Source of the DNA: Rhodanobacter lindaniclasticus
Lineage (GTDB): Bacteria > Pseudomonadota > Gammaproteobacteria > Xanthomonadales > Rhodanobacteraceae
Reading direction: 5' to 3'
Length of the DNA stretch: 64,000 bases
Assembly (NCBI RefSeq): GCF_004799035.1
Contig: NZ_MWIO01000014.1
Coordinates: forward strand, 124,001 to 188,000
A model generated the notes under the pieces. The model searched no databases. It had not been told where the DNA came from and saw only the letters and a list, made by a program, of their open reading frames with translations. The position numbers and the translations under genes were made by a program. This document shows, one piece after another, positions 1 through 64,000 of the stretch (positions are counted from its first letter, which is position 1; every line of letters starts with the position of its first letter).

Positions 1-145
1 TCTGCACCTTTGTGTTGAGCAGGATCCAGTAGCGATACAGGTTCTGCTGGTCGACCTTGATCGCCTGCGCCAGCACCGGCGTGGCCGCGCCCAGCGCCAG
101 CGCGAACAGCACGCCGCGGCATACGGAGGGAAACAGGGTTTTCAT
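1..145 (-). CDS. Secreted protein of unknown function, N-terminal fragment
   Basis: The reading frame begins at the ATG whose complement is 143-145 and runs off the left edge, so only about 48 residues are visible. It starts MKTLFPSVCRGVLF, followed by a hydrophobic stretch and an ALA-type cleavage region near APVLAQA, a clear Sec signal peptide. The mature part begins IKVDQQNLYRYW. A purine-rich stretch lies upstream. The family cannot be recognised from this much sequence. It is transcribed in the same direction as pyk, about 95 bp downstream of the pyk stop codon. Confidence 0.6.
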   Translation of the reverse strand, partial: MKTLFPSVCRGVLFALALGAATPVLAQAIKVDQQNLYRYWILLNTKVQ

Positions 146-239
146 GGCGGGCTCCCGCAAGGCGTCGAGGGCCCCAGTGTAGCTGCCCGCGCGGTGCGCC
201 ACAGCCGGCCAGCCGACGGCGGACAGCCGGCTTTCAGCG

Positions 240-1712
240 TCACAGCTCGCGCCGGCTTTCCACCGTGCCGTCGGGGCCTACCGCGAGCAGTTTCAGCGTG
301 TTGGTGCCGCCCACGTGGCCGACTCGGTCGCCGTAGGTGATCACCACGCTGTCACCCTGGAGCAACTTGCCCTGTTCGAACAGCAACCGCACCGCGGCAC
401 GGGTGGAGGCGGCCATGCTCTGCTTCTCGCCGTGGCTGAACTCCACCGGCTGCACGTCGCGCAGCAACTGCATGCGTCGACGTGCGGAGGCGGACGGCGA
501 CATGCCGTAGATCGGCACCGCGCTGCGGTAGCGCGACAGCCACTGGGCGGTGGCGCCGGATTCGGTCAGCGCCACGATCGCGCGCACGCCGAGCTGCCCG
601 GCCAGCACCATGGCGGCCAGCGCGATCGCCTGGTCGGTGCGGCTCAGCTGGTGGATGACGTTGGCCAGGTCCTCCTTCGGCTCGAACTGGCGCTCGGCGC
701 CCAGGCAGATGCGCTGCATCGCCGCCACTGCCTTGTCCGGATGCGCGCCGGCGGCGGTCTCCTCCGACAGCATCACCGCATCGGTGCCGTCAATCACCGC
801 GTTGGCCACGTCGAGCACTTCGGCGCGGGTGGGGATCGGCGCGCGCACCATCGACTGCAGCATCTGGGTGGCGGTGATCACGGCGCGGTTGCGCTGCACC
901 GCCTCGCGGATGATCTTCTTCTGCAGGCCGGGCAGCTCGGCGTCGCCGATCTCCACGCCAAGATCGCCGCGCGCCACCATCACCACGTCGGAGGCGTCGA
1001 TGATCTCGCCCAGCACGGGGATGGCGTCGGCCCGCTCGATCTTCGCCACCAGCGCCGCGCGGCCACCTGCCAGCTTGAGCAGGTGGCGGGCCAGGTGCAT
1101 GTCGTCGGCCGAACGCACGAAGGACACGGCGAGGAAATCCGCGCCGATCTCCGCCGCCAGCCGGATGTCGGCCTTGTCCTTGTCCGACAGCGCGTCCACC
1201 GAGAGTCCGCCGCCCTGCCGGTTGAGTCCCTTGCGATTGGACAGCTTGCCGCCGACCAGCACCTCGCAGCGCACTTCGCTGCCGACCACCTCGTGCACGG
1301 TGAGCGCCACCAGTCCGTCGTCCAGCAGCAGCACATCGCCGGCGCGCACGTCGGACGGCAAACCGTAGTAGCTCACGCCCACGCGGGTGGCATCGCCCGG
1401 CGGCACGCCGGCGCGGCAGTCGAGCACGAAGCTGTCGCCCTCTGCCAGTTGCACCGGGCCGTCGGCGAAAGTCTCGATGCGGATCTTCGGCCCCTGCAGG
1501 TCGGCCAGCACGCCGACTTCGCGACCGGCCGCCTGGGCGGCTTCGCGCACCGCGATGGCGCGTGCACGATGATCGTCCGGCTCGCCGTGCGACAGATTGA
1601 GGCGCACCACATCCACGCCTGCGGCAATCAACCGGCCAAGCATGCCGGGCGCGTCGGTGGCAGGGCCCAGCGTGGCGACGATCTTGGTACGGCGAACTTT
1701 TTCCATGGTCAT
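240..1712 (-). CDS. pyk: Pyruvate kinase
   Basis: Pyruvate kinase transfers phosphate from phosphoenolpyruvate to ADP, the last ATP-forming step of glycolysis, in the cytoplasm. The 490-residue product has the usual bacterial length. Visible landmarks are the N-terminal RRTKIVATLGPA strand, RLNLSHG, the ADLQGPKIR metal/phosphate region, the VAKIER catalytic-lysine strand, MVARGDLGVEI, and the ATQMLQSM and TDAVMLSEETA signatures, followed by a C-terminal regulatory domain. A second in-frame ATG at 1706 (MEKVRRTK) is an equally good start, since neither has a strong ribosome binding site. The gene is divergent from the S9 peptidase and shares the window end with gap, so two lower-glycolysis genes lie close together. 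Confidence 0.97.
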   Translation of the reverse strand: MTMEKVRRTKIVATLGPATDAPGMLGRLIAAGVDVVRLNLSHGEPDDHRARAIAVREAAQAAGREVGVLADLQGPKIRIETFADGPVQLAEGDSFVLDCRAGVPPGDATRVGVSYYGLPSDVRAGDVLLLDDGLVALTVHEVVGSEVRCEVLVGGKLSNRKGLNRQGGGLSVDALSDKDKADIRLAAEIGADFLAVSFVRSADDMHLARHLLKLAGGRAALVAKIERADAIPVLGEIIDASDVVMVARGDLGVEIGDAELPGLQKKIIREAVQRNRAVITATQMLQSMVRAPIPTRAEVLDVANAVIDGTDAVMLSEETAAGAHPDKAVAAMQRICLGAERQFEPKEDLANVIHQLSRTDQAIALAAMVLAGQLGVRAIVALTESGATAQWLSRYRSAVPIYGMSPSASARRRMQLLRDVQPVEFSHGEKQSMAASTRAAVRLLFEQGKLLQGDSVVITYGDRVGHVGGTNTLKLLAVGPDGTVESRREL

Positions 1713-1833
1713 CGAATGAGCCTAGCAGAATTGCGCCGATCCATTCGCGGCGCCATCGAGCCACGCGCTTGACAGCCTTGATGACCCCGTTCCACGCTTG
1801 GAAACCGGCGCAATGCCATGGGGGGATACAAGG

Positions 1834-3864
1834 ATGGGCAATACACACGGACTGCGGCCCTGGGCCGCGGCTTTGGTCTTGGGCGTGGGCAGCGTGTTGA
1901 CGGCGGTCGCCGCGGCGCCTGCGCCGACAGCGAAAGCCACTTCGCCGATTCCACTGCAGGACTTCATTCGTCCGGCCAACTTCTCGCAGGTGCGCATTTC
2001 GCCCGACGGCAAGTATCTGTCAGCCATCGTGCCCAACCCGCAGAATCCGCACGAGAACGTGCTGGCGATCCTCGACGGGCAGACGGCCAAGCCCCTGCAC
2101 GTGATCCCCTCGGGCAGGAATGCGCTGCTCGCCGACTATTTCTGGGCCAGCGACGACCGACTGATCGCCGCCGGTGCTTTCCGCCAGAACGGGCTGGACA
2201 CGCCGCGGGGCACCGGCGAACTGTACGGCATCAACGCCGACGGCAAGCGGCAGGAGCAGCTGTTCGGCTATCGCGCGGGCAGCGACACGGTGGGCTCCCA
2301 CATGCGTCACGCCACCCAGCGCTACGCTTCGGCCACGGTGATCGGTGATGCGCTGGCGGTCGACAACCGGATCCTGATCGCGACCAACGCGTTCACCGAC
2401 GATCGCAACGGCAGCGCGACCAACATCGAGACGCTGAACATCATGACCGGGCAGACGCGCACGATCGGCGCGGCGCCCGCGCGCAACGCTGACCTGATCG
2501 TCGACCACGCCGGCCAGGTGCGTGCGGCGTGGACCAATGACGGCTTCACCGAAATGCGGGTCTGGACCCGACCCAGCAACGACGCCCCCTGGACCTTGCG
2601 CAACGACTCGGCCACGTCCGGCGTGACCATCACGCCGATCGGCTTCAACCGCGACAACAGCCGGCTGTACGTGCGTGTCTCGCAGGGCGACGGCCCCGAT
2701 GCGATCGAGCTGATGAATCCGGCCGACGGCAGCCGCACCATGGTCTACCAGGGCAAGTTCGCCGACCCGATGGATCTGCTGCCGACCGCCGATCACCTCG
2801 ACTACTATGCGATCATCACGGCCGATGGCAAACCGGGCCTGCACTACATCGATCCGGGCAGCCAGGAAGCACAGCTCACCCAGGCTCTGGACAGCAACTT
2901 CCCGGGTCAGCTGGCGTTCTTCTCCAGCTTCACCCGCGACGGCCAGCACGCCATCGTGCACGTCATCAGCGATCGCAGCGGCAGCGACTATTACCTGTTC
3001 GACCTGGCGACGCACCAGGCGAAATTCCTGATGAGCGCGCAGCCGTGGCTGGATCCGAAAGTCACCCGGCCGATGGAGCCGATCGCCTTGACGGCGCGGG
3101 ACGGCCTGCCGCTGCACGGCTTCCTCACCCTGCCGGCCGGCAAGGCACCGTTCCCGATGGTGGTGGTGATCCACGGCGGCCCCCACGGCGTTGCCGACCA
3201 GTGGGGCTACGACCCGGAAGTACAGATGCTGGCCAACCACGGCTATGCCGTGTTGCAGGTGAACTACCGCGGCTCCGGCGGCTATGGCGCCAAGTTCATC
3301 GAACGCGGTTACCGGCAATGGGGCCTGAGCATGCAGGACGACGTCACCGACGCCACCCTGTGGGCGGTCAAGCAGGGCTACGCCGACCCGAAGCGGCTGT
3401 GCCTGTACGGTGGCAGCTACGGCGGCTATGCCGCGCTCGAAGGCGTGGTACGCGAACCCGACCTGTACGAGTGCGCGATCGGCTACGCCGGCGTGTACGA
3501 CCTGCGCGTGCAGCTGGATGCCAGCGACACCCGGCAGATCAACGCCGGCGTCGACTACCTGCACCGCGCGCTGGGCACCGATCGCGCCGACCTGCTGCGT
3601 CGTTCCCCACTGGGTGGCGTGGCGCGGATCAAGGCGCACCTGATGCTGGCGCACGGCGGCGAGGACAAGCGCGTGCCGTTCCTGAACTTCCGCGAGTTCA
3701 CCCGCGCGCTGGACGCGCAACGCGTCCCGTACGAATCCCTGGTCGAGCCGAAGGAAGGCCACGGCTTCTTTCTCCCGGAACACCGCCTGGAGTTCTACGG
3801 GAAGATGCTCGACTTCCTCGACCGCAACATCGGCGCGCAGCGCCAGGCGGTAGCCACACCGTGA
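1834..3864 (+). CDS. S9 family prolyl oligopeptidase, secreted
   Basis: A serine peptidase of the prolyl oligopeptidase (S9) family, probably acting on small peptides in the periplasm. The first half is a beta-propeller (WD40-like PD repeats such as ISPDGKYLS near residue 50). The C-terminal alpha/beta-hydrolase domain carries VVIHGGPHG, the nucleophile motif GGSYGGYAA around residue 530, and the catalytic histidine in EGHGF near the end. I chose the ATG at 1834 because it has a GGGGGG stretch upstream and opens a good signal peptide (MGNTHGLRPWAAALVLG, cleavage after AVAAA); an ATG at 1798 in frame would add 12 residues before it. It converges with the nuclease gene 12 bp away. Confidence 0.93.
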   Translation: MGNTHGLRPWAAALVLGVGSVLTAVAAAPAPTAKATSPIPLQDFIRPANFSQVRISPDGKYLSAIVPNPQNPHENVLAILDGQTAKPLHVIPSGRNALLADYFWASDDRLIAAGAFRQNGLDTPRGTGELYGINADGKRQEQLFGYRAGSDTVGSHMRHATQRYASATVIGDALAVDNRILIATNAFTDDRNGSATNIETLNIMTGQTRTIGAAPARNADLIVDHAGQVRAAWTNDGFTEMRVWTRPSNDAPWTLRNDSATSGVTITPIGFNRDNSRLYVRVSQGDGPDAIELMNPADGSRTMVYQGKFADPMDLLPTADHLDYYAIITADGKPGLHYIDPGSQEAQLTQALDSNFPGQLAFFSSFTRDGQHAIVHVISDRSGSDYYLFDLATHQAKFLMSAQPWLDPKVTRPMEPIALTARDGLPLHGFLTLPAGKAPFPMVVVIHGGPHGVADQWGYDPEVQMLANHGYAVLQVNYRGSGGYGAKFIERGYRQWGLSMQDDVTDATLWAVKQGYADPKRLCLYGGSYGGYAALEGVVREPDLYECAIGYAGVYDLRVQLDASDTRQINAGVDYLHRALGTDRADLLRRSPLGGVARIKAHLMLAHGGEDKRVPFLNFREFTRALDAQRVPYESLVEPKEGHGFFLPEHRLEFYGKMLDFLDRNIGAQRQAVATP

Positions 3865-3876
3865 CCCGGCCGGCTT

Positions 3877-4719
3877 CTACCGCCCATCCTCCTGGGGAGC
3901 GGCGGCTGGCGCCAAGGCCAGATTGAGCACCTGCGCGAGGCGGCGGCCGGCTTCGCGCAGGCGGCGATCGGCCACCGGCAGCCAGGTGGTCACGTAGGCC
4001 GGAGCGATCTTGTGGCCGGTCGGGTACAAGCCGGTCTCGGCGGTGATCCGGCACGACTCCTCGGCCCACTGGGCGTAGGGATTGTCCAGCGGAGCGACCG
4101 GCGCCGGCAGCGGTACCGGCACCGCCGAATCCAGGCGTTGCGCGTACTGCTGCCAGTCCAGCCCGCGCGTGTAGAGCATGCCGGAGTCCCACACCCGGTG
4201 CAGGTTGCTGCCCTTGCCGTCGAACTGCACCTGGTAGGTGTTGCCGCCCTTGTCGTCGCGATAGCCGGCATGCAGGGGCTGGTGGATGTCACCGGCGAAA
4301 TGCACCACGAACTTGAGCGCCTGGCGGCGCGCGGCGTCAGGCTTGCTGCGGTCGCCGAGCACGCCAACGTAATACTGCAGTGCGGCCACCACGCAGCGGC
4401 CGTCGCGGCAATCGCGCGGCGGCACGTAGTCACACGAGGGGCCGCCGTGGAAATTGATGTAGTGCTGGCTGCGCGTCTGCTTCCACAGGCTCGCCATGGC
4501 CGGATCGTTCTGCATCTGGTCGGCCCAGTTGGCGACATCGGCCAGCGAACCGGTGTGCTCCGGCGCCAGCAGGCGTTCGACCTCGGCCTCGGCGGCCGGG
4601 CTCAGATGCCGCTGCGCCAGTTCGGCGACCACGCTGTGGCCCAGCGGTCCCCATGCCAGTGCCGGCGTGACCAGCAGGCAGGCGAACACGGCGACGACGG
4701 CACGGCGGACGAAACTCAT
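3877..4719 (-). CDS. S1/P1-type zinc-dependent nuclease, secreted
   Basis: A secreted S1/P1 nuclease that hydrolyses single-stranded DNA or RNA with three zinc ions. The signal peptide ends at ...TPALA, leaving mature Trp as residue 1 (WGPLGHS), which in this family supplies the first zinc ligands together with the following His. The other expected ligands are visible: DVANWAD, HYINFH, VHFAGDIHQPLHAG and GGNTY. The length of 280 residues is typical. It probably scavenges extracellular nucleic acid for phosphate or nucleosides. No operon partner is evident; the gene converges with the S9 peptidase. Confidence 0.93.
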   Translation of the reverse strand: MSFVRRAVVAVFACLLVTPALAWGPLGHSVVAELAQRHLSPAAEAEVERLLAPEHTGSLADVANWADQMQNDPAMASLWKQTRSQHYINFHGGPSCDYVPPRDCRDGRCVVAALQYYVGVLGDRSKPDAARRQALKFVVHFAGDIHQPLHAGYRDDKGGNTYQVQFDGKGSNLHRVWDSGMLYTRGLDWQQYAQRLDSAVPVPLPAPVAPLDNPYAQWAEESCRITAETGLYPTGHKIAPAYVTTWLPVADRRLREAGRRLAQVLNLALAPAAAPQEDGR

Positions 4720-4858
4720 GCGGATGATTCCGGCGACAAGGGAAGGTCGCAGTCTGCCACACCGGTGCTGCGGTGTTTTGTCGCCACCCGCCCGGTCCCG
4801 TGCCGTGCAGGCCCGGCGGCCAGCCGGGGCTCAGGCAGGCGCGCGGGAATGGCGGTAA

Positions 4859-5920
<1,062 letters not shown>

Positions 5921-5943
5921 TCGCCCCGCGTACTGCCCCCGAA

Positions 5944-5975
5944 GCCCGCGCCGATACCGTCGGCGCGGGCTTTTT
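5944..5975 (+). terminator. Rho-independent terminator of gap
   Basis: A perfect 11-bp inverted repeat, GCCCGCGCCGA at 5944-5954 and its complement at 5960-5970, with a five-base loop, is followed at once by TTTTT. It ends the gap transcript. The facing qNOR gene ends just beyond it at 5992, so it may also insulate the two. Confidence 0.92.
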
Positions 5976-5991
5976 CATGCGCGGCGACAGC

Positions 5992-8295
5992 TCAGCGACG
6001 CTCGGCCGCCGCGTCCGCCCGCACGCCCAACCAGCCCTTGATCGAGGCAATCACCAGCGGCACCGCGCCGAAGATGATGAACACCAAGTCGCCCGGCAGG
6101 CGCAGCCACTCGATGACCTGCGAGCGCGGCAGCCCCATGTACTCGATGCTGCGTGCGTGCCAGTAGCCATTCTCCAGCACGTCCCACAGCTGCAGCACGC
6201 CGCTCGGGAACAGGCTCATCAGCAACATCATCGCCAGGCCGCCGTTGGTACCCCAGAACGCGACCTTGACGTACTTCTCGATGCCTGGCCAACGCTCCTC
6301 GGTGCTGGTCTGGCGCAAGGTGAATACCATCAGCGCCAGCGCCAGCATGCCGAACACGCCCATCAACGCGGCATGGCCATGGGTCGGCGTGACCTGGGTG
6401 CCCACCTCGTAGTAGCTGACGATCGGCAGGTTGAGGAAGAAGCCGAGCATGCCGGCGCCGACGAAGTTCCAGAAGCCCACCGCCATCAGGAAGTAGAACG
6501 TCCACTTGTGCGGCACGCGAGTCGGCTTGCCGTCGACGTCCACCTTGCCCTTGGTGGCCTTGACGAAATCCCAGGCATCCAGGGTAAGCAGGGTCAGCGG
6601 CACGACCTCCAGCACCGAGAACATCGCCGACATCGCCATGTTGAAGTTGGTGTGGCCGGTGAAGTACCAGTGGTGGCCGGTACCGACGAGGCCACCGAGG
6701 AAATACAGGATCGCGTCCAGGTAGATCACCCGCAACGCCACGTTGCGATGCGCCAAACCCAGTTGGTAGAAGGTCAGCGCAACCACCGTGGTGGCGAAGA
6801 ATTCGAAGAAGCCTTCGACCCACAGATGGATGATCCAGAAGCGCCAGGTATCGACCACGGTGTAGTTGGTTTCGGCACCGAAGAAAAGCGCGGGTATGTA
6901 GAACACCGGAATCGCGACCGCGGCGAACAGGAACATCCTCGCCAGCGGGCGCGCCTTCTCGCTGGATACCGCACGCGGGCGCGCCAGCACCCACAGGATG
7001 GCAAACCAGACCAGCAGGCCGACCACCAGCAGGTACTGCCAGAGCCTGCCCAGCTCCAGATACTCCCAGCCCTGGTTGCCCAGCCAGAACCACCACGTGC
7101 CCATTTTCTGCGCGATGCCGGCCCACACGCCGAGCAGGCTGCCGGCGATCACCACCACGAAGGCGCCGAACAGCAGGTGCACCCATCCGGCCAGCCAGCG
7201 TGGCTCGTCGCTGCGCAGCGAACGCCCCAGCAGCAGCGCGGCGGCGACATAGGCGGTGGCGATCCAGAAGATCGCGGTCTGCAGATGCCACGTGCGCAAC
7301 AGGTTGCTGGGGAAGATGTTCTCCAGCTGGAAGCCGTAGAAAGTGCCCGGATCGGCGCGGAAGTGGGCGACGCCGCCACCGACCAGGGTCTGCATCAGGA
7401 ACAGCAAGGCCACCACCACGAAGAACTTCACCAGCGCACGCTGGCCCGGACTGGACTTCCCGGGCAGCAGTTGCGGCCGCACGTCATGACCGCGGCTGAT
7501 CCAGCCCAGGTAGTCGAACTTGCCGAACGCCAGCAGCACGGTGGCGATGCCGGCCAGCAGCAGCAACAGGCTCAACGCGCTCCACAGCAGGGCGTACGGC
7601 GTGGGTACGTTGCCGACGCTGGGGTCGTATGGAAAATTGTTGGTGTACGAGGCTTGCGTACCCGGCCTGTTGGCGACCGAGGCCCATGCGGCCCAGGTGA
7701 CGAAGGCCGTGAATTGGTGCAGTTCGGTGGGATCGCTGATCAGGTCGGGCTTGAGCCCGCCATTCTTTGCCGGATCCTTGAAGTAATTCGTCCAGTAGCC
7801 GACCTGCTGCCGGTAGGCGGTTGCTTCCGGCGCGGTCAGCCGCAATACGTCGGCCTGGGCGTCGTAGCGATTGGTCTTCAGCGCCACCGCCACTTCGGCG
7901 CGCACTCCCGCGCGTTGCGACTCATCCAGCTCGGCCAGCGGCTTGCCGAATCGTTCCTGCGCGATCGCCGCGGCGGTGTCCTGGCCGATGAAGTGCAGGG
8001 CTTCGGCCGAGTAATCCGGCCCGAGGTAGGCGCCGTGCCCCCAGATGCTGCCGTTGTCCATCAAGCCGTATTTGAGGAATACCGCCTGTCCCTTGCTGAC
8101 ATCGTCGCCGGTGAACACGGTGTTGCCCTGCGCATCCACCACCTGACCGGGAATCGGCGGCGCATTGCTGTAGGCCAGCATGGTGATGGCCAGCAATCCG
8201 GCAAAGCCCAGCACCAGCACGATGGCTACCGTGCGCAACCACCACGGCGAAAGTTCGGTATCGTCGTCGGACAGGGGTTGTGCGGCATCATTCAT
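5992..8295 (-). CDS. norZ: Quinol-dependent nitric oxide reductase (qNOR), first copy
   Basis: A 767-residue single-subunit NO reductase in the inner membrane that takes electrons from quinol and reduces NO to N2O. It has the qNOR layout: N-terminal TM, a large periplasmic cytochrome-c-like domain without a CxxCH motif, then about 13 TM helices homologous to NorB. The active site motifs are complete: HLWVEGFFE near residue 489 (His plus the E-x3-E pair), GTGHHWYF near 540, VLEVVP shortly after, and THGHAALMG near 637. It is a distinct lineage from the second qNOR at 43586. No FNR-type box was found upstream. A possible sigma-70 promoter (TTGGAC at 8387-8392, TAGGCT at 8363-8368, minus strand) is 70-95 bp before the start. 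Confidence 0.93.
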
Positions 8296-8442
8296 CAGTC
8301 AATCTCCCCAGATGACAAGAGAATACGGGCCCAAAACCGGCACGGAGACGCGCTCGGGTCCGAGCCTAACGCAGGCTGGGGATCTGGTCCAACAGAACGC
8401 CGGCGCCGCGCGCGACCCGGCTGGAGTCCGCGAAGCCCCCCC

Positions 8443-8769
8443 CTAGGAGCGCTTGAGCAGCGGCAGCTTGTTCGGCACGCCGTCCCATTTGTCGGCGTCT
8501 TCCATCGACGGGATCTTGCTGGTCAGCACCGGCCATTCCTTCGCCAGCTCGGCGTTGATCGTCATGTAGATCTCCTGCCCTGCCGGCACGTCGAGCTCGG
8601 GGTAGATCGCGCCGACCGGGCACTCCTCCACGCACAGCGTGCAGTCGATGCACTCGTCGGGGTCGATCACCAGGAAATTGGGACCGGCGTGGAAGCAGTC
8701 GACCGGGCATACCTCGACGCAGTCGGTGTGCTTGCAGTTGATGCAGTTGTCGGTGACGACGTGCGTCAT
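8443..8769 (-). CDS. fdxA: 7Fe ferredoxin (FdxA type)
   Basis: A cytoplasmic ferredoxin of the Azotobacter FdxI type with one [3Fe-4S] and one [4Fe-4S] cluster. The N-terminal [19 protein letters not shown] and the second motif [12 protein letters not shown] give the expected cysteine pattern, followed by the long C-terminal tail (NAELAKEWP...KLPLL) of this subgroup. The length is 108 residues. Two adjacent ATGs occur; 8769 is preferred because AAGGAGG (complement of 8774-8780) lies 4 nt before it. It is divergent from azurin, and the FNR-type box between them could in principle serve both. Confidence 0.93.
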
Positions 8770-8832
8770 CATGCCTCCTTCCGCGGCCTCGCCACGGTAA
8801 CTACAGTGTCCGCGGCAACTGCTGCCGTGGCC

Positions 8833-8874
8833 ATGATCCAGATCAGTGTGCCACGGTCGCTGCCCACGCAGAAT
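8833..8874 (+). promoter_or_regulatory. FNR/Dnr-type promoter of azurin
   Basis: The near-palindrome ATGAT-CCAG-ATCAG lies at 8833-8846. A -10-like CAGAAT starts at 8869, 29.5 bp from the box centre, the spacing shared by the other boxes here. The predicted transcript would start near 8881, about 30 bases before the azurin ATG. The box is degenerate in its first base. Confidence 0.6.
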
Positions 8875-8910
8875 TCTTCCGATTCCCCATCTTCCCCAAG
8901 GATCGACACC

Positions 8911-9357
8911 ATGCGCAAACTGATTGCCATTGCCCTGCTCGGGCTGCTCTCCACTCCGCTGATGGCCGCCGAGTGCACCACCACCATCGAGGCCAGCGAC
9001 GCGATGCAGTTCAACAAGAAGACCATCACCGTGCCGAGCACCTGCAAGACCTTCAAGGTCACGCTCAAGCACACCGGCAAGCTGCCGGTCACCGCGATGG
9101 GCCACAACTGGGTACTGTCGCACAGCAGCGACGAATCCGGCGTGATCGCCGACGGCATGAAGGCGGGCGCGGCCAACAGCTACGAGAAGCCGGGTGACGC
9201 GCGCATCATCGCGCACACCAAGCTGATCGGTGGCGGCGAGAGCGACACCGCCACGATCGACGTGGCCAAGCTCAAGGCCGGCGAACAGTACGCGTACTTC
9301 TGCACCTTCCCCGGCCATGCCGCCCTGATGAAGGGCACGCTGAGCCTGGGCAAGTAA
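8911..9357 (+). CDS. azu: Azurin
   Basis: A periplasmic type I blue-copper electron carrier, often an electron donor to nitrite or NO reductases. The 148-residue precursor has a signal peptide ending MAA (cleavage before ECTTT). The copper ligands are His65 (MGHNW), Cys131, His136 and Met140 ([14 protein letters not shown]), and the disulfide pair is Cys22-Cys45. It is a single-gene unit with an FNR-type promoter upstream and a terminator at 9376-9409. Given the cNOR-like operon at 35949, it is a reasonable soluble electron donor for that complex; this is inference. Confidence 0.96.
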
Positions 9358-9375
9358 GCTTTTGCCGCAACGGCA

Positions 9376-9409
9376 GCGCGCCCGGCCGAGATGGCCGGGT
9401 GCGCTTTTT
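9376..9409 (+). terminator. Rho-independent terminator of azurin
   Basis: The hairpin CCCGGCC (9381-9387), loop GAGAT, GGCCGGG (9393-9399) is extended by GCGC on both sides with one mismatch and followed by TTTTT at 9405-9409. It separates azurin from the globin gene. Confidence 0.88.
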
Positions 9410-9446
9410 CCGTGCCACGCGTCCGTTCCGCGAAGCCGATCCCGAG

Positions 9447-9854
9447 ATGAATTCCACCGAGCCCTTCGACGAAGCCGCCATCGCCACGCTGGTCGACCAC
9501 TTCTACGAGAAGGTGCGGCGCGACCCGCAGATCGGCCCGGTGTTCAATGCGGCCGTGCACGACTGGGACGAGCACAAGCGCCTGCTGACCTCGTTCTGGT
9601 GTTCGGTGGCGCTGCGTGCGGGCAGCTATCGCGGCAATCCGATGGCAGCGCACCGCCCGCACCCGATCCGCGCCGAGCATTTCGATCGCTGGCTGGCACT
9701 GTGGCGTGAAACCTGCGATGAGGAGCTCGATCCGGTTCACGCCGAACGCATGCTGGAATACGCCCAGCGCATCGGTCGCAGCCTGAAATACGGACTGGGT
9801 CTGCATCCCGAGGCGCAGCCGTTCGGCGTGCCCATCGTGGGCGTCAATCGCTGA
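9447..9854 (+). CDS. Group III truncated hemoglobin
   Basis: A 135-residue single-domain globin of the group III (P, Ctb-like) truncated class, binding O2 or NO through heme. Signature features are [19 protein letters not shown] (the Phe-Tyr pair at B9-B10), [17 protein letters not shown], and [15 protein letters not shown], where the His of EHFDRW is the likely proximal ligand. I chose the ATG at 9447; an in-frame ATG at 9399 lies within the azurin terminator. No strong ribosome binding site is visible. Its position near NO reductases and azurin suggests a role in NO or O2 management. Confidence 0.88.
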
Positions 9855-9896
9855 TCGATCCGGGATTCGGAAGAGCCGCGCAAAAGCGACACCGCC

Positions 9897-9963
9897 GTAG
9901 GGCGGGCACGGCCCGCCGTTCTCCGTCATGCGAACAAGAGCCGGCGGGCAGTGCCCGCCCTAC
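9897..9963. repeat. Paired REP-like inverted repeat
   Basis: GTAGGGCGGGCA at 9897-9908 is mirrored exactly by TGCCCGCCCTAC at 9952-9963, and each arm has its own small GGCGGGC/GCCCGCC hairpin. Such GTAGGGCGGGC elements are common intergenic REP-like sequences in Xanthomonadales (family knowledge). It occupies the 175-bp gap between the convergent globin and tpx genes and could stabilise or terminate both transcripts. Confidence 0.8.
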
Positions 9964-10029
9964 GCGCGATGCTTTCCGTTACGTAACGAAGAGCAATCGC
10001 ACACAGGGTGCGCTCCTGCAAAAGCCCGA

Positions 10030-10530
10030 TCAGCCGAGCGCTTTCAGTGCCGCCGCGTAATTCGGCTCGTCGCCGATCTCGCCCACCAGTTCCGTGTGAA
10101 GCACCTTGTCGTGCGCGTCGAGCACCACCACCGCGCGTGCGGCGAGCCCGGCCAGCGGGCCGTCGGCGATCGCCACGCCGTAATCGGCGAGGAATTGGCG
10201 GCCGCGCATCATCGACAGGTTGACCACCTGGTCCAGCCCTTCCGCGCCGCAGAAACGCTTCTGCGCAAACGGCAGGTCGGCGGAGATGCACAGCACCACG
10301 GTGTTGTCGAGCTTGCCTGCAGCCTCGTTGAAGTGGCGCACCGAGGCCGCGCAGGTCGGCGTGTCGACGCTGGGGAAGATGTTGAGCACCTTGCGCTTGC
10401 CGGCGAAACGCGACAGCCCGGCGTCGGAAAGGTCGCCCGCCACCAGCGAAAACGCCGGTGCGACCGAGCCGACCGTGGGGAGCTTGCCGTCGACGTGAAC
10501 CGGCGTGCCGTGGAGGGTGACTGTGGACAT
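10030..10530 (-). CDS. tpx: Thiol peroxidase
   Basis: A peroxiredoxin that reduces lipid and other hydroperoxides with thioredoxin as reductant. The 166-residue sequence has the peroxidatic Cys60 in SVDTPTC and the resolving Cys94 in KRFCGAEG, spaced as in E. coli Tpx. The start is supported by AGGAG eight bases upstream. It lies 25 bp downstream of the CopD-like gene on the same strand, so both are probably co-transcribed from the FNR-type promoter at 11025-11066. Confidence 0.95.
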
Positions 10531-10555
10531 GGTGCAACTCCTGCTGGGTGAAGGG

Positions 10556-10993
10556 CTACAAGTAGAACATGGTCTTGGCCAGGAACACGATGCCGACCAT
10601 CAGCGCCAGCACGATGCGGTGGGTGTACTTGAACCGGCAGACATCCATCTTCCCGTGGCGCATCGCCCACATCGCGTTGACGAACACGCCCAGCACGCCG
10701 AACGCGAGTACCACCTTGAGCAGCAGCCAGTTGCCGAAACGCGAGCCGACGCAGGCAAAACCATCGCAGCGGATGTCGAACAGCATGAAGCCGCTGGCGA
10801 ACAGCAATATCACCACCACCGGCATGTAGCGCCGCACCCGTGCCATCACCGCCTGTTCGATGCGCTGCATGGTGATGATGTCGAAGTGCTTGTGCAGCGA
10901 CTCCACCACGATGACCTCGAACGCCACCGCGCCGACGAACACGATGGCGCAGGCCAAGTGCAGCAGGACGATCCACGGGTACCAGGCAAGCAT
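10556..10993 (-). CDS. CopD-like four-helix membrane protein
   Basis: A 145-residue integral membrane protein with four predicted TM helices and histidines near helix ends (VLLHLAC, HKHFD, MRHGKMD, YTHRIV), as in CopD/cytochrome b561-like small membrane proteins that bind heme or copper. The exact function is not known to me. I chose the ATG at 10993 because the hydrophobic N-terminus begins there ([13 protein letters not shown]); an upstream in-frame ATG at 11029 would overlap the predicted -10 of its promoter. It forms an apparent operon with tpx. Confidence 0.7.
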
Positions 10994-11024
10994 TGCGCAA
11001 GGCCAACAGAAAGAACCAACGCCC

Positions 11025-11066
11025 AGCATCCGCCTCTGCAGCAGTGCCGGCCATGACCTGCATCAA
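11025..11066 (-). promoter_or_regulatory. FNR/Dnr-type promoter of the CopD-like gene and tpx
   Basis: On the minus strand the box reads TTGAT-GCAG-GTCAT (11066 to 11053). A -10-like GATGCT (11030 to 11025) starts 29.5 bp from its centre. The predicted start near 11018 is 25 bases before the ATG at 10993. Confidence 0.65.
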
Positions 11067-11132
11067 CCGGCGCCGGCGGCGCAGCCGCCGCATCCGACTG
11101 TGACAATCCGCCCCGCGCGGCCGCCCTTGCGG

Positions 11133-11174
11133 TTGACCTGCATCAGGGCCGCCGCCGGGCGTCACCGCGAGCAT
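11133..11174 (+). promoter_or_regulatory. FNR/Dnr-type promoter of the cysteine-synthase-like gene
   Basis: TTGAC-CTGC-ATCAG lies at 11133-11146, with GAGCAT at 11169-11174 at the common 29.5-bp distance. The predicted transcript starts near 11181, so an ATG at 11173 cannot be the start codon and the GTG at 11236 is favoured. Confidence 0.68.
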
Positions 11175-11235
11175 GCTTCTTGCCGATTGCCGGCATTCGC
11201 GTTCTTTCGCCACCCATGGCAAGTCGAGGCTCCGC

Positions 11236-12354
11236 GTGAACAGTGTCGTCCCCCTCATCCAGCCGTTGCGCCACGCCGGGCGGCGCTGGGTCCACGAAGC
11301 GCTCGAAAGCCTGGCGCAGGAGGCCGCACGCTCGGCCGACACGCACCTGCTGAAACTCAATTTCCCCGGCTTTCACGGCATCGACTTCTATTTCAAGGAC
11401 GAGGCCAGCCACCCCAGCGGCAGCCTCAAGCACCGGCTGGCGCGTTCGCTGTACCTGTACGCGTTGTGCAACGGCCGGCTCGGCCCGGACCAGACCGTGG
11501 TCGATGCCTCCTCCGGCAGCACGGCGATCTCCGAAGCCTGGTTCGCGCGCCTGCTCGGCCTGCGCTTCATCGCGGTGATGCCGGCCTGCACGGCGCCGGG
11601 GAAAATCCGCGACGTGCAGGTGCTGGGCGGCGAGGTCGACCTGGTGGACGATCCCGCCCAGGTACATGCGCGCGCCGCCGAGCACGCGGCGCGCGGCGCC
11701 TGCCACCTGGACCAGTTCGGCCTGGCCGAGCGCGCCACCGACTGGCGCGGCAACAACAACATCGCCGAGTCGATCATCGGCCAGCTCGCCCGCGAACGCT
11801 CGCCCGAGCCGCACTGGATCGTCTGCGGCGCAGGCACCGGCGGCACCTCGGCCACGATCGGCCGCTATCTGCGTTATCGCCGCCTGCACACGCGGCTGTG
11901 CATCGCCGACCCCGCCGGCAGCGGTTTCATCCGGGGCTGGCAATCCAGCGATCGCGCCGCGGTGGCCAGCCAGCCCACCCTGATCGAAGGCATCGGCCGG
12001 CCGCGCGTCGAACCGGGCTTCGTGTTCGAGGTGGTGGACCAGGCGATCGGCGTGCCGGACGAGGCCTCCATCGCCGGTGCATGGCTGCTGGGCGAATTGT
12101 TCGGACACCGCTACGGCGGCTCCTCGGGCACCAATTTCGTGGCCTGCCTGAACCTGGCCGCCACGATGCGCGCCGAAGGCCAGCGCGGCAGCATCGTCAG
12201 CCTGCTGTGCGATCGCGGCGAACGCTACGCCGAAACCCTGTTCGATCCGCACTGGTTGACCGCGCACGGCATCGACCGCTCGCGCTGCGACGCGTCGCTG
12301 CGGCACAGCATCGAGACCGGCTGCGCGCCGATGCCCAGGGCGCCGGCGGGATAG
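11236..12354 (+). CDS. PLP-dependent cysteine synthase/cystathionine beta-synthase family enzyme
   Basis: A fold-type II PLP enzyme related to cysteine synthase. The likely Schiff-base lysine is Lys65 in PSGSLKHRL, the substrate loop is SSGSTAIS, and the phosphate-binding loop is GAGTGGTSA. The 372-residue length exceeds CysK (about 310), with an extended C-terminal part rich in charged residues. I chose GTG 11236 (GAGG 6 nt upstream) over ATG 11173 because the latter overlaps the predicted -10 element. The reaction cannot be fixed from sequence: cysteine synthesis, cysteine desulfuration or a related beta-replacement are possible. It is followed 36 bp later by another FNR-type promoter. Confidence 0.8.
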   Translation: MNSVVPLIQPLRHAGRRWVHEALESLAQEAARSADTHLLKLNFPGFHGIDFYFKDEASHPSGSLKHRLARSLYLYALCNGRLGPDQTVVDASSGSTAISEAWFARLLGLRFIAVMPACTAPGKIRDVQVLGGEVDLVDDPAQVHARAAEHAARGACHLDQFGLAERATDWRGNNNIAESIIGQLARERSPEPHWIVCGAGTGGTSATIGRYLRYRRLHTRLCIADPAGSGFIRGWQSSDRAAVASQPTLIEGIGRPRVEPGFVFEVVDQAIGVPDEASIAGAWLLGELFGHRYGGSSGTNFVACLNLAATMRAEGQRGSIVSLLCDRGERYAETLFDPHWLTAHGIDRSRCDASLRHSIETGCAPMPRAPAG

Positions 12355-12390
12355 CCGCGCCAATCCGCCGCAGAGCGCCCGACAAGGGAT

Positions 12391-12432
12391 TTGACCATGG
12401 TCAACATGCGCCACGCCCGGCCAGCCCATGCT
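12391..12432 (+). promoter_or_regulatory. FNR/Dnr-type promoter of the SDR-Usp-ATPase operon
   Basis: The perfect-arm palindrome TTGAC-CATG-GTCAA is at 12391-12404, with CATGCT at 12427-12432 at the common 29.5-bp distance. The predicted start is near 12439, leaving a 23-base leader to the ATG at 12462. Confidence 0.72.
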
Positions 12433-12461
12433 CGGGTTCCGCATCCACGGGAGACATGGCG

Positions 12462-13223
12462 ATGGGCAGACTGAGCGGCAAGGTGGCACTGGTGACCGGC
12501 GCCGCCCTCGGCATCGGCGCAGCCTGCGTGCGCCGGCTGCGGGAAGCCGGCGCGCGGGTGGCCCTGGTCGACCTGCACGATGGCCCAGGGCAGCAGCTGG
12601 CGGCGGAGCTCGGTGACGACGCGCGCTACTTCCATGCCGACGTGGCAGTCGAGTCCGAGGTGGCTTCGGCCATTGCCGGAACCGTGGCCGCGTTTGGACG
12701 TCTGGACGTCCTGGTCAACAACGCCGGCATCGCCGGTGCGAACAAGCCGACCCACGAACTCACCGAAGCCGAATGGGACCGGGTGCAGGCGATCAACGTG
12801 AAGGGCGTGTTCTTCTGCACCAAGCACGCCATCGCGCACCTGCGCGCAGCCGGTGGCGGCAGCATCATCAACCTGTCGTCGATCTACGGCCTGGTCGGCG
12901 CGGCGGATTCACCGCCCTACCACGCGTCCAAAGGTGCGGTGCGGCTGATGAGCAAGACCGACGCGGTGCTGTATGCGCCCGATCGCATCCGCGTCAACTC
13001 GATCCACCCCGGTTTCATCTGGACGCCGATGGTGGAACAGCATATCGCCTCGATGGGCGGCGACCCCGCCGCGCACCGGCGCGAGGTCGGCGCACTGCAC
13101 CCGCTGGGCCACATGGGCGAGCCCGACGACATCGCCTGGGGCGTAGTCTATCTCGCGTCCGAGGAAGCGAAATTCGTGACCGGCAGCGAGCTGGTCATCG
13201 ATGGCGGCTACACCTGCCGCTGA
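12462..13223 (+). CDS. Short-chain dehydrogenase/reductase
   Basis: A classical SDR oxidoreductase of 253 residues. The cofactor motif TGAALGIGAA, an Asp at the end of the second strand (LVDLHD) that favours NAD(H), NNAGIAG, and the catalytic Ser (INLSSIYG) with YHASK are all present. The C-terminus GSELVIDGGYTCR is typical. The substrate is unknown. I chose ATG 12462 because GGGAG ends 8 nt before it; ATG 12456 is only 2 nt from that site. It is the first gene of an apparent operon with a universal stress protein (25 bp gap) and a P-type ATPase. Confidence 0.9.
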   Translation: MGRLSGKVALVTGAALGIGAACVRRLREAGARVALVDLHDGPGQQLAAELGDDARYFHADVAVESEVASAIAGTVAAFGRLDVLVNNAGIAGANKPTHELTEAEWDRVQAINVKGVFFCTKHAIAHLRAAGGGSIINLSSIYGLVGAADSPPYHASKGAVRLMSKTDAVLYAPDRIRVNSIHPGFIWTPMVEQHIASMGGDPAAHRREVGALHPLGHMGEPDDIAWGVVYLASEEAKFVTGSELVIDGGYTCR

Positions 13224-13248
13224 CCATCCCCCGCTGGAGGAATCCACC

Positions 13249-13686
13249 ATGTTCAAGCACATTTTGCTGCCCACCGACGGCTCCGAGCTGTCGCTGCGCG
13301 CGGTCGACACCGGCATCGAACTGGCCGCCAGGCTGGGCGCTCGCGTGTACGCGTTCCACGTCATCGCGCCGTTCCCTGCCTCGGTCTACTTCGCCGAGTT
13401 CGTCGTGGCCAACGAACCGGGCTACACCCGCGAAGCCATCGCCAATGCCGAACGCTACCTGGCCGACGTGCGCCAGCGCGCGAAAGCCGCCGGCGTTCCC
13501 TGCGAGGGCAGCCACGAGATCGACGCGCGCCCCTATTCGGCCATCGTCGGGGCCGCCCGCAAGCAGCAGTGCGACCTGATCGTGATGGCCTCGCACGGCT
13601 GGCGTGGCTTCGACCGCCTGCTGCTGGGCAGCGAAACGCACAAGGTGATCCTCAACGGCGATTTGCCGGTACTGGTGTGCCGCTGA
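13249..13686 (+). CDS. Universal stress protein A family, single domain
   Basis: A 145-residue UspA-fold protein. The N-terminal ILLPTDGSELS and the C-terminal ATP-binding signature GWRGFDRLLLGS (G-x2-G-x9-G-S pattern) suggest an ATP-binding member. Usp proteins support survival under starvation or low oxygen (family knowledge). A strong CTGGAGGAA sits before the ATG at 13249. It lies between the SDR and the P-type ATPase and is one of three Usp-type genes in the window, each downstream of an FNR-type box. Confidence 0.93.
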   Translation: MFKHILLPTDGSELSLRAVDTGIELAARLGARVYAFHVIAPFPASVYFAEFVVANEPGYTREAIANAERYLADVRQRAKAAGVPCEGSHEIDARPYSAIVGAARKQQCDLIVMASHGWRGFDRLLLGSETHKVILNGDLPVLVCR

Positions 13687-13723
13687 GCGACGGTATCGGC
13701 GGGGGCGGCCAGCGGCTCGGCGC

Positions 13724-16255
<2,532 letters not shown>

Positions 16256-16408
16256 AACAGCGTTTGCGTCCGGTGCCGACAATGGCCGGGCTCCGCTCCT
16301 CATCGCCAACCACCCCGGCCGCCGGCCGACCTGCGAGTCGTGAGCCGGCGGGCTACCCGGACCGTCGTCTCGGCAAGGCCCTGCCGCCCACTCCGTCGTC
16401 AATGACGG

Positions 16409-16446
16409 TTGACAGCCGCGCGATTTCGAATAAGCTAGTAATTACT
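16409..16446 (+). promoter_or_regulatory. Promoter and putative operator of the TetR-ABC exporter operon
   Basis: A consensus-like -35 TTGACA (16409-16414) and TAAGCT (16431-16436) with 16-bp spacing precede the TetR gene. The perfect palindrome AGTAATTACT (16437-16446) directly follows the -10, and TTACTTACTCACTTAC continues beyond it. This AT-rich patch stands out in GC-rich DNA and is placed where the TetR protein could repress its own operon. Confidence 0.7.
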
Positions 16447-16472
16447 TACTCACTTACGGCGAACCCGTCACC

Positions 16473-17081
16473 ATGGACATCCAGCGCAAACATCTGCCCG
16501 CGGAGGAGCGCCGCGCAGTCACCGTCGAGGCGGTCATCAAGCTGGCGGCGGAGCAAAATCCCAGCGAGATCACCACCGCAGCGATCGCCAGCTCGATGAA
16601 GCTGACCCAAGGCGCACTGTTCCGCCACTTCCCGAGCAAGGACGCGATCTGGCAGGCGGTGATGGAATGGGTGGCCGACCACCTGCTGGCGCGGATCGAG
16701 CGCGCCGCGCGCAATGCCGCCAGCCCGTTGGCCGCGTTGGAAGCGATGTTCATGGCGCACATTGCCTTCGTCGCCGAACACCCGGGCGTGCCGCGCATGA
16801 TGTTCGGCGAACTGCAGCGGGCCGAAGGCACGGCCGCCAAGCAGATGGTGCAGACCCTGATCCGCCGCTACGGCGAGCGTTTGCGCACCCTGATCGAAGA
16901 CGGCAAGGCGGCCGGCGAACTGGATCCGCAGCTGGATCCGGCTGCGGCGGCCACGCTGTTCATCGGCAGCATCCAGGGCCTGGTGATGCAGGCCCTGCTG
17001 GCCGGCGACACCCGCCGCATGCGCAAGCAAGCGGCGGGCGCATTTGCGATCTACCGCCGCGGCATCGCGCGCGCCGCCTGA
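16473..17081 (+). CDS. TetR family regulator, CecR/YbiH-like position
   Basis: A 202-residue TetR-type repressor. The N-terminal helix-turn-helix is ITTAAIASSMKLTQGALFRHFPSKDAIWQAV (around residues 33-63); the rest is an all-helical ligand domain. It opens a run of genes equivalent in order to E. coli cecR-ybhGFSR, where the TetR protein controls an ABC exporter. It is likely autoregulatory through the AGTAATTACT palindrome at 16437-16446. No strong Shine-Dalgarno was seen. Confidence 0.9.
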   Translation: MDIQRKHLPAEERRAVTVEAVIKLAAEQNPSEITTAAIASSMKLTQGALFRHFPSKDAIWQAVMEWVADHLLARIERAARNAASPLAALEAMFMAHIAFVAEHPGVPRMMFGELQRAEGTAAKQMVQTLIRRYGERLRTLIEDGKAAGELDPQLDPAAAATLFIGSIQGLVMQALLAGDTRRMRKQAAGAFAIYRRGIARAA

Positions 17082-17127
17082 GGCGCTTTCCCTCCCGCAC
17101 TGGAAGTCCCCCCACGAACCGAGCGCC

Positions 17128-17550
17128 ATGACGATGACCACCCACCCGCGACGCGGCATCTGGACTCGACTGCTTTCCCTGCTCGCCATCGGCTTCGGCC
17201 TGCTGACCCTCAGGGAAGGCGGCACCGTGCTGTTTGTTGACGGTGCCGCGCGCGAAGCGGCCGGCCGCTACGTGCCGTTCGTGCTCTGGTTCAATTTCCT
17301 GGCCGGCTTCGCCTACGTCATCGCCGGCGTCGGGCTGTGGCGGCGCCGGCGCTGGGCGGCGTGGCTGGCGTCCGCCATCGCGCTGGCGACGGCGCTGGTA
17401 TTCGTCGCTTTCGGCGTGCATGTGGCCTTGGGCGGTGCCTGGGAACAGCGCACGCCGATCGCCATGGCCCTGCGCACGCTGGTGTGGACCGGTATCGCGG
17501 CCATGGCTTGGCGCGCGTCGAACGTCGCGCCGCTGGCACGCACGCACTGA
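17128..17550 (+). CDS. Small four-helix membrane protein, unknown function
   Basis: A 140-residue protein with four predicted TM helices (approximate residues 12-30, 45-67, 75-98 and 110-125) separated by short charged loops such as WRRRRWAAW. I do not recognise the family. It lies 46 bp after the TetR gene and 28 bp before the HlyD-like gene, so it is probably co-transcribed with the exporter. The ATG at 17128 was chosen because upstream in-frame sequence overlaps the TetR coding end. Confidence 0.7.
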   Translation: MTMTTHPRRGIWTRLLSLLAIGFGLLTLREGGTVLFVDGAAREAAGRYVPFVLWFNFLAGFAYVIAGVGLWRRRRWAAWLASAIALATALVFVAFGVHVALGGAWEQRTPIAMALRTLVWTGIAAMAWRASNVAPLARTH

Positions 17551-17578
17551 ATGCCTTTCTCCCGCGGAAATTCTCTCC

Positions 17579-18604
17579 ATGAAAACTCCGAGCCTTCCCA
17601 CCGGAAAGACCCGCTGGATCGCCATCGCCGTCGTGGTGATCGCGCTGGGCGGCATCCTGGCGTTCTGGCTGCTGCGCGACCGCGGCAATCCGGATGTGTT
17701 GCGCCTGTACGGCAACGTCGACATCCGCGAGGTGGAGCTGGCCTTTCGTCAGTCCGGCCGCCTGACTGACATGGCCTTTGACGAAGGCGACACCATCACC
17801 GCCGGCGCCGTCATGGCGCAGCTCGACGCCACGCCTTACCGCGAGAAGCTGGCGGCGGCCGAAGCCGAACTCCAGGCCGCGCAGGCCCAACTGGACAAGC
17901 TGCATCGCGGCAACCGACCGCAGGAAATCGCCCAAGTGCGCGAGCAGGTGCGCCAGGCGCAGGCCAGCGCCACCGAGGCCGAGCGCAACTTCAAGCGCCA
18001 GCGCACCTTGCTCGAATCGGGCGCCAGCAGCCAGCGCGCCGCCGACGCCGCGCGCGCCACCCGCGACCAGTCCGCCGCCAAGCTGGCCGCCGCGCAGGCG
18101 GCGCTGGCGCTGGCCAGCGCCGGCTTCCGCAGCGAGGACATCGCCGCCGGCAAGGCGCGCGTGGCCGCGGCCGCCGCCGCCCTGAGCCAGGCGCGCACCG
18201 CGGTGGCCGATGCGACGCTGATCGCGCCCAGCAACGGCATCGTGATCGCCCGCGTGCGCGAACCGGGCAGCATGGTGGCCAGCGGCATGCCGGTGTACAG
18301 CCTGAGCCTGCGCGACCCGGTGTACCTGCGCGCGTATGTCGGCGAGGCGGACCTGGGCCGCATCGCATCGGGCACAAAAGTGCGCGTGCACACCGATTCC
18401 TCGGCGACCGTCTATCACGGCCAGATCGGCTTCATCTCGCCGCGCGCGGAATTCACCCCAAAGACGGTGGAGACCGCCGACCTGCGCACCGACCTGGTCT
18501 ACCGCCTGCGCGTGGTGGTGTCCGACGCCGACGAAGGTCTGCGCCAGGGCATGCCGGTGACGCTCGACGTCGACACCGCCGGCACGCCCGCGCGGAGGCA
18601 CTGA
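17579..18604 (+). CDS. ybhG: HlyD-family periplasmic adaptor of an ABC exporter
   Basis: A 341-residue membrane-fusion protein that links the inner-membrane exporter to an outer-membrane channel. It has one N-terminal TM (about residues 13-32), a lipoyl half-motif near LRLYGNVDIREVELAF, a long alanine-rich coiled-coil hairpin (about residues 95-210) and the second lipoyl half ATLIAPSNGIVIARVREPGSMV. Length and neighbours match E. coli YbhG. The stop codon is one base away from the ATG of the ATPase gene, indicating tight coupling. Confidence 0.9.
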   Translation: MKTPSLPTGKTRWIAIAVVVIALGGILAFWLLRDRGNPDVLRLYGNVDIREVELAFRQSGRLTDMAFDEGDTITAGAVMAQLDATPYREKLAAAEAELQAAQAQLDKLHRGNRPQEIAQVREQVRQAQASATEAERNFKRQRTLLESGASSQRAADAARATRDQSAAKLAAAQAALALASAGFRSEDIAAGKARVAAAAAALSQARTAVADATLIAPSNGIVIARVREPGSMVASGMPVYSLSLRDPVYLRAYVGEADLGRIASGTKVRVHTDSSATVYHGQIGFISPRAEFTPKTVETADLRTDLVYRLRVVVSDADEGLRQGMPVTLDVDTAGTPARRH

Positions 18605-18605
18605 G

Positions 18606-20378
18606 ATGGGCGCGCAGTCGGCCAGCGATGCATCGCGCCAGCACGGCCAGCACGACGCCGCGGTGGTGATCGAGAACCTCGCCAAGCACTTCGGCAAGGT
18701 GCAGGCGCTGCGCGGGCTCAGCGCCAGCATCCGCTACGGTCGGCTCACCGGCCTGGTCGGTCCCGACGGTGCCGGCAAGACCACGTTGATGCGGATCATG
18801 ACCGGGCTGCTGGTCCCCGACGCCGGCAGCGTCACCCTGGCCGGTTTCGACGTGGTCAAGGACAACGACGCCATCCACGTCGCCAGCGGCTACATGCCGC
18901 AGCGCTTCGGCCTGTACGAAGACCTGACCGTGATGGAGAACATGCGCCTCTATGCGCGCCTGCGCGGCATGGACGCAGAGCACAACACCGAGCTGTTCGA
19001 CGAGCTGCTCGAATTCACCCGGCTGGGGCCCTTCACCGCGCGCCTGGCCGGCAAGCTTTCCGGCGGCATGAAACAAAAACTCGGCCTGGCCTGCGCGCTG
19101 ATGGCGCGGCCCAAGGTGCTGCTGCTGGACGAGCCCGGCGTGGGCGTCGATCCGGTCAGCCGGCAGGACCTGTGGCGCATGGTGCAGGCGCTGACCGACG
19201 AGGGCATGGCGGTGGTCTGGTCCACCGCCTATCTGGACGAGGCCGAGCGCTGCCAGAGCGTGCTGCTGCTGAACCAGGGCCAGCTCCTGTTCGACGGGCC
19301 GCCGCAGGAACTGACCGCGCAGCTCGAAGGCCGCAGCTTCCGCCTCGAGAACGTCGGCGCCGAGCGCCGCGCGGTGCTGACCGAGGCGCTGGACCTGCCA
19401 AGCGTGAGCGACGGCGTGATCCAGGGCGCCGGCGTGCGCGTGGTGCTGCGCGCGGGCGCGGACGCGCAGCAGGTGCAGGCGCTGGCCGCGCGCTCGCGGG
19501 TGGAGCTGGCGGCGGTGCCGGCGCGCTTCGAGGACGCCTTCATCGACCTGCTCGGCGGCGGCCCCGGCGGCACCTCGACGCTGGCCGAGCGGTTGCCGCC
19601 GGTCGAACTGGGCTCGGATATCGCCGTGTCCTGCCGGCATCTCACCAAGCGCTTCGGTGCCTTCACCGCCACCGACGACGTCAGCTTCGAGGTGCGCAAG
19701 GGCGAGATCTTCGGCCTGCTCGGTCCCAACGGCGCCGGCAAATCGACCACCTTCAAGATGCTGTGCGGCCTGCTCAAGCCGAGCGCGGGCGAGGCGCATG
19801 TGGTGGGCCTGGACCTGCGCCGCGCCACCGGTGCGGCCAAGAGCCGCCTCGGCTACATGGCGCAGAAGTTCTCGCTCTACGGCCTGCTCTCGGTGCGCCA
19901 GAACCTGGAGTTCTCCGCCGGCGTGTATCAGCTGGAAGGCGACACGCGCCGCCAGCGCATCGAGGAAATGATCGCCACCTTCGACCTCGGCGACTGGCTC
20001 TCGGCCACGCCCGACTCGCTGCCGCTGGGGCACAAACAGCGCCTGGCGCTGGCCTGCTCGCTGATGCACCGCCCGCCGGTGCTGTTCCTGGACGAGCCCA
20101 CCTCGGGCGTGGACCCGATCACCCGGCGCGAGTTCTGGACCCACATCAACGGGCTGGCGCGCAAGGGCGTGACCATCATGGTCACCACCCACTTCATGGA
20201 CGAGGCCGAATACTGCGACCGCGTGGCCATGCTCTCGCGCGCGCGGCTGATCGCGCTGGACACGCCCGACGCGCTCAAGCGCATGGCCGCCAGCGCGCAG
20301 CAGCCGGACCCGACCATGGAGGATGCCTTCATCCACCTGGTGGAATCCGCCGACCGCGACACGGAGGCCGCCGCATGA
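18606..20378 (+). CDS. ybhF: ABC exporter ATPase with two fused nucleotide-binding domains
   Basis: A 590-residue protein with two complete ABC ATPase domains, like E. coli YbhF. Domain 1 has Walker A GPDGAGKTT, signature LSGGMKQKL and Walker B LLLDEPGVGVDP. Domain 2 has Walker A GPNGAGKST, a degenerate signature (LPLGHKQRLALA instead of LSGGQ) and Walker B LFLDEPTSGVDP. It energises export through the two permeases that follow. It overlaps the next gene by four bases (ATGA). Confidence 0.95.
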   Translation: MGAQSASDASRQHGQHDAAVVIENLAKHFGKVQALRGLSASIRYGRLTGLVGPDGAGKTTLMRIMTGLLVPDAGSVTLAGFDVVKDNDAIHVASGYMPQRFGLYEDLTVMENMRLYARLRGMDAEHNTELFDELLEFTRLGPFTARLAGKLSGGMKQKLGLACALMARPKVLLLDEPGVGVDPVSRQDLWRMVQALTDEGMAVVWSTAYLDEAERCQSVLLLNQGQLLFDGPPQELTAQLEGRSFRLENVGAERRAVLTEALDLPSVSDGVIQGAGVRVVLRAGADAQQVQALAARSRVELAAVPARFEDAFIDLLGGGPGGTSTLAERLPPVELGSDIAVSCRHLTKRFGAFTATDDVSFEVRKGEIFGLLGPNGAGKSTTFKMLCGLLKPSAGEAHVVGLDLRRATGAAKSRLGYMAQKFSLYGLLSVRQNLEFSAGVYQLEGDTRRQRIEEMIATFDLGDWLSATPDSLPLGHKQRLALACSLMHRPPVLFLDEPTSGVDPITRREFWTHINGLARKGVTIMVTTHFMDEAEYCDRVAMLSRARLIALDTPDALKRMAASAQQPDPTMEDAFIHLVESADRDTEAAA

Positions 20379-21538
20379 ACGCCGCCACGCGCACGCCCGG
20401 CGATGGCGCGCTGCCGGCCGGCTCGCGGCGGTTCGACCGGCGGCGGCTGATGGCGCTGGTGGTCAAGGAAAGCCATCAGGCCCTGCGCGATCCCTCGACG
20501 TTGCTGATCGCGTTCGTGCTGCCGGTGGTGCTGCTGTTGCTGTTCGCCTATGCGGTGTCGCTGGACGCCAAGCAGGTGCGCGTCGGCGTGGTGCTGGAAT
20601 CCTCCGGCGCCTCGGCGCAGTCGCTGGCTGCCGCGTTTGCCGGCACCCGCTTCCTCGACGCGCACTTCGCGCAGGACCGGCGCGAGGTGGCCGGGCAGCT
20701 GGTTTCCGGCGCGCTGCGCGGCTACGTGGTGATCCCGCCGGATTTCGAGCAGCGCCTGGCCCGGCGCGGCCGCGAACCGCTGGTGCAGATCGTCACCGAC
20801 GGCTCCTACCCCAATACCGCCAACTACGTGGAGAACTACGCCCGCGGCGTGGTGCAGTCCTGGCGCGCCGGGCGATCGGCCGCGCCGGGGCCGACCATCG
20901 CGCTGGAGCCGCGCTACTGGTTCAACCCGGAGCTGGAAAGCCGCCGCGCGCTGATCCCCGGCGCCATCGCCATCATCATGACCATCATCGGCACCATGCT
21001 CACCGCACTGGTGGTGGCGCGCGAATGGGAGCGTGGCACGATGGAGGCGGTGCTGTCCACGCCCGCCTCGGTGGCCGAGATCCTGATCGGCAAGCTGCTG
21101 CCCTACTTCGTGCTCGGCATGCTGTCCACGCTGGGCGCCGCGGCACTGGCGGTATTCGTGTTCGGTGTGCCATTGCGCGGTTCATTGGCGGCCTTGCTGC
21201 TGCTGTCGGCGGTGTTCATGGTGCCGGCGCTGGGCCAGGGCCTGCTGATCTCCTCGCTGGCGCGCAACCAGTTCCTGGCAGCGCAGATTGCATTGTTCAC
21301 CGGCTTCCTGCCGGCCTTCATGCTGTCAGGCTTTTTGTACGAGATCGACGCCATGCCGGCGCCGATCCGCACCATGACGCGGCTGATCCCGGCGCGCTAT
21401 TTCGTCGAATCGCTGAAGACGGTGTTCCTGGCCGGGGACATCTGGGCGGTGTTCGTGCCCAACCTGCTGGCGATGACCGCCATCGGCGCGGTGTTCTTCC
21501 TCCTGGCCAAGCGCGCCACGCGCAAGAACCTGGAGTAG
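20375..21538 (+). CDS. ybhS: ABC exporter permease, ABC-2 type (first)
   Basis: A 387-residue ABC-2 family permease. One TM lies near the N-terminus (LLIAFVLPVVLLLLFAYAV), followed by a large periplasmic domain and five C-terminal TM helices. VAREWERGTMEAVLSTP is the typical coupling region of this family. The gene overlaps the ATPase gene by ATGA and precedes its partner by 4 bp. The pair matches E. coli YbhS/YbhR in size and order. Confidence 0.92.
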   Translation: MNAATRTPGDGALPAGSRRFDRRRLMALVVKESHQALRDPSTLLIAFVLPVVLLLLFAYAVSLDAKQVRVGVVLESSGASAQSLAAAFAGTRFLDAHFAQDRREVAGQLVSGALRGYVVIPPDFEQRLARRGREPLVQIVTDGSYPNTANYVENYARGVVQSWRAGRSAAPGPTIALEPRYWFNPELESRRALIPGAIAIIMTIIGTMLTALVVAREWERGTMEAVLSTPASVAEILIGKLLPYFVLGMLSTLGAAALAVFVFGVPLRGSLAALLLLSAVFMVPALGQGLLISSLARNQFLAAQIALFTGFLPAFMLSGFLYEIDAMPAPIRTMTRLIPARYFVESLKTVFLAGDIWAVFVPNLLAMTAIGAVFFLLAKRATRKNLE

Positions 21539-21542
21539 CGAC

Positions 21543-22661
21543 ATGTCCAACGCCATCCTCAGTTTCACCCGCTTGCGGGCGCAGTTCGTCAAGGAGGTCC
21601 TGAGCATCCTGCGCGACCCGCGCAGCCGCATGGTGGTGTTCGTGCCGCCGATCCTGCAGCTGCTGGTGTTCGCCTTCGCCGCCACGCTGGAAGTGCGCAA
21701 CGTCGATATCGCCGTATACAACCAGGACGCCGGCCGCTGGTCGCTCGAGCTGATGCAGCGCCTGGACAGCGCGCGCTTCATCAGCCACGTCCGGCGCGTG
21801 GACAGCCAGCGCCAGCTGCACGATCTGATCGATCGCGGCGAGGTCATCGCGGCGCTGGCCATCCCGGCGGATTTCTCGCGCACGATCGCCGCCGGCGGCG
21901 GCGGCCGCGCGCAGGTGCTGGTCGATGGCCGGCGCAGCAACTCCGGCCAGATCACGGTGGCCTATCTGTCGACCATCGCCGCCGAGGTCGGCGCCGCGGT
22001 GGTGCCCGACGCGCAGGCGCCGAAGCCGGTGGTCGTGCGCCACTGGTTCAACCCGAACCTGGTCTACCGCTGGTTCATCGTGCCCGGCCTGACCGGCATC
22101 CTGGCGCTGTTCAGCGCGCTGCTGATCACCTCGCTGTCGATCGCCCGCGAACGCGAGCTGGGCACCTTCGACCAGCTGCTGGTGTCGCCCACCTCGACGC
22201 CGGAAATCATCATTTCCAAATCGCTGCCGGCGCTGGCGATCGGCACCTTGCTCGGCCTATTCATGATCGGCGCCGGCGTGTTCGTGTTCGGCATTCCCTT
22301 TACCGGCTCGTTCGCCCTGCTGCTGGCCAGCCTGGTGCTGTTCATCCTGTCGGTGGTCGGCATCGGCCTGATGATTTCCGCGGTCAGTGCGACCCAGCAG
22401 CAGGCCATCCTCGGCGCCTTCGCCATCGGCGTGCCGGCAGTGCTGATGTCGGGCTTCGCCACGCCGGTGGAGAACATGCCGACGGTGCTGCAATGGCTGG
22501 CGCAGGCGATCCCGCTTACCCACTTCCTGGTCATCGTCGAAGGCAGCTTCCTCAAGGCGATGCCGGCGGCGGACATCCTCGCCAATGCCTGGCCGCTGGC
22601 GCTGATCGCGCTGGCGACGCTGACCCTGGCCACGCTGCTGGTGCGCAGCCGCCTGCAATGA
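21543..22661 (+). CDS. ybhR: ABC exporter permease, ABC-2 type (second)
   Basis: A 372-residue ABC-2 permease, homologous to the preceding gene and presumably its heterodimer partner. It shows an N-terminal TM (MVVFVPPILQLLVFAFA), a periplasmic domain, the ARERELGTFDQLLVSPTS coupling segment and five C-terminal TMs. The exported substrate is unknown; E. coli YbhFSR has been linked to drug or cation efflux. It is followed 32 bp later by its own outer-membrane channel gene, an arrangement absent from the E. coli locus. Confidence 0.92.
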   Translation: MSNAILSFTRLRAQFVKEVLSILRDPRSRMVVFVPPILQLLVFAFAATLEVRNVDIAVYNQDAGRWSLELMQRLDSARFISHVRRVDSQRQLHDLIDRGEVIAALAIPADFSRTIAAGGGGRAQVLVDGRRSNSGQITVAYLSTIAAEVGAAVVPDAQAPKPVVVRHWFNPNLVYRWFIVPGLTGILALFSALLITSLSIARERELGTFDQLLVSPTSTPEIIISKSLPALAIGTLLGLFMIGAGVFVFGIPFTGSFALLLASLVLFILSVVGIGLMISAVSATQQQAILGAFAIGVPAVLMSGFATPVENMPTVLQWLAQAIPLTHFLVIVEGSFLKAMPAADILANAWPLALIALATLTLATLLVRSRLQ

Positions 22662-22693
22662 CCGGCCCTCAAGCCATGCATGAAGGAGTTGCC

Positions 22694-24202
22694 ATGACCC
22701 GCTCATCGAATCGCTGCCACGGTGCGCCACGCGCAGCGGCCGTCGCGCTGGGCACGCTGCTGCTCGGCGCCTGCGCGGCCGGCCCCGACTACCGCGGGCC
22801 GCCGAAGGTCGACACCGGTAGCGGCTGGACGCAGCCGGTGGCCGCACAGGCGCCGGCAGATCTCTCGACCTGGTGGACCACGCTGGGCGACCCGACCCTG
22901 GACCGGCTGGTCGCCACCGCGCTGGCGGACAATCTGGACGTGCGCCAGGCGCAGGCACGCATCGCCGAGGAGCGGGCCTTGCGCGACCGCGCCGCCGGCG
23001 GCTACGCGCCTTCGGTCGGCGTCGGCGGCAGCGTCACCCGGCGCCGGCAGAGCGAGAACGGCCCACTGCCGATCGGCGCCATTCCCGGGCTGGCGCGGGA
23101 CCAGACCATCTACGACGCCGGTTTCGACGCCGGCTGGGAAATCGACCTGTTCGGCGCCACCCGCCGCGCCGTGCAAGGTGCCGAGGCGCGCATGCAAGCC
23201 GCGCAGGAGGACGCCGTCGGCGTGCGCGTCAGCATCGCCGCCGAAGTGGCGCGCAGCTACCTCGGTCTGCGCGGCGCGCAACGCGAGCTGGCCGCGCGCG
23301 AAGCCTCGGTGCGCTCGCTCGCGCACACGGCCGAGCTGGTCGGCCAGCGCCTGCGCGCGGGCGAAGCCGCGCAGGCGGACCTCGATGCCGCGCAAGCGCG
23401 CCTGAGCGCCGCCGCCGCCGGCCTGCCCGCGATCCAGGCGCGCGCGCGCGCCGCGGCGCTGGGCCTGGGCGTGCTGCTGGGCGCGCCGCCCGAACGCGAG
23501 CTGGCCCTGCTCGACACCACCGCCGCACCGATCACGCTGCTGCCGATCCCGGTCGGCCAGCGCGCCGATATCCTGCGCCGCCGGCCGGACGTGCGTGCGA
23601 CCGAGCGCCGTCTGGCCGCGCGCAGCGCCGACATCGGCGTGGCCACGGCGGAGCTGTTCCCGAAGCTGTCGATCGGCGCCAGCGGCGGCTTCCAGGCGCT
23701 GGACGCGAGCCAGCTGTTCGAATCAACCAGCCAGCGGTTTTCGCTCATGCCGCTGATCTCCTGGCGGGTGTTCGACGGCGGCCGCGTGCGCGCCGAGATC
23801 CGCGCCAGCGAGGCGCGCGAACAACAGGCGGCGTTCGCCTACGAAAAGGCCGTGCTGACCGCGCTGGGCGACGCCGAACGCGCGCTGGGCGACTACCGGC
23901 TGGGCCTGGACGCGGTGCAGCGCCAGCAGGCCGCCGCGGACGCCGCGCGGCGCAGCTACGCCCATGCGCAGGCGCGCTACGCCGCCGGCGACATCGCGCT
24001 GACCGACCTCTTGGCCGAAGAGCGCGTGCTGCACGACGCCGAGGACGGTTATGCGCGCACGCACACCGCCGCCGCGATCGATCTGGTGGCGCTGTTCAAG
24101 GCGCTGGGCGGTGGCTGGGATGCCGACGCCGACGATGCACGCGGCCAGGGCTCGACCACGCCATCGTCGCCGGCACCACGCGAGGAGCAGCGCCGTGGAT
24201 GA
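22694..24202 (+). CDS. Outer-membrane efflux lipoprotein, TolC/NodT family
   Basis: A 502-residue outer-membrane factor that forms the exit duct for a tripartite exporter. The signal peptide ends in the lipobox LLGAC, so the mature protein is lipidated at Cys. Two OEP repeats of long helices follow, with the family sequences AGPDYRGPP, WWTTLGDPTLDRLV and RRRPDVRATERRLAAR. AAGGAG at 22683-22688 supports the ATG at 22694. Its place immediately after the two permeases makes it the probable channel for this ABC system. Confidence 0.93.
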   Translation: MTRSSNRCHGAPRAAAVALGTLLLGACAAGPDYRGPPKVDTGSGWTQPVAAQAPADLSTWWTTLGDPTLDRLVATALADNLDVRQAQARIAEERALRDRAAGGYAPSVGVGGSVTRRRQSENGPLPIGAIPGLARDQTIYDAGFDAGWEIDLFGATRRAVQGAEARMQAAQEDAVGVRVSIAAEVARSYLGLRGAQRELAAREASVRSLAHTAELVGQRLRAGEAAQADLDAAQARLSAAAAGLPAIQARARAAALGLGVLLGAPPERELALLDTTAAPITLLPIPVGQRADILRRRPDVRATERRLAARSADIGVATAELFPKLSIGASGGFQALDASQLFESTSQRFSLMPLISWRVFDGGRVRAEIRASEAREQQAAFAYEKAVLTALGDAERALGDYRLGLDAVQRQQAAADAARRSYAHAQARYAAGDIALTDLLAEERVLHDAEDGYARTHTAAAIDLVALFKALGGGWDADADDARGQGSTTPSSPAPREEQRRG

Positions 24203-24764
24203 CAGGCTGCTGCGGCAACGCCCGGACCGCGGTGGCCCGCGCCGGATGGGCGGCGCCCTGCACTGGGTCCTGCGCGCGCCCCTGCTGGTCGCGGCACTGG
24301 TCGGCGCACCGCCGTCACTCGCGCAAGCTGCGGATACCGCCACAGACCACCCGGTTGCCACCGCCCAGCGCCAACTGCAGCTGAACCACGGCCAGCGATG
24401 GCCGGCCGATACCGCACTGCGCGAAGGCATGCGACGCATCCGCGCCATCGCGCTGTGGATGCAGCACGCGCAGGCCGACGGTTCGCTGTCGACGCGGCAA
24501 GCCCGTGCCGTCGCCGCGTCGATCGAGAACAGCGTGGCCGCCATCGTCGACCGCCCTCCCCGCGGCAACGGCATGGACGCCAACCTGCATCTGCTGCTCG
24601 GCCGCGTGCTCGCCGCCGACGGCCTGCCGTCACTGCTCGACGCATTGGAACTGTATCCGCGCTATTTCGCCGACCCGGACTGGCAGCCGGTGACGGCCGA
24701 CGCTTCGCCCGGCCACGGATCGCCCGACAGCACTGGGGAGTCCGCCCGTGCCGCGCAACCTTGA
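24195..24764 (+). CDS. Periplasmic protein of unknown function, paralogue of 61830-62336
   Basis: A 189-residue protein with a signal sequence (ALHWVLRAPLLVAALVG...AQA). I do not recognise a named family, but it is clearly homologous to the product of 61830-62336: both share QRW...D..LR.GMRR near the middle and a C-terminal YP.YF.DP.W..PV. The start is a GTG at 24195 with GAGGAGC upstream, overlapping the efflux gene by 8 bases, so it is the last gene of the exporter operon. The shared core looks all-helical and has no obvious catalytic or metal motif. Confidence 0.7.
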   Translation: MDDRLLRQRPDRGGPRRMGGALHWVLRAPLLVAALVGAPPSLAQAADTATDHPVATAQRQLQLNHGQRWPADTALREGMRRIRAIALWMQHAQADGSLSTRQARAVAASIENSVAAIVDRPPRGNGMDANLHLLLGRVLAADGLPSLLDALELYPRYFADPDWQPVTADASPGHGSPDSTGESARAAQP

Positions 24765-24823
24765 CCCTTTGTGCGCAGGCCGCTGGTGCCGGCGCGACTG
24801 AACGAATCCGGAGAACCGCTTCG

Positions 24824-26239
24824 ATGCAAATCACTTTTCTCGGCGCCGCCGGCGAAGTCACCGGCTCATGCTTCCTGATCGAGACCTCCAAGGTCCGCTT
24901 CCTGGTCGACTGCGGCATGTTCCAGGGTGGACGCGAAGCCGCCCAGCGCAACCGGCAACCGTTCGGGTTCGAACCGTCGGCGCTCGACTTCGTGCTGCTG
25001 ACCCACGCGCATATCGACCACAGCGGCCTGTTGCCGAAACTGACCCGCGCCGGTTTCCGCGGCGCGATCCACGCCACCGCCGCCACCGCCGACCTGCTGC
25101 AGGTGATGCTGCCCGACAGCGCGCACATCCAGGAAACGGAGGCGCTGCGCGCGCAGCGTGGCGCCCGCGGCTCGCGCGAGGCGCAGGCCGCGGCCACGCC
25201 GCTGTACACCCTGCGCGATGCCGACGCCTGCCTGCGCCAGGTGCGGCCCCACGGCTACGGGCGCGAGTTGCGCCCGCACGCGGACATCCGCTGCCGCTTC
25301 CGCGACGCCGGCCACATCCTGGGCTCGGCGATCATCGAGGTGTGGGTCAGCGAGGGCGAGCGGACCACCAAGCTGGTGTTCAGCGGCGATCTCGGCCAAC
25401 CGGGGCGCGCGATCCTGCGCGACCCGACGCCAATTGCCGAAGCGGACCTGCTGTTCATCGAATCGACCTACGGCAACCGCCTGCACAAGGATCTTGCCGC
25501 CACCCAGGACGAACTGATCGGCGTGGTAGAGCGCACCCTGGCCCGCGGCAACGTGATCGTGCCGGCCTTCGCGGTGGGACGCACCCAGGAAGTGCTGTAT
25601 CACCTGCATCGGCTGAGCTGCGAAGGCAGGCTGCGCAACCTGCGCATCTTCGTCGATTCGCCGATGGCCACCGCCGCCACCCGGATCACCCGACAGCACC
25701 TGGACCTGTTCGACGACAACGCCACCCGCCTCGCCGACTGGCATGCGCTGGGCGAGGATCTGCCGTATCTCAACTTCACCGCCAGCGTGGAGGAATCCAT
25801 CGCGCTGAACCAGATCCGCTCCGGCGCCATCATCATCTCCGCCAGCGGCATGTGCACCGCCGGCCGCATCAAGCACCACCTGCGGCACAACCTCGGCCGG
25901 CCTGAATGCAGCGTGCTAATCACCGGCTTCCAGGCCGAGGGCACGCTGGGCCGGCGGCTGGTGGACGGGGCCAGCCAGGTGCGCATCTTCGGCGAGGAGA
26001 TCCCGGTGCGCGCCTCGATCCGTACCGTCGGCGGACTGTCCGCGCATGCCGACCGGGACGCGCTGCTGGCCTGGGCCGCCGGCTTCGCGCGCGCGCCGGC
26101 GCAGACCTTCGTGGTGCATGGCGAGGAAACGGCGGCCCAGGCGCTGGCCGACGGGCTGCGTGCGCGCGGCGGCTGGAAGGTGACCGTTCCCGCGGCGGGC
26201 CAGCAGGTGCAATGGCACGACAGCGGAGTCCCGGCATGA
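24824..26239 (+). CDS. Metallo-beta-lactamase/beta-CASP ribonuclease, first copy
   Basis: A 471-residue cytoplasmic MBL-fold nuclease of the beta-CASP (CPSF73/Ysh1-like) type, expected to cut RNA. The zinc motif HAHIDH is at residues 61-66; the later ligands are in DAGHILGSA and FSGDLG, and the beta-CASP region contains ESTYGNR, PAFAVGRTQEVLYHL, SPMA and SASGMCTAGRIKHHL, ending GGLSAHAD and VHGE. It overlaps the LOG gene by ATGA, so the pair is co-translated. A second copy is at 32234; unlike that one it has no FNR-type box. Confidence 0.93.
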   Translation: MQITFLGAAGEVTGSCFLIETSKVRFLVDCGMFQGGREAAQRNRQPFGFEPSALDFVLLTHAHIDHSGLLPKLTRAGFRGAIHATAATADLLQVMLPDSAHIQETEALRAQRGARGSREAQAAATPLYTLRDADACLRQVRPHGYGRELRPHADIRCRFRDAGHILGSAIIEVWVSEGERTTKLVFSGDLGQPGRAILRDPTPIAEADLLFIESTYGNRLHKDLAATQDELIGVVERTLARGNVIVPAFAVGRTQEVLYHLHRLSCEGRLRNLRIFVDSPMATAATRITRQHLDLFDDNATRLADWHALGEDLPYLNFTASVEESIALNQIRSGAIIISASGMCTAGRIKHHLRHNLGRPECSVLITGFQAEGTLGRRLVDGASQVRIFGEEIPVRASIRTVGGLSAHADRDALLAWAAGFARAPAQTFVVHGEETAAQALADGLRARGGWKVTVPAAGQQVQWHDSGVPA

Positions 26240-27090
26240 ACAACAACGACGAGGGCAAGCGGCGCGAGGAAGCGATCGTGCATGGCGAGGCCTACCGGCT
26301 GGCGCAGGAAGACGTCGCGTTTCTCGCCAGCGACGGGCTGCGCGGTGTACGCCTGCAGCTGGAGCTGCTCAAGCCCGAGCTCGCCCTGCATGAACACGCG
26401 ATCCGTTCCACCGTGGTGGTGCTCGGCAGCGCGCGCACTTGCTCGCCGGAGCAGGCGCAGGCCGAAGTGGTGCAGCTGGCGGCGCGCACGCAAGCCCATC
26501 CGGACGAGCCGGAGCTGGCGCGCGAGCTCGCCGCCGCCCGCCGCCGGCTGGCCGGCGCCCGCTACTACGAGGAAGCGCGCCGCTTCGCGGAAATCGTCTC
26601 GTACCGTTTCCAGTGCGAGGGGCGCCGCGATTTCGTGGTGGTGACCGGCGGCGGCCCGGGCATCATGGACGCGGCCAACCGCGGCGCCTACGAGGCGGGC
26701 GCGCGCTCGATCGGCCTCAACATCACGCTGCCGCGCGAACAGCGGCCCAACAGCTGGATCACCCCGGACCTGGCCTTCCGCTTCCACTATTTCGCCGTGC
26801 GCAAGATGCATTTCATGCTGCGCGCGAAGGCGCTGGTCACCTTTCCCGGCGGCTTCGGCACGCTGGACGAACTGTTCGAGGTGCTGACCCTGGTGCAGAC
26901 CGGCAAGATGCCGCGCCTGCCGATCGTGCTGGTCGGCGGCGCGTTCTGGCGCCGCGCCTGCGACCTCGGGTTCCTGGTCGAACAGGGCATGCTCGACGCC
27001 AGCGACGCCGAGCTGGTCAGCGTGGTCGAAAACGCCGAACAGGCCGTGGCGGCGATCCACGCGTTCTACGGCGGCGAACCGCCGGCCTGA
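26236..27090 (+). CDS. LOG family protein (nucleotide 5'-monophosphate phosphoribohydrolase-like)
   Basis: A 284-residue member of the LOG/lysine-decarboxylase-like family. The motifs VVTGGGPGIMDAANRGAYEAG and FPGGFGTLDELFE are intact; in characterised relatives they carry out cleavage of nucleotide monophosphates to a base and ribose 5-phosphate. The N-terminal 100 residues form an extra helical region not found in short LOG proteins, as in the PpnN-like group. Coupling to a beta-CASP RNase suggests linked RNA and nucleotide salvage; that is inference. Confidence 0.87.
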   Translation: MNNNDEGKRREEAIVHGEAYRLAQEDVAFLASDGLRGVRLQLELLKPELALHEHAIRSTVVVLGSARTCSPEQAQAEVVQLAARTQAHPDEPELARELAAARRRLAGARYYEEARRFAEIVSYRFQCEGRRDFVVVTGGGPGIMDAANRGAYEAGARSIGLNITLPREQRPNSWITPDLAFRFHYFAVRKMHFMLRAKALVTFPGGFGTLDELFEVLTLVQTGKMPRLPIVLVGGAFWRRACDLGFLVEQGMLDASDAELVSVVENAEQAVAAIHAFYGGEPPA

Positions 27091-27143
27091 GCGCGACCGG
27101 TGCCATGCCGATGCCCATCATCCCACCCCGAAGGAGACCGCCC

Positions 27144-27617
27144 ATGCCATGCACGCCACGCACCACCCTGTCCCATGCCGCCGCCGTCGCAGCGCTGGCG
27201 CTGCTGGCCGGCAGCCTGCCGCCGCCGGCCCGTGCCGCCGATACGCCGGAGCAGGCCGCGCCAATGGCGCTGACCACGATCATGCGCGAGCTGGGCAAGG
27301 ACATGCAGGGCGTCACCGACGGCATCGCCCGCGAGGACTGGCCGGCAGTGGCGCAGCGGGCCGTGCGCATCGCCGACCACCCGCAGCCGCCGCTGGGGGA
27401 GAAGCTGCGCATCCTGGCCTTCATGGGCAAGGACGCCGGCCACTTCCGCGACTACGACCGCCAGGCCCACGACGCCGCCCAGCAGCTGGCGCAGGCCGCG
27501 CAACGGCAGGACGGCAGCGCGGCGATCGCCGCGTTCGCCAACGTGCAGGGTGCCTGCCTGGGCTGCCACCAGCGCTTCCGCAAGCCGTTCCGCGAGCATT
27601 TCCACAGCCAGCCCTGA
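27144..27617 (+). CDS. Cytochrome c' family protein
   Basis: A 157-residue periplasmic cytochrome with a cleavable signal peptide (ending ARA-AD). A single heme-binding motif CLGCH (Cys138, Cys141, His142) is close to the C-terminus and followed by QRFRK, as expected for cytochrome c'-type four-helix bundles. Cytochromes c' bind NO and help resist nitrosative stress (family knowledge). AAGGAG at 27131-27136 fixes the start. It lies 53 bp after the LOG gene and converges with the histidine kinase gene. Confidence 0.87.
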   Translation: MPCTPRTTLSHAAAVAALALLAGSLPPPARAADTPEQAAPMALTTIMRELGKDMQGVTDGIAREDWPAVAQRAVRIADHPQPPLGEKLRILAFMGKDAGHFRDYDRQAHDAAQQLAQAAQRQDGSAAIAAFANVQGACLGCHQRFRKPFREHFHSQP

Positions 27618-27636
27618 ACGATCCGCGGCGGCGCGT

Positions 27637-29019
27637 TCACACGTAACCGGGCACGTGCGGCGCCGCCGAGGTGGCGGCGCGCGGCAGGCTGAAACCGACC
27701 TGCGCGCCGCCCAGCGCGGAGCGCCCGAAGCTCAGCTGGCCGTGATGCAGGCGGGCGATCGCCTGGGCGATCGACAGGCCCAGTCCGCTGCCTTCGCCCA
27801 CGCTGCCTTCGGGCCGGTGGAAGCGCTCGCCCAGCCGCGCGATGTCGTCCGCGGCGAAACCGGCGCCGTTGTCGTTGACCTCCAGGCTCACCTGCTCGTC
27901 GCGCCCGCCGACGCGCACGTTCACCTGGCCGTGCTCGGGCGCGTGGCGCAACGCGTTGTCGAGCAGGTTCTGCACCAGGATGTCGAGCAGGCTGCGGCTG
28001 CCCAGCACGAAATCGTTGCCGTCGTGGTCCAGCGACAGTTCGATGGAACGCGCCGCCGCGCGCTCGCTGGCGTCACGCAAGGCCGCTTCGGCGACGCTGA
28101 CCAGACGCAGCGGGCCGGCGTCATCCAGCTCGGCCAGTTTCTCGACCCGCGCCAGCAGCAGCAACTGAGCCACCAGCCGCTGCATGCGATCCAGCGCCTC
28201 CTGCGCGCGCTGCAGGTGCCGCGTGCGCGCCCGCACATCGTCGCCGCGCCCGGCCAGGTCCAGTTCCAGCCGCAGCGCCGCCAGCGGGTGGCGCAGTTCG
28301 TGCGCGGCATCGGCGGTGAAGCGGCGCTCGTGTTCCAGGCTTAGCCGCAGGCGATCGACCAGCTTGTCGATCGCCTCGGTGAAGGGCGCCAGCTCGATCG
28401 GCACCCGCGCGTCGGTGAGCGAGGCGGCGCCCGGATCGGCGCCGGCGGACAGGCCGCGCGCCAGCTGGCGCAGCGGTTTCAGCCCGCTGCGCAAACCGGC
28501 GAACACGATCGGCGGCACCAGCACCAGCAGCGCGAGCAAGGCCAGCAGCGCCGGCGCCAGCAGCTTGCGCAACAGTTCGTCGCGCTCGTCCAGCGGTGCG
28601 CCGACCTGGATCCAGTAGCGATGCTGCGCATCCCAGCGCTGGAACACCCGCCAGCGTCGTCCGTCGTGGGCGACCGAATGGAAATGCGCGTCGCCCGGAT
28701 CGAAACGCAGCCACGGCAGCTCGGTGCTTTCCACCAGCAGCTCGCCGTATGCATCGCGCAGCACGATGGCCGGGCGCTGGGCGGTGTCATCCGAGTCGAG
28801 CAGCGGTTTGTCCGGCAGGCGCACCGCGCCGCCGCGGGCGATGTCCTCCGGCATCACCGCGAACACGCTGGCGGCGGTGCGCACCAGCGTCTGGTCGAAG
28901 ATCTCGTCGACCTCGTGCAAGCTGCGCCAGCCCAGCCAGCCGACGGCGGCGCACCACACCAGCACGATGCCGGCCAGCAGCCGCAGCACCAGCCGCCGGT
29001 TGAGCGAGGGACGGATCAC
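27637..29019 (-). CDS. Sensor histidine kinase, QseC/PmrB-like
   Basis: A 460-residue membrane sensor kinase. TM1 (about 13-30) and TM2 (about 155-175) flank a periplasmic domain of roughly 120 residues, then HAMP, HisKA with phospho-acceptor His240 in AAHELRHPLAAL, and an HATPase_c domain (NLLDNALRHAP, DNGAGF, GSGLGLSIA). The residue four after the His is His rather than the usual Thr or Ser, which is unusual for the dephosphorylation motif. It overlaps the response regulator gene by 4 bases and shares an operon with cytochrome b and a PepSY protein. Confidence 0.93.
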   Translation of the reverse strand: MIRPSLNRRLVLRLLAGIVLVWCAAVGWLGWRSLHEVDEIFDQTLVRTAASVFAVMPEDIARGGAVRLPDKPLLDSDDTAQRPAIVLRDAYGELLVESTELPWLRFDPGDAHFHSVAHDGRRWRVFQRWDAQHRYWIQVGAPLDERDELLRKLLAPALLALLALLVLVPPIVFAGLRSGLKPLRQLARGLSAGADPGAASLTDARVPIELAPFTEAIDKLVDRLRLSLEHERRFTADAAHELRHPLAALRLELDLAGRGDDVRARTRHLQRAQEALDRMQRLVAQLLLLARVEKLAELDDAGPLRLVSVAEAALRDASERAAARSIELSLDHDGNDFVLGSRSLLDILVQNLLDNALRHAPEHGQVNVRVGGRDEQVSLEVNDNGAGFAADDIARLGERFHRPEGSVGEGSGLGLSIAQAIARLHHGQLSFGRSALGGAQVGFSLPRAATSAAPHVPGYV

Positions 29020-29690
29020 GCGGCGATCCCGCCGGGCGGATTGATGGCGTAGCCGATGCCGCGCAGGGTGCGAATCCAGCCTGGCCCCAGCTTGTGGCGC
29101 AGATGATGGACGTGCACTTCCACGGCGTTGCTGGCCACTTCGCGGTCCCAGCCGTACAACGCCTCCTCCAGTTGCTCGCGGGAGTACGCGCGCCCGGGGT
29201 GGCGCACCAGCATTTCCAGCAAGGCGTACTCGCGCGCGGTCAGCTCCAGCGGCGCGTCGGCGAGCGTGGCGCTGCGCGCGGCCGGGGTGACTTCCAGCGC
29301 ACCCACGCGGATCGCCGGCTCGACCTGGCCGTCGGCCCGCCGCAGCAAGGCGCGCAGGCGCGCGGCGAGTTCGTCCAGGTGCACCGGCTTGACCACGTAA
29401 TCGTCGGCGCCGGCATCCAGCCCGGCGACGCGGTCGGCCAGTTCGTCGCGGGCGGTCAGCAGCAGCACGGGGGTGGCGTCCTGGCGCCGGCGCATGCCGG
29501 CGATGATCGCCGGACCGCTGCTGCGCGGCAGGTTCCAGTCCAGTATCGCCGCGGCATACGTCGTGTCGGCCAGTGCAGCGGCAGCCTGGGTGCCGTCGGT
29601 GATCCAGTCCACTGCATGGCCGAGCTGGCGCAGGCCGTCGGCCAGCGCCTGCCCCAGTGCCCGGTCGTCTTCGGCTAGCAGGATGCGCAT
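29016..29690 (-). CDS. Response regulator, OmpR/QseB family
   Basis: A 224-residue OmpR-type regulator. The receiver domain has the acidic pair EDD (7-9), phospho-acceptor Asp51 (ILDWNLPR) and Lys in VVKPVHL. The C-terminal winged helix contains LTAREYALLEMLVRHPGRAYSREQLEEAL and VEVHVHHLRHKLG. It is translationally coupled to the sensor kinase. Two-component systems of this type next to PepSY and cytochrome b genes are often induced by cations or redox signals (family knowledge). Confidence 0.95.
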   Translation of the reverse strand: MRILLAEDDRALGQALADGLRQLGHAVDWITDGTQAAAALADTTYAAAILDWNLPRSSGPAIIAGMRRRQDATPVLLLTARDELADRVAGLDAGADDYVVKPVHLDELAARLRALLRRADGQVEPAIRVGALEVTPAARSATLADAPLELTAREYALLEMLVRHPGRAYSREQLEEALYGWDREVASNAVEVHVHHLRHKLGPGWIRTLRGIGYAINPPGGIAA

Positions 29691-29694
29691 GGCC

Positions 29695-30291
29695 TCATTC
29701 TTGTCGCACGATCGGGCCGCTCATTTGACTTGCGGCAATTGGCGCCGATTTTTCGCCCGCTGCGGCATCCTGTCCCAGCACGCGCTTGCGGCCGTGGATC
29801 ATCGCGGCAACCAGGTTCTCTCGGTAATGCACGCTCTCGCCCACCGCCGCCAGCACGTGCAGCACGACCAGGCCCAGCACGCCGTAAGCCAGCACCTCGT
29901 GCAGCTCCTCCAGCCAGGGCGTGCCGAAGAAGGCGTCCGTCGTCTGCAGCCAGCCGGTGACGCCGACCAGCAGCACGCCGACCAGCAGCGCCAGGATCAT
30001 CACCGCGGCTGCCGGGTTGTGCCCCAGCTGCCTCCGCGAGCGACCGGCCAGACGCTCGCGCAAATAGTCGCGCACGCGGCGCGGGCCGGGCACCCAGTCG
30101 GCGAAGCGCGCGTGCCGCGTGCCGACCCAGCCCCACACGAAACGCACGGCGAGCAGGGCCAGCACGGCGTAGCCGATCCCGCGGTGGACCAGCTCGCCGT
30201 CCTCGGTGAAAAAGTTGGCGAGGAACAAGCCCGCCAGCGACCAGTGAAACACCCGTACCAGCGGGTCCCAGACCTTGACCGTGGCATGCAT
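29695..30291 (-). CDS. Di-heme cytochrome b561-type membrane protein
   Basis: A 198-residue inner-membrane cytochrome b of the Ni/Fe-hydrogenase b-type/cytochrome b561 family. It starts VKVWDPLVRVFHWSLAGLFL, and has paired histidines in FHW, VHRGIGY, LHEVLAYG and LHVLAAVGES in four helices, suited to binding two hemes. I chose the ATG at 30291 because GAGGAC lies upstream and the family begins with this motif. It lies 31 bp downstream of the PepSY gene, and likely passes electrons between quinones and a periplasmic partner. Confidence 0.9.
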   Translation of the reverse strand: MHATVKVWDPLVRVFHWSLAGLFLANFFTEDGELVHRGIGYAVLALLAVRFVWGWVGTRHARFADWVPGPRRVRDYLRERLAGRSRRQLGHNPAAAVMILALLVGVLLVGVTGWLQTTDAFFGTPWLEELHEVLAYGVLGLVVLHVLAAVGESVHYRENLVAAMIHGRKRVLGQDAAAGEKSAPIAASQMSGPIVRQE

Positions 30292-30322
30292 GGACTTGTC
30301 CTCGCTCGAGTCAGGTGATGGA

Positions 30323-30595
30323 TCAGCCGCCCTTCTGCTTGACGATGCGGCCATCGGTGGGGTCGAAGTAGATCTCCACGTTCCTGCCCGCCTTGTCCTT
30401 GCCGTAGATTTCGTAGCAGTTGCCCGAGACCTGGAACACCTTGATGGTGTAGCCCTGGTCGAGGACCTTCTGCTTCATCGCCGCTTCGGTCAGCCACTGC
30501 GCGCGCGGCGCGGTGGTGCACTGGGGTGCGGCGACGGCGGTCGCCGACAGCACGGCGGCGGCAAGGAACAACGGTGCGATGACGATGCGCTTCAT
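30323..30595 (-). CDS. PepSY domain periplasmic protein
   Basis: A 90-residue secreted protein: signal peptide to about residue 22 (ATAVAA), then a single PepSY-like domain (MKQKVLDQGYTIKVFQVSGNCYEIYGKDKAGRNVE, ending PTDGRIVKQ). Two cysteines (in PQCTT and GNCYE) may form a disulfide. Such proteins commonly accompany cytochrome b561 and QseBC-type two-component genes, as here. It is the first gene of a four-gene minus-strand operon. The upstream 66 bp show no FNR-type box. Confidence 0.85.
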   Translation of the reverse strand: MKRIVIAPLFLAAAVLSATAVAAPQCTTAPRAQWLTEAAMKQKVLDQGYTIKVFQVSGNCYEIYGKDKAGRNVEIYFDPTDGRIVKQKGG

Positions 30596-30661
30596 GGTGC
30601 GTCTCCGGTATCGGCAGGATTGCCTTGGACGGCATTGCAACCGGGACGGCTTATGTGGGTC

Positions 30662-32083
30662 TTAAGGACCCGGTGCGGCGCGCGGGAAGGGCCCCGGGCG
30701 CGACACCTGCGGCAACGCGATCGCCGCCACCGCGCGGTCGCGTCCCCCGCGCTTGGCGTCGTAGAGCGCGGAGTCGGCGCGCCGGATCAGATCCTCCGCG
30801 ACATCGCCGGCGACCGTCTGCGCCATGCCGATGCTGACCGTCACCCTGCAATGCGGCCACGCGAAACCGCGGAATGCGTCGAGCAGGCGCGTCGCCACCT
30901 CACTGGCGCCGCTGATGTCGGTACCCGGCAACAGCAGCACGAACTCCTCGCCGCCGTAGCGTGCAGCCATGTCCGCCGGGCGCAACGCTGCGCGCAGCAG
31001 GTGGCCGGTGATGCGCAGCACCTGGTCGCCGGCCAGGTGACCGAACTCGTCGTTGAAGGTCTTGAAGTGGTCCAGGTCGAACATCAGCAGCGAGAACATC
31101 GTGTCGTGCTCGCGCTGCCCGCGCAGCAGGCCGGCGAGTGCCTCGTCGAACGCGCGCCGGTTGGGCAGCCCGGTGAGGATGTCGGTGCCGGCATCGTTGC
31201 GCAACACGGTGCTCTCGCGGCGCTGGCGTTCCAGCTTGTCGAACAGGCTGGCTACCCACCACACCAGCCCGGCCACCGCGCCGCCGCTGAACAACGCCAC
31301 GAACACGAAGGCCAGCGTCTCGGGGAGGCCCAGCCAGGACTGCAGCAACTCGAACACGAACGCGAACACCGCCGACAGCAGCAAGGCCGGCAGCAGCAGC
31401 CGCCGCGCCAGGGCACCGCCCAGCGTATCCGCGGTGGCCACGCGGGTCAGCCCGAGCGTGGGCGAAGCGCACAGCCAGCCGAGCGTAGTCAACAGCACCA
31501 ACAACGCGGAGTGCAGCGGCATGCGCCCGAACGGCATGGTGCCCTTGCCGGCCAGCGCGATGCCATAGGAGGCGAGCCCGGTCATCGCGATCGCCAACGC
31601 GCCCAGGGCCAGCGCGTCGCGCACACGCGGCCAGCGTGGCGCCGGCAGCAGGCCCAGCGCACCGAGCAGCACGAAGCCTGCCGCAACCGGTTCGGCCATG
31701 CGCCCGGAGTCGCGAGCCGACAGCTCGCCAAGCAGGCGATCGATACGCAAGTCGACCAGCCACAGATACTCCGCCAGAGTCGCCGCGCCGAGCACCAGCA
31801 CGCCCAGCGACAGCCAGCGGGCGAGGCCCGACCACGACGGCGCCGGATGATGGCTGAGCAGCAGCGAGCCGCCGGACAGCACGAATCCGGCCGCCGCATT
31901 CGCGGTCATCGCCGGCTGTCCCGGCCACATCGTGGTCAGCGGCGAACGCTGCAACCACCAGCCGGCCAGCACGATCAGCGCGGCCCCGCAGACCAGCAGC
32001 GCAGATGCACGCGAGAAGCTCAGGAACCCCCGCACGACAGCGAGATCGTGATGGAACGGCACGGTGAACATCGTCACCCCCAT
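30662..32083 (-). CDS. Diguanylate cyclase with membrane sensor region
   Basis: A 473-residue GGDEF protein that makes cyclic di-GMP. About eight hydrophobic segments occupy residues 15-300 and form a membrane sensor of no family I can name. The C-terminal domain has the active-site motif GGEEF and an inhibitory-site RPAD five residues before it, so product feedback is expected. Two starts are possible, ATG 32083 and ATG 32071 (the latter with GGGGGTG upstream). The FNR-type box at 32160-32173 lies between this gene and the RNase gene and could also affect it. Confidence 0.88.
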   Translation of the reverse strand: MGVTMFTVPFHHDLAVVRGFLSFSRASALLVCGAALIVLAGWWLQRSPLTTMWPGQPAMTANAAAGFVLSGGSLLLSHHPAPSWSGLARWLSLGVLVLGAATLAEYLWLVDLRIDRLLGELSARDSGRMAEPVAAGFVLLGALGLLPAPRWPRVRDALALGALAIAMTGLASYGIALAGKGTMPFGRMPLHSALLVLLTTLGWLCASPTLGLTRVATADTLGGALARRLLLPALLLSAVFAFVFELLQSWLGLPETLAFVFVALFSGGAVAGLVWWVASLFDKLERQRRESTVLRNDAGTDILTGLPNRRAFDEALAGLLRGQREHDTMFSLLMFDLDHFKTFNDEFGHLAGDQVLRITGHLLRAALRPADMAARYGGEEFVLLLPGTDISGASEVATRLLDAFRGFAWPHCRVTVSIGMAQTVAGDVAEDLIRRADSALYDAKRGGRDRAVAAIALPQVSRPGPFPRAAPGP

Positions 32084-32159
32084 ACTCCGGCGAGCCTTCC
32101 GCAAGTTCGGCAGTACGCCGGCACCGGACCGACCATGGCATAGTCGGCAGGCGCCCGAA

Positions 32160-32201
32160 TTGACGACGATCAATCCGACGACTGGCCTGGCCTGCCAGAG
32201 T
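32160..32201 (+). promoter_or_regulatory. FNR/Dnr-type promoter of the second beta-CASP RNase
   Basis: TTGAC-GACG-ATCAA is at 32160-32173 with CAGAGT at 32196-32201, 29.5 bp from the centre. The predicted start near 32208 is 26 bases before the ATG at 32234. Confidence 0.72.
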
Positions 32202-32233
32202 CTGCGCCAGCCGCCCGCACCGTCGAGGAAATC

Positions 32234-33625
32234 ATGCTCATTTACAGCTGCCATGGTGCCGCCAAGCAGGTCACCGGCTCTTGCCACCTGATTACCTGCA
32301 ACGACCGCCGCGTGCTGATCGACTGCGGCCTGTTCCAGGGCAGCGAGGAGGTCGAGCGGGCCAACGCCGAACCGTTCGGCTTCGACCCGGCCGGCATCGA
32401 CGTGCTGCTGCTCACCCACGCGCACCTGGACCATTGCGGCAGGATTCCGCTGCTGGTGCGCCGGGGTTTTCGCGGCCGCATCCTGACCACCGCCGCCACC
32501 CGCGAACTGGCGCGGGTGGTGATGCTCGATTCCGCCGGCCTGCAGGAAGAGGACGCGCGCCGCGCGCAACGCAACAACCGACGCGGCGAGACGGTGGCGC
32601 CGCCGCTGTACACCCTGGACGACGCGCTGCACGCGCTGGACTTCTTCGGCCCGGATGTCGGCTACGACGAAACCGTGCAGGTCACCGATGGCATCCGCGC
32701 CCGCTTTCTCGATGCCGGCCACATCCTCGGCTCGGCCTCGATCCTGCTGCAGATCGACGACGGCGAGAAGCAACGGCGCATGCTGTTTTCCGGCGACCTC
32801 GGCAACCCGGGTCGCCCGCTGCTGCGCGACCCGACGCCCGCCCCACCAGCCGACTACGTGGTGATGGAAAGCACCTACGGCGACCGTCCGCACCGCTCGG
32901 TGCCGGACTCGGTGGACGAGATGTACCAGGCCATCCGCGACACGGTGAACCGGCGCGGCAACGTGGTGATCCCCACCTTTGCGCTGGAGCGCACCCAGGA
33001 AATTCTCTACTACCTGCACCGCGGCATCGCCGACGGCGCGATCCCGCCGCACGTGCGGGTGTTCCTGGATTCGCCGATGGCGATCTCCGCCACCGAAATC
33101 TTCCGTCGCCACCCGGAATGCTTCGACGACGGCTTCCTCGCCGAGCTGCGGCACGGCGACCCGTTCGCCATGCCCGGCCTGCACTTCACCCGCGAGACGG
33201 CCGAGTCGATGGCGATCAACAACGTCGACGGCGGCGCGATCATCCTGGCCGGCTCGGGCATGTGCAACGGTGGTCGCGTGCGCCACCACCTCAAGCACAA
33301 CCTGTGGCGCGAGCGCTGCAGCGTGGTGTTCGTCGGCTATGCGGCGGAAGGCACGCTGGCGCGGCGGATCATCGACGGGGCGCCCAGCGTGCGCGTGTTC
33401 AACGAGGAGATCCCGGTACGCGCGCAGGTGTGGACCATCAACGGCTTCTCCGCGCACGCCGACCGGCCCTCGCTGCTGGCCTGGCTGGGCGACGCGCCGC
33501 GGCGCAAGGTGTTCCTGGTGCACGGCGAATACGGCCGCGGCATGCGCGTGATGCAGGAGGTGCTGGCCGGGCGCGGCATCGCCTGCCAGCTGCCTGGCCT
33601 GCACGAGCCGATCAAGCTCGACTGA
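32234..33625 (+). CDS. Metallo-beta-lactamase/beta-CASP ribonuclease, second copy
   Basis: A 463-residue beta-CASP MBL protein, paralogous over its whole length to the one at 24824. The zinc motif HAHLDH is at residues 62-67; other motifs are DAGHILGSA, FSGDLGNPG, ESTYGDR, PTFALERTQEILYYL, GSGMCNGGRVRHHL, NGFSAHAD and VHGE. It probably processes or degrades RNA. Unlike its paralogue it stands alone and has a strong FNR-type promoter, so it may be the low-oxygen version. It is 148 bp upstream of the porin-like gene, which has its own FNR-type box. Confidence 0.93.
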   Translation: MLIYSCHGAAKQVTGSCHLITCNDRRVLIDCGLFQGSEEVERANAEPFGFDPAGIDVLLLTHAHLDHCGRIPLLVRRGFRGRILTTAATRELARVVMLDSAGLQEEDARRAQRNNRRGETVAPPLYTLDDALHALDFFGPDVGYDETVQVTDGIRARFLDAGHILGSASILLQIDDGEKQRRMLFSGDLGNPGRPLLRDPTPAPPADYVVMESTYGDRPHRSVPDSVDEMYQAIRDTVNRRGNVVIPTFALERTQEILYYLHRGIADGAIPPHVRVFLDSPMAISATEIFRRHPECFDDGFLAELRHGDPFAMPGLHFTRETAESMAINNVDGGAIILAGSGMCNGGRVRHHLKHNLWRERCSVVFVGYAAEGTLARRIIDGAPSVRVFNEEIPVRAQVWTINGFSAHADRPSLLAWLGDAPRRKVFLVHGEYGRGMRVMQEVLAGRGIACQLPGLHEPIKLD

Positions 33626-33672
33626 AGCCGCCGGCGGCCGGACAACCGCACGAAACACGACACGCCGCGCAG

Positions 33673-33714
33673 TTGACGCTGGTCAAAGAGACGCTGGCCG
33701 CAGGTGCGCAGACT
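33673..33714 (+). promoter_or_regulatory. FNR/Dnr-type promoter of the heme-porin gene pair
   Basis: The perfect-arm palindrome TTGAC-GCTG-GTCAA is at 33673-33686 with CAGACT at 33709-33714 at the common 29.5-bp distance. The predicted start near 33721 leaves a leader of about 53 bases. Confidence 0.72.
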
Positions 33715-33773
33715 GTGTCCGCCGCCTGTCGCCCCAGGGGAAGGTGGCCGTCCCACGGCTTCGAGAGCAAATC

Positions 33774-35165
33774 ATGATGAAGCGGATCCATCTCCCGTGC
33801 TTCCCTGCGCGCCACGACCTCCATGCCATGGTGCACGTCCCGTCGCCCGGCAGCGGCGCCGAGCGCGCGCGTGCGACCCGATCCCTGTGGCGCGCCGTGC
33901 CGTGGCTGCTGCTGGGTGCGTGGCTGGCGATCCTGCCGACGCAGAATGCCTCGGCCATGCCCGAGTTCGCGCGCCGCTACAGCCTCAGCTGCGTCGCCTG
34001 CCATTCCGCCTTCCCGCGCCTCAACAAGTTCGGCGAGATCTTCGCCAAGAACAACATGCGTCTGCCGAACTGGATGGAAACCTCCGCCCAGCTCAACGAC
34101 GATCGGCTCGCGCTGCCCGACCACGTGCCGCTGGCCATCCGCGCCCAGGCCTATCTGCAGGGCCGCCAAGGCCAGGCGATCGACCCGATCAGCGGCGCCC
34201 GCCAATCCGCCGCGACTGACTTCCAGTCGCCGTACCTGCTCAAGCTGCTGTCCAGCGCGCCACTGAGCAAGAACATCACCTATTACTTCTACGCGATCAT
34301 GGGGGAGAAGGGCGGCAACGGCGAAGTTCTGGTGGAGGACGCCTGGTTCCGCCATGCCGACATCTTCGGCAGCGGCATCGGCATGATGCTCGGCCAGTTC
34401 TCGCTGTCCGACTCGATGTTCCCGCGCGAAATCCGCCTGCCGTTCCAAGATTACATGGTCTACCGCATGGCCGGCGTCACCTACGACCGCGGCGTGCTGT
34501 TCGACCGCGACATCGGGCGCTTCGGCATCGACCTCGGCTTCACCAACGGCAACGGCATCACCGACAACTTCAAGATCAACGGCACCGGCTACTCGCGTCC
34601 GGACCGGATGTTCGACAGCGACAGCTCCAAGACCACCTTCGCCCACATCGGTACCGACATCGGCCCGGTGGCGGTCGGCGTGTTCGGTGCCGCGGGCAAG
34701 CAGCGCGGCGCCGCCGGCCCGGCCGGCATGGACAAGAGCCAGCGCAACACCGACAAGCGCGTCGTCGGCCTGGACGCGTCCGGCGACATCGGCGCCAACA
34801 CCCACTGGTACACGCAATACCTGTGGAACGACTGGGACGGCTTCCTCGATGCCGACCCGACGCGCAACTACCGCTGGAGCGGCGGCTTCGCCGGCGTGGA
34901 CTGGATCCCCGATGACCGCTGGGCGTTCTCCGCGCTGTACAACCGGGCCAGCGCCGGCGACCTGGCGCACACCAACACCATCTTCGAAGGCATCGACATC
35001 AACAGCCTGAGCCTGACCGCGTCGTATTACTTCATGCGCAACGTCAAGGGCATCATCGAGCTCAACGTCGATTTCCAGAACCGGACCCGGCCCACCGGCC
35101 CCTACTTCACCGGCCACCTGAGCAGCGAGAACTACATCCTGTTCGGCTTCGACACGGCGTTCTGA
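33774..35165 (+). CDS. Porin-like beta-barrel protein with one N-terminal c-type heme motif
   Basis: A 463-residue exported protein. After a long leader (hydrophobic core about 43-54, cleavage near NASA-MPEF) the mature N-terminus carries a single CVACH heme site (73-77) in a segment ending FPRLNKFGEIFAKNNMRLPNW. The remaining 370 residues alternate polar and aromatic residues with Gly/Asn turns and end in FGFDTAF, with a terminal Phe, as in outer-membrane barrels. I know similar sequences only as uncharacterised cytochrome-c-motif proteins. It may carry electrons at or across the outer membrane, or be a heme-bearing channel. ATG 33774 is chosen; ATG 33828 also gives a signal peptide. Confidence 0.7.
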   Translation: MMKRIHLPCFPARHDLHAMVHVPSPGSGAERARATRSLWRAVPWLLLGAWLAILPTQNASAMPEFARRYSLSCVACHSAFPRLNKFGEIFAKNNMRLPNWMETSAQLNDDRLALPDHVPLAIRAQAYLQGRQGQAIDPISGARQSAATDFQSPYLLKLLSSAPLSKNITYYFYAIMGEKGGNGEVLVEDAWFRHADIFGSGIGMMLGQFSLSDSMFPREIRLPFQDYMVYRMAGVTYDRGVLFDRDIGRFGIDLGFTNGNGITDNFKINGTGYSRPDRMFDSDSSKTTFAHIGTDIGPVAVGVFGAAGKQRGAAGPAGMDKSQRNTDKRVVGLDASGDIGANTHWYTQYLWNDWDGFLDADPTRNYRWSGGFAGVDWIPDDRWAFSALYNRASAGDLAHTNTIFEGIDINSLSLTASYYFMRNVKGIIELNVDFQNRTRPTGPYFTGHLSSENYILFGFDTAF

Positions 35166-35166
35166 G

Positions 35167-35718
35167 ATGCGCTCCCGTCGGTTCCCCAAGCGGTCACCCG
35201 TGCACCTCGCGGCGCTGGTGCTGGTGCTCGCCGCCGGCGGCAACGCGCAGGCGCAGGCGTTGCAGGTGGGCACCCTGCGCATCGAATCGACGCCGTCGGG
35301 TGCGGAGGTCGAGCTGATCGGCGGCAAGGCCGGCGTGACGCCGCTGACGATCACCGAGCGCGACATCTACCCGAACAGCTACCCGGACGCCCGCGCCGAA
35401 CGCTACGGCATGATCACCCTGCGCCACGCCGGCTGCGAGCCGTTGACGCATCGGGTGACGCTGGACGACCTCAAGCAGGACCTGCACCTGCGCCTGGACT
35501 GCATCGCGTCGGCGTCGACGCCCGCGGCCAGCCGGGTGCCCGCGCCGCTGGCAGCCCCGGCGACGCTGCCGCCTGCACCGGTGCCATCCGTGCCGCAACG
35601 ACGGCTGCGCCAGCTCGAGGTGCTGCAGGAGCTGCTGGACGAAGGCCTGATCACCCCGGCCGAGGAACAGCGCGTGCGTCGACGGATCCTGCAGCCAGGC
35701 ACCCACCCGGGCCACTGA
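35167..35718 (+). CDS. Secreted PEGA-like protein with SHOCT-like C-terminus
   Basis: A 183-residue protein with a signal peptide (ALVLVLAAGGNAQAQA). Residues about 33-115 resemble a PEGA-type beta domain (GTLRIESTPSGAEVELIGGKAGVTPLTI). A proline/alanine linker leads to a C-terminal helix pair RLRQLEVLQELLDEGLITPAEE, a SHOCT-like motif. It follows the porin-like gene by one base and is surely co-transcribed. Its role is unknown; a peptidoglycan- or membrane-anchored partner of the porin is possible. Confidence 0.72.
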   Translation: MRSRRFPKRSPVHLAALVLVLAAGGNAQAQALQVGTLRIESTPSGAEVELIGGKAGVTPLTITERDIYPNSYPDARAERYGMITLRHAGCEPLTHRVTLDDLKQDLHLRLDCIASASTPAASRVPAPLAAPATLPPAPVPSVPQRRLRQLEVLQELLDEGLITPAEEQRVRRRILQPGTHPGH

Positions 35719-35817
35719 AAGAGCCCGCGGCCGCCCGTCACTGGCGAGGCGGCAGCCACGTCCCCGCCGTGGTGAAGTCCGCCGCTCGTGCCGCGCGTGT
35801 CGAAAGTGCACATCTGC

Positions 35818-35859
35818 TTGACCTGGATCAGAAGCGCCGCCTGCCGCCATTCCTATAGT
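35818..35859 (+). promoter_or_regulatory. FNR/Dnr-type promoter of the cNOR-like operon
   Basis: TTGAC-CTGG-ATCAG lies at 35818-35831, and the best -10 of the set, TATAGT, at 35854-35859, begins 29.5 bp from its centre, exactly class II geometry. Transcription should start near 35866, giving an 83-base leader to the ATG at 35949. Apart from this promoter the 230-bp gap after 35718 holds nothing recognisable. Confidence 0.75.
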
Positions 35860-35948
35860 GGGCGTGACTGACGCGGATTCCTCGGGGAGGGACGTGCGGT
35901 GTACGAGATTTCCCGGCAAGGCCCGAATCGACCGTAGGGGAGAGTCGC

Positions 35949-36200
35949 ATGTCGCAGCGGATTTCGGATCTGACGCTTTCGGTGCTGGCCTGCGTGGCGG
36001 CGTTCGGGCTGTCCTGGCCCTTCTGGCGTGATTTCGAGTACTGGCCCGAATCGCATGTCGCCTGGTGGATCTATTTCGCCGTGGGCTTCGTGCTGGCGGT
36101 GTGGGTGTTCTACCTGTTCATCGGCAGCCTGCGCATCCTGTTCCTGCACGACACCCAGGCCACGCCGCCTTCCGTCGACGACAAGGGGGGCCAGCCATGA
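35949..36200 (+). CDS. Small two-helix membrane protein leading the cNOR-like operon
   Basis: An 83-residue protein with two predicted TM helices (about 8-25 and 38-60) and a short polar tail. It is not recognised. GGGGAGAG seven bases upstream supports the start, and it overlaps the cytochrome gene by ATGA, so it is co-translated. A small assembly or accessory subunit of the oxidoreductase is a fair guess, similar to the small subunits seen in heme-copper oxidases. Confidence 0.75.
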   Translation: MSQRISDLTLSVLACVAAFGLSWPFWRDFEYWPESHVAWWIYFAVGFVLAVWVFYLFIGSLRILFLHDTQATPPSVDDKGGQP

Positions 36201-37159
36201 GCTGCGGATCAGGCGACAGCAGTTGCGAAAAACCGCGGCGCCGCAGCGCGCTGCTTTTGCTCGGCGTCATGGCGCTGATCTTCATCGCCTTGTCGGTGTT
36301 CTCCTTCCTGCCCTCGCGCGGACAGGCCACACCGGACGCGGTGAGCTTCGGCCCGTACCAGGCCAACGACGGCAAGCGCGTGTTCCAGGCCTACAACTGC
36401 ATGGGCTGCCACACCATGGTCGGCAATGGCGCCTATCTGGGGCCGGACCTCACCGAGGTGTACAGGCACGCGGGACCGGCGTGGCTGGCGGCGTTCCTGC
36501 CCTCGGCCGGCGGCTGGCCCACCGAGGCGGCGGTACGCGCCCAGCTGCTCGATCCGAACCAGCACGCCGACACCGGCACCGACACCATCGACGCCTACCT
36601 GCAGAAATATCCCGGTGCGGCGGCCCGCATCCAACGACGCGGCGGCGGCACCACGCTGATGCCGAACCTGCCGCTGAGCAAGGACGAGATCGGCCAGCTG
36701 ATCGCCTACCTCAAATACACCTCGGCGATGAACACCGAGGGCTGGCCACCGAAGGTCGAAGCCGGCACGCTCGACCGCCGCCTGCAATTGGCGCATGGCC
36801 CAATCGCGCTGGCACAGGTCGTGCCTGCGGCGGCTGCGGCGACAACGCCGGTGGCAAGCGATCCGGCCGCATGGGGCGCGCAACTGGTCAAGGATTACGG
36901 CTGCGTGGCCTGTCACGCCAGTGACGACAAGAAGCTGGTGGGACCAGGCTGGGGCGGGCTGTATGAGTCCAGCGTGAGCTTGGCCGACGGCGGCAAGGTC
37001 AGCGCCGACGACGCCTACCTGGCCGAGTCGATCCGCCAGCCGAACGCGAAGATCGTGGCGGGTTATCCGCCGGGCGTGATGCCGGCCTACGACACCCTGC
37101 TCAAGAACGACGAGGTCGACGCCATCGTGGCCTACCTCCACACGCTGGAGAAGCAGTGA
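36197..37159 (+). CDS. norC: Di-heme NorC-like cytochrome c subunit with caa3-type C-terminal domain
   Basis: A membrane-anchored cytochrome of 320 residues, about twice the length of ordinary NorC. One TM (about 17-38) is followed by a NorC-like domain with CMGCH (68-72) in the typical ACNCMGCHTMVGNGAY-style setting and Met155 as likely sixth ligand. A second domain (about 222-320) has CVACH (236-240) and a region GPGWGGLYESSVSL...GYPPGVMPAY that resembles the cytochrome c domain fused to CoxB in caa3 oxidases. It likely receives electrons from azurin or cytochrome c and passes them to NorB. It overlaps both neighbours by 4 and 1 bases. Confidence 0.87.
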   Translation: MSCGSGDSSCEKPRRRSALLLLGVMALIFIALSVFSFLPSRGQATPDAVSFGPYQANDGKRVFQAYNCMGCHTMVGNGAYLGPDLTEVYRHAGPAWLAAFLPSAGGWPTEAAVRAQLLDPNQHADTGTDTIDAYLQKYPGAAARIQRRGGGTTLMPNLPLSKDEIGQLIAYLKYTSAMNTEGWPPKVEAGTLDRRLQLAHGPIALAQVVPAAAAATTPVASDPAAWGAQLVKDYGCVACHASDDKKLVGPGWGGLYESSVSLADGGKVSADDAYLAESIRQPNAKIVAGYPPGVMPAYDTLLKNDEVDAIVAYLHTLEKQ

Positions 37160-38847
37160 TGCAGATCCAATACCAGACCCAACGGCTGAGCTTGCGCTTT
37201 TTCATGCTGATGCTGGTGCTGTTCGTCGTCCAGGTGATCTACGGCATGATCCTGGCCGCGCAGCAGGTGGACCCGACCCTCCTGCAGGGATGGCTCAACT
37301 TCAACGTCGCCCGCGCCGAGCACCTCAACCTCGGCATCATGTGGATCGTGTGCGGCTTCATCGGCGCGATCGTGTTCGTGGCGCCACTGCTGGCCAAACG
37401 CGAGCTGGTGGCGCCGTGGCTGATCAAGTTCCTGTTCTACGCGGTCATCGGCATCGTGGTCTGGAACTTCTTCACCCAGTTCCTGGCCGAGCGCGGCATC
37501 GCCGGCTGGTGGCTGGGGCAACCGTGGCTGCAGCAGGGGCTGGAGTATCTCGAAGCCGGGCGCATCGCCGGCCTGCTGATCCTGGTCGGCTTCCTGATCC
37601 TGGCCTTCGTGGTGCTGCGCACGTTCCCGCGCGTGCGCGAATGGAACGAGGTGCACTGGGGCCTGGGCCTGGGCGTCGGCGCGCTGGCGGTGGTGTGGGT
37701 GTTCGGCCTGTTCTACGTGGCGCGGCTGGACCTGCAGGAATACTTCCGCTGGTTCGTGGTGCACTACTGGGTGGAAGGCGTGTGGGAGGTGATCCACATC
37801 AGCCTGATCGGCTACTTCCTGGTGCTGATGTTCAAGGCCGACGTGAAGTCGGTGGGCTTCGCGGTGTTCTGGGGCATCGCGCTGGTGTGGCTGTCCGGAC
37901 TGATCGGCAACGCGCACCACTACTTCTGGATCGGCACGCCGGAGTTCTGGCAATTCTGGGGCTCGCTGTTCAGCGCGCTGGAGCCGCTGCCGCTGGTGTT
38001 CTGCTTCTGGCACATCTACCTGGACGCGCACACCAACAAGCGCCCGCTGGAGAACGCGCCGGCGTTCTACTTCCTGCTCGGCTCGACCGTGCTGGAGCTG
38101 GTCGGCGCGGGCATCCTCGGCTTCGTGATGACCTTCGCGCTGACCAACGTGTGGTCGCACGGCACCTGGGTCACCGCCGGGCACGCGCACCTGGCGCTGT
38201 TCGGCACCTTCGGCATGCTCGGCATCGCCGCGGCGTATTACGCCACGCCGATCCTGCGCAAGGTGCCGCAGTTCGATCCGCGCCTGGGCAAGCTCGGTTT
38301 CTGGCTGGTGTTCATCGGCGTGCTGGGCATGGCGTTCGCGTTCGCCATCGGCGGCACGGTGCAGGTCTATGTCTATCGCATCCTGGGGCTGGACTGGTTC
38401 GGCGGCGACGTCAACCGCGCCATGGGCACCTACAAGGTCATGCTGCCGCTGTTCGGCCTGGTGCTGAGCACCGGCGCCGGCGTGCTGGCGTACGACCTGT
38501 TCACCCTGGGCCGGCGCATGCGTCCGCAGGCTGCCGTCGACGCCGAAACGACCCCGCATCCGGCCACCGGCTGGCGGCGACCACTGACCGGATTCGAAGC
38601 CGGCATCTGGCTGCTGCTGATGTGGCTGTTCGGCACGATCATCACGCTCGGCCTGCTCAGCTTCAACCTGCCGCACGTGCGCGTGGCGGGCGACCCCACC
38701 CTGCCCTACGTGCTGGCCGGCGTGGGTTATCCGGGCCTGCTGCTGGTCACCCTGCTGTTCGTGTGGCGCTTCATCGCCTCGCTGGAAGCGCGGGCCAGCG
38801 CACCGGCCATCTCGCCGCTGCTGCGGGTACTGCCGGCGCAGGGCTGA
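37159..38847 (+). CDS. norB: NorB-like catalytic subunit (cNOR family), long form
   Basis: A heme-copper superfamily protein of 562 residues with about 14 TM helices. NOR-type active-site residues are present: VVHYWVEGVWE near residue 200 (His plus E-x3-E), GNAHHYFWIG near 250, ALEPLP near 273 and AGHAHLALFG near 339. The cross-linked Tyr of oxidases is absent from this pattern, which argues for NO reductase over cbb3 oxidase, although automated annotation often calls such genes cbb3 subunit I. It is about 100 residues longer than standard NorB, mostly at the C-terminus. TGATG links it to norC, and a terminator follows. Confidence 0.87.
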   Translation: MQIQYQTQRLSLRFFMLMLVLFVVQVIYGMILAAQQVDPTLLQGWLNFNVARAEHLNLGIMWIVCGFIGAIVFVAPLLAKRELVAPWLIKFLFYAVIGIVVWNFFTQFLAERGIAGWWLGQPWLQQGLEYLEAGRIAGLLILVGFLILAFVVLRTFPRVREWNEVHWGLGLGVGALAVVWVFGLFYVARLDLQEYFRWFVVHYWVEGVWEVIHISLIGYFLVLMFKADVKSVGFAVFWGIALVWLSGLIGNAHHYFWIGTPEFWQFWGSLFSALEPLPLVFCFWHIYLDAHTNKRPLENAPAFYFLLGSTVLELVGAGILGFVMTFALTNVWSHGTWVTAGHAHLALFGTFGMLGIAAAYYATPILRKVPQFDPRLGKLGFWLVFIGVLGMAFAFAIGGTVQVYVYRILGLDWFGGDVNRAMGTYKVMLPLFGLVLSTGAGVLAYDLFTLGRRMRPQAAVDAETTPHPATGWRRPLTGFEAGIWLLLMWLFGTIITLGLLSFNLPHVRVAGDPTLPYVLAGVGYPGLLLVTLLFVWRFIASLEARASAPAISPLLRVLPAQG

Positions 38848-38882
38848 GCAGCCGACACCGGAAACGGTGGCAAGGAGCAACG

Positions 38883-38920
38883 GGGAAGGCCGTCGGGGGA
38901 GACCCCGCGGCCTTTTCCCT
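38883..38920 (+). terminator. Terminator of the cNOR-like operon
   Basis: GGCCG and CGGGG (38888-38898, one bulged T) pair with CCCCG and CGGCC (38903-38912) around a GAGA loop, flanked by AA/TT pairing and followed by TTTT. It lies 35 bp after the norB stop. Confidence 0.85.
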
Positions 38921-38990
38921 TGGTCCCGGTCACCGCCTTCCGCCGCACGTTCACGGGCGCCATCGCACCGACAGCGGTGGCGGTGGCGAC

Positions 38991-40340
38991 CTAGCGCATC
39001 GCGAAAAACTCCCGGTGGAAATGCCGCTCCACCGGAAATCCCTGCCCGGCCAGATCGCGCTTCAATGCGTCGCCGAAGCCTGTCGGCCCGCAGAACCAGA
39101 TACTCGCCTCGCGCCATTCGGGCACGGCGGCCCGTATGCGCTCGCCCGTCAGGTAGCCGTCGCGCGCGTCGATCAGCACGTGCAGCCGCACGTTGGCGGA
39201 GCGGGCGTCACCCGCCAGCCGGTCGAGTGCTTCCTCATCGACATCCGCGGTGCTGTGGAAGAGATCGATCTTCTGGCCTTCGGGCCAATCCCGATCCTCT
39301 TTCTGCCACGCCATGTGCTTCATGCGCCCGATGAAAGGGGTGATGCCGATGCCGCCGCCGACCCAGATCTGGCGCGGGCGGCCGTCGTCGAACGTGAAAC
39401 ACCCATACGGACCCTCGACCTTCACGGCCTGCTCCACGCGCAGCCTCTCGTGCAGGCGATGCGTATGGTCGCCCAGATCCTTGACCACGAAGGTGATCCT
39501 GGGGATTTCCTTCCGCCAGCCGGAGGCAATGGTGTAGGGGTGCGCGCCATCGGCGGGGTCCGCGGTGACGAAGGCGAACTGGCCCGGCTTGTGGCCCGGC
39601 CACCCCTGCACCTCGGTTTCGATTTCGAGCGCATCCACCCCGTCGAAATGGTGCAACAAGGTGATCCTCCCCTCCACCTGCGAGCGCGTGCCCACCCGGC
39701 GCAACAGCACCACGATGGCCGCCCAGCTGCCGCAGGCGAGCAACACCGCAGTCAGCCAGCCGAGCGGCGTCGCCCAGTAGCCGAACTTCAACAGCACGAC
39801 CGCATGGAAGACCAGGGCAAGCCAGCCGCCGGCAAGCAGGCGATGCGTCTTGTAGAACCAGTGGTACGGAAAACGCCGGATCAGGGCCAGCACGATCAGC
39901 ACGACGACGGCGTAGAAAACCCATTCGCCCACGCTCTCCGCGGCGCCGCGCTGGCTCGACAGCAGGGACGCCACCGGGTTGTCGGACTTGCCCCGCATGC
40001 CACGCGCCGGGCGTTCCAGCCAGCCCCAACCCACCGCCCATTTCGGCGCCTGCGCCCACAGCCAATGGATGATGGCAACGACCAGCGCGGCGATGCCGAG
40101 CCATTTGTGCATGCGGTACATCTTGTCGAGGCCGCCCAGCCACTGCTCGGGCCATCGCGGCCGCAGCGCCAGGACCATCGCCAGGCTCATGCACCCGATC
40201 GCCACGAAACCCGTCAGTTGCACCATCGCATCGCGCAGGCCGAAGAAGGTGCCCGAGCGGAACATGGTGGGCTCGACGACGAGCCACGGCAGGACCAGGA
40301 AGGCGAGCGCCCCCCAGAATGCACGCTTGAGGTTACGCAT
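38991..40340 (-). CDS. Ferric-reductase-like membrane flavoprotein (NAD(P)H oxidoreductase)
   Basis: A 449-residue protein with an N-terminal six-TM ferric-reductase-like domain and a C-terminal FAD/NAD(P)-binding module. Paired histidines in helices (MHKWLG, IIHWLWA, KTHRLLAGG, VFHAVV) suit two hemes. HPYTIAS binds FAD, VGGGIGITPFIGR the nucleotide phosphate, and WFCGPTGFGDALK closes the module. It would move electrons from NAD(P)H across the membrane to a periplasmic acceptor, perhaps metal or oxygen species. It lies 102 bp downstream of the cytochrome b561 gene on the same strand and may share its FNR-type promoter. Confidence 0.9.
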   Translation of the reverse strand: MRNLKRAFWGALAFLVLPWLVVEPTMFRSGTFFGLRDAMVQLTGFVAIGCMSLAMVLALRPRWPEQWLGGLDKMYRMHKWLGIAALVVAIIHWLWAQAPKWAVGWGWLERPARGMRGKSDNPVASLLSSQRGAAESVGEWVFYAVVVLIVLALIRRFPYHWFYKTHRLLAGGWLALVFHAVVLLKFGYWATPLGWLTAVLLACGSWAAIVVLLRRVGTRSQVEGRITLLHHFDGVDALEIETEVQGWPGHKPGQFAFVTADPADGAHPYTIASGWRKEIPRITFVVKDLGDHTHRLHERLRVEQAVKVEGPYGCFTFDDGRPRQIWVGGGIGITPFIGRMKHMAWQKEDRDWPEGQKIDLFHSTADVDEEALDRLAGDARSANVRLHVLIDARDGYLTGERIRAAVPEWREASIWFCGPTGFGDALKRDLAGQGFPVERHFHREFFAMR

Positions 40341-40442
40341 GTGGCCCCTTGCAGCCGTCGCGATGCAGGAGCACTTCGCAGGCCGCCGACGCTCGCCGCG
40401 TGCCGCGTCCGCCGCCGGGGCCGGCGGCATGGGCGCATGGCC

Positions 40443-41006
40443 TCACGAGGCCCGCCCGCCCCGTCCTGGCAGCATGCGTCGCAAGGTGTCGTCGCGATTC
40501 ACGTAGTGGTGCACCAGCGCGGCCGCCGCGTGCAGGCCGACCAGGTAGTAGCCGGCCGTGCCGATCGTCTCGTGGAGCTCTTCCATCGATTCGGCGAACG
40601 CCTTGTCCGGCCCCACCAGCGCCGGCAACTCCAGGCCGAAGAACGGCACCGGCTTGCCCTCGGCGCTGAGCACCAGCCAGCCGAGCAGCGGCATCGCGAT
40701 CAGGAAGGCGTACAGCGCCAGGTGCATCAGCGCGGCCAGGCGCGCCTGCCACACCGGCGGTGCCGGCCGGATCGGCGGGATCGGGCCCGACACCAGGCGG
40801 ATCGCCAGCCGCACGAAGACCAGCGCGAACACGCTCAGGCCCAGCATGAAGTGCCAGGTTTTCAACCCTTCGCGCAGGTCGCTGCCGCGCGGGTAGAACT
40901 CGCGCAGCTCGATGCAGGCGTACACGGCAACCAGCAACAGCAGCATCAGCCAGTGCATGCCGATCGACAGCGAGCCGTAGCGGTCAGTGGTGTTTTTCCA
41001 GTTCAC
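40443..41006 (-). CDS. cybB: Cytochrome b561 family protein
   Basis: A 187-residue, four-helix cytochrome b561. It opens RYGSLSIGMHWLMLLLLVAVY, and histidines for two hemes are visible in MHW, KTWHFMLG, LMHLALY and ELHETIGTAG/LHAAAALVHHY. Members of this family oxidise quinol, some with superoxide as acceptor. The start is a GTG at 41006, chosen because GGAG lies 7 nt upstream and the family N-terminus NWKNTTDRYG follows directly. An FNR-type promoter is at 41058-41099. Confidence 0.92.
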   Translation of the reverse strand: MNWKNTTDRYGSLSIGMHWLMLLLLVAVYACIELREFYPRGSDLREGLKTWHFMLGLSVFALVFVRLAIRLVSGPIPPIRPAPPVWQARLAALMHLALYAFLIAMPLLGWLVLSAEGKPVPFFGLELPALVGPDKAFAESMEELHETIGTAGYYLVGLHAAAALVHHYVNRDDTLRRMLPGRGGRAS

Positions 41007-41057
41007 GGCAATCTCCGCAGGTGGTGTCTCGGCGGCCTCGATCCGGCCCATGTCGGC

Positions 41058-41099
41058 AGCCTGCGACGAACGGTGCCAGCGTGATTTGATCCCCGTCAA
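41058..41099 (-). promoter_or_regulatory. FNR/Dnr-type promoter of the cytochrome b561 gene
   Basis: On the minus strand TTGAC-GGGG-ATCAA (41099 to 41086) and CAGGCT (41063 to 41058) are 29.5 bp apart from centre to first base. In the plus direction no -10-like hexamer occurs at that distance, so the site is assigned to the minus strand. Confidence 0.68.
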
Positions 41100-41159
41100 A
41101 TAGGCGCGAACAGCGCCACGGCAGCGGCCGATTGCCGCATGCCTGCGCGCCTGTCCAAA

Positions 41160-41201
41160 TTGACCGCGGTCAACTCGGACCCACACGACCCGGCGTAGAA
41201 C
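41160..41201 (+). promoter_or_regulatory. FNR/Dnr-type promoter of the GNAT-Usp pair
   Basis: The perfect-arm palindrome TTGAC-CGCG-GTCAA at 41160-41173 is followed by TAGAAC at 41196-41201 at the common distance. It lies back to back with the minus-strand box at 41086-41099, 60 bp away. Confidence 0.7.
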
Positions 41202-41277
41202 TGATCCGGCAAGGCTGCGCCGAGTGGCCGTCCATCCGGCACGAATGAGCATCACGCTGCACCATCGGGAACCGCCC

Positions 41278-41850
41278 ATGTCCGAGATCCGTTCCGCCGA
41301 CCACCACACTGCTTCCGCCACGCCGTTCGGCGCCATCGAAGGCACCCACTGGATCGAGACCCTGAACGACGGCAGCCCGGTGCTGATCCGCCCGCTGCGC
41401 CCGGAGGATCGCCAGCGCGAAACGGCTTTCATCAAGCGCTTGTCGGAGCAGGCTTGCCGCTTCCGCTTCCTGGGCAAATTGAAGGAAGCCAGCCCGGCCC
41501 TGCTCGACCAGCTGATGGATGTCGACCAGCGCAGCCGCATGGCCTTCGTCGCGCTCGCCCACGACAACGGCGAACTGCGCATGGTCGGCGTCAGCCGCTA
41601 CGGCGCCAGCGGCGACGAGAAGCAGTGCGAATGCGCGGTGACGGTGGCCGACGACTGGCGCCAGCGCGGCCTCGCCGTGCTGTTGATGCGGCGCCTGATC
41701 GACATCGCGCGCAAGAACGGCTTCCACACCATGTTCTCGATCGATGCCGCGGAGAACGAACCGATGCGCGAACTGGCCGGCTACCTCGGCTTCCAGCGCC
41801 GGCTCGACCCGGACGACGGTACGCAGGTGATCCACACCCTGGATCTTTGA
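41278..41850 (+). CDS. GNAT family N-acetyltransferase
   Basis: A 190-residue GNAT acetyltransferase. The acetyl-CoA-binding region is VADDWRQRGLAVLLMRRLIDIARKNGF (R/Q-x-x-G-L/I/V motif), preceded by LIRPLRPEDRQRE, a domain start also found at the C-terminus of protein lysine acetyltransferases of the Pat type. The target is unknown; acetylation of metabolic enzymes under low oxygen is one possibility. ATG 41278 has GGGA upstream; ATG 41245 is an alternative. A Usp gene follows 27 bp later. Confidence 0.88.
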   Translation: MSEIRSADHHTASATPFGAIEGTHWIETLNDGSPVLIRPLRPEDRQRETAFIKRLSEQACRFRFLGKLKEASPALLDQLMDVDQRSRMAFVALAHDNGELRMVGVSRYGASGDEKQCECAVTVADDWRQRGLAVLLMRRLIDIARKNGFHTMFSIDAAENEPMRELAGYLGFQRRLDPDDGTQVIHTLDL

Positions 41851-41877
41851 ACGACACCGAACCCGGGCCGCATCGCC

Positions 41878-42726
41878 ATGACAAGCACCGAACAAATACC
41901 GCGCACGACGCGCCCGGGCGACATCCTCGCGCTGGTGACCGCGACCGAGCCGTGGAGCCCGGCTGCCGTCGCCGCCATCGCCATCGCCTTGCGCTGGGAG
42001 GCCAACCTGACCGGATGCTTCATCGACCCGGCGCTGCGCAAACCCGCCGGCGGCAAAGCCGGCAGCGAGCCCACCGTGCTCGGCCTGCTGCTCGAACCGC
42101 GCATCGAATCCGCCGACGAGCACGCCGCCTTCGCAGCCTTTGCACGCCAGTCCGGCTTGCGCAACGCCGACTGGGTCATCGCCCGGACCGACATCGCATC
42201 CACCTTGCGCCGGCTCGGCGCACGGCACGACCTGGCGGTGATCGAGCGCGACATGGTGCACGCATCGGGCCTGCTCGACATTCTCGGCGAAGCGATCCTG
42301 TCCTGCGGCGTGCCGTGCCTGGTCCTGCCTCCGCAGTGGCGGCGGGAGATCGGCTTCGAGCGCATCGTGATCGGCTGCAACGGCAGCACCGAGGCGATCC
42401 GCGCAATCCACGCCGCGCTGCCGTTCCTCAAGGTGGCGAAACAGGTGACCCTGGTCGACGGCGACCTGGGCAACGGCGACGATGCGTATCCGCGCTTCGA
42501 CCCGTTCGTCTACCTGCTGCGTCACGGCATCACGCCCCGGCCCAGCTACGTCCGCACCTCCTCGGCGATGGCCGGGGAAATCCTGCTGCAGGAAGCCGGC
42601 AACATCGACGCCGACCTGCTGGTGATGGGTGCCTACGGCCATTCGCGCATGCGTGAACGCGTGTTCGGCGGCGCCACCCGGCGCGTGCTGGAGGAAGCCA
42701 CCATCCCGGTGCTGATGCAGCACTAG
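41878..42726 (+). CDS. Universal stress protein family, tandem-domain form (first)
   Basis: A 282-residue protein with two degenerate Usp-like halves. The second half has the clearer fold, with FERIVIGCNGSTEAIRAIHAALP and DLLVMGAYGHSRMRERVFGGATRRVLEEATIPVLM, the latter close to the ATP-binding signature. The first half lacks it. It is probably co-transcribed with the GNAT gene from the FNR-type promoter at 41160. A related protein, similar in both halves, is at 50088. Confidence 0.88.
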   Translation: MTSTEQIPRTTRPGDILALVTATEPWSPAAVAAIAIALRWEANLTGCFIDPALRKPAGGKAGSEPTVLGLLLEPRIESADEHAAFAAFARQSGLRNADWVIARTDIASTLRRLGARHDLAVIERDMVHASGLLDILGEAILSCGVPCLVLPPQWRREIGFERIVIGCNGSTEAIRAIHAALPFLKVAKQVTLVDGDLGNGDDAYPRFDPFVYLLRHGITPRPSYVRTSSAMAGEILLQEAGNIDADLLVMGAYGHSRMRERVFGGATRRVLEEATIPVLMQH

Positions 42727-42754
42727 CCGACGTGCCGCCGCAGCGGCGCAGGCG

Positions 42755-43420
42755 CTATTGGTTGGTGGATGCTGCGGCCCGCCGGCGGCGATGCCCGCTC
42801 ACGACCGCCAGCACGACCACGGTGACGACACTGCCCAGCAGGGCGAGGAGCATGTCCTGCTGCGCATCCCACGGATCGCCCTGGGTGCCGAGGTAGGCGA
42901 CGCCCAGGTCGCCGCCGAACCACACCGCGGCAGCCCATTCGAACAGCTCGAACAAGGCGGAGCTGGCGGTGACCATGCTGACCGGCACGATCCAGCGCCA
43001 CGCGCCCGGCGACACCGTGCGCGCAGCGACCAGTTCCACCACCGCCGGCGTCAGCAGCAGGCCGTAGGCGAAATGGATGGCGCGGTCGAAAGGGTTGCGC
43101 GACAAGCCCAGCGCGTCGTGCAGCGAGAAGCCGGACAGCGCGGCGAACCAGCGATCCCACGGCACCTCGGCATAGGTGTAGTGCGCGCCGATCTCGTGCA
43201 GCACGAGGAACACGAACAGCGCCGCGTAGCTGGCATCGGAAAAGCGCAGCCGGCGAAAGCCGAACACCAGCGCGGGCAACGCCAGCATCACCAGCACGTT
43301 TTCCAGCAGCCAGTCCTGGCGATAGTGCGGCGCGATACCCAGCGCCACCGCCACGACCAGGAAGACGGCCAGCAGCAGCAGCGGAAAACGGGCGTCCTTC
43401 GATCCGGGTCGGTCGTTCAT
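42755..43420 (-). CDS. DUF2238 (YjdF-like) inner-membrane protein
   Basis: A 221-residue membrane protein with about six TM helices. Conserved features of the YjdF/DUF2238 family are visible: FVLHEIGAHYTYAEVPWDRW, RNPFDRAIHFAYGLLL and ELFEWAAAVWFGGDLGVAYLGTQGDPWDAQQDM. Its function is unknown. It is divergent from norZ; the FNR-type box at 43518 is symmetric, and GCGAAT (43496 to 43491) gives only a weak -10 in this direction. Confidence 0.85.
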   Translation of the reverse strand: MNDRPGSKDARFPLLLLAVFLVVAVALGIAPHYRQDWLLENVLVMLALPALVFGFRRLRFSDASYAALFVFLVLHEIGAHYTYAEVPWDRWFAALSGFSLHDALGLSRNPFDRAIHFAYGLLLTPAVVELVAARTVSPGAWRWIVPVSMVTASSALFELFEWAAAVWFGGDLGVAYLGTQGDPWDAQQDMLLALLGSVVTVVVLAVVSGHRRRRAAASTNQ

Positions 43421-43517
43421 TGCTGTCTGCCATCCCTCCGCGTCATGCGTCGCGCCGATCATGCCACGCGCCCCGGCGCAAGCCGCGACAATTCGCGCAC
43501 GGCGGGCACCGGGCCGC

Positions 43518-43559
43518 TTGACCTGCATCAAGAGCGATGCGGCAGCCGTCAAAGAGCAT
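43518..43559 (+). promoter_or_regulatory. FNR/Dnr-type promoter of norZ
   Basis: TTGAC-CTGC-ATCAA at 43518-43531 is close to the Dnr/FNR consensus, and GAGCAT at 43554-43559 starts 29.5 bp from its centre. The predicted transcript starts near 43566, just upstream of the AGGGAG (43573-43578) of norZ. Confidence 0.78.
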
Positions 43560-43585
43560 GCGCGCATCTTTCAGGGAGTTGCGCG

Positions 43586-45868
43586 ATGAGCCGTACTCGA
43601 AAACTCTGGCTGGGCCTGGCGGCCCTGCTGATAGCCTCGTTTGGCGTGCTGTTGTGGGTGGGCGACCAGGTCCACCAGTACGCGCCACCATTGCCGCAGG
43701 CGGTGGTCACCAGCGGTGACGAAACGCTGTTCACCGGCAACGACATCGAGCTGGGCAAGCAGGTCTGGCAGCGCATCGGCGGCCAGCAACTGGGCTCGAT
43801 CTGGGGCCACGGTGCGCTGCTCGCACCGGACTGGAGCGCCGACTGGCTGCACCGCGAAGGCGTCGCCATGCTGGAGCTGCTGGCGCGCGACGAAGGCGCC
43901 GGCTCCTACGCCGAACTCGACGCGCCGCAACAGGCCGCACTGCGCTCGCGCGTGCAGCGCGAGCTGCGCACGAACACGTGGGACCCGGCCAAGGGCACCA
44001 TCTACGTCTCCCCGCTGCGCGCGCAGGCGATGCTGGTGGTCGGTGCGCATTACATGAGCCTGTTCAGCAACGACCCGGCCACCGCCAAGCTGCGCGAGAC
44101 CTACGCGATGCGCGACAACACCATCGCCGAGCTGGACCAGCGCCGCGCGGTCACCGCGTTCTTCTGGTGGGCCAGCTGGGCCACCGCGGCCGAACGGCCG
44201 GGGAGCGCCATCAGCTACACGCAGAACTGGCCGCATGACACGCTGGCCGGCAACACGCCGACCTCGGCCAACTTCCTGTGGTCGGTGTTCAGCGTGCTGT
44301 TCCTGATCCTCGGCATCGGCCTGCTCGGCTGGCACCACGCGCGCCAGGCAAGCCACGAGCCGCTGCCGCCGATCCCCGCGCGCGATCCGCTCACCGAGTT
44401 GAAGCCCACGCCGTCGATGAAGGCCACCGCCAAGTATTTCTGGACGGTGATCGGCCTGTTCCTGGTGCAGATCCTGCTCGGCGCCACCACCGCGCACTAC
44501 CAGGTGGAAGGCCAGCAGGCCTACGGTTTCGCGCTGGCGAATTACCTGCCCTATGCCCTCACCCGCACCTGGCATACCGAACTGGCGGTGTTGTGGATCG
44601 CCACCGCGTGGCTGGCCACCGGCCTGTACATCGCGCCGCTGATCTCCGGCCACGAGCCGAAGTACCAGCGGCTCGGGGTGAACTTCCTGTGGGTGTGTTT
44701 GCTGGTCATCGTGGTCGGCTCGTTTGCCGGCCAGTGGATGGCGGTGATGGACAAGATGGACCTGTCGAAGAACTTCTGGTTCGGCCACCAGGGCTGGGAA
44801 TACGTCGACCTCGGCCGCTTCTGGCAGATCTTCCTGTTCATCGGCCTGATGCTGTGGCTGTTCCTGGTCGGCCGCGCGCTGTGGCCGGCGATGCGCGGCG
44901 GCAAGGAAGGTGCCTCCATCGTGGGCCTGCTGTTTCTCTCCACCGTGGCGATCGGCCTGCTCTACGGCGCCGGCCTGATGTGGGGCGAACACACCCACAT
45001 CGCGATGGTGGAGTACTGGCGCTGGTGGGTGGTGCACCTGTGGGTGGAGGGCTTCTTCGAGGTCTTCGCCACCGCGGTGATCAGCTACCTGTTCGTGCGC
45101 CTCGGCCTGTTGCGCGTGGGCACGGCGACCACCAGCGTGCTGTTCGCCACCATCGTGTTCATGGCCGGCGGCGTGCTGGGCACGCTGCACCACCTGTACT
45201 TCAGCGGCACCACCACCGCGGTGATTGCGCTGGGCGCCAGCTTCTCGGCGCTGGAAGTGGTACCGCTGGCGCTGATCGGGCTGGAAGCCTGGGACACCTG
45301 GAAGAAGCAGCACGCCGCGCCGTGGATGGCGCGCTACCGCTGGCCGATCATGTTCTTCGTGGCGGTGAGCTTCTGGAACCTGGTCGGCGCCGGCCTGCTC
45401 GGTTTCCTGGTCAACACGCCGATCGCGCTGTACTTCATGCAGGGCCTCAACCTTACCGCCGCGCACGGCCACACCGCGCTGTTCGGCGTGTACGGCATGC
45501 TCGGCATGGGCCTGATGCTGTTCTGCCTGCGCGGCATCAAGCCGCAGGCCGAGTGGCGCGAGGGCTGGCTGAAGGGCTCGTTCTGGACGCTCAACCTCGG
45601 CCTCGGCCTGATGGCCGTGCTGACCCTGCTGCCGCTGGGCATCCTGCAACTGAAGGCCGTGCTGGAACACGGCTACTGGTTCGCCCGCTCGGCCGAGTTC
45701 ATGGACCGCCCGCTGATCCACATGCTGGTATGGATGCGCGTGCCCGGCGACACCGTGTTCGCCATCGGCGCCATGCTGATCGCCGGCTTCGTCGCCTCGC
45801 TGTGGCTGTGGCCGAAACGACAGGTCGCCGCCACGCCGCTGCCGGACGCAGCGTCCGAGAGCGCATGA
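43586..45868 (+). CDS. norZ: Quinol-dependent nitric oxide reductase (qNOR), second copy
   Basis: A 760-residue qNOR closer than the first copy to the classical NorZ pattern, for instance YTQNWPHDTLAGN in the periplasmic domain. Active-site motifs are [11 protein letters not shown] near residue 483, GTLHHLYFSG near 534, ALEVVP and AHGHTALFG near 626. It reduces NO to N2O with quinol electrons in the inner membrane. The start has AGGGAG 7 nt upstream and the gene has the best FNR-type promoter of the window. It is followed by a perfect hairpin and three tightly linked genes. Confidence 0.96.
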   Translation: MSRTRKLWLGLAALLIASFGVLLWVGDQVHQYAPPLPQAVVTSGDETLFTGNDIELGKQVWQRIGGQQLGSIWGHGALLAPDWSADWLHREGVAMLELLARDEGAGSYAELDAPQQAALRSRVQRELRTNTWDPAKGTIYVSPLRAQAMLVVGAHYMSLFSNDPATAKLRETYAMRDNTIAELDQRRAVTAFFWWASWATAAERPGSAISYTQNWPHDTLAGNTPTSANFLWSVFSVLFLILGIGLLGWHHARQASHEPLPPIPARDPLTELKPTPSMKATAKYFWTVIGLFLVQILLGATTAHYQVEGQQAYGFALANYLPYALTRTWHTELAVLWIATAWLATGLYIAPLISGHEPKYQRLGVNFLWVCLLVIVVGSFAGQWMAVMDKMDLSKNFWFGHQGWEYVDLGRFWQIFLFIGLMLWLFLVGRALWPAMRGGKEGASIVGLLFLSTVAIGLLYGAGLMWGEHTHIAMVEYWRWWVVHLWVEGFFEVFATAVISYLFVRLGLLRVGTATTSVLFATIVFMAGGVLGTLHHLYFSGTTTAVIALGASFSALEVVPLALIGLEAWDTWKKQHAAPWMARYRWPIMFFVAVSFWNLVGAGLLGFLVNTPIALYFMQGLNLTAAHGHTALFGVYGMLGMGLMLFCLRGIKPQAEWREGWLKGSFWTLNLGLGLMAVLTLLPLGILQLKAVLEHGYWFARSAEFMDRPLIHMLVWMRVPGDTVFAIGAMLIAGFVASLWLWPKRQVAATPLPDAASESA

Positions 45869-45872
45869 CCCA

Positions 45873-45904
45873 CATCAGGGCGCGCCACATGGCGCGCCCT
45901 GATG
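45873..45904 (+). terminator. Perfect hairpin between norZ and the SirB-like gene
   Basis: CATCAGGGCGCGCC (45873-45886) and its exact complement (45891-45904) enclose a four-base loop ACAT. There is no T-tract (CTTGTCC follows), so it may act as a weak terminator or as an mRNA processing or stability element rather than a complete stop. Confidence 0.6.
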
Positions 45905-45941
45905 CTTGTCCAAGTCCCGAATCACGAATCCCGGCGCCGAC

Positions 45942-46346
45942 ATGATCGAGTTCTACCCCCAGATCAAGGCCGTCCACATCCTCTGCGTGCTGCTCAGCGG
46001 CGGCCTGTTCGCGCTGCGCGGGCTGATGGCACAGACGCGGCTGGCCGGCGTGGCGCAGGGCGCGCCGTTGCGCCTGCTCAGCTACACCATCGACACCGTC
46101 TTGCTGACCGCCGCGCTGATGCTGGTATCGATCCTGCCCGGTGCGCTGTTCGCCAACGGCTGGCTCACGGTCAAGCTGATCCTGCTGCTTGCCTACGTTG
46201 CGCTGGCCATGCTGGCGATGAAGCGCGTGCATGCGCCGCGCGCCCGAATGATCTTCTATGTGGCTGCATTGGCCACCTACGCCTGGATGCTCGGCGTCGC
46301 GCGCATGCACCACCCGCTGGGCTGGCTGCACGGATGGCTGGCATGA
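45942..46346 (+). CDS. SirB-like small membrane protein
   Basis: A 134-residue protein with four TM helices and the family start EFYPQIKAVHILCVLLSGGLFALRG, matching SirB (invasion regulator) family membrane proteins. Histidines near helix ends (VHI, RMHHPLGWLHGW) may bind heme or metal. Its function is not known. It lies 73 bp after norZ and overlaps the decarboxylase gene by ATGA. Confidence 0.8.
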   Translation: MIEFYPQIKAVHILCVLLSGGLFALRGLMAQTRLAGVAQGAPLRLLSYTIDTVLLTAALMLVSILPGALFANGWLTVKLILLLAYVALAMLAMKRVHAPRARMIFYVAALATYAWMLGVARMHHPLGWLHGWLA

Positions 46347-48298
46347 GCGCGGCGCAGCCATTCAACCACGACGTCTCGCGCGACCACACGCTGGACGCGT
46401 GCTTCCTCGGCCCCTACGGCGAGAACGACACGCTGCTGGAGAAGATGCTGGTCGAGTTCCTGCGCGACCACGTGTACTGGCGGCGCAATTTCCACCCCGA
46501 AGATCCGCCGGCGATCGGCACCGGCGCCGCGCATCACCCGGACTACCTCGCGTTCGAATCGCGCATGCGCCGCGAGTTGCACCAGCTCTCCGCCGCGCTG
46601 AAGAAGTCGGTGCCGTTCCACAGCCCGCGCTACATCGGGCACATGGCCAGCGACCTGCTGCTGCCGGGGCTGGCCGCGCAGATGCTCACGCTGCCGTACA
46701 ACCCCAACAACGTCAGCGAGGACGCCGCCCCGGTCACCGTCGACATGGAGGTGCAGGCCGGCCTGCAGCTGGCGCGCATGCTCGGCTACCCGCACGATCC
46801 GGCGCAGGACGCCTGCGCGTTCGGCCATCTCACTTCCGGCGGCACCCTAGCCAACTACCAGGCGCTGCGCCTGGCACTGGCATTGAAGGCGTTCCCGGTG
46901 GCGCTGCGCGCGGCGCAGGTGCCGGATCTCGATCTGCCGCACGACGACTGGACGGCCTTCAACCTCGCGCAGGCCGATGGCATCACGTTGCTGACGGCGT
47001 GGCAAGGCTGGCTTGCTGCGCAGACCCCGGCCGAACGTGTGCGCTGGCTGCAACGCGTCGAGCGCGAGCGCATCGAGCAGCGCGGGCTGGTCGGCTTCTT
47101 CGCCGCGCACCCGGATCTCAAGCTGCCGCTGGTGCTGGCGCCGGTCACCGCGCACTACTCGTGGAGCAAGGGCGTGAAGCTGCTCGGCCTCGGCCGCGAC
47201 CAGCTCGAATTGCTGCCCACCGACGGCATGCGGCTGGACGGCGCCGCCTTGCGCGACACGCTGGAGCGCTGCGCGCGCGAGCATCAACCGGTATTGATGT
47301 GCGTGTCCGTGCTCGGCGGCACCGAGTACGGCACCATCGACCCGATCGACCAGGTGCTCGCCGCACGCGAAGCCTCGCGCGGTCGCGGACTGGATTTCGC
47401 CGTGCACGTCGACGCCGCCTGGGGTGGCTACCTGGCCACCGTGTTCCGCCACGAGGACGGCTCGCTGCGCACACGCGATGAGGTGGCCGCCGACTACGTG
47501 CAGTTCCCCACGCCGGCAGTGCACGCCGCCTTCGCCGCGCTGGGCAATACCGACTCGGCCACCGTCGACCCGCACAAGCTCGGCTACCTGCCCTACGGCT
47601 CGGGTGCCTTCGTCTGCCGCGACCACCGCGCGATGGCGCTGCTGGCCGAGCGCGCGGATTACGTATTCCACGGCGGCACGCCGAAGGATTACCTGGCGCG
47701 TTACCGCAGCCTCGGCCAGTTCATCCCGGAAGGTTCCAAATCCGGCGCCGCGGCGGCCGCGGTGTACGTGACGCACAAGGTGCTGCCGCTGGACCATGCC
47801 CACTTCGGCGCCCTGCCGCGCGCCACCGTGCGCGCCGCCGAGACCTTCCACGCGCGTGCGCAGCGCTTCGCGCTGGAGCTGGCCGACGGCGTGCACGCGC
47901 TGGTGCCGTTCGCGCCGGACAGCAACCTGGTCTGCCTCGCGCTCAACCCGCGCGGCAACACGTCGGTGGCGACGGCCAACGCCTTCGTGCGCGCGCTGCA
48001 CGACGAACTGCGCTGCGATCCGCGCCAGCCACTGCAGACCAAGGAGTTCTTCGGCTCGGTGACCAGCCTGCGCGCGGACATGCTCGGCACGGCGCAGACC
48101 GCGCGCATCTTCGCCGCACTGGGCCTGGACCCGGCCAGCTTCGTGGCCGACGACGACCGCCTGCTGATCCTGCGCCATACGCTGATGAACCCGTTCCTGA
48201 TCGACCACGAGAACGGCATCAGCTACATCGACCGCTATTTCGATTTCCTCGCCCGCCGCGTGCACAGCCTGCTGGCGACGACGGCCGTACCGCCGTGA
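46343..48298 (+). CDS. PLP-dependent amino acid decarboxylase (group II), long form
   Basis: A 651-residue fold-type I PLP enzyme of the group II decarboxylase family (aspartate, glutamate, tyrosine or aromatic amino acid decarboxylases). The PLP lysine is about Lys411 in TVDPHKLGYLPYGSGA; HVDAAWGGY provides the PLP-binding Asp, and HLTSGGTLANYQAL the phosphate loop. It resembles uncharacterised long decarboxylases more than GadB (466 residues). Substrate unknown; the neighbouring TyrA-like gene hints at tyrosine or another aromatic amino acid. It overlaps both neighbours by 4 bases. Confidence 0.87.
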   Translation: MSAAQPFNHDVSRDHTLDACFLGPYGENDTLLEKMLVEFLRDHVYWRRNFHPEDPPAIGTGAAHHPDYLAFESRMRRELHQLSAALKKSVPFHSPRYIGHMASDLLLPGLAAQMLTLPYNPNNVSEDAAPVTVDMEVQAGLQLARMLGYPHDPAQDACAFGHLTSGGTLANYQALRLALALKAFPVALRAAQVPDLDLPHDDWTAFNLAQADGITLLTAWQGWLAAQTPAERVRWLQRVERERIEQRGLVGFFAAHPDLKLPLVLAPVTAHYSWSKGVKLLGLGRDQLELLPTDGMRLDGAALRDTLERCAREHQPVLMCVSVLGGTEYGTIDPIDQVLAAREASRGRGLDFAVHVDAAWGGYLATVFRHEDGSLRTRDEVAADYVQFPTPAVHAAFAALGNTDSATVDPHKLGYLPYGSGAFVCRDHRAMALLAERADYVFHGGTPKDYLARYRSLGQFIPEGSKSGAAAAAVYVTHKVLPLDHAHFGALPRATVRAAETFHARAQRFALELADGVHALVPFAPDSNLVCLALNPRGNTSVATANAFVRALHDELRCDPRQPLQTKEFFGSVTSLRADMLGTAQTARIFAALGLDPASFVADDDRLLILRHTLMNPFLIDHENGISYIDRYFDFLARRVHSLLATTAVPP

Positions 48299-49080
48299 GC
48301 GCCGCGCTGCCGCGCGTGGCCGTGCTCGGTTACGGCCGCTTCGGTCAGGCCTTCGTCGAACTGCTGCTGCGGGCCGGCCATCCGCTGCAGGTGTTCGACC
48401 CGCATGCGACGGTGCCGGCGGAGCTGGCGGCGCCTTCGCTGGTCGCGGCAACTGCCGACGCCAGCTGGATCGTGCTGGCCATGCCGGTGCCGCAGCTGCG
48501 CGCCGCGCTGCTGGCATTGCGCCCGCTGCTGCACGCCGGGCAGACCGTGTTCGACGTGGGCAGCGTCAAGCTGCATCCCTGCGCGCTGATGGACGAGCTG
48601 CTCGGCACGGACATCCCGCACCTCGGCACGCATCCCCTGTTCGGTCCGATCAGCCTGGCCCGTGGCGACCACCCGCGCCGCGTGGTGCTGTGCCCCGCCG
48701 TGGCGCATCCGCATGCAGCCGCGCGCGCCGGCGACCTGTTCCGGGCGCTGGACTGCGAGGTCATCGTGCAGGAGCCGGCAAGCCACGATCGCGCCATGGC
48801 CAGCACGCACGCGCTGGCGTTCTTCATCGCCAAGGGGCTGATCGACCTGGGCGTGGACGAGGGCATGCCGATGGCACCGCCGTCGTTCCAGGGCCTGCAG
48901 CGTATGCTGGAGGCGGTGCGCGGCGATGCCGGCCATCTGTTCGGCGCGATCCAGCGCGAAAATCCGTATGCCGCCGAAGCGCGCGAAAGCCTGCTGCGGG
49001 AGTTGGAACGTATCCACCGGCAGTTGCTGGTCGATCCGGACGACGGCATGGCGATCGCGGCGCGGCCCGGGTGCGAATGA
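48295..49080 (+). CDS. Prephenate dehydrogenase-like protein (TyrA/arogenate family)
   Basis: A 261-residue NAD(P)-dependent oxidoreductase. The Rossmann motif VLGYGRFGQAF, FDVGSVK and the TyrA-typical GTHPLFGP are present, and ASTHALAFFIAKGL continues the family pattern. It would convert prephenate or arogenate to a tyrosine precursor, or act on a related substrate. It is shorter than fused TyrA proteins and has no ACT domain. The start is a GTG overlapping the decarboxylase stop (GTGA). Confidence 0.85.
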   Translation: MSAALPRVAVLGYGRFGQAFVELLLRAGHPLQVFDPHATVPAELAAPSLVAATADASWIVLAMPVPQLRAALLALRPLLHAGQTVFDVGSVKLHPCALMDELLGTDIPHLGTHPLFGPISLARGDHPRRVVLCPAVAHPHAAARAGDLFRALDCEVIVQEPASHDRAMASTHALAFFIAKGLIDLGVDEGMPMAPPSFQGLQRMLEAVRGDAGHLFGAIQRENPYAAEARESLLRELERIHRQLLVDPDDGMAIAARPGCE

Positions 49081-49214
49081 GGGCGATACGCCCACCTGAC
49101 GGCAGTAACGGTTAATCTGGGCCATCCGTCGATGGACGCCGCGCGGCAGGTTCGGCCCTGCGGCCACGTGCACCGCCGGGTGAGCCATTGAAGGCAGCGA
49201 GGGCGTCGAACGGC

Positions 49215-49949
49215 ATGACATCAGATCTCGATCTTGACGAGCTCAGGCGCAGCTGCGGCTACTGCGCCATCCACGATTTCCGCCTGCCGGCCGGCCTCAG
49301 CGCGGACGACCTGCACACGCTCAACGCCACCGCGCGCGACATGCTGCCGCTCGATCGCGGGCAGACGCTGTTCCCGCAGGGCCGCAAGTTCGGCGCGTTG
49401 TACGTGGTGCGTGCCGGCGCGCTGAAGACCTTCGTGGAAGGTTCCGAAGGCGACGTGCAGATCCTCGGTTTCCACCTGCCCGGCGACATCATGGGCATCG
49501 GCGGCCTCATCAACGAACACTACCCGTGCACCGCCCAGACGCTGGAGCGCTCCAGCGTGTGCGAACTGCGCTACGCGCAGTTGCAGGAGGCCACCGCCAA
49601 CCTGCCGGCGCTGAACCACCAGCTGATGCGGGTGATCAGCGGCGCGCTGGTCGACGAGCAGAGCCACCTGGTGCTGATGGGCAAGCAGCAGGCGCAGCGG
49701 CGGCTGGCATTCTTCATCCGGCGCATGTCCGACCGCTATGCGCGATTGTCACGCGACCCGCTGGCGCTGATCCTGCCGATGTCGCGCGAAGACATCGCCA
49801 ACTATCTGGGGCTGGCGCTGGAGACGGTCAGCCGGCTGTTCGGCAGGATGGAATCGGCCGGCGTCCTGTCGGTGAATCGCAAATCGGTGCGGATCCTGCG
49901 TCGCGACCTGCTCGACGAGCTGTGCGGCGGCGACATCGACATGGCGTAG
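49215..49949 (+). CDS. CRP/FNR family transcription regulator
   Basis: A 244-residue FNR-type regulator: cyclic-nucleotide-like sensor domain (LPLDRGQTLFPQG...GFHLPGDIMGIGGLINEHYPCTAQTLERSSVCELRY) and a C-terminal winged helix MSREDIANYLGLALETVSRLFGRMESAGVL. The recognition helix E-T-V-S-R is like that of E. coli FNR, fitting TTGAT-type boxes. Cysteines at 14, 17 and 116 match three of the four FNR cluster ligands, but the third N-terminal one is absent and an extra Cys105 is present. ATG 49215 was chosen; a TTG at 49188 would add nine residues. It is a good candidate to control the boxes in this window. Confidence 0.93.
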   Translation: MTSDLDLDELRRSCGYCAIHDFRLPAGLSADDLHTLNATARDMLPLDRGQTLFPQGRKFGALYVVRAGALKTFVEGSEGDVQILGFHLPGDIMGIGGLINEHYPCTAQTLERSSVCELRYAQLQEATANLPALNHQLMRVISGALVDEQSHLVLMGKQQAQRRLAFFIRRMSDRYARLSRDPLALILPMSREDIANYLGLALETVSRLFGRMESAGVLSVNRKSVRILRRDLLDELCGGDIDMA

Positions 49950-50005
49950 GCCGTCGGTTCCCGCAGCGTGCCACCGGCCCGGTCACGTCGCTTTCGTGCC
50001 GGGGT

Positions 50006-50047
50006 TTGACCACGGTCAAAACCGCGCGGCGCGATCGGCCAGAGCAT
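50006..50047 (+). promoter_or_regulatory. FNR/Dnr-type promoter of the Usp gene
   Basis: The perfect-arm palindrome TTGAC-CACG-GTCAA lies at 50006-50019, with GAGCAT at 50042-50047 at the common 29.5-bp distance. The ATG at 50046 is part of this -10 and cannot be the start codon of the gene. Confidence 0.75.
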
Positions 50048-50087
50048 GCCAGCGTGCCCGGCCATCGCGGCTGGCGCGGGAGACATC

Positions 50088-50888
50088 GTGCTGGACATCA
50101 TCGTCAACGTCGGCGGGACCTCGGACAACCCGTCGTGGCCGGGCGCGGCGCTGGCGCTGGCCAGGCGCCACGGCGCCTTCGTCACCGGGCTGCAGGTGGT
50201 CGCGGTGTGTCCTTCGCTGATGGCGATACCCGACGTGATCGACGTGCTGGCCGCCGAGGAACAGGCGGCGCTGGCTCGACGCGACTGGTGGCTGCAGCAG
50301 TGCCGAAGCGCGGGCGTCGAGGGCGAATGGGAGGTGATGCGCGGTATCTCCGGGCAGGCGCTGGGCAAGCGCTCGCGACTGGCCGATTTCATGATCGGCG
50401 AACTGAAGGTCAGCGATCCGGATGCCGCGCCCGGTGTCGACGATGTCACGCGCGCGCTGTTCGCCCGCGCCTCGCCGATGCTGCTGATGCCCGACATCGG
50501 CGGCGACACGCTGCAGGCCCGGCGCATCGTCATCGCATGGAACGGCTCCGGCGAAGCCGCGCAGGCGGTGAAGGCTGCGCTGCCGCTGCTGGCGCAGGCG
50601 TCCGTCGTGCGGGTGCTCGATGGCGAGCGTGGCGGCCTGCCCGGCATCAGTCCGCCGCCGCTGCCGCTGCGCGGCTGGTTCGCGCGCCACGGCATCGAGG
50701 CGCAATGGCAGCCGTTCCCGGCCGAACACGACGAAGGCCCCGCGCTGCTGGCCGCCGCCCGGGCGTTCGACGCCGACCTGCTGGTGATGGGCGCCTGGGG
50801 CCGCTCGCGCCTCAGCGAGCTGACCATGGGAGGCGTCACGCGCTGGATGCTCAGGAACGCGAGCCTGCCGCTGTTTCTCGCGCACTGA
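50088..50888 (+). CDS. Universal stress protein family, tandem-domain form (second)
   Basis: A 266-residue two-domain Usp-like protein, similar to the product of 41878. The N-terminal half begins VLDIIVNVGGTSDNPSW; the C-terminal half has RRIVIAWNGSGEAAQAVKAALP and DLLVMGAWGRSRLSELTMGGVTRWMLRNASLPLFL, a nucleotide-binding-like signature. The GTG at 50088 is chosen because GGGAG ends 5 nt before it and the in-frame ATG at 50046 lies in the -10 element. It probably supports anaerobic survival; no enzymatic role is evident. Confidence 0.88.
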   Translation: MLDIIVNVGGTSDNPSWPGAALALARRHGAFVTGLQVVAVCPSLMAIPDVIDVLAAEEQAALARRDWWLQQCRSAGVEGEWEVMRGISGQALGKRSRLADFMIGELKVSDPDAAPGVDDVTRALFARASPMLLMPDIGGDTLQARRIVIAWNGSGEAAQAVKAALPLLAQASVVRVLDGERGGLPGISPPPLPLRGWFARHGIEAQWQPFPAEHDEGPALLAAARAFDADLLVMGAWGRSRLSELTMGGVTRWMLRNASLPLFLAH

Positions 50889-50920
50889 GACCTGCCCGGA
50901 CCACGCGCGGAGAAACCACC

Positions 50921-51040
50921 ATGCAACCGACGCCGATGGTTTGCCCGGACCCGCTTGCGGACCGCACGGGCCTGCCACGCGACTGTTCCGGCCCGGGCGG
51001 GGCGGCTGCAGCCGCCATCGGCTCGCCGCTGTCGCGCTGA
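50921..51040 (+). CDS. Possible small protein of 39 residues
   Basis: A short frame with a good Shine-Dalgarno (GCGGAGA, about 7 nt before the ATG at 50921) lies between the Usp and MgtA-like genes. The product begins MQPTPMVCPDPLADRTG and is rich in Gly, Ala and Pro, with no TM helix. No family is recognised; only the ribosome binding site and position support it. Confidence 0.3.
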   Translation: MQPTPMVCPDPLADRTGLPRDCSGPGGAAAAAIGSPLSR

Positions 51041-51070
51041 CGGTACCGTCGGCGGGTAGGCAGAGGCGAA

Positions 51071-53674
51071 ATGGGCACGCGCCATTCCGATGCACCCGTC
51101 CGCGACGCGACGGCGACTTCCGCACGAACGGCAGCGGCCGGTGCGGCGATGATCCGCGCGGCCACGCTGCCGCTGGACGATCTCTTCCGCTCACTGGGTT
51201 CCGCCGACGGCGGGCTGGACGCGGCCACCGCCGCGGCCAGGCTCGCCACCGCCGGACCGAACCGCATCGACACCGCCGCGCCGAGGCGGCTGTGGTCGGC
51301 CGTCTCGGCGCGCTTCCGCAACCCGCTCGTCCTGGTCCTGCTCGGCGCGGCCACCGTGTCGGCGTTCACCGGCGACGTCGCCAGTTTCGTCGTGATCACC
51401 CTCGTCGTGGCCATGTCGATGGCGCTGGACGTGGCCCAGGAGCATCGCGCGCAGAACGCCGCGGAAAGCCTGCGCAGCCAGGTCTCGCTGTCGGCAAGCG
51501 TGCTGCGCGGGGGCAGCCCGGAGCAGGTCGCCGCCGTCGACCTCGTTCCCGGCGACGTGATCCTCCTCGCTGCGGGCGATCTGGTTCCGGCCGACTGCCG
51601 GTTGATCGGGGCGCGAGACCTCTACGTCGACGATGCCCTGCTCACCGGCGAACCGTATCCGACCGAGAAACGAGCGGACCTGGCCATGCCCATCCCGGCA
51701 CAGGAAGACTTCCCGGGAAATCTCGTCTTCACCGGGAGCTCCGTGGTCAGCGGCACGGCCAGGGCGCTGGTGGTGGCCACCGGACGCGACACCCAGTTGG
51801 GTTCGATTGCCCGATCATTGCAGAAGACGCCGCCACCCACCGTGTTTGCCAGCGGCATCCGTGATTTCGGCATGATGATCGTGCGCCTGACCGTTCTGCT
51901 GGTGCTGTTCGCACTGCTGGTCAACCTGCTGCTCCATCGACCGGCGCTCGAATCGTTCCTGTTCGCGCTGGCGCTCGCCGTCGGTCTCACGCCGGAACTG
52001 CTGCCGATGGTGGTGTCGGTGACGCTCGCCCACGGCGCGCTGCGCATGGCGCGCAAGAACGTGATCGTGAAGCGCCTGACCGCCATCCACGACCTCGGCG
52101 GCATGGACGTGTTGTGCAGCGACAAGACCGGCACGCTCACCGAAGCTCGTATCCGGCTGGTGCGCGAGGTCGACCTGGGCGGAGGGGCAAGCGCCTCGGT
52201 GCTGCGCATGGCGCAGGTCAATGCGGCATTCGAAACCGGCCTCAAGAGTCCGCTGGACGACGCCATCCTCGAAGCCGCCGCATTCGATCCGGCGGCATGG
52301 CGGAAGATCGACGAGGTGCCATTCGACTTCCAGCGCCGCCGGGTCTCGATCCTGGTGGAAAACGATGGCCAGCGCCTGCTCGTGGTCAAGGGCGCACCGG
52401 AAGACGTGCTGCGCCTGACCACGGCGTACGAGCGGCCCGGGCTGCCGTCGGCACCGCTGGACGACGCTTCGCGTGCCATCGCGGCCGGGACTCTCGATGC
52501 CCTCGGCAGCGAAGGCTATCGCGTACTGGGGGTCGCGTGGAAAACCGTCGAACAGGACCGGCAGCATGCCGGGGTCATCGATGAAACCGGCCTGACCCTC
52601 GCCGGCTTCCTCGCCTTCCTCGACCCGCCGAAAACCGGCGCGCGGGAAGCGCTGGTGGCGCTGGCCGGACTGGGCGTCGCCGTGAAAGTCGTCACCGGCG
52701 ACCACGAGCAGGTGACCCGGCACGTCTGCCGCGAGCTCGGCCTCGCGGTGGGCGACACGCTGACCGGCCCGGTGCTCGATTCCCTGGACGATGACGCACT
52801 GGCGGCCCGGCTCGACGCCACCACGCTGTTCTGCCGCATGACGCCCGTGCAGAAGTCCCGCGTCATCCGCGCGCTGCGCCGCAAGGGCCACGTGGTCGGC
52901 TACCTCGGCGACGGCATCAACGATGCGCCGCCGCTGCATGCCGCCGACGTCGGGTTCTCCGTGGATACCGCCGTCGACGTGGCCAGGGAGGCCGCCTGCA
53001 TGATCCTGCTGCGCAAGGACCTCGGCGTGCTGGCGGAAGGCGTCCGCGAAGGCCGCCGCACCTTCGCCAATATCCTCAAGTACATCATGATGGGCACCAG
53101 CTCGAACTTCGGGAACATGTTCTCGATGGCCGGCGGCGTGCTGCTGTTGCCCTACCTGCCGATGCTGCCGATCCAGATCCTGCTCAACAACCTGCTGTAC
53201 GACCTGTCCGAAATGGCCATCCCGCTGGACCGCGTCGACGAGGCGATGGTGGCCCGGCCGCGTCATTGGGATCTGGGCGTCGTGCGCCGATTCATGTTCA
53301 CCTTCGGACCGATCAGCTCCGCGTTCGACTTCATGGTGTTCGGGCTCCTGCTGTGGGTCTTCCAGGCCGACGAAGGGCTTTTCCACACCAGCTGGTTCGT
53401 CGAATCGCTCGCCACCCAGGTGCTGGTGATCTTCATCATCCGGAGCAGAAACCCCTTCCGCGACCACCCGCATCCCCTGCTGGTGGCGGGCGCCCTGTTT
53501 GCCATCGCGGTGGCGGTGGGCCTGCCTTATTCGCCACTCGCCCACTGGCTGGGGTTCGTGCCGCTGCCCGCTCCGGTGTTGGCCGCACTCGCGCTCGTCG
53601 CGACGGCCTATCTGGGTGTGGTCCACCTGGCGAACCGCTGGTTCTTCACGCGCTACCAGCGCGGATCACGCTGA
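51071..53674 (+). CDS. mgtA: Magnesium-transporting-type P-type ATPase (MgtA/MgtB-like)
   Basis: An inner-membrane P3B-type ATPase of 867 residues, expected to import Mg2+. Visible features: LLTGEPYPTEK, the M4 motif TPELLPMVVS typical of MgtA, phosphorylation site DKTGTLTE near residue 351, KGAPEDV, GDGINDAPPLHAADVG, and the characteristic SSNFGNMFSMAGG and LPIQILLNNLLYDLSEMAIPLDRVDE near the C-terminus. AGAGGCG precedes the ATG. It lies 182 bp after the Usp gene; whether it shares that FNR-type promoter is uncertain. Its specificity could differ from Mg2+. Confidence 0.93.
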   Translation: MGTRHSDAPVRDATATSARTAAAGAAMIRAATLPLDDLFRSLGSADGGLDAATAAARLATAGPNRIDTAAPRRLWSAVSARFRNPLVLVLLGAATVSAFTGDVASFVVITLVVAMSMALDVAQEHRAQNAAESLRSQVSLSASVLRGGSPEQVAAVDLVPGDVILLAAGDLVPADCRLIGARDLYVDDALLTGEPYPTEKRADLAMPIPAQEDFPGNLVFTGSSVVSGTARALVVATGRDTQLGSIARSLQKTPPPTVFASGIRDFGMMIVRLTVLLVLFALLVNLLLHRPALESFLFALALAVGLTPELLPMVVSVTLAHGALRMARKNVIVKRLTAIHDLGGMDVLCSDKTGTLTEARIRLVREVDLGGGASASVLRMAQVNAAFETGLKSPLDDAILEAAAFDPAAWRKIDEVPFDFQRRRVSILVENDGQRLLVVKGAPEDVLRLTTAYERPGLPSAPLDDASRAIAAGTLDALGSEGYRVLGVAWKTVEQDRQHAGVIDETGLTLAGFLAFLDPPKTGAREALVALAGLGVAVKVVTGDHEQVTRHVCRELGLAVGDTLTGPVLDSLDDDALAARLDATTLFCRMTPVQKSRVIRALRRKGHVVGYLGDGINDAPPLHAADVGFSVDTAVDVAREAACMILLRKDLGVLAEGVREGRRTFANILKYIMMGTSSNFGNMFSMAGGVLLLPYLPMLPIQILLNNLLYDLSEMAIPLDRVDEAMVARPRHWDLGVVRRFMFTFGPISSAFDFMVFGLLLWVFQADEGLFHTSWFVESLATQVLVIFIIRSRNPFRDHPHPLLVAGALFAIAVAVGLPYSPLAHWLGFVPLPAPVLAALALVATAYLGVVHLANRWFFTRYQRGSR

Positions 53675-53719
53675 GCATGCGTGAAGCTCGACCGAGCCCG
53701 ACGCGAACGATGAGCGTTG

Positions 53720-53761
53720 TTGATCGCCGTCAAATGACCGGCACGGGAAACATTCCAGAAT
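53720..53761 (+). promoter_or_regulatory. FNR/Dnr-type promoter of the phosphoketolase operon
   Basis: TTGAT-CGCC-GTCAA at 53720-53733 is followed by CAGAAT at 53756-53761 at the common 29.5-bp distance. The predicted start near 53768 leaves a leader of about 115 bases before the ATG at 53884, in which nothing else is recognisable. Confidence 0.75.
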
Positions 53762-53883
53762 GAAACAAGCGATACGCCGTCGTCACGCCGGGCAGTCGCA
53801 TGCTCCGGCACTGAACGGGTGTCCCCCACCACCGTAGCCGACGCCGACATCGGGGGATTTGCCCGCCACGGGAGTCACTGCCG

Positions 53884-56277
53884 ATGAAATCCCCCAGCCT
53901 CACCCCCGACCTGCTGCGACGCATGGACGCCTACTGGCGCGCCGCCAACTATCTGGCGGTCGGCCAGCTCTACCTGCGCAGCAACCCGTTGCTGAAGCGC
54001 CCACTGACGCTCGCCGACGTGAAGCCCATGCTGTTGGGGCACTGGGGTACCACGCCGGGACAGAACTTCATCTACGTGCATCTGAACCGGATCATCAGGC
54101 AGCACGACCTCGACATGATCTATGTCTCCGGCCCCGGCCACGGCGGCCCGGCCGTGGTCGGCAACACCTATCTGGAAGGCAGCTACAGCGAGATCTACCC
54201 CGAAATCAGCCAGGACGAGGCGGGGTTGCAGAAACTGTTCCTGCAGTTCTCCTTTCCCGGCGGCATTTCCAGCCATGCCTCGCCGGAATGCCCCGGCTCG
54301 ATCCATGAGGGCGGTGAACTGGGCTATTCGCTGAGCCACGCGTTCGGCGCCGTTTTCGACAACCCCGAACTGGTCGTCGCCTGCGTGGTCGGCGACGGCG
54401 AGGCCGAGACCGGGCCGCTGGCCACCGCCTGGCATTCCAACAAGTTTCTCGACCCGGCCACGGACGGCGCGGTACTGCCGATCCTGCACCTCAACGGTTA
54501 CAAGATCGCGAACCCGACCGTGCTGGCGCGCATCAGCCATGAGGAACTCGAGCAGTTGCTGCGCGGCTACGGCTGGTCGCCATTCTTCGTCGAGGGCAAC
54601 GAACCGGCCGCGATGCATGAAGCGATGGCCAGCGCGCTGGATCAGGCGGTGGAGCAGATCAAGGCGATTCGGCGCGAGGCACGCGAGCACGGCCGGCGCG
54701 AACGACCGCGCTGGCCGATGATCGTGCTGCGCTCGCCCAAGGGCTGGACCGGCCCGCAAGTCGTCGATGGCTTGCCGGTGGAAGGTACCTTTCGCGCGCA
54801 CCAGATACCGATCGCCGTCTCCGCCTCGACTCCTGTCGAACACCTGCGGCAGCTCGAAGCGTGGCTGAAGAGTTACCGGCCCGAGGAACTGTTCGACGCC
54901 GCGGGCCGGCTGCTGCCGGAGCTGGCCGCGCTGGCGCCGGTGGGCCCGCGCCGGATGGGCGCCAATCCCCACGCCAACGGCGGCAGCCTGCTGCGTGAAC
55001 TGCGCGTGCCGGACTTTCGCGATTACGCCTGTACCGTGGCGGAGCCCGGCGTCCGCGGCATCGGCGATACCCGGGTGCTGGCGCCGTTCCTGCGCGACGT
55101 CACCGCGCTCAACCAGAGCCAGCGCAACTTCCGCGTGTTCGGCCCGGACGAGACCATCTCCAACGGACTGGAGGCCGTGTTCGACGTCACCGACCGGCAG
55201 TGGAACGCCGGCACCCAGGCGACCGACCAGCACCTTGCCGCCACTGGCCGGGTACTGGAGATGCTCAGCGAACACCAGTGCGAAGGCTGGCTGGAAGGTT
55301 ATCTGCTGACCGGGCGACACGGTCTGTTCAACTGCTACGAGGCGTTCATCCACATCATCGATTCGATGTTCAACCAGCACGCCAAGTGGCTCAAGGTCAC
55401 CGCATCCCTGCCGTGGCGACGCAAGATCGCCTCGCTGAACTACCTGCTGGCCTCGCATGTGTGGCGGCAGGACCACAACGGCTTCAGCCACCAGGATCCC
55501 GGCTTCATCGATCACGTGGTCAACAAGAAGGCCGGCGTGGTGCGGGTCTACCTGCCACCGGACGCGAACTGCCTGCTGTCGGTGATGGATCACTGCCTGC
55601 GCAGCCTGCATTACGTCAACGTGGTGATCGCCGGCAAGCATCCCGCACCGCAGTGGCTGACCATGGAGCAGGCGGTCAGGCACTGCAGCGAAGGCATCGG
55701 CATCTGGTCGTGGGCCAGCAACGACCAGGAGGTCGATGCGCCGGATCTGGTGATGGCCTGCTGCGGCGACGTGCCGACGCTGGAGACCCTCGCCGCCGTG
55801 TCGATCCTGCGCGAGCATCTGCCCGAGCTGAAGATCCGCGTGGTCAACGTGGTCGACCTGATGCGCCTGCAACCTCGCGCGGAGCACCCGCACGGCCTGG
55901 ACGACACCGACTTCGACGCCCTGTTCACGCGGGACAGGCCGGTGATCTTCGCCTTCCATGCCTACCCGTACCTGATCCACCGGCTCACCTACCGGCGCAC
56001 CAATCACGACAACATCCACGTGCGCGGCTACCGGGAGGAAGGCACCGTCACCACGCCGTTCGACATGACCGTGCTGAACGAACTCGACCGCTTCCACCTG
56101 GTGATCAGCGCGATCGACCGCCTGCCGCAGACCGGCAATCAGGGCACCTACCTGAAGCAGCAGCTGCGCGACAAGCTGGTCGAACACCGCCAGTACATCA
56201 ACCGGCACGGCCAGGACCTGCCCGAAGTGCGCAACTGGACGTGGCAGGGCTCGATCCGGGACCGCAAGCCATCGTGA
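53884..56277 (+). CDS. xfp: Xylulose-5-phosphate/fructose-6-phosphate phosphoketolase
   Basis: A 797-residue thiamine diphosphate enzyme that splits xylulose 5-phosphate (or fructose 6-phosphate) with phosphate into acetyl phosphate plus glyceraldehyde 3-phosphate (or erythrose 4-phosphate). Family signatures are [20 protein letters not shown]..., [31 protein letters not shown], and [13 protein letters not shown] (ThDP/Mg region). Length and N-terminus are standard. GGGAG about 12 nt before the ATG supports the start. It is the first gene of a three-gene fermentation operon under an FNR-type promoter. Confidence 0.97.
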
Positions 56278-56412
56278 TCATGCCGGAAGTCCGGCGGCAG
56301 GCCGCCTGATCCGTCGACGACGAGCCCATGCGACACTTGCCGGGCGCGCGCCCGGCGTGCGCACGCAGGAGTGACCCCAGCGGGCGGTCACCGGCACAAC
56401 GAGGAAAACACC

Positions 56413-57384
56413 ATGAGCCGCAGCCAGCCTGCCAGCACCGTTCGCGCGCCATCGGCGCCACCCGTGCTGCGCGGGGTCGAACGCCTGATCGCGCACGTGC
56501 GCTCGATGGAGCCGGTGCGCATGGCGGTGGTCCATCCCTGCGACGCGCTCAGCCTTGCCGGCGCCATCGACGCGCGCGATGCCGGCATCATCCGGCCGGT
56601 GCTGGTCGCCCCGCGCGCCCGGCTGCAGGCCGCTGCTGCGGAAGCGGGGATCGACCTGGACGGCATCCCGTGCATCGACGTGCCGCACAGCCACGCCGCC
56701 GCCGAGGAAGCCGCGGCGATGGCCAGTCGCGGCGAGGTGGATGCGCTGATGAAAGGCAGCCTGCATTCGGACGAGCTGATGGGCGCGATCGTGCCGACCG
56801 CGGCCGGGCTGCGCACCAGGCGGCGCATCACGCACTGCTTCGTGATGGAAACGGCCGCGTATCCGCGCCCGTTCATCATCACCGACGCCGCCATCAACAT
56901 CGCGCCGACGCTGGAGGACAAGGCCGACATCGTGCGCAACGCGATCGACCTCGCCCACGTCCTCGGCGTGGCCGAGCCGAAGGTGGCGATCCTGGCCGCG
57001 GTGGAAACCGTCAACTCGCGCATGCCCTCCACGCTGGACGCGGCGGCGCTATGCAAGATGGCCGACCGCGGCCAGATCACCGGCGGGTTGCTGGACGGGC
57101 CGTTGGCGTTCGACAACGCGGTCTCGCCCGAAGCCGCGCGCGTCAAGGGCATCGTCTCGGCCGTGGCCGGGCAGGCCGACATCCTGGTGGTGCCCGATCT
57201 CGAAAGCGGCAACATGCTGGCCAAGCAGCTGGAATACATGGGCCATGCCGACAGCGCCGGCATCGTGCTGGGCGCGCGCGTGCCGGTGGTGCTCACCAGC
57301 CGCTCCGATTCGCGCCGCTCGCGGCTCGCCTCGTGCGCCATCGCGCTGATGCTGGCGCACCACTACCGCACCAGCCCGCCCTGA
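56413..57384 (+). CDS. pta: Phosphate acetyl/butyryltransferase, short form
   Basis: A 323-residue phosphotransacylase of the short type (Pta C-terminal/Ptb), interconverting acetyl-CoA and acetyl phosphate. ALMKGSLHSDELMGAIV, ITHCFVMET, ITDAAINIAPTLEDKADI and the SGNMLAKQLEYMGHADSAGIVLGARVPVVLTSRSDS active-site end are all present. GAGGAAA precedes the ATG. It sits 135 bp after xfp and 13 bp before ackA, so acetyl phosphate from phosphoketolase can go to acetyl-CoA or to ATP. Confidence 0.92.
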   Translation: MSRSQPASTVRAPSAPPVLRGVERLIAHVRSMEPVRMAVVHPCDALSLAGAIDARDAGIIRPVLVAPRARLQAAAAEAGIDLDGIPCIDVPHSHAAAEEAAAMASRGEVDALMKGSLHSDELMGAIVPTAAGLRTRRRITHCFVMETAAYPRPFIITDAAINIAPTLEDKADIVRNAIDLAHVLGVAEPKVAILAAVETVNSRMPSTLDAAALCKMADRGQITGGLLDGPLAFDNAVSPEAARVKGIVSAVAGQADILVVPDLESGNMLAKQLEYMGHADSAGIVLGARVPVVLTSRSDSRRSRLASCAIALMLAHHYRTSPP

Positions 57385-57397
57385 GCCGACCGTCGCC

Positions 57398-58597
57398 ATG
57401 ACGCCCCTGATCCTGGTCCTCAACTGCGGCTCGTCGAGCATCAAGTTCGCGCTGTTCGATGCAGCCGCCGTGCCGCTGCCGCGCAAGCCATTGTGGAACG
57501 GCAAGGTGCAGGGCATCGGTGGCCCGACGCCCGACTTCGGTGAGACCGGGGTCGCGCCGTTCACGATCTCGCTCGACCCGGCACAGCCCTACCGCGCGGC
57601 GCTGACGCTGATCCTGCAGCGCGTGCGCGCACGGCTCGATGGCCGGCGCCTCGCCGTGGTCGCGCATCGCGTGGTGCACGGCGGCAGCCGCTATTTCCAG
57701 CCCACGCGCATCGATGCGGGCGTGCTGGCCGACCTGACGAGCTACGTGCCGCTGGCGCCGCTGCACCAGCCGTTCGCGCTGGAGGCGATCGAGATCCTGC
57801 TGCGGGAGTCGCCCGAGCTGCCGCAGGTGGCCTGTTTCGACACCGGCTTTCATCACACCATGCCGACGGTCGAGCAGATCCTGCCGCTGCCGTGGGATGC
57901 CTGGCAGCGCGGCCTGCGCCGCTACGGTTTCCACGGCCTGTCGTATGCCTTCATGGCAACCGCGCTGGCCGAACGCCACGGCGAGGCGGCACGCGGACGC
58001 AGCATCGTCGCGCACCTGGGCAGCGGCGCCAGCCTGTGCGCGATGAACAAGCTCGAAAGCGTCGCCACCACGATGGGCTTCTCCGCGCTCGACGGCCTGA
58101 TGATGGGCACGCGCACCGGCGCGCTCGACCCCGGCGCGCTGCTGTACCTGATGGAGATCGAGAAGCTCTCGCTCGAAGAGGTGGGCCACCTGCTCTACCA
58201 CCGCAGCGGCCTGCTCGGCGTCTCCGGCGTGTCGTCCGAACCGCGCGTGATCGTGCAGCACGAAGCTGACGACGGCGAGCCCGGCGAACGCGCGCGCCTG
58301 GCGCTCGCACTCTACGTGCGTCGGATCGTCCGCGAGATCGGCGCATTGGCAGCCGTGCTGGGCGGGCTCGAGCTGCTGGTGTTCACCGCCGGCGTGGGCG
58401 AGCACAACGCCTTCGTGCGCGAGCGCGTGTGCCGCGATCTCGCCTTCCTCGGCGTCGCGCTGGACGAGGGCCGCAACGCGGCGCACGCGCCGATCATCTC
58501 CGCCGACGGCAGCCGCGTGATCGTCGGCGTCGAGCCGACCAACGAGGAATGGATCGCCGCGCGCGATGCCGCCGCGGTACTGGGCGGCGTCGGCTGA
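57398..58597 (+). CDS. ackA: Acetate kinase
   Basis: A 399-residue acetate kinase that makes ATP and acetate from acetyl phosphate. Signature 1, LILVLNCGSSSIKFALF, is at the N-terminus; RVVHGG, FHHTMP, RRYGFHGLSY, HLGSGASLCA, TRTGALDPG and VFTAGVGEHNAFVR follow, as in canonical AckA. It closes the xfp-pta-ackA operon, which turns pentose phosphate into acetate with substrate-level phosphorylation when oxygen is scarce. Confidence 0.97.
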   Translation: MTPLILVLNCGSSSIKFALFDAAAVPLPRKPLWNGKVQGIGGPTPDFGETGVAPFTISLDPAQPYRAALTLILQRVRARLDGRRLAVVAHRVVHGGSRYFQPTRIDAGVLADLTSYVPLAPLHQPFALEAIEILLRESPELPQVACFDTGFHHTMPTVEQILPLPWDAWQRGLRRYGFHGLSYAFMATALAERHGEAARGRSIVAHLGSGASLCAMNKLESVATTMGFSALDGLMMGTRTGALDPGALLYLMEIEKLSLEEVGHLLYHRSGLLGVSGVSSEPRVIVQHEADDGEPGERARLALALYVRRIVREIGALAAVLGGLELLVFTAGVGEHNAFVRERVCRDLAFLGVALDEGRNAAHAPIISADGSRVIVGVEPTNEEWIAARDAAAVLGGVG

Positions 58598-58655
58598 TTT
58601 GGAGAGGACAACCTGGCGGTCGCTGCGGCGCCATGCCACAACGCCTTCCGCGTCG

Positions 58656-59117
58656 ATGCATGGCAGCATGGACTGGCTGAAGGTTCCTCGCAGGTTGTCG
58701 GGAAAACCCTTGCGCCATACGCGTAAAATCCGCGTCCTGTTTGCCTGGCTGGCCCTGTTCGCCCTCGGCCTGACCATCGTTGCGCCGGTGGTTTCGCGCA
58801 CCCTGGCAAGCGTCGCCGCCAGCTCCGTGCACGACGCACGCCACACCATGGACATGGCGGCGCCGATACCCGCCGGGCATGCCGACTCGCACCCATCCGA
58901 CCACGCACACGTCGATCATGACGACATGCTGATGGAGCAGTGCGGCTACTGCGGCCTGCTCGGCCACAGTCCACTGCTGCTCGTCATCGCCTGGCTGCCC
59001 GGACTGCTGCCGCAAGCCGCACCGCGCCAACCGGTGCCGACCGCGCCGCAACGCGGCCCCGAACGTTCCACGCTGACCGCGGTGCCGCGCGGCCCGCCGG
59101 CATTCCCGCCCGGCTGA
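58656..59117 (+). CDS. DUF2946 family protein
   Basis: A 153-residue protein with an N-terminal hydrophobic segment, a His-rich stretch (HADSHPSDHAHVDHDD) and the DUF2946 hallmark EQCGYCGLLGHSP followed by a second hydrophobic helix. The His and Cys clusters suggest copper or other metal binding. Such genes are often next to TonB-dependent copper receptors, as here. The start could be ATG 58656 or 58668; neither has a strong Shine-Dalgarno. Confidence 0.82.
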   Translation: MHGSMDWLKVPRRLSGKPLRHTRKIRVLFAWLALFALGLTIVAPVVSRTLASVAASSVHDARHTMDMAAPIPAGHADSHPSDHAHVDHDDMLMEQCGYCGLLGHSPLLLVIAWLPGLLPQAAPRQPVPTAPQRGPERSTLTAVPRGPPAFPPG

Positions 59118-59185
59118 TCTGCATCGACCCGCGGCCGGGGCGCACCTCCCGCGCCCGCCGCCCTGCCAGAACATCGAGGAACGCC

Positions 59186-61306
59186 ATGTCTGCCCGTATT
59201 TTTTGCGCGCACGCCCGTGCGGCTGCGCCATCGTCACTGCACGCCACCAGCGTGCCCCGTCCCGCCCGCCGCGCGCTGGCGCGCACGATCGGACTTGCCC
59301 TGCTGCTGGGACCACCGCTGGCCGCGACCGCCACCGAGCCGTCCATCACGGTGTTCGCGCCCATCGTGGTCACCGCGGTGATGCAGGACGGCCCGCTCAC
59401 CGTCACCACCGACCCGAAGGCACCGCGCCAACCCGTGCCGGCCAGCGACGGCGCGGATTTCCTGAAAACCATTCCCGGCTTCGCGGTGATCCGCAAGGGC
59501 GGCAGCAATGGCGACCCGGTGCTGCGCGGCATGACCGGCTCGCGCCTGAACATCCTGATCGACGGTGGCCAGATCGGCGGCGGCTGTCCGTCGCGGATGG
59601 ACCCGCCCACCGCCTACATCTCGCCGCAGCTGTACGACCGCGTCACCGTGATCAAGGGTCCGCAGACCGTGCAGTACGGCCCCGGCAATTCGGCCGGGAC
59701 GGTGCTGTTCGAGCGCGATTTCAAGCGCTACACGGAACCGGGCCACGCATTCGAGGGCAGCCTGCTCGGCGGCTCGAACGGGCGCAACGACCAGATGGTC
59801 GACCTGCGCACCGGCACGCCGGATGTCTACCTTGGCGTCAGCGCCAACCACACCCATGCCCAGGACTACGCGGACGGCGATGGCCGCCGCGTGCATTCCT
59901 CCTACGACCGCTGGAACACCGACCTGACCCTGGGCTGGACGCCGGACGACGACACCCGCGTCGAGCTGACCACCGGCAAGGGCGACGGCAAGGCGGCCTA
60001 CGCCTTCAGCGGCATGGATGGCGTGCAGTTCCTGCGCGAGAGCGTGGGGTTGAAGTTCGAACAGCGCCGCGCCGACGGCCCGCTGGAAAAGCTGGAGGCA
60101 CAGCTCTACTACAACTACGCCGACCACGTGATGGACAACTACACCCTGCGCCAGCCGGACCCCAGCAGCGTGATGCCGATGGCGATGGCCAGCGACGTGG
60201 CGCGCACCACCGTCGGTGGCCGCGCCGCCGCCAGCTTCCGGTGGGGCGAATCGCTGGAACTGGCGGCCGGCGTCGACGGCTCGGCCAACACGCACACCGC
60301 ACGCATGGGCGGACCGGCCGGCGGGATGCTGCCGGACTATCACGATCAACCGCGCCTGCGCGACGCACGCATCGGCACGCTCGGCGCCTTCGGCGAACTG
60401 CGCTGGACGCTGGCCGAGCGCGACCTGCTCATTGGCGGTGCACGCCTCGACCGCGCGCACGCGCGCGGCTACCAGTTGGCCGCATCCGGCATGGGCGGCA
60501 CGGCAAAGCTCCCCGCGAGCCGCTCGTCCACCCTGCCCGCCGGCTTCGTGCGCTACGAGCATGATCTGGCCGCGGCACCAGCCACGTTCTACGCCGGCAT
60601 CGGCCACGTCGAGCGCTTCCCCGATTACTGGGAACTGTTCGGCCGGCATGTCGACAAGAGCGTCGCCGCGTTCCGCCGACTGAATCCGGAGCGCACCACC
60701 CAGCTCGATGTCGGCCTGCAGTACAACGACGGCAAGCGGCTGAGGGGCTGGGTGTCCGGCTACCTCGGCGTGGTCGACGACTTCATCCTGCTCGACTATG
60801 GCAGCGGCATGATGGGCAAGAGCCAGGCGCGCAATGTCCGGGCACGCATCGCCGGTACCGAGGCCGGCCTGGTCTACGCCTTCGACGACCGCTGGAAGGG
60901 CGACGCCACACTGGCCTGGGCCTGGGGCGAAAACCGCAGCGACCACCGCCCGCTGCCGCAGATGCCGCCGCTGGAGGCGCGTTTCGGGCTCACCTACGAC
61001 AGCGGCGTCTGGTCGGCGGGCGCCCTGTGGCGGGTGGCCGCGGCGCAGCACCGGGCCGCGCCGGGCAGCGGCAACATCGTCGGCCAGGATCTCGGGCCGA
61101 GTGCCGGCTTCGGCGTGTTCTCGCTCAACAGTGGCTATCGTCTCAGCCGCACGCTCACGCTCAGCGCGGGGATCGACAACCTGCTGGACAAGACCTACGC
61201 CGAGCACGTCAACGCGGCGAACGCAGGACTGGTCGGCTACGTCAACACGCTGCGGGTGAACGAGCCGGGCCGCACCGGCTGGCTGAAGCTCGACGTGAAA
61301 CTCTGA
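59186..61306 (+). CDS. TonB-dependent copper receptor (OprC/NosA type)
   Basis: A 706-residue outer-membrane receptor. A signal peptide (about 1-50) is followed by a plug domain (DGADFLKTIPGFAVIRKGGSNGDPVLRGM, NILIDGG) and a barrel ending in LKLDVKL. The GGCPSRMDPPTAYISP segment is typical of copper receptors of the OprC/NosA type, and Met-rich loops (SVMPMAMAS, MGGPAGGMLP) suit copper. GAGGAA supports the ATG at 59186. NosA-type receptors supply copper for enzymes such as nitrous oxide reductase, which is not in this window, and for azurin, which is. Confidence 0.92.
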   Translation: MSARIFCAHARAAAPSSLHATSVPRPARRALARTIGLALLLGPPLAATATEPSITVFAPIVVTAVMQDGPLTVTTDPKAPRQPVPASDGADFLKTIPGFAVIRKGGSNGDPVLRGMTGSRLNILIDGGQIGGGCPSRMDPPTAYISPQLYDRVTVIKGPQTVQYGPGNSAGTVLFERDFKRYTEPGHAFEGSLLGGSNGRNDQMVDLRTGTPDVYLGVSANHTHAQDYADGDGRRVHSSYDRWNTDLTLGWTPDDDTRVELTTGKGDGKAAYAFSGMDGVQFLRESVGLKFEQRRADGPLEKLEAQLYYNYADHVMDNYTLRQPDPSSVMPMAMASDVARTTVGGRAAASFRWGESLELAAGVDGSANTHTARMGGPAGGMLPDYHDQPRLRDARIGTLGAFGELRWTLAERDLLIGGARLDRAHARGYQLAASGMGGTAKLPASRSSTLPAGFVRYEHDLAAAPATFYAGIGHVERFPDYWELFGRHVDKSVAAFRRLNPERTTQLDVGLQYNDGKRLRGWVSGYLGVVDDFILLDYGSGMMGKSQARNVRARIAGTEAGLVYAFDDRWKGDATLAWAWGENRSDHRPLPQMPPLEARFGLTYDSGVWSAGALWRVAAAQHRAAPGSGNIVGQDLGPSAGFGVFSLNSGYRLSRTLTLSAGIDNLLDKTYAEHVNAANAGLVGYVNTLRVNEPGRTGWLKLDVKL

Positions 61307-61772
61307 GAGGTTGTGCTTTCTTGCTCTTGCTTCCCCCGCTTGCGGGGGAAGGTACCCGCAGGGCGGAAGGGGGGCTTTTCGCTTTGCAAAAGCCAAGATC
61401 AAGATCGCCTCCATCCGCCTTCGGCACCTTCCCCCGCTTCGCGAGGGAAGGAAAAACCGGGTGCGACGCCGCCGTCGAATCTTTCACAGGCTCTGAGAGG
61501 TTGTGCTTTCTTGCTCTTGCTTCCCCCGCGCAGCGGGGGAAGGTGCCCGAAGGGCGGAAGGGGGAGCTTTTCGCTTTGCAAAAGCCAAGATCAAGAGCGC
61601 CCCCATCCGCCTTCGGCACCCCGGATCAAGTCCGGGGCAGGCTCTTCCCCCGCTTCGCGAGGGAAGGAAAAACCGGGTGCGACGCCGCCGTCGAATTTTT
61701 CACAGGCTCTGAGAGGTTGTGCTTTCTTGCTCTTGCTTCCCCCGCTTCGCGAGGGAAGGAAAAACCAGGTGC
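61301..61772. repeat. Tandem intergenic repeat, two and a part copies
   Basis: Units starting CTCTGAGAGGTTGTGC begin at 61301, 61491 and 61707. Units 1 (190 bp) and 2 (216 bp) share TTCCCCCGC...GCGGGGGAAGG hairpins, a CGCTTTGCAAAAGCC palindrome and the same end. Unit 2 carries an extra CCCCGGATCAAGTCCGGGG palindrome of about 26 bp. Unit 3 is shortened: its first 40 bases join directly to the unit end. The first unit starts in the last codons of the TonB receptor gene (CTC-TGA), so the first repeat includes its stop codon. The 523-bp gap holds no credible gene. Confidence 0.85.
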
Positions 61773-61829
61773 ACCGCGTCGCGCACGCGTTGCGGGCGGC
61801 GCTTCACGGGCCACCCGCAACGCGCCGCC

Positions 61830-62336
61830 TCACGGCTCGTCGTGCATCACGTGTTCGACCGGCACCGGCTTGTCCCAGCCGGGATCGTCGAAATACTGCG
61901 GGTAATGCGCGATCGCCGCGCGCATGTCGGCCACCGCGGACACCTTCGCCGGATCGGCCTTCAACGCCTGCGCGGCCGTGAGCAGCGGCACCAGGATGCC
62001 GTGCAGCGCGGCATCGGGCTCGGCCGACAGCTTGCAGTTGGCGAACATGTAGGTCACCGCACTTTCCACCTCGGTGGCGCGGTCGACCGCCATCGGCGCG
62101 CTCATGTGACCCATCTCGTAGTGGGCCAGCTCGGCCACCGCGGTGTGCGCGCGGCGCATGCCCGCGCGCAGCGGGGCATCCGGCGTCCAGCGCTGTGCCG
62201 GCACCTGCGTGGCGGCGCTGGCGGCGTGTGCCGCGTGGCTGTCGTGCTCGGCGTGGGCGTGTTGGGGACCGGCCTGGGCCGCAGTGGCGAGGCCGAGCGC
62301 GCAGGCGCTGGCGAGAAGAATGCGTACAGCTTTCAT
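61830..62336 (-). CDS. Periplasmic protein of unknown function, paralogue of 24195-24764
   Basis: A 168-residue secreted protein: signal peptide to about residue 22 (AAQAG), a His/Ala-rich segment (HAHAEHDSHAAHAA) and a core with QRWTPDAPLRAGMRRAHTAV, ending HYPQYFDDPGWDKPV. The core is homologous to the protein at 24195. The His-rich stretch may bind metal, fitting the nearby copper receptor. The ATG at 62336 has GGAG 10 nt upstream, and an FNR-type box overlaps the end of the preceding RND gene. Not assigned to a named family. Confidence 0.75.
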   Translation of the reverse strand: MKAVRILLASACALGLATAAQAGPQHAHAEHDSHAAHAASAATQVPAQRWTPDAPLRAGMRRAHTAVAELAHYEMGHMSAPMAVDRATEVESAVTYMFANCKLSAEPDAALHGILVPLLTAAQALKADPAKVSAVADMRAAIAHYPQYFDDPGWDKPVPVEHVMHDEP

Positions 62337-62379
62337 GCGGATCACTCCGGCAGGCGGCGCGGACGCCGCGGATGAAGGC

Positions 62380-62422
62380 ATGCTAGCGCGCGGTGCCGGC
62401 GAGCCGGCCTGACCGGGGTCAA
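62380..62422 (-). promoter_or_regulatory. FNR/Dnr-type promoter of the 61830-62336 gene
   Basis: On the minus strand TTGAC-CCCG-GTCAG (62422 to 62409) is followed by TAGCAT (62385 to 62380), one base farther than in the other twelve sites. The box overlaps the stop codon of the RND gene. Confidence 0.55.
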
Positions 62423-64000
62423 GCCGGCGGCGCCTGCGACAATCGGCCATCCGGCCCCGTGCGCCGCTGCAGCCAGGCGTAGTAGAGCAGCGGGATCACC
62501 AGCAGGGTCAGCGCGGTGGAGACCAGGATGCCGAAGATCAGCGACACCGCCAGGCCCTGGAAGATCGGGTCGTCGATGATGAAGAAGCCGCCGATCATAG
62601 CCGCCAGCCCGGTCAACACGATCGGCTTGGCGCGCACCGCCGCGGCCTCGACCACCGCCTCGCGCAGCGGACTGCCGGCGGCCAGCGCGTGGTTGATGAA
62701 GTCGATCAGCAGGATCGAGTTGCGCACGATGATGCCGGCCAGCGCGATCATGCCGATCATCGAGGTGGCGGTGTACTGCGCGCCGACCAGCGCATGCCCG
62801 GGCATCACGCCGATCACGGTCAGCGGGATCGGCGCCATGATGATCAGCGGCACCACGTAGCTCTTGAACTGGCCGACCACCAGCAGATAGATCAGCAGCA
62901 GGCCCGCCGAGTAGGCCAGGCCCATGTCGCGGAACGTCTCGTAGGTGATCTGCCACTCGCCGTCCCACTTCACCGCGGCGTCGGTGGTGTCGGTCGGCTG
63001 CGCGATGAAGTGCTGCTGCAGCAGCTGCCCCGCCACCTTGTCGTGGCCGAGCTTGCCGACCAGCGAGAACATGCCGTACAGCGGGCTGTCGGTGCTGCCG
63101 GCGTCGTCGCCGGTGACGGTGGCATAGGGCAGCAGGTCCTTGTGCCAGATCGCCTGCTCGCGCTGCGCCGACTGCACGCGGACCACCTCGGACAACGGCA
63201 CCAGCGCGCCCCCGGCCGCACGCACGCGCAGCGCCAGCAGCTGCTCCATCGACGCCTGGTCGCCCGCGCCCAGGCGCAGGCGGATCGGCACCGCGTACTT
63301 CGCCTGGCCGTCCATCAGCCAGGTGGCATCGTCGCCGGACAAGGCGGTGCGCAGCGCCTGCGCGATGCTCGCCTGATCCAGCCCCAGTCGCGCCGCGCGG
63401 GCGCGATCGACCACCAGCACGTCGCGCGGCGCATCCGCTTCCACGCTGGTGTCGACGTCGACGATGTCCGGGTTGGCCCTGAAATCCTGTTCCAGCCCCA
63501 GCGCCACCTTGCGCACGGTGGCGTAGTCCGGGCCGTAGACCTCGGCCACGATCGGCGCCAGCACCGGCGGCCCCGGCGGCACCTCGACCACCTTCACCGA
63601 GGCGCCGTAGCGCGCGCCGATCTGCGCCAGCGCCGGGCGCACCGCCAGCGCGATGGCGTGGCTCTGCCGCGAGCGCTCGTGCTTGTCGACCAGGTTCACC
63701 TGCAGGTCGCCCACGATCGGGCCGCTGCGCAGGTAGTACTGGCGCACCAGTCCGTTGAAGGTGATCGGCGACGCGGTGCCGGCATAGCCCTGCCAGTCCT
63801 TCACCTCGGGCAGTTTGGCCACCGCCTGCGCCAGCTCGCCGAGCAGGCGGTTGGTGCGCTCCAGCGTGCTGCCCTCGGGCATGTCCACCACCACCTGGAA
63901 CTCGGACTTGTTGTCGAACGGCAGCATTTTCAGCACCACCGCCTTGACCACCACCAGGCCCACCGCCCCCAGCACCAGCGCGCCCATCGCGGCGAACAGC
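62419..64000 (-). CDS. RND efflux transporter permease, C-terminal part
   Basis: The frame stays open to the window edge, so about 527 residues of the C-terminal half of an RND pump are visible (typical proteins exceed 1,000). It shows the second porter domain (PEGSTLERTNRLLGEL, APIVAEVYGPDYATV) and TM7-12 with AGIIVRNSILLIDFINHA, a form of the family motif, and PLLYYAW near the end. It is of the AcrB/MdtB-like rather than clearly metal-type class, as no methionine or acidic metal relay can be placed with certainty. It is a tripartite pump component in the inner membrane. Confidence 0.9.
   Translation of the reverse strand, partial: LFAAMGALVLGAVGLVVVKAVVLKMLPFDNKSEFQVVVDMPEGSTLERTNRLLGELAQAVAKLPEVKDWQGYAGTASPITFNGLVRQYYLRSGPIVGDLQVNLVDKHERSRQSHAIALAVRPALAQIGARYGASVKVVEVPPGPPVLAPIVAEVYGPDYATVRKVALGLEQDFRANPDIVDVDTSVEADAPRDVLVVDRARAARLGLDQASIAQALRTALSGDDATWLMDGQAKYAVPIRLRLGAGDQASMEQLLALRVRAAGGALVPLSEVVRVQSAQREQAIWHKDLLPYATVTGDDAGSTDSPLYGMFSLVGKLGHDKVAGQLLQQHFIAQPTDTTDAAVKWDGEWQITYETFRDMGLAYSAGLLLIYLLVVGQFKSYVVPLIIMAPIPLTVIGVMPGHALVGAQYTATSMIGMIALAGIIVRNSILLIDFINHALAAGSPLREAVVEAAAVRAKPIVLTGLAAMIGGFFIIDDPIFQGLAVSLIFGILVSTALTLLVIPLLYYAWLQRRTGPDGRLSQAPPA

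Follow-up and report, generated by a model that had tools for sequence, protein, structure and literature searches.

Thirteen FNR-type boxes at a near-constant distance from a downstream hexamer mark putative class II promoters in Rhodanobacter lindaniclasticus

Near-palindromes of the FNR type lie in front of genes for azurin, haem-copper enzymes and universal stress proteins (Usp) in one part of the Rhodanobacter lindaniclasticus genome, clustered in 54 kb. This raises the question of whether they belong to promoters of one kind of activator and, if so, which protein would read them. The stretch analysed here (the window) comprises 64,000 bases, C16:124001-188000, of a 4.06 Mb genome in 109 contigs. 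In class II FNR activation the box sits at about -41.5 and overlaps the place of the -35 element. The original prediction counted 13 such near-palindromes, and all of them were found where, and on the strands on which, they had been read.

A mechanical scan of the window for TTGAYN4RTCAA with at least nine of ten core matches returned 16 sites, 12 between genes and 4 within genes according to our own gene calls. Because only 5,310 of the 64,000 bases are intergenic by our simple gene caller, this placement is far from chance (binomial 1.4e-10). The reversed, non-complemented pattern served as control and gave 2 sites at this threshold and no perfect one, against 16 and 8 for the forward pattern. 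All 12 intergenic sites coincide with predicted ones; the thirteenth, at 8833, scores 8/10, and the others 9 or 10. The 13 sites are listed below, with target genes assigned by Pfam and hexamer positions counted from the box centre.

8833..8874, + strand: box ATGATCCAGATCAG (8/10), -10 CAGAAT at +29.5; upstream of the azurin gene 8911-9357
11025..11066, - strand: box TTGATGCAGGTCAT, -10 GATGCT at +29.5; upstream of CopD-like 10556-10993 and redoxin 10030-10530
11133..11174, + strand: box TTGACCTGCATCAG, -10 GAGCAT at +29.5; upstream of the PLP enzyme gene 11236-12354
12391..12432, + strand: perfect box TTGACCATGGTCAA, -10 CATGCT at +29.5; upstream of SDR (12462), Usp (13249) and P-type ATPase (13724)
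32160..32201, + strand: perfect box TTGACGACGATCAA, -10 CAGAGT at +29.5; upstream of the beta-CASP RNase-type gene 32234-33625
33673..33714, + strand: perfect box TTGACGCTGGTCAA, -10 CAGACT at +29.5; upstream of gene 33774-35165
35818..35859, + strand: box TTGACCTGGATCAG, -10 TATAGT at +29.5; upstream of 35949-36200, cytochrome c 36269-37159 and COX1-family 37159-38847
41058..41099, - strand: perfect box TTGACGGGGATCAA, -10 CAGGCT at +29.5; upstream of cytochrome b561 40443-41006 and ferric reductase-like 38991-40340
41160..41201, + strand: perfect box TTGACCGCGGTCAA, hexamer TAGAAC at +29.5 (no T6); upstream of GNAT (41245) and Usp (41878)
43518..43559, + strand: perfect box TTGACCTGCATCAA, -10 GAGCAT at +29.5; upstream of the qNOR-like gene 43586-45868
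50006..50047, + strand: perfect box TTGACCACGGTCAA, -10 GAGCAT at +29.5; upstream of the Usp gene 50088-50888
53720..53761, + strand: perfect box TTGATCGCCGTCAA, -10 CAGAAT at +29.5; upstream of phosphoketolase (53884), PTA-type (56464) and acetate kinase (57398)
62380..62422, - strand: box TTGACCCCGGTCAG, -10 TAGCAT at +30.5; upstream of gene 61830-62336

Aligned on the box, the sites share A at column +30.5 (12/13) and T at column +34.5 (11/13). Read as a hexamer that starts at +29.5, this is A2 in 12, T6 in 11 and both in 11 of the 13 sites; at each of 53 other offsets A2 and T6 occur together in at most two. A hexamer at this distance had been proposed for 12 sites. That holds for a hexamer-like sequence, and as a -10 element with both A2 and T6 it holds for 11 only, 41160 (TAGAAC) lacking T6. 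The site said to be one base off is so, with TAGCAT at +30.5 (62409, minus strand). Base counts over 53 box-gene pairs, which come from the window and relatives and were selected for A and T at the 29.5 register, give no -35 consensus TTGACA between +6.5 and +13.5; 30 of these register-selected pairs have G as the third base of the hexamer. The left half-site was considered as a -35 element and rejected, because 30 bp would part TTGACN from the hexamer.

Several target genes can be described further. The nearest NCBIfam model of the PLP enzyme 11236-12354 is L-cysteine desulfhydrase, with a score below its cut-off. Neither 33774-35165 nor 61830-62336 has a Pfam or NCBIfam match, and no model settled the exact type of the cytochrome c/COX1 pair 36269-38847. 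The qNOR-like protein 43586-45868 has a NorB-type N-terminal domain, and its gene is followed by SirB and PLP decarboxylase genes. NO reductases in the plural had been placed in the set. A box does precede this NorB-type gene, and none precedes the other NorB-type gene, 5992-8295 (minus strand); two of the three COX1-family units in the window (43586-45868 and 36269-38847) are thus behind a box and 5992-8295 is not.

Genome-wide, there are 34 perfect boxes, against 5 in the reversed control. The original prediction had called for a genome scan that counts boxes upstream of and inside genes; coding density proved unequal, with 31 of the 34 outside called genes (within genes, 0 of 8 in the window and 3 of 26 elsewhere). 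The box together with A...T at +29.5 has 22 directed matches in the genome and none for the reversed pattern. Eleven of these are in the window, namely ten predicted sites and one mirror reading of the 32160 box, toward the GGDEF gene 30662-32083, where a hexamer is also found at 29.5. Orthologues keep the box of the mirror reading (4/4) and not its hexamer (0/4), and it was therefore dropped from the counts given here. Ten of the remaining 21 matches lie in 1.6% of the genome (binomial 2.8e-13, a figure to be read with the caveat that the draws are not independent and that genes with linked functions tend to lie together in any case). About half of the genome's box-plus-hexamer matches at 29.5 thus fall in this 64 kb. 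Elsewhere in the genome, hemN and ccoN both have a box with the 29.5 register. These two genes are classical FNR/Anr targets.

The arrangement is conserved in the genus. Counted over 21 genus genomes, this one among them, the 29.5-bp pattern matches 310 times and its reversed form 10 times; for a stricter AGNNT form the counts are 139 and 1. In stretches of 16 same-genus relatives, rather than whole genomes, 42 orthologue upstreams of the 13 boxed genes contain a box in 32 cases and box plus register in 25, with 0 for the reversed pattern. The comparison set, 80 orthologue upstreams of window genes that have no box, has 15 and 10 (reversed 1 and 0), these 10 in part because units are arranged differently in the relatives. 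Site by site, box and register are present in 2/2 upstreams for azurin (8833), and the upstreams are positive for CopD-like (11025..11066; 3/3), SDR-Usp-P-type ATPase (12391; 3/3), cytochrome c/COX1 (35818; 4/4), cytochrome b561 (41058..41099; 4/4), the qNOR-like gene (43518; 2/2) and Usp (50006; 1/1). The RNase-type gene (32160) keeps the box in 5/9 and the register in 4/9, phosphoketolase (53720) in 1/2 and 0/2, and no box was found in the five orthologue upstreams of the PLP enzyme gene 11236. The single orthologue upstream for 33673, from a partial alignment, has a box with a 28.5 hexamer. Both orthologue upstreams of 62380..62422 have the 29.5 register, unlike the window copy at +30.5. 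At the GNAT gene (41160) orthologues keep the box (4/4) and never A...T at 29.5 (0/4), their hexamers being TAGAA or TACAA, so the odd hexamer of this promoter is a conserved exception.

We propose that the 13 sites are very probably class II promoters of an FNR/Anr-type activator and form a putative low-oxygen and nitrosative-stress regulon. The class II geometry of the original prediction is supported by (i) the 29.5 register, (ii) the genome scan, (iii) the orthologous promoters and (iv) the same register at hemN and ccoN. Weighing against it are the 10 comparison upstreams with box and register, the boxless PLP enzyme orthologues, the phosphoketolase orthologues with their lack of the register, and the wider range of positions of a Sphingopyxis Fnr described below. 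A dimer would bind TTGAYN4RTCAA over the -35 position, which has no -35 consensus of its own, and would recruit a sigma-70-type polymerase to the weak -10 element (NANNNT), whose first base lies 29.5 bp from the box centre. Transcription would be expected to start about 41.5 bp from that centre. Azurin, the NO reductase-type and other haem-copper enzymes, b561, Usp, the P-type ATPase, the RNase and the phosphoketolase-acetate kinase pathway would make up the regulon, and a low-oxygen plus nitrosative-stress set is a plausible description of them. Binding, activation, the oxygen or NO signal and the identity of the FNR-type protein that reads the boxes are what we infer from sequence, the low-oxygen or NO response in particular from the box, the target genes and the regulators.

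A candidate for that protein is encoded within the island itself:

49215..49949, + strand: Crp/FNR-family regulator, 244 aa; Pfam cNMP_binding, HTH_Crp_2 and Crp

PF00027, PF13545 and PF00325 are all above cut-off, indicating a cNMP-binding-type domain and a Crp-type helix-turn-helix. Alignment to the solved FNR 5cvr shows that C14, C17 and C116 of the cluster cysteines are kept and that R23 replaces the third N-terminal one, leaving the protein short of the four; its recognition helix ETVSR aligns with ETISR of 5cvr and has the ExxSR form. The window scan found no box of at least 9/10 before the gene. We take the ExxSR-helix residues to be those that read TTGAT. This regulator gene and its missing cysteine are additions to the original prediction.

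In a comparison of 49 chosen rows, four of them of a cysteine-less type found on contig C30, all four cysteines are present in 41 of 45 FNR-type proteins; the comparison left out some loci, such as L033 and L035, that both carry the cysteine motif. The exceptions are two Massilia proteins without the second cysteine, and the window protein and that of Rhodanobacter sp. 67-28 without the third (R and Q, respectively). Strain 67-28, a metagenome assembly, is the nearest named record found, in a comparison that may leave out records of the window's own genome; its regulator is 95% identical and three window stretches match it at 95.0 to 96.5% DNA identity. The third position is cysteine in 13/13 other same-genus orthologues compared. 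Between the window and 67-28, dN/dS is 0.19 for the regulator (0.03 to 0.92 for 14 neighbouring genes), which argues for a constrained gene that has lost a ligand in one lineage, as judged from sequence, and not for an obvious pseudogene. An assembly error at position 23 in both draft records is unlikely.

Four Crp-family genes in the genome are above the Pfam cut-off: 49215-49949, C70:13050-13811, C30:16187-16909 and one on C28. C70:13050-13811 lies directly behind hemN, encodes all four cysteines and belongs to an operon whose promoter has a box with the 29.5 register. The NCBIfam Fnr subfamily cut-off of 228 bits is missed by 49215-49949 (186.6) and by the four-cysteine C70 protein (204.5) alike.

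Which of these proteins mainly reads the boxes can be argued in two ways. It is a real possibility, though short of probable, that the hemN-linked C70 protein does so and that 49215-49949 is a secondary or altered sensor. The four cysteines and the boxed operon promoter of the former point this way, as do the relatives: five of 18 in the genus (G003, G004, G006, G015, G017) have no close 49215-type orthologue (best identity at most 35%), and three of these, G003, G006 and G017, still have 9, 24 and 21 matches at 29.5, so such promoters do not depend on a 49215-type protein in every genome. Against this, G004, with a C70-type protein and no close 49215-type one, has only 2 matches, and 49215-49949 is encoded in the island, evolves under purifying selection and has retained the ETxSR helix. 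Gene order varies as well. The regulator gene lies between the b561 and GNAT genes in G002, G008 and G018; in the window, where those two genes face each other, the space between them holds two boxes but not the regulator gene, which is about 8 kb away.

Rather doubtful is the second possibility, that 49215-49949 runs the regulon with altered sensing, through a different or no cluster and with another threshold or signal. An oxygen link via this protein is doubtful because one cluster cysteine is missing. The replacement of a cysteine otherwise so constant by R here and Q in 67-28, together with a dN/dS within the range of the neighbours, would fit altered sensing, as would the description of all four cysteines as required in E. 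coli FNR (PMC6828653, PMC5398030); as a guess, a three-cysteine site or another ligand such as D21 or H20 could serve. However, both records are drafts, and losing the cysteine may just as well have left sensing weak or dead, in which case the C70 protein would do the work.

The spacing of 29.5 bp does not hold throughout the genome. Contig C30 carries a second island with genes for Usp, Hsp20, CBS/BON, dodecin, ADH, nitroreductase and a cytochrome bd subunit. It also encodes a histidine kinase with PAS/GAF domains, a response regulator, and a Crp/FNR protein that has no N-terminal cysteines. The reading of this island as a denitrification cluster was rejected on gene calls and Pfam for 10 of its proteins. 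The regulator scores 63.1 bits against the NCBIfam FixK equivalog cut-off of 300, and the kinase 116.7 against a FixL cut-off of 850; with this cut-off missed and the N-terminal cysteines absent, the C30 regulator is FixK/Dnr-like at most. Eight of 14 box-gene pairs in the C30 island have the hexamer at 28.5 and one at 29.5, as against 0 and 10 in the window (mirror dropped; Fisher 1.2e-4). The 81 box-gene pairs in the relatives' regulator regions have 3 at 28.5 and 42 at 29.5. The 28.5 pattern has 262 matches in the genus against 22 reversed, a total that supports no conclusion; many among the matches listed look like recurring in-gene sequence.

Individual targets were compared in rows with at least 55% identity, a start no later than residue 30 and at least 150 bases upstream. 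The genome's own nirK (C16:209240, about 21 kb right of the window) has 28.5, as do 10 of the 11 nirK promoters examined in the genus, two of the eleven rows having boxes of only 8/10; the single 29.5 row is G011. The fnr-linked hemN is at 29.5 in 8/8 (Fisher 1.2e-4 against nirK), counted from ten hemN rows after L159 was dropped as a second alignment segment and with a second G006 copy, at 28.5, not fnr-linked. ccoN is mixed: of 16 genus genomes, 10 have it at 29.5 and 6 have it at 28.5, and outside the genus there are two at each and one without a box.

These observations suggest a further reading, in which a single base carries information: the register (29.5 or 28.5) would name the FNR-family protein or an oxygen/NO threshold, and the window and C30 islands would be separate regulons with a shared box. 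The opposed counts for window and C30 and for hemN and nirK are in its favour, as is a Bradyrhizobium FixK2-dependent start at +40.5 from the box axis (excerpts of PMC5582078), the expectation for the 28.5 hexamer of the C30 island. We nevertheless consider this reading improbable. ccoN is split. A C30-type regulator is present in 4/21 genus genomes, and seven genomes that lack it still have nirK at 28.5. In G003, G006 and G017 the C30-type islands contain both registers, 7 at 28.5 and 6 at 29.5, where G006 and G017 are near-identical and not independent, and outside this count fall G009 C79 (1 at 28.5), G010 C99 (1 at 29.5), three out-of-genus stretches (0 at 28.5 and 2 at 29.5) and hemN/fnr-region stretches (3 and 11). 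For one Sphingopyxis Fnr the working box centres lie at -40.5, -41.5 and -42.5 (PMC7713065), so FNR in general does not demand exactly 29.5, and a Rhodopseudomonas FixK box is placed at -44.5 in the excerpts of PMC3050613. The split ccoN, the nirK promoters of genomes that lack a C30-type regulator and the mixed islands all weaken a strict code; given these and the Sphingopyxis range, the register is conserved for some targets and does not simply name the regulator. That sites and spacing are chance or an artefact of reading has a negligible probability, for although the sites were first picked by eye and have a weak, degenerate hexamer, the mechanical scan with its reversed-pattern controls, the intergenic bias, the offset scan and the conservation rule it out.

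The preferred reading, class II promoters of an FNR/Anr-type activator, has close counterparts in the excerpted literature. Sphingopyxis Fnr likewise uses a TTGAY-N4-RTCAA near-palindrome at about -41.5 and has uspA, ccoN and cytochrome b561 among its targets; in contrast to its range of positions, 11 of the 13 sites here have one exact register and are clustered (PMC7713065). The Pseudomonas Anr regulon shares the box type and the core targets azu and hemN; in the text available, terms for phosphoketolase or universal stress were not found there, and unlike that system the present one has its targets close together and a regulator without one cluster cysteine (PMC6588701). In Dinoroseobacter, a member of another bacterial class, FnrL activates several universal stress protein genes and single boxes are common to FNR and Dnr, whereas the one-base distinction of registers was not found in the excerpts (PMC5398030). 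PMC6588701 and PMC5398030 both describe the boxes of Anr and Dnr as indistinguishable. As in the C30 island, Bradyrhizobium FixK2 is a Crp/FNR protein downstream of a two-component system, although the C30 kinase and regulator are far under the FixL and FixK cut-offs (PMC5582078, in part). No paper joining Rhodanobacter, denitrification, FNR and promoter was found; judged by titles and opening lines of abstracts, none of the first 20 matches listed in a looser search concerned this regulon, and among those listed on box position or spacing none used it to separate paralogues.

The class II FNR/Anr geometry is of a known kind; what deserves to be followed up is the three-cysteine regulator and the pair of registers. 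The window offers conserved, densely clustered and strictly spaced activator promoters, a set that can be mapped directly. Clean registers at hemN and nirK beside a mixed ccoN make the sharing or splitting of identical boxes by Anr/Dnr/FixK-type paralogues testable, and a one-base register, if it proves true, would go some way towards accounting for the separate target sets of regulators whose boxes cannot be told apart. The FNR relative with three cysteines offers a natural way to test how complete the cluster site must be for oxygen to be sensed.

The regulator gene of the window encodes a Crp/FNR-family protein, and in FNR four cysteines are the ligands of the iron-sulphur cluster. The third of these is retained in the other same-genus orthologues of the window protein that were compared. 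It is replaced in the regulators encoded at two loci:

window 49215-49949 (+), FNR-type regulator, third cluster cysteine replaced
L039:10001-10732 (Rhodanobacter sp. 67-28), FNR-type regulator, third cluster cysteine replaced

The residue found instead is R in the window and Q in Rhodanobacter sp. 67-28; in two Massilia FNR-type proteins (L048:2149-2853 and L049:3407-4111) the second cluster cysteine is replaced by F. The window gene lies about 8 kb from the b561-GNAT gap (41006-41245), which contains two boxes and no regulator, and in three same-genus relatives (G002, G008 and G018; L107:739-1437) this gap holds the regulator gene. The GNAT promoter hexamer of the window, TAGAAC (41196-41201), has no T at its last base. 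A hexamer with both A2 and T6 is found in none of the four GNAT promoter orthologues, as in the window.

Two beta-CASP metallo-beta-lactamase RNase-type genes are present in the window (24824-26239 and 32234-33625), only the second of which has a box. The boxed genes 33774-35165 and 61830-62336 had no match in Pfam or NCBIfam.

Elsewhere in the genome, contig C30 (positions 1-20000, L082) contains a second low-oxygen-type island, whose FNR-type boxes are mostly at the 28.5-bp register and which also encodes a Crp/FNR protein lacking the N-terminal cysteines and a two-component pair. The copper nitrite reductase gene nirK (L081:11667-13181) lies on the window's own contig, C16, about 21 kb to its right. 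Its promoter carries a perfect box, and the register there is 28.5 bp; across the genus 11 promoters of this gene were examined, and 10 of them show that spacing.
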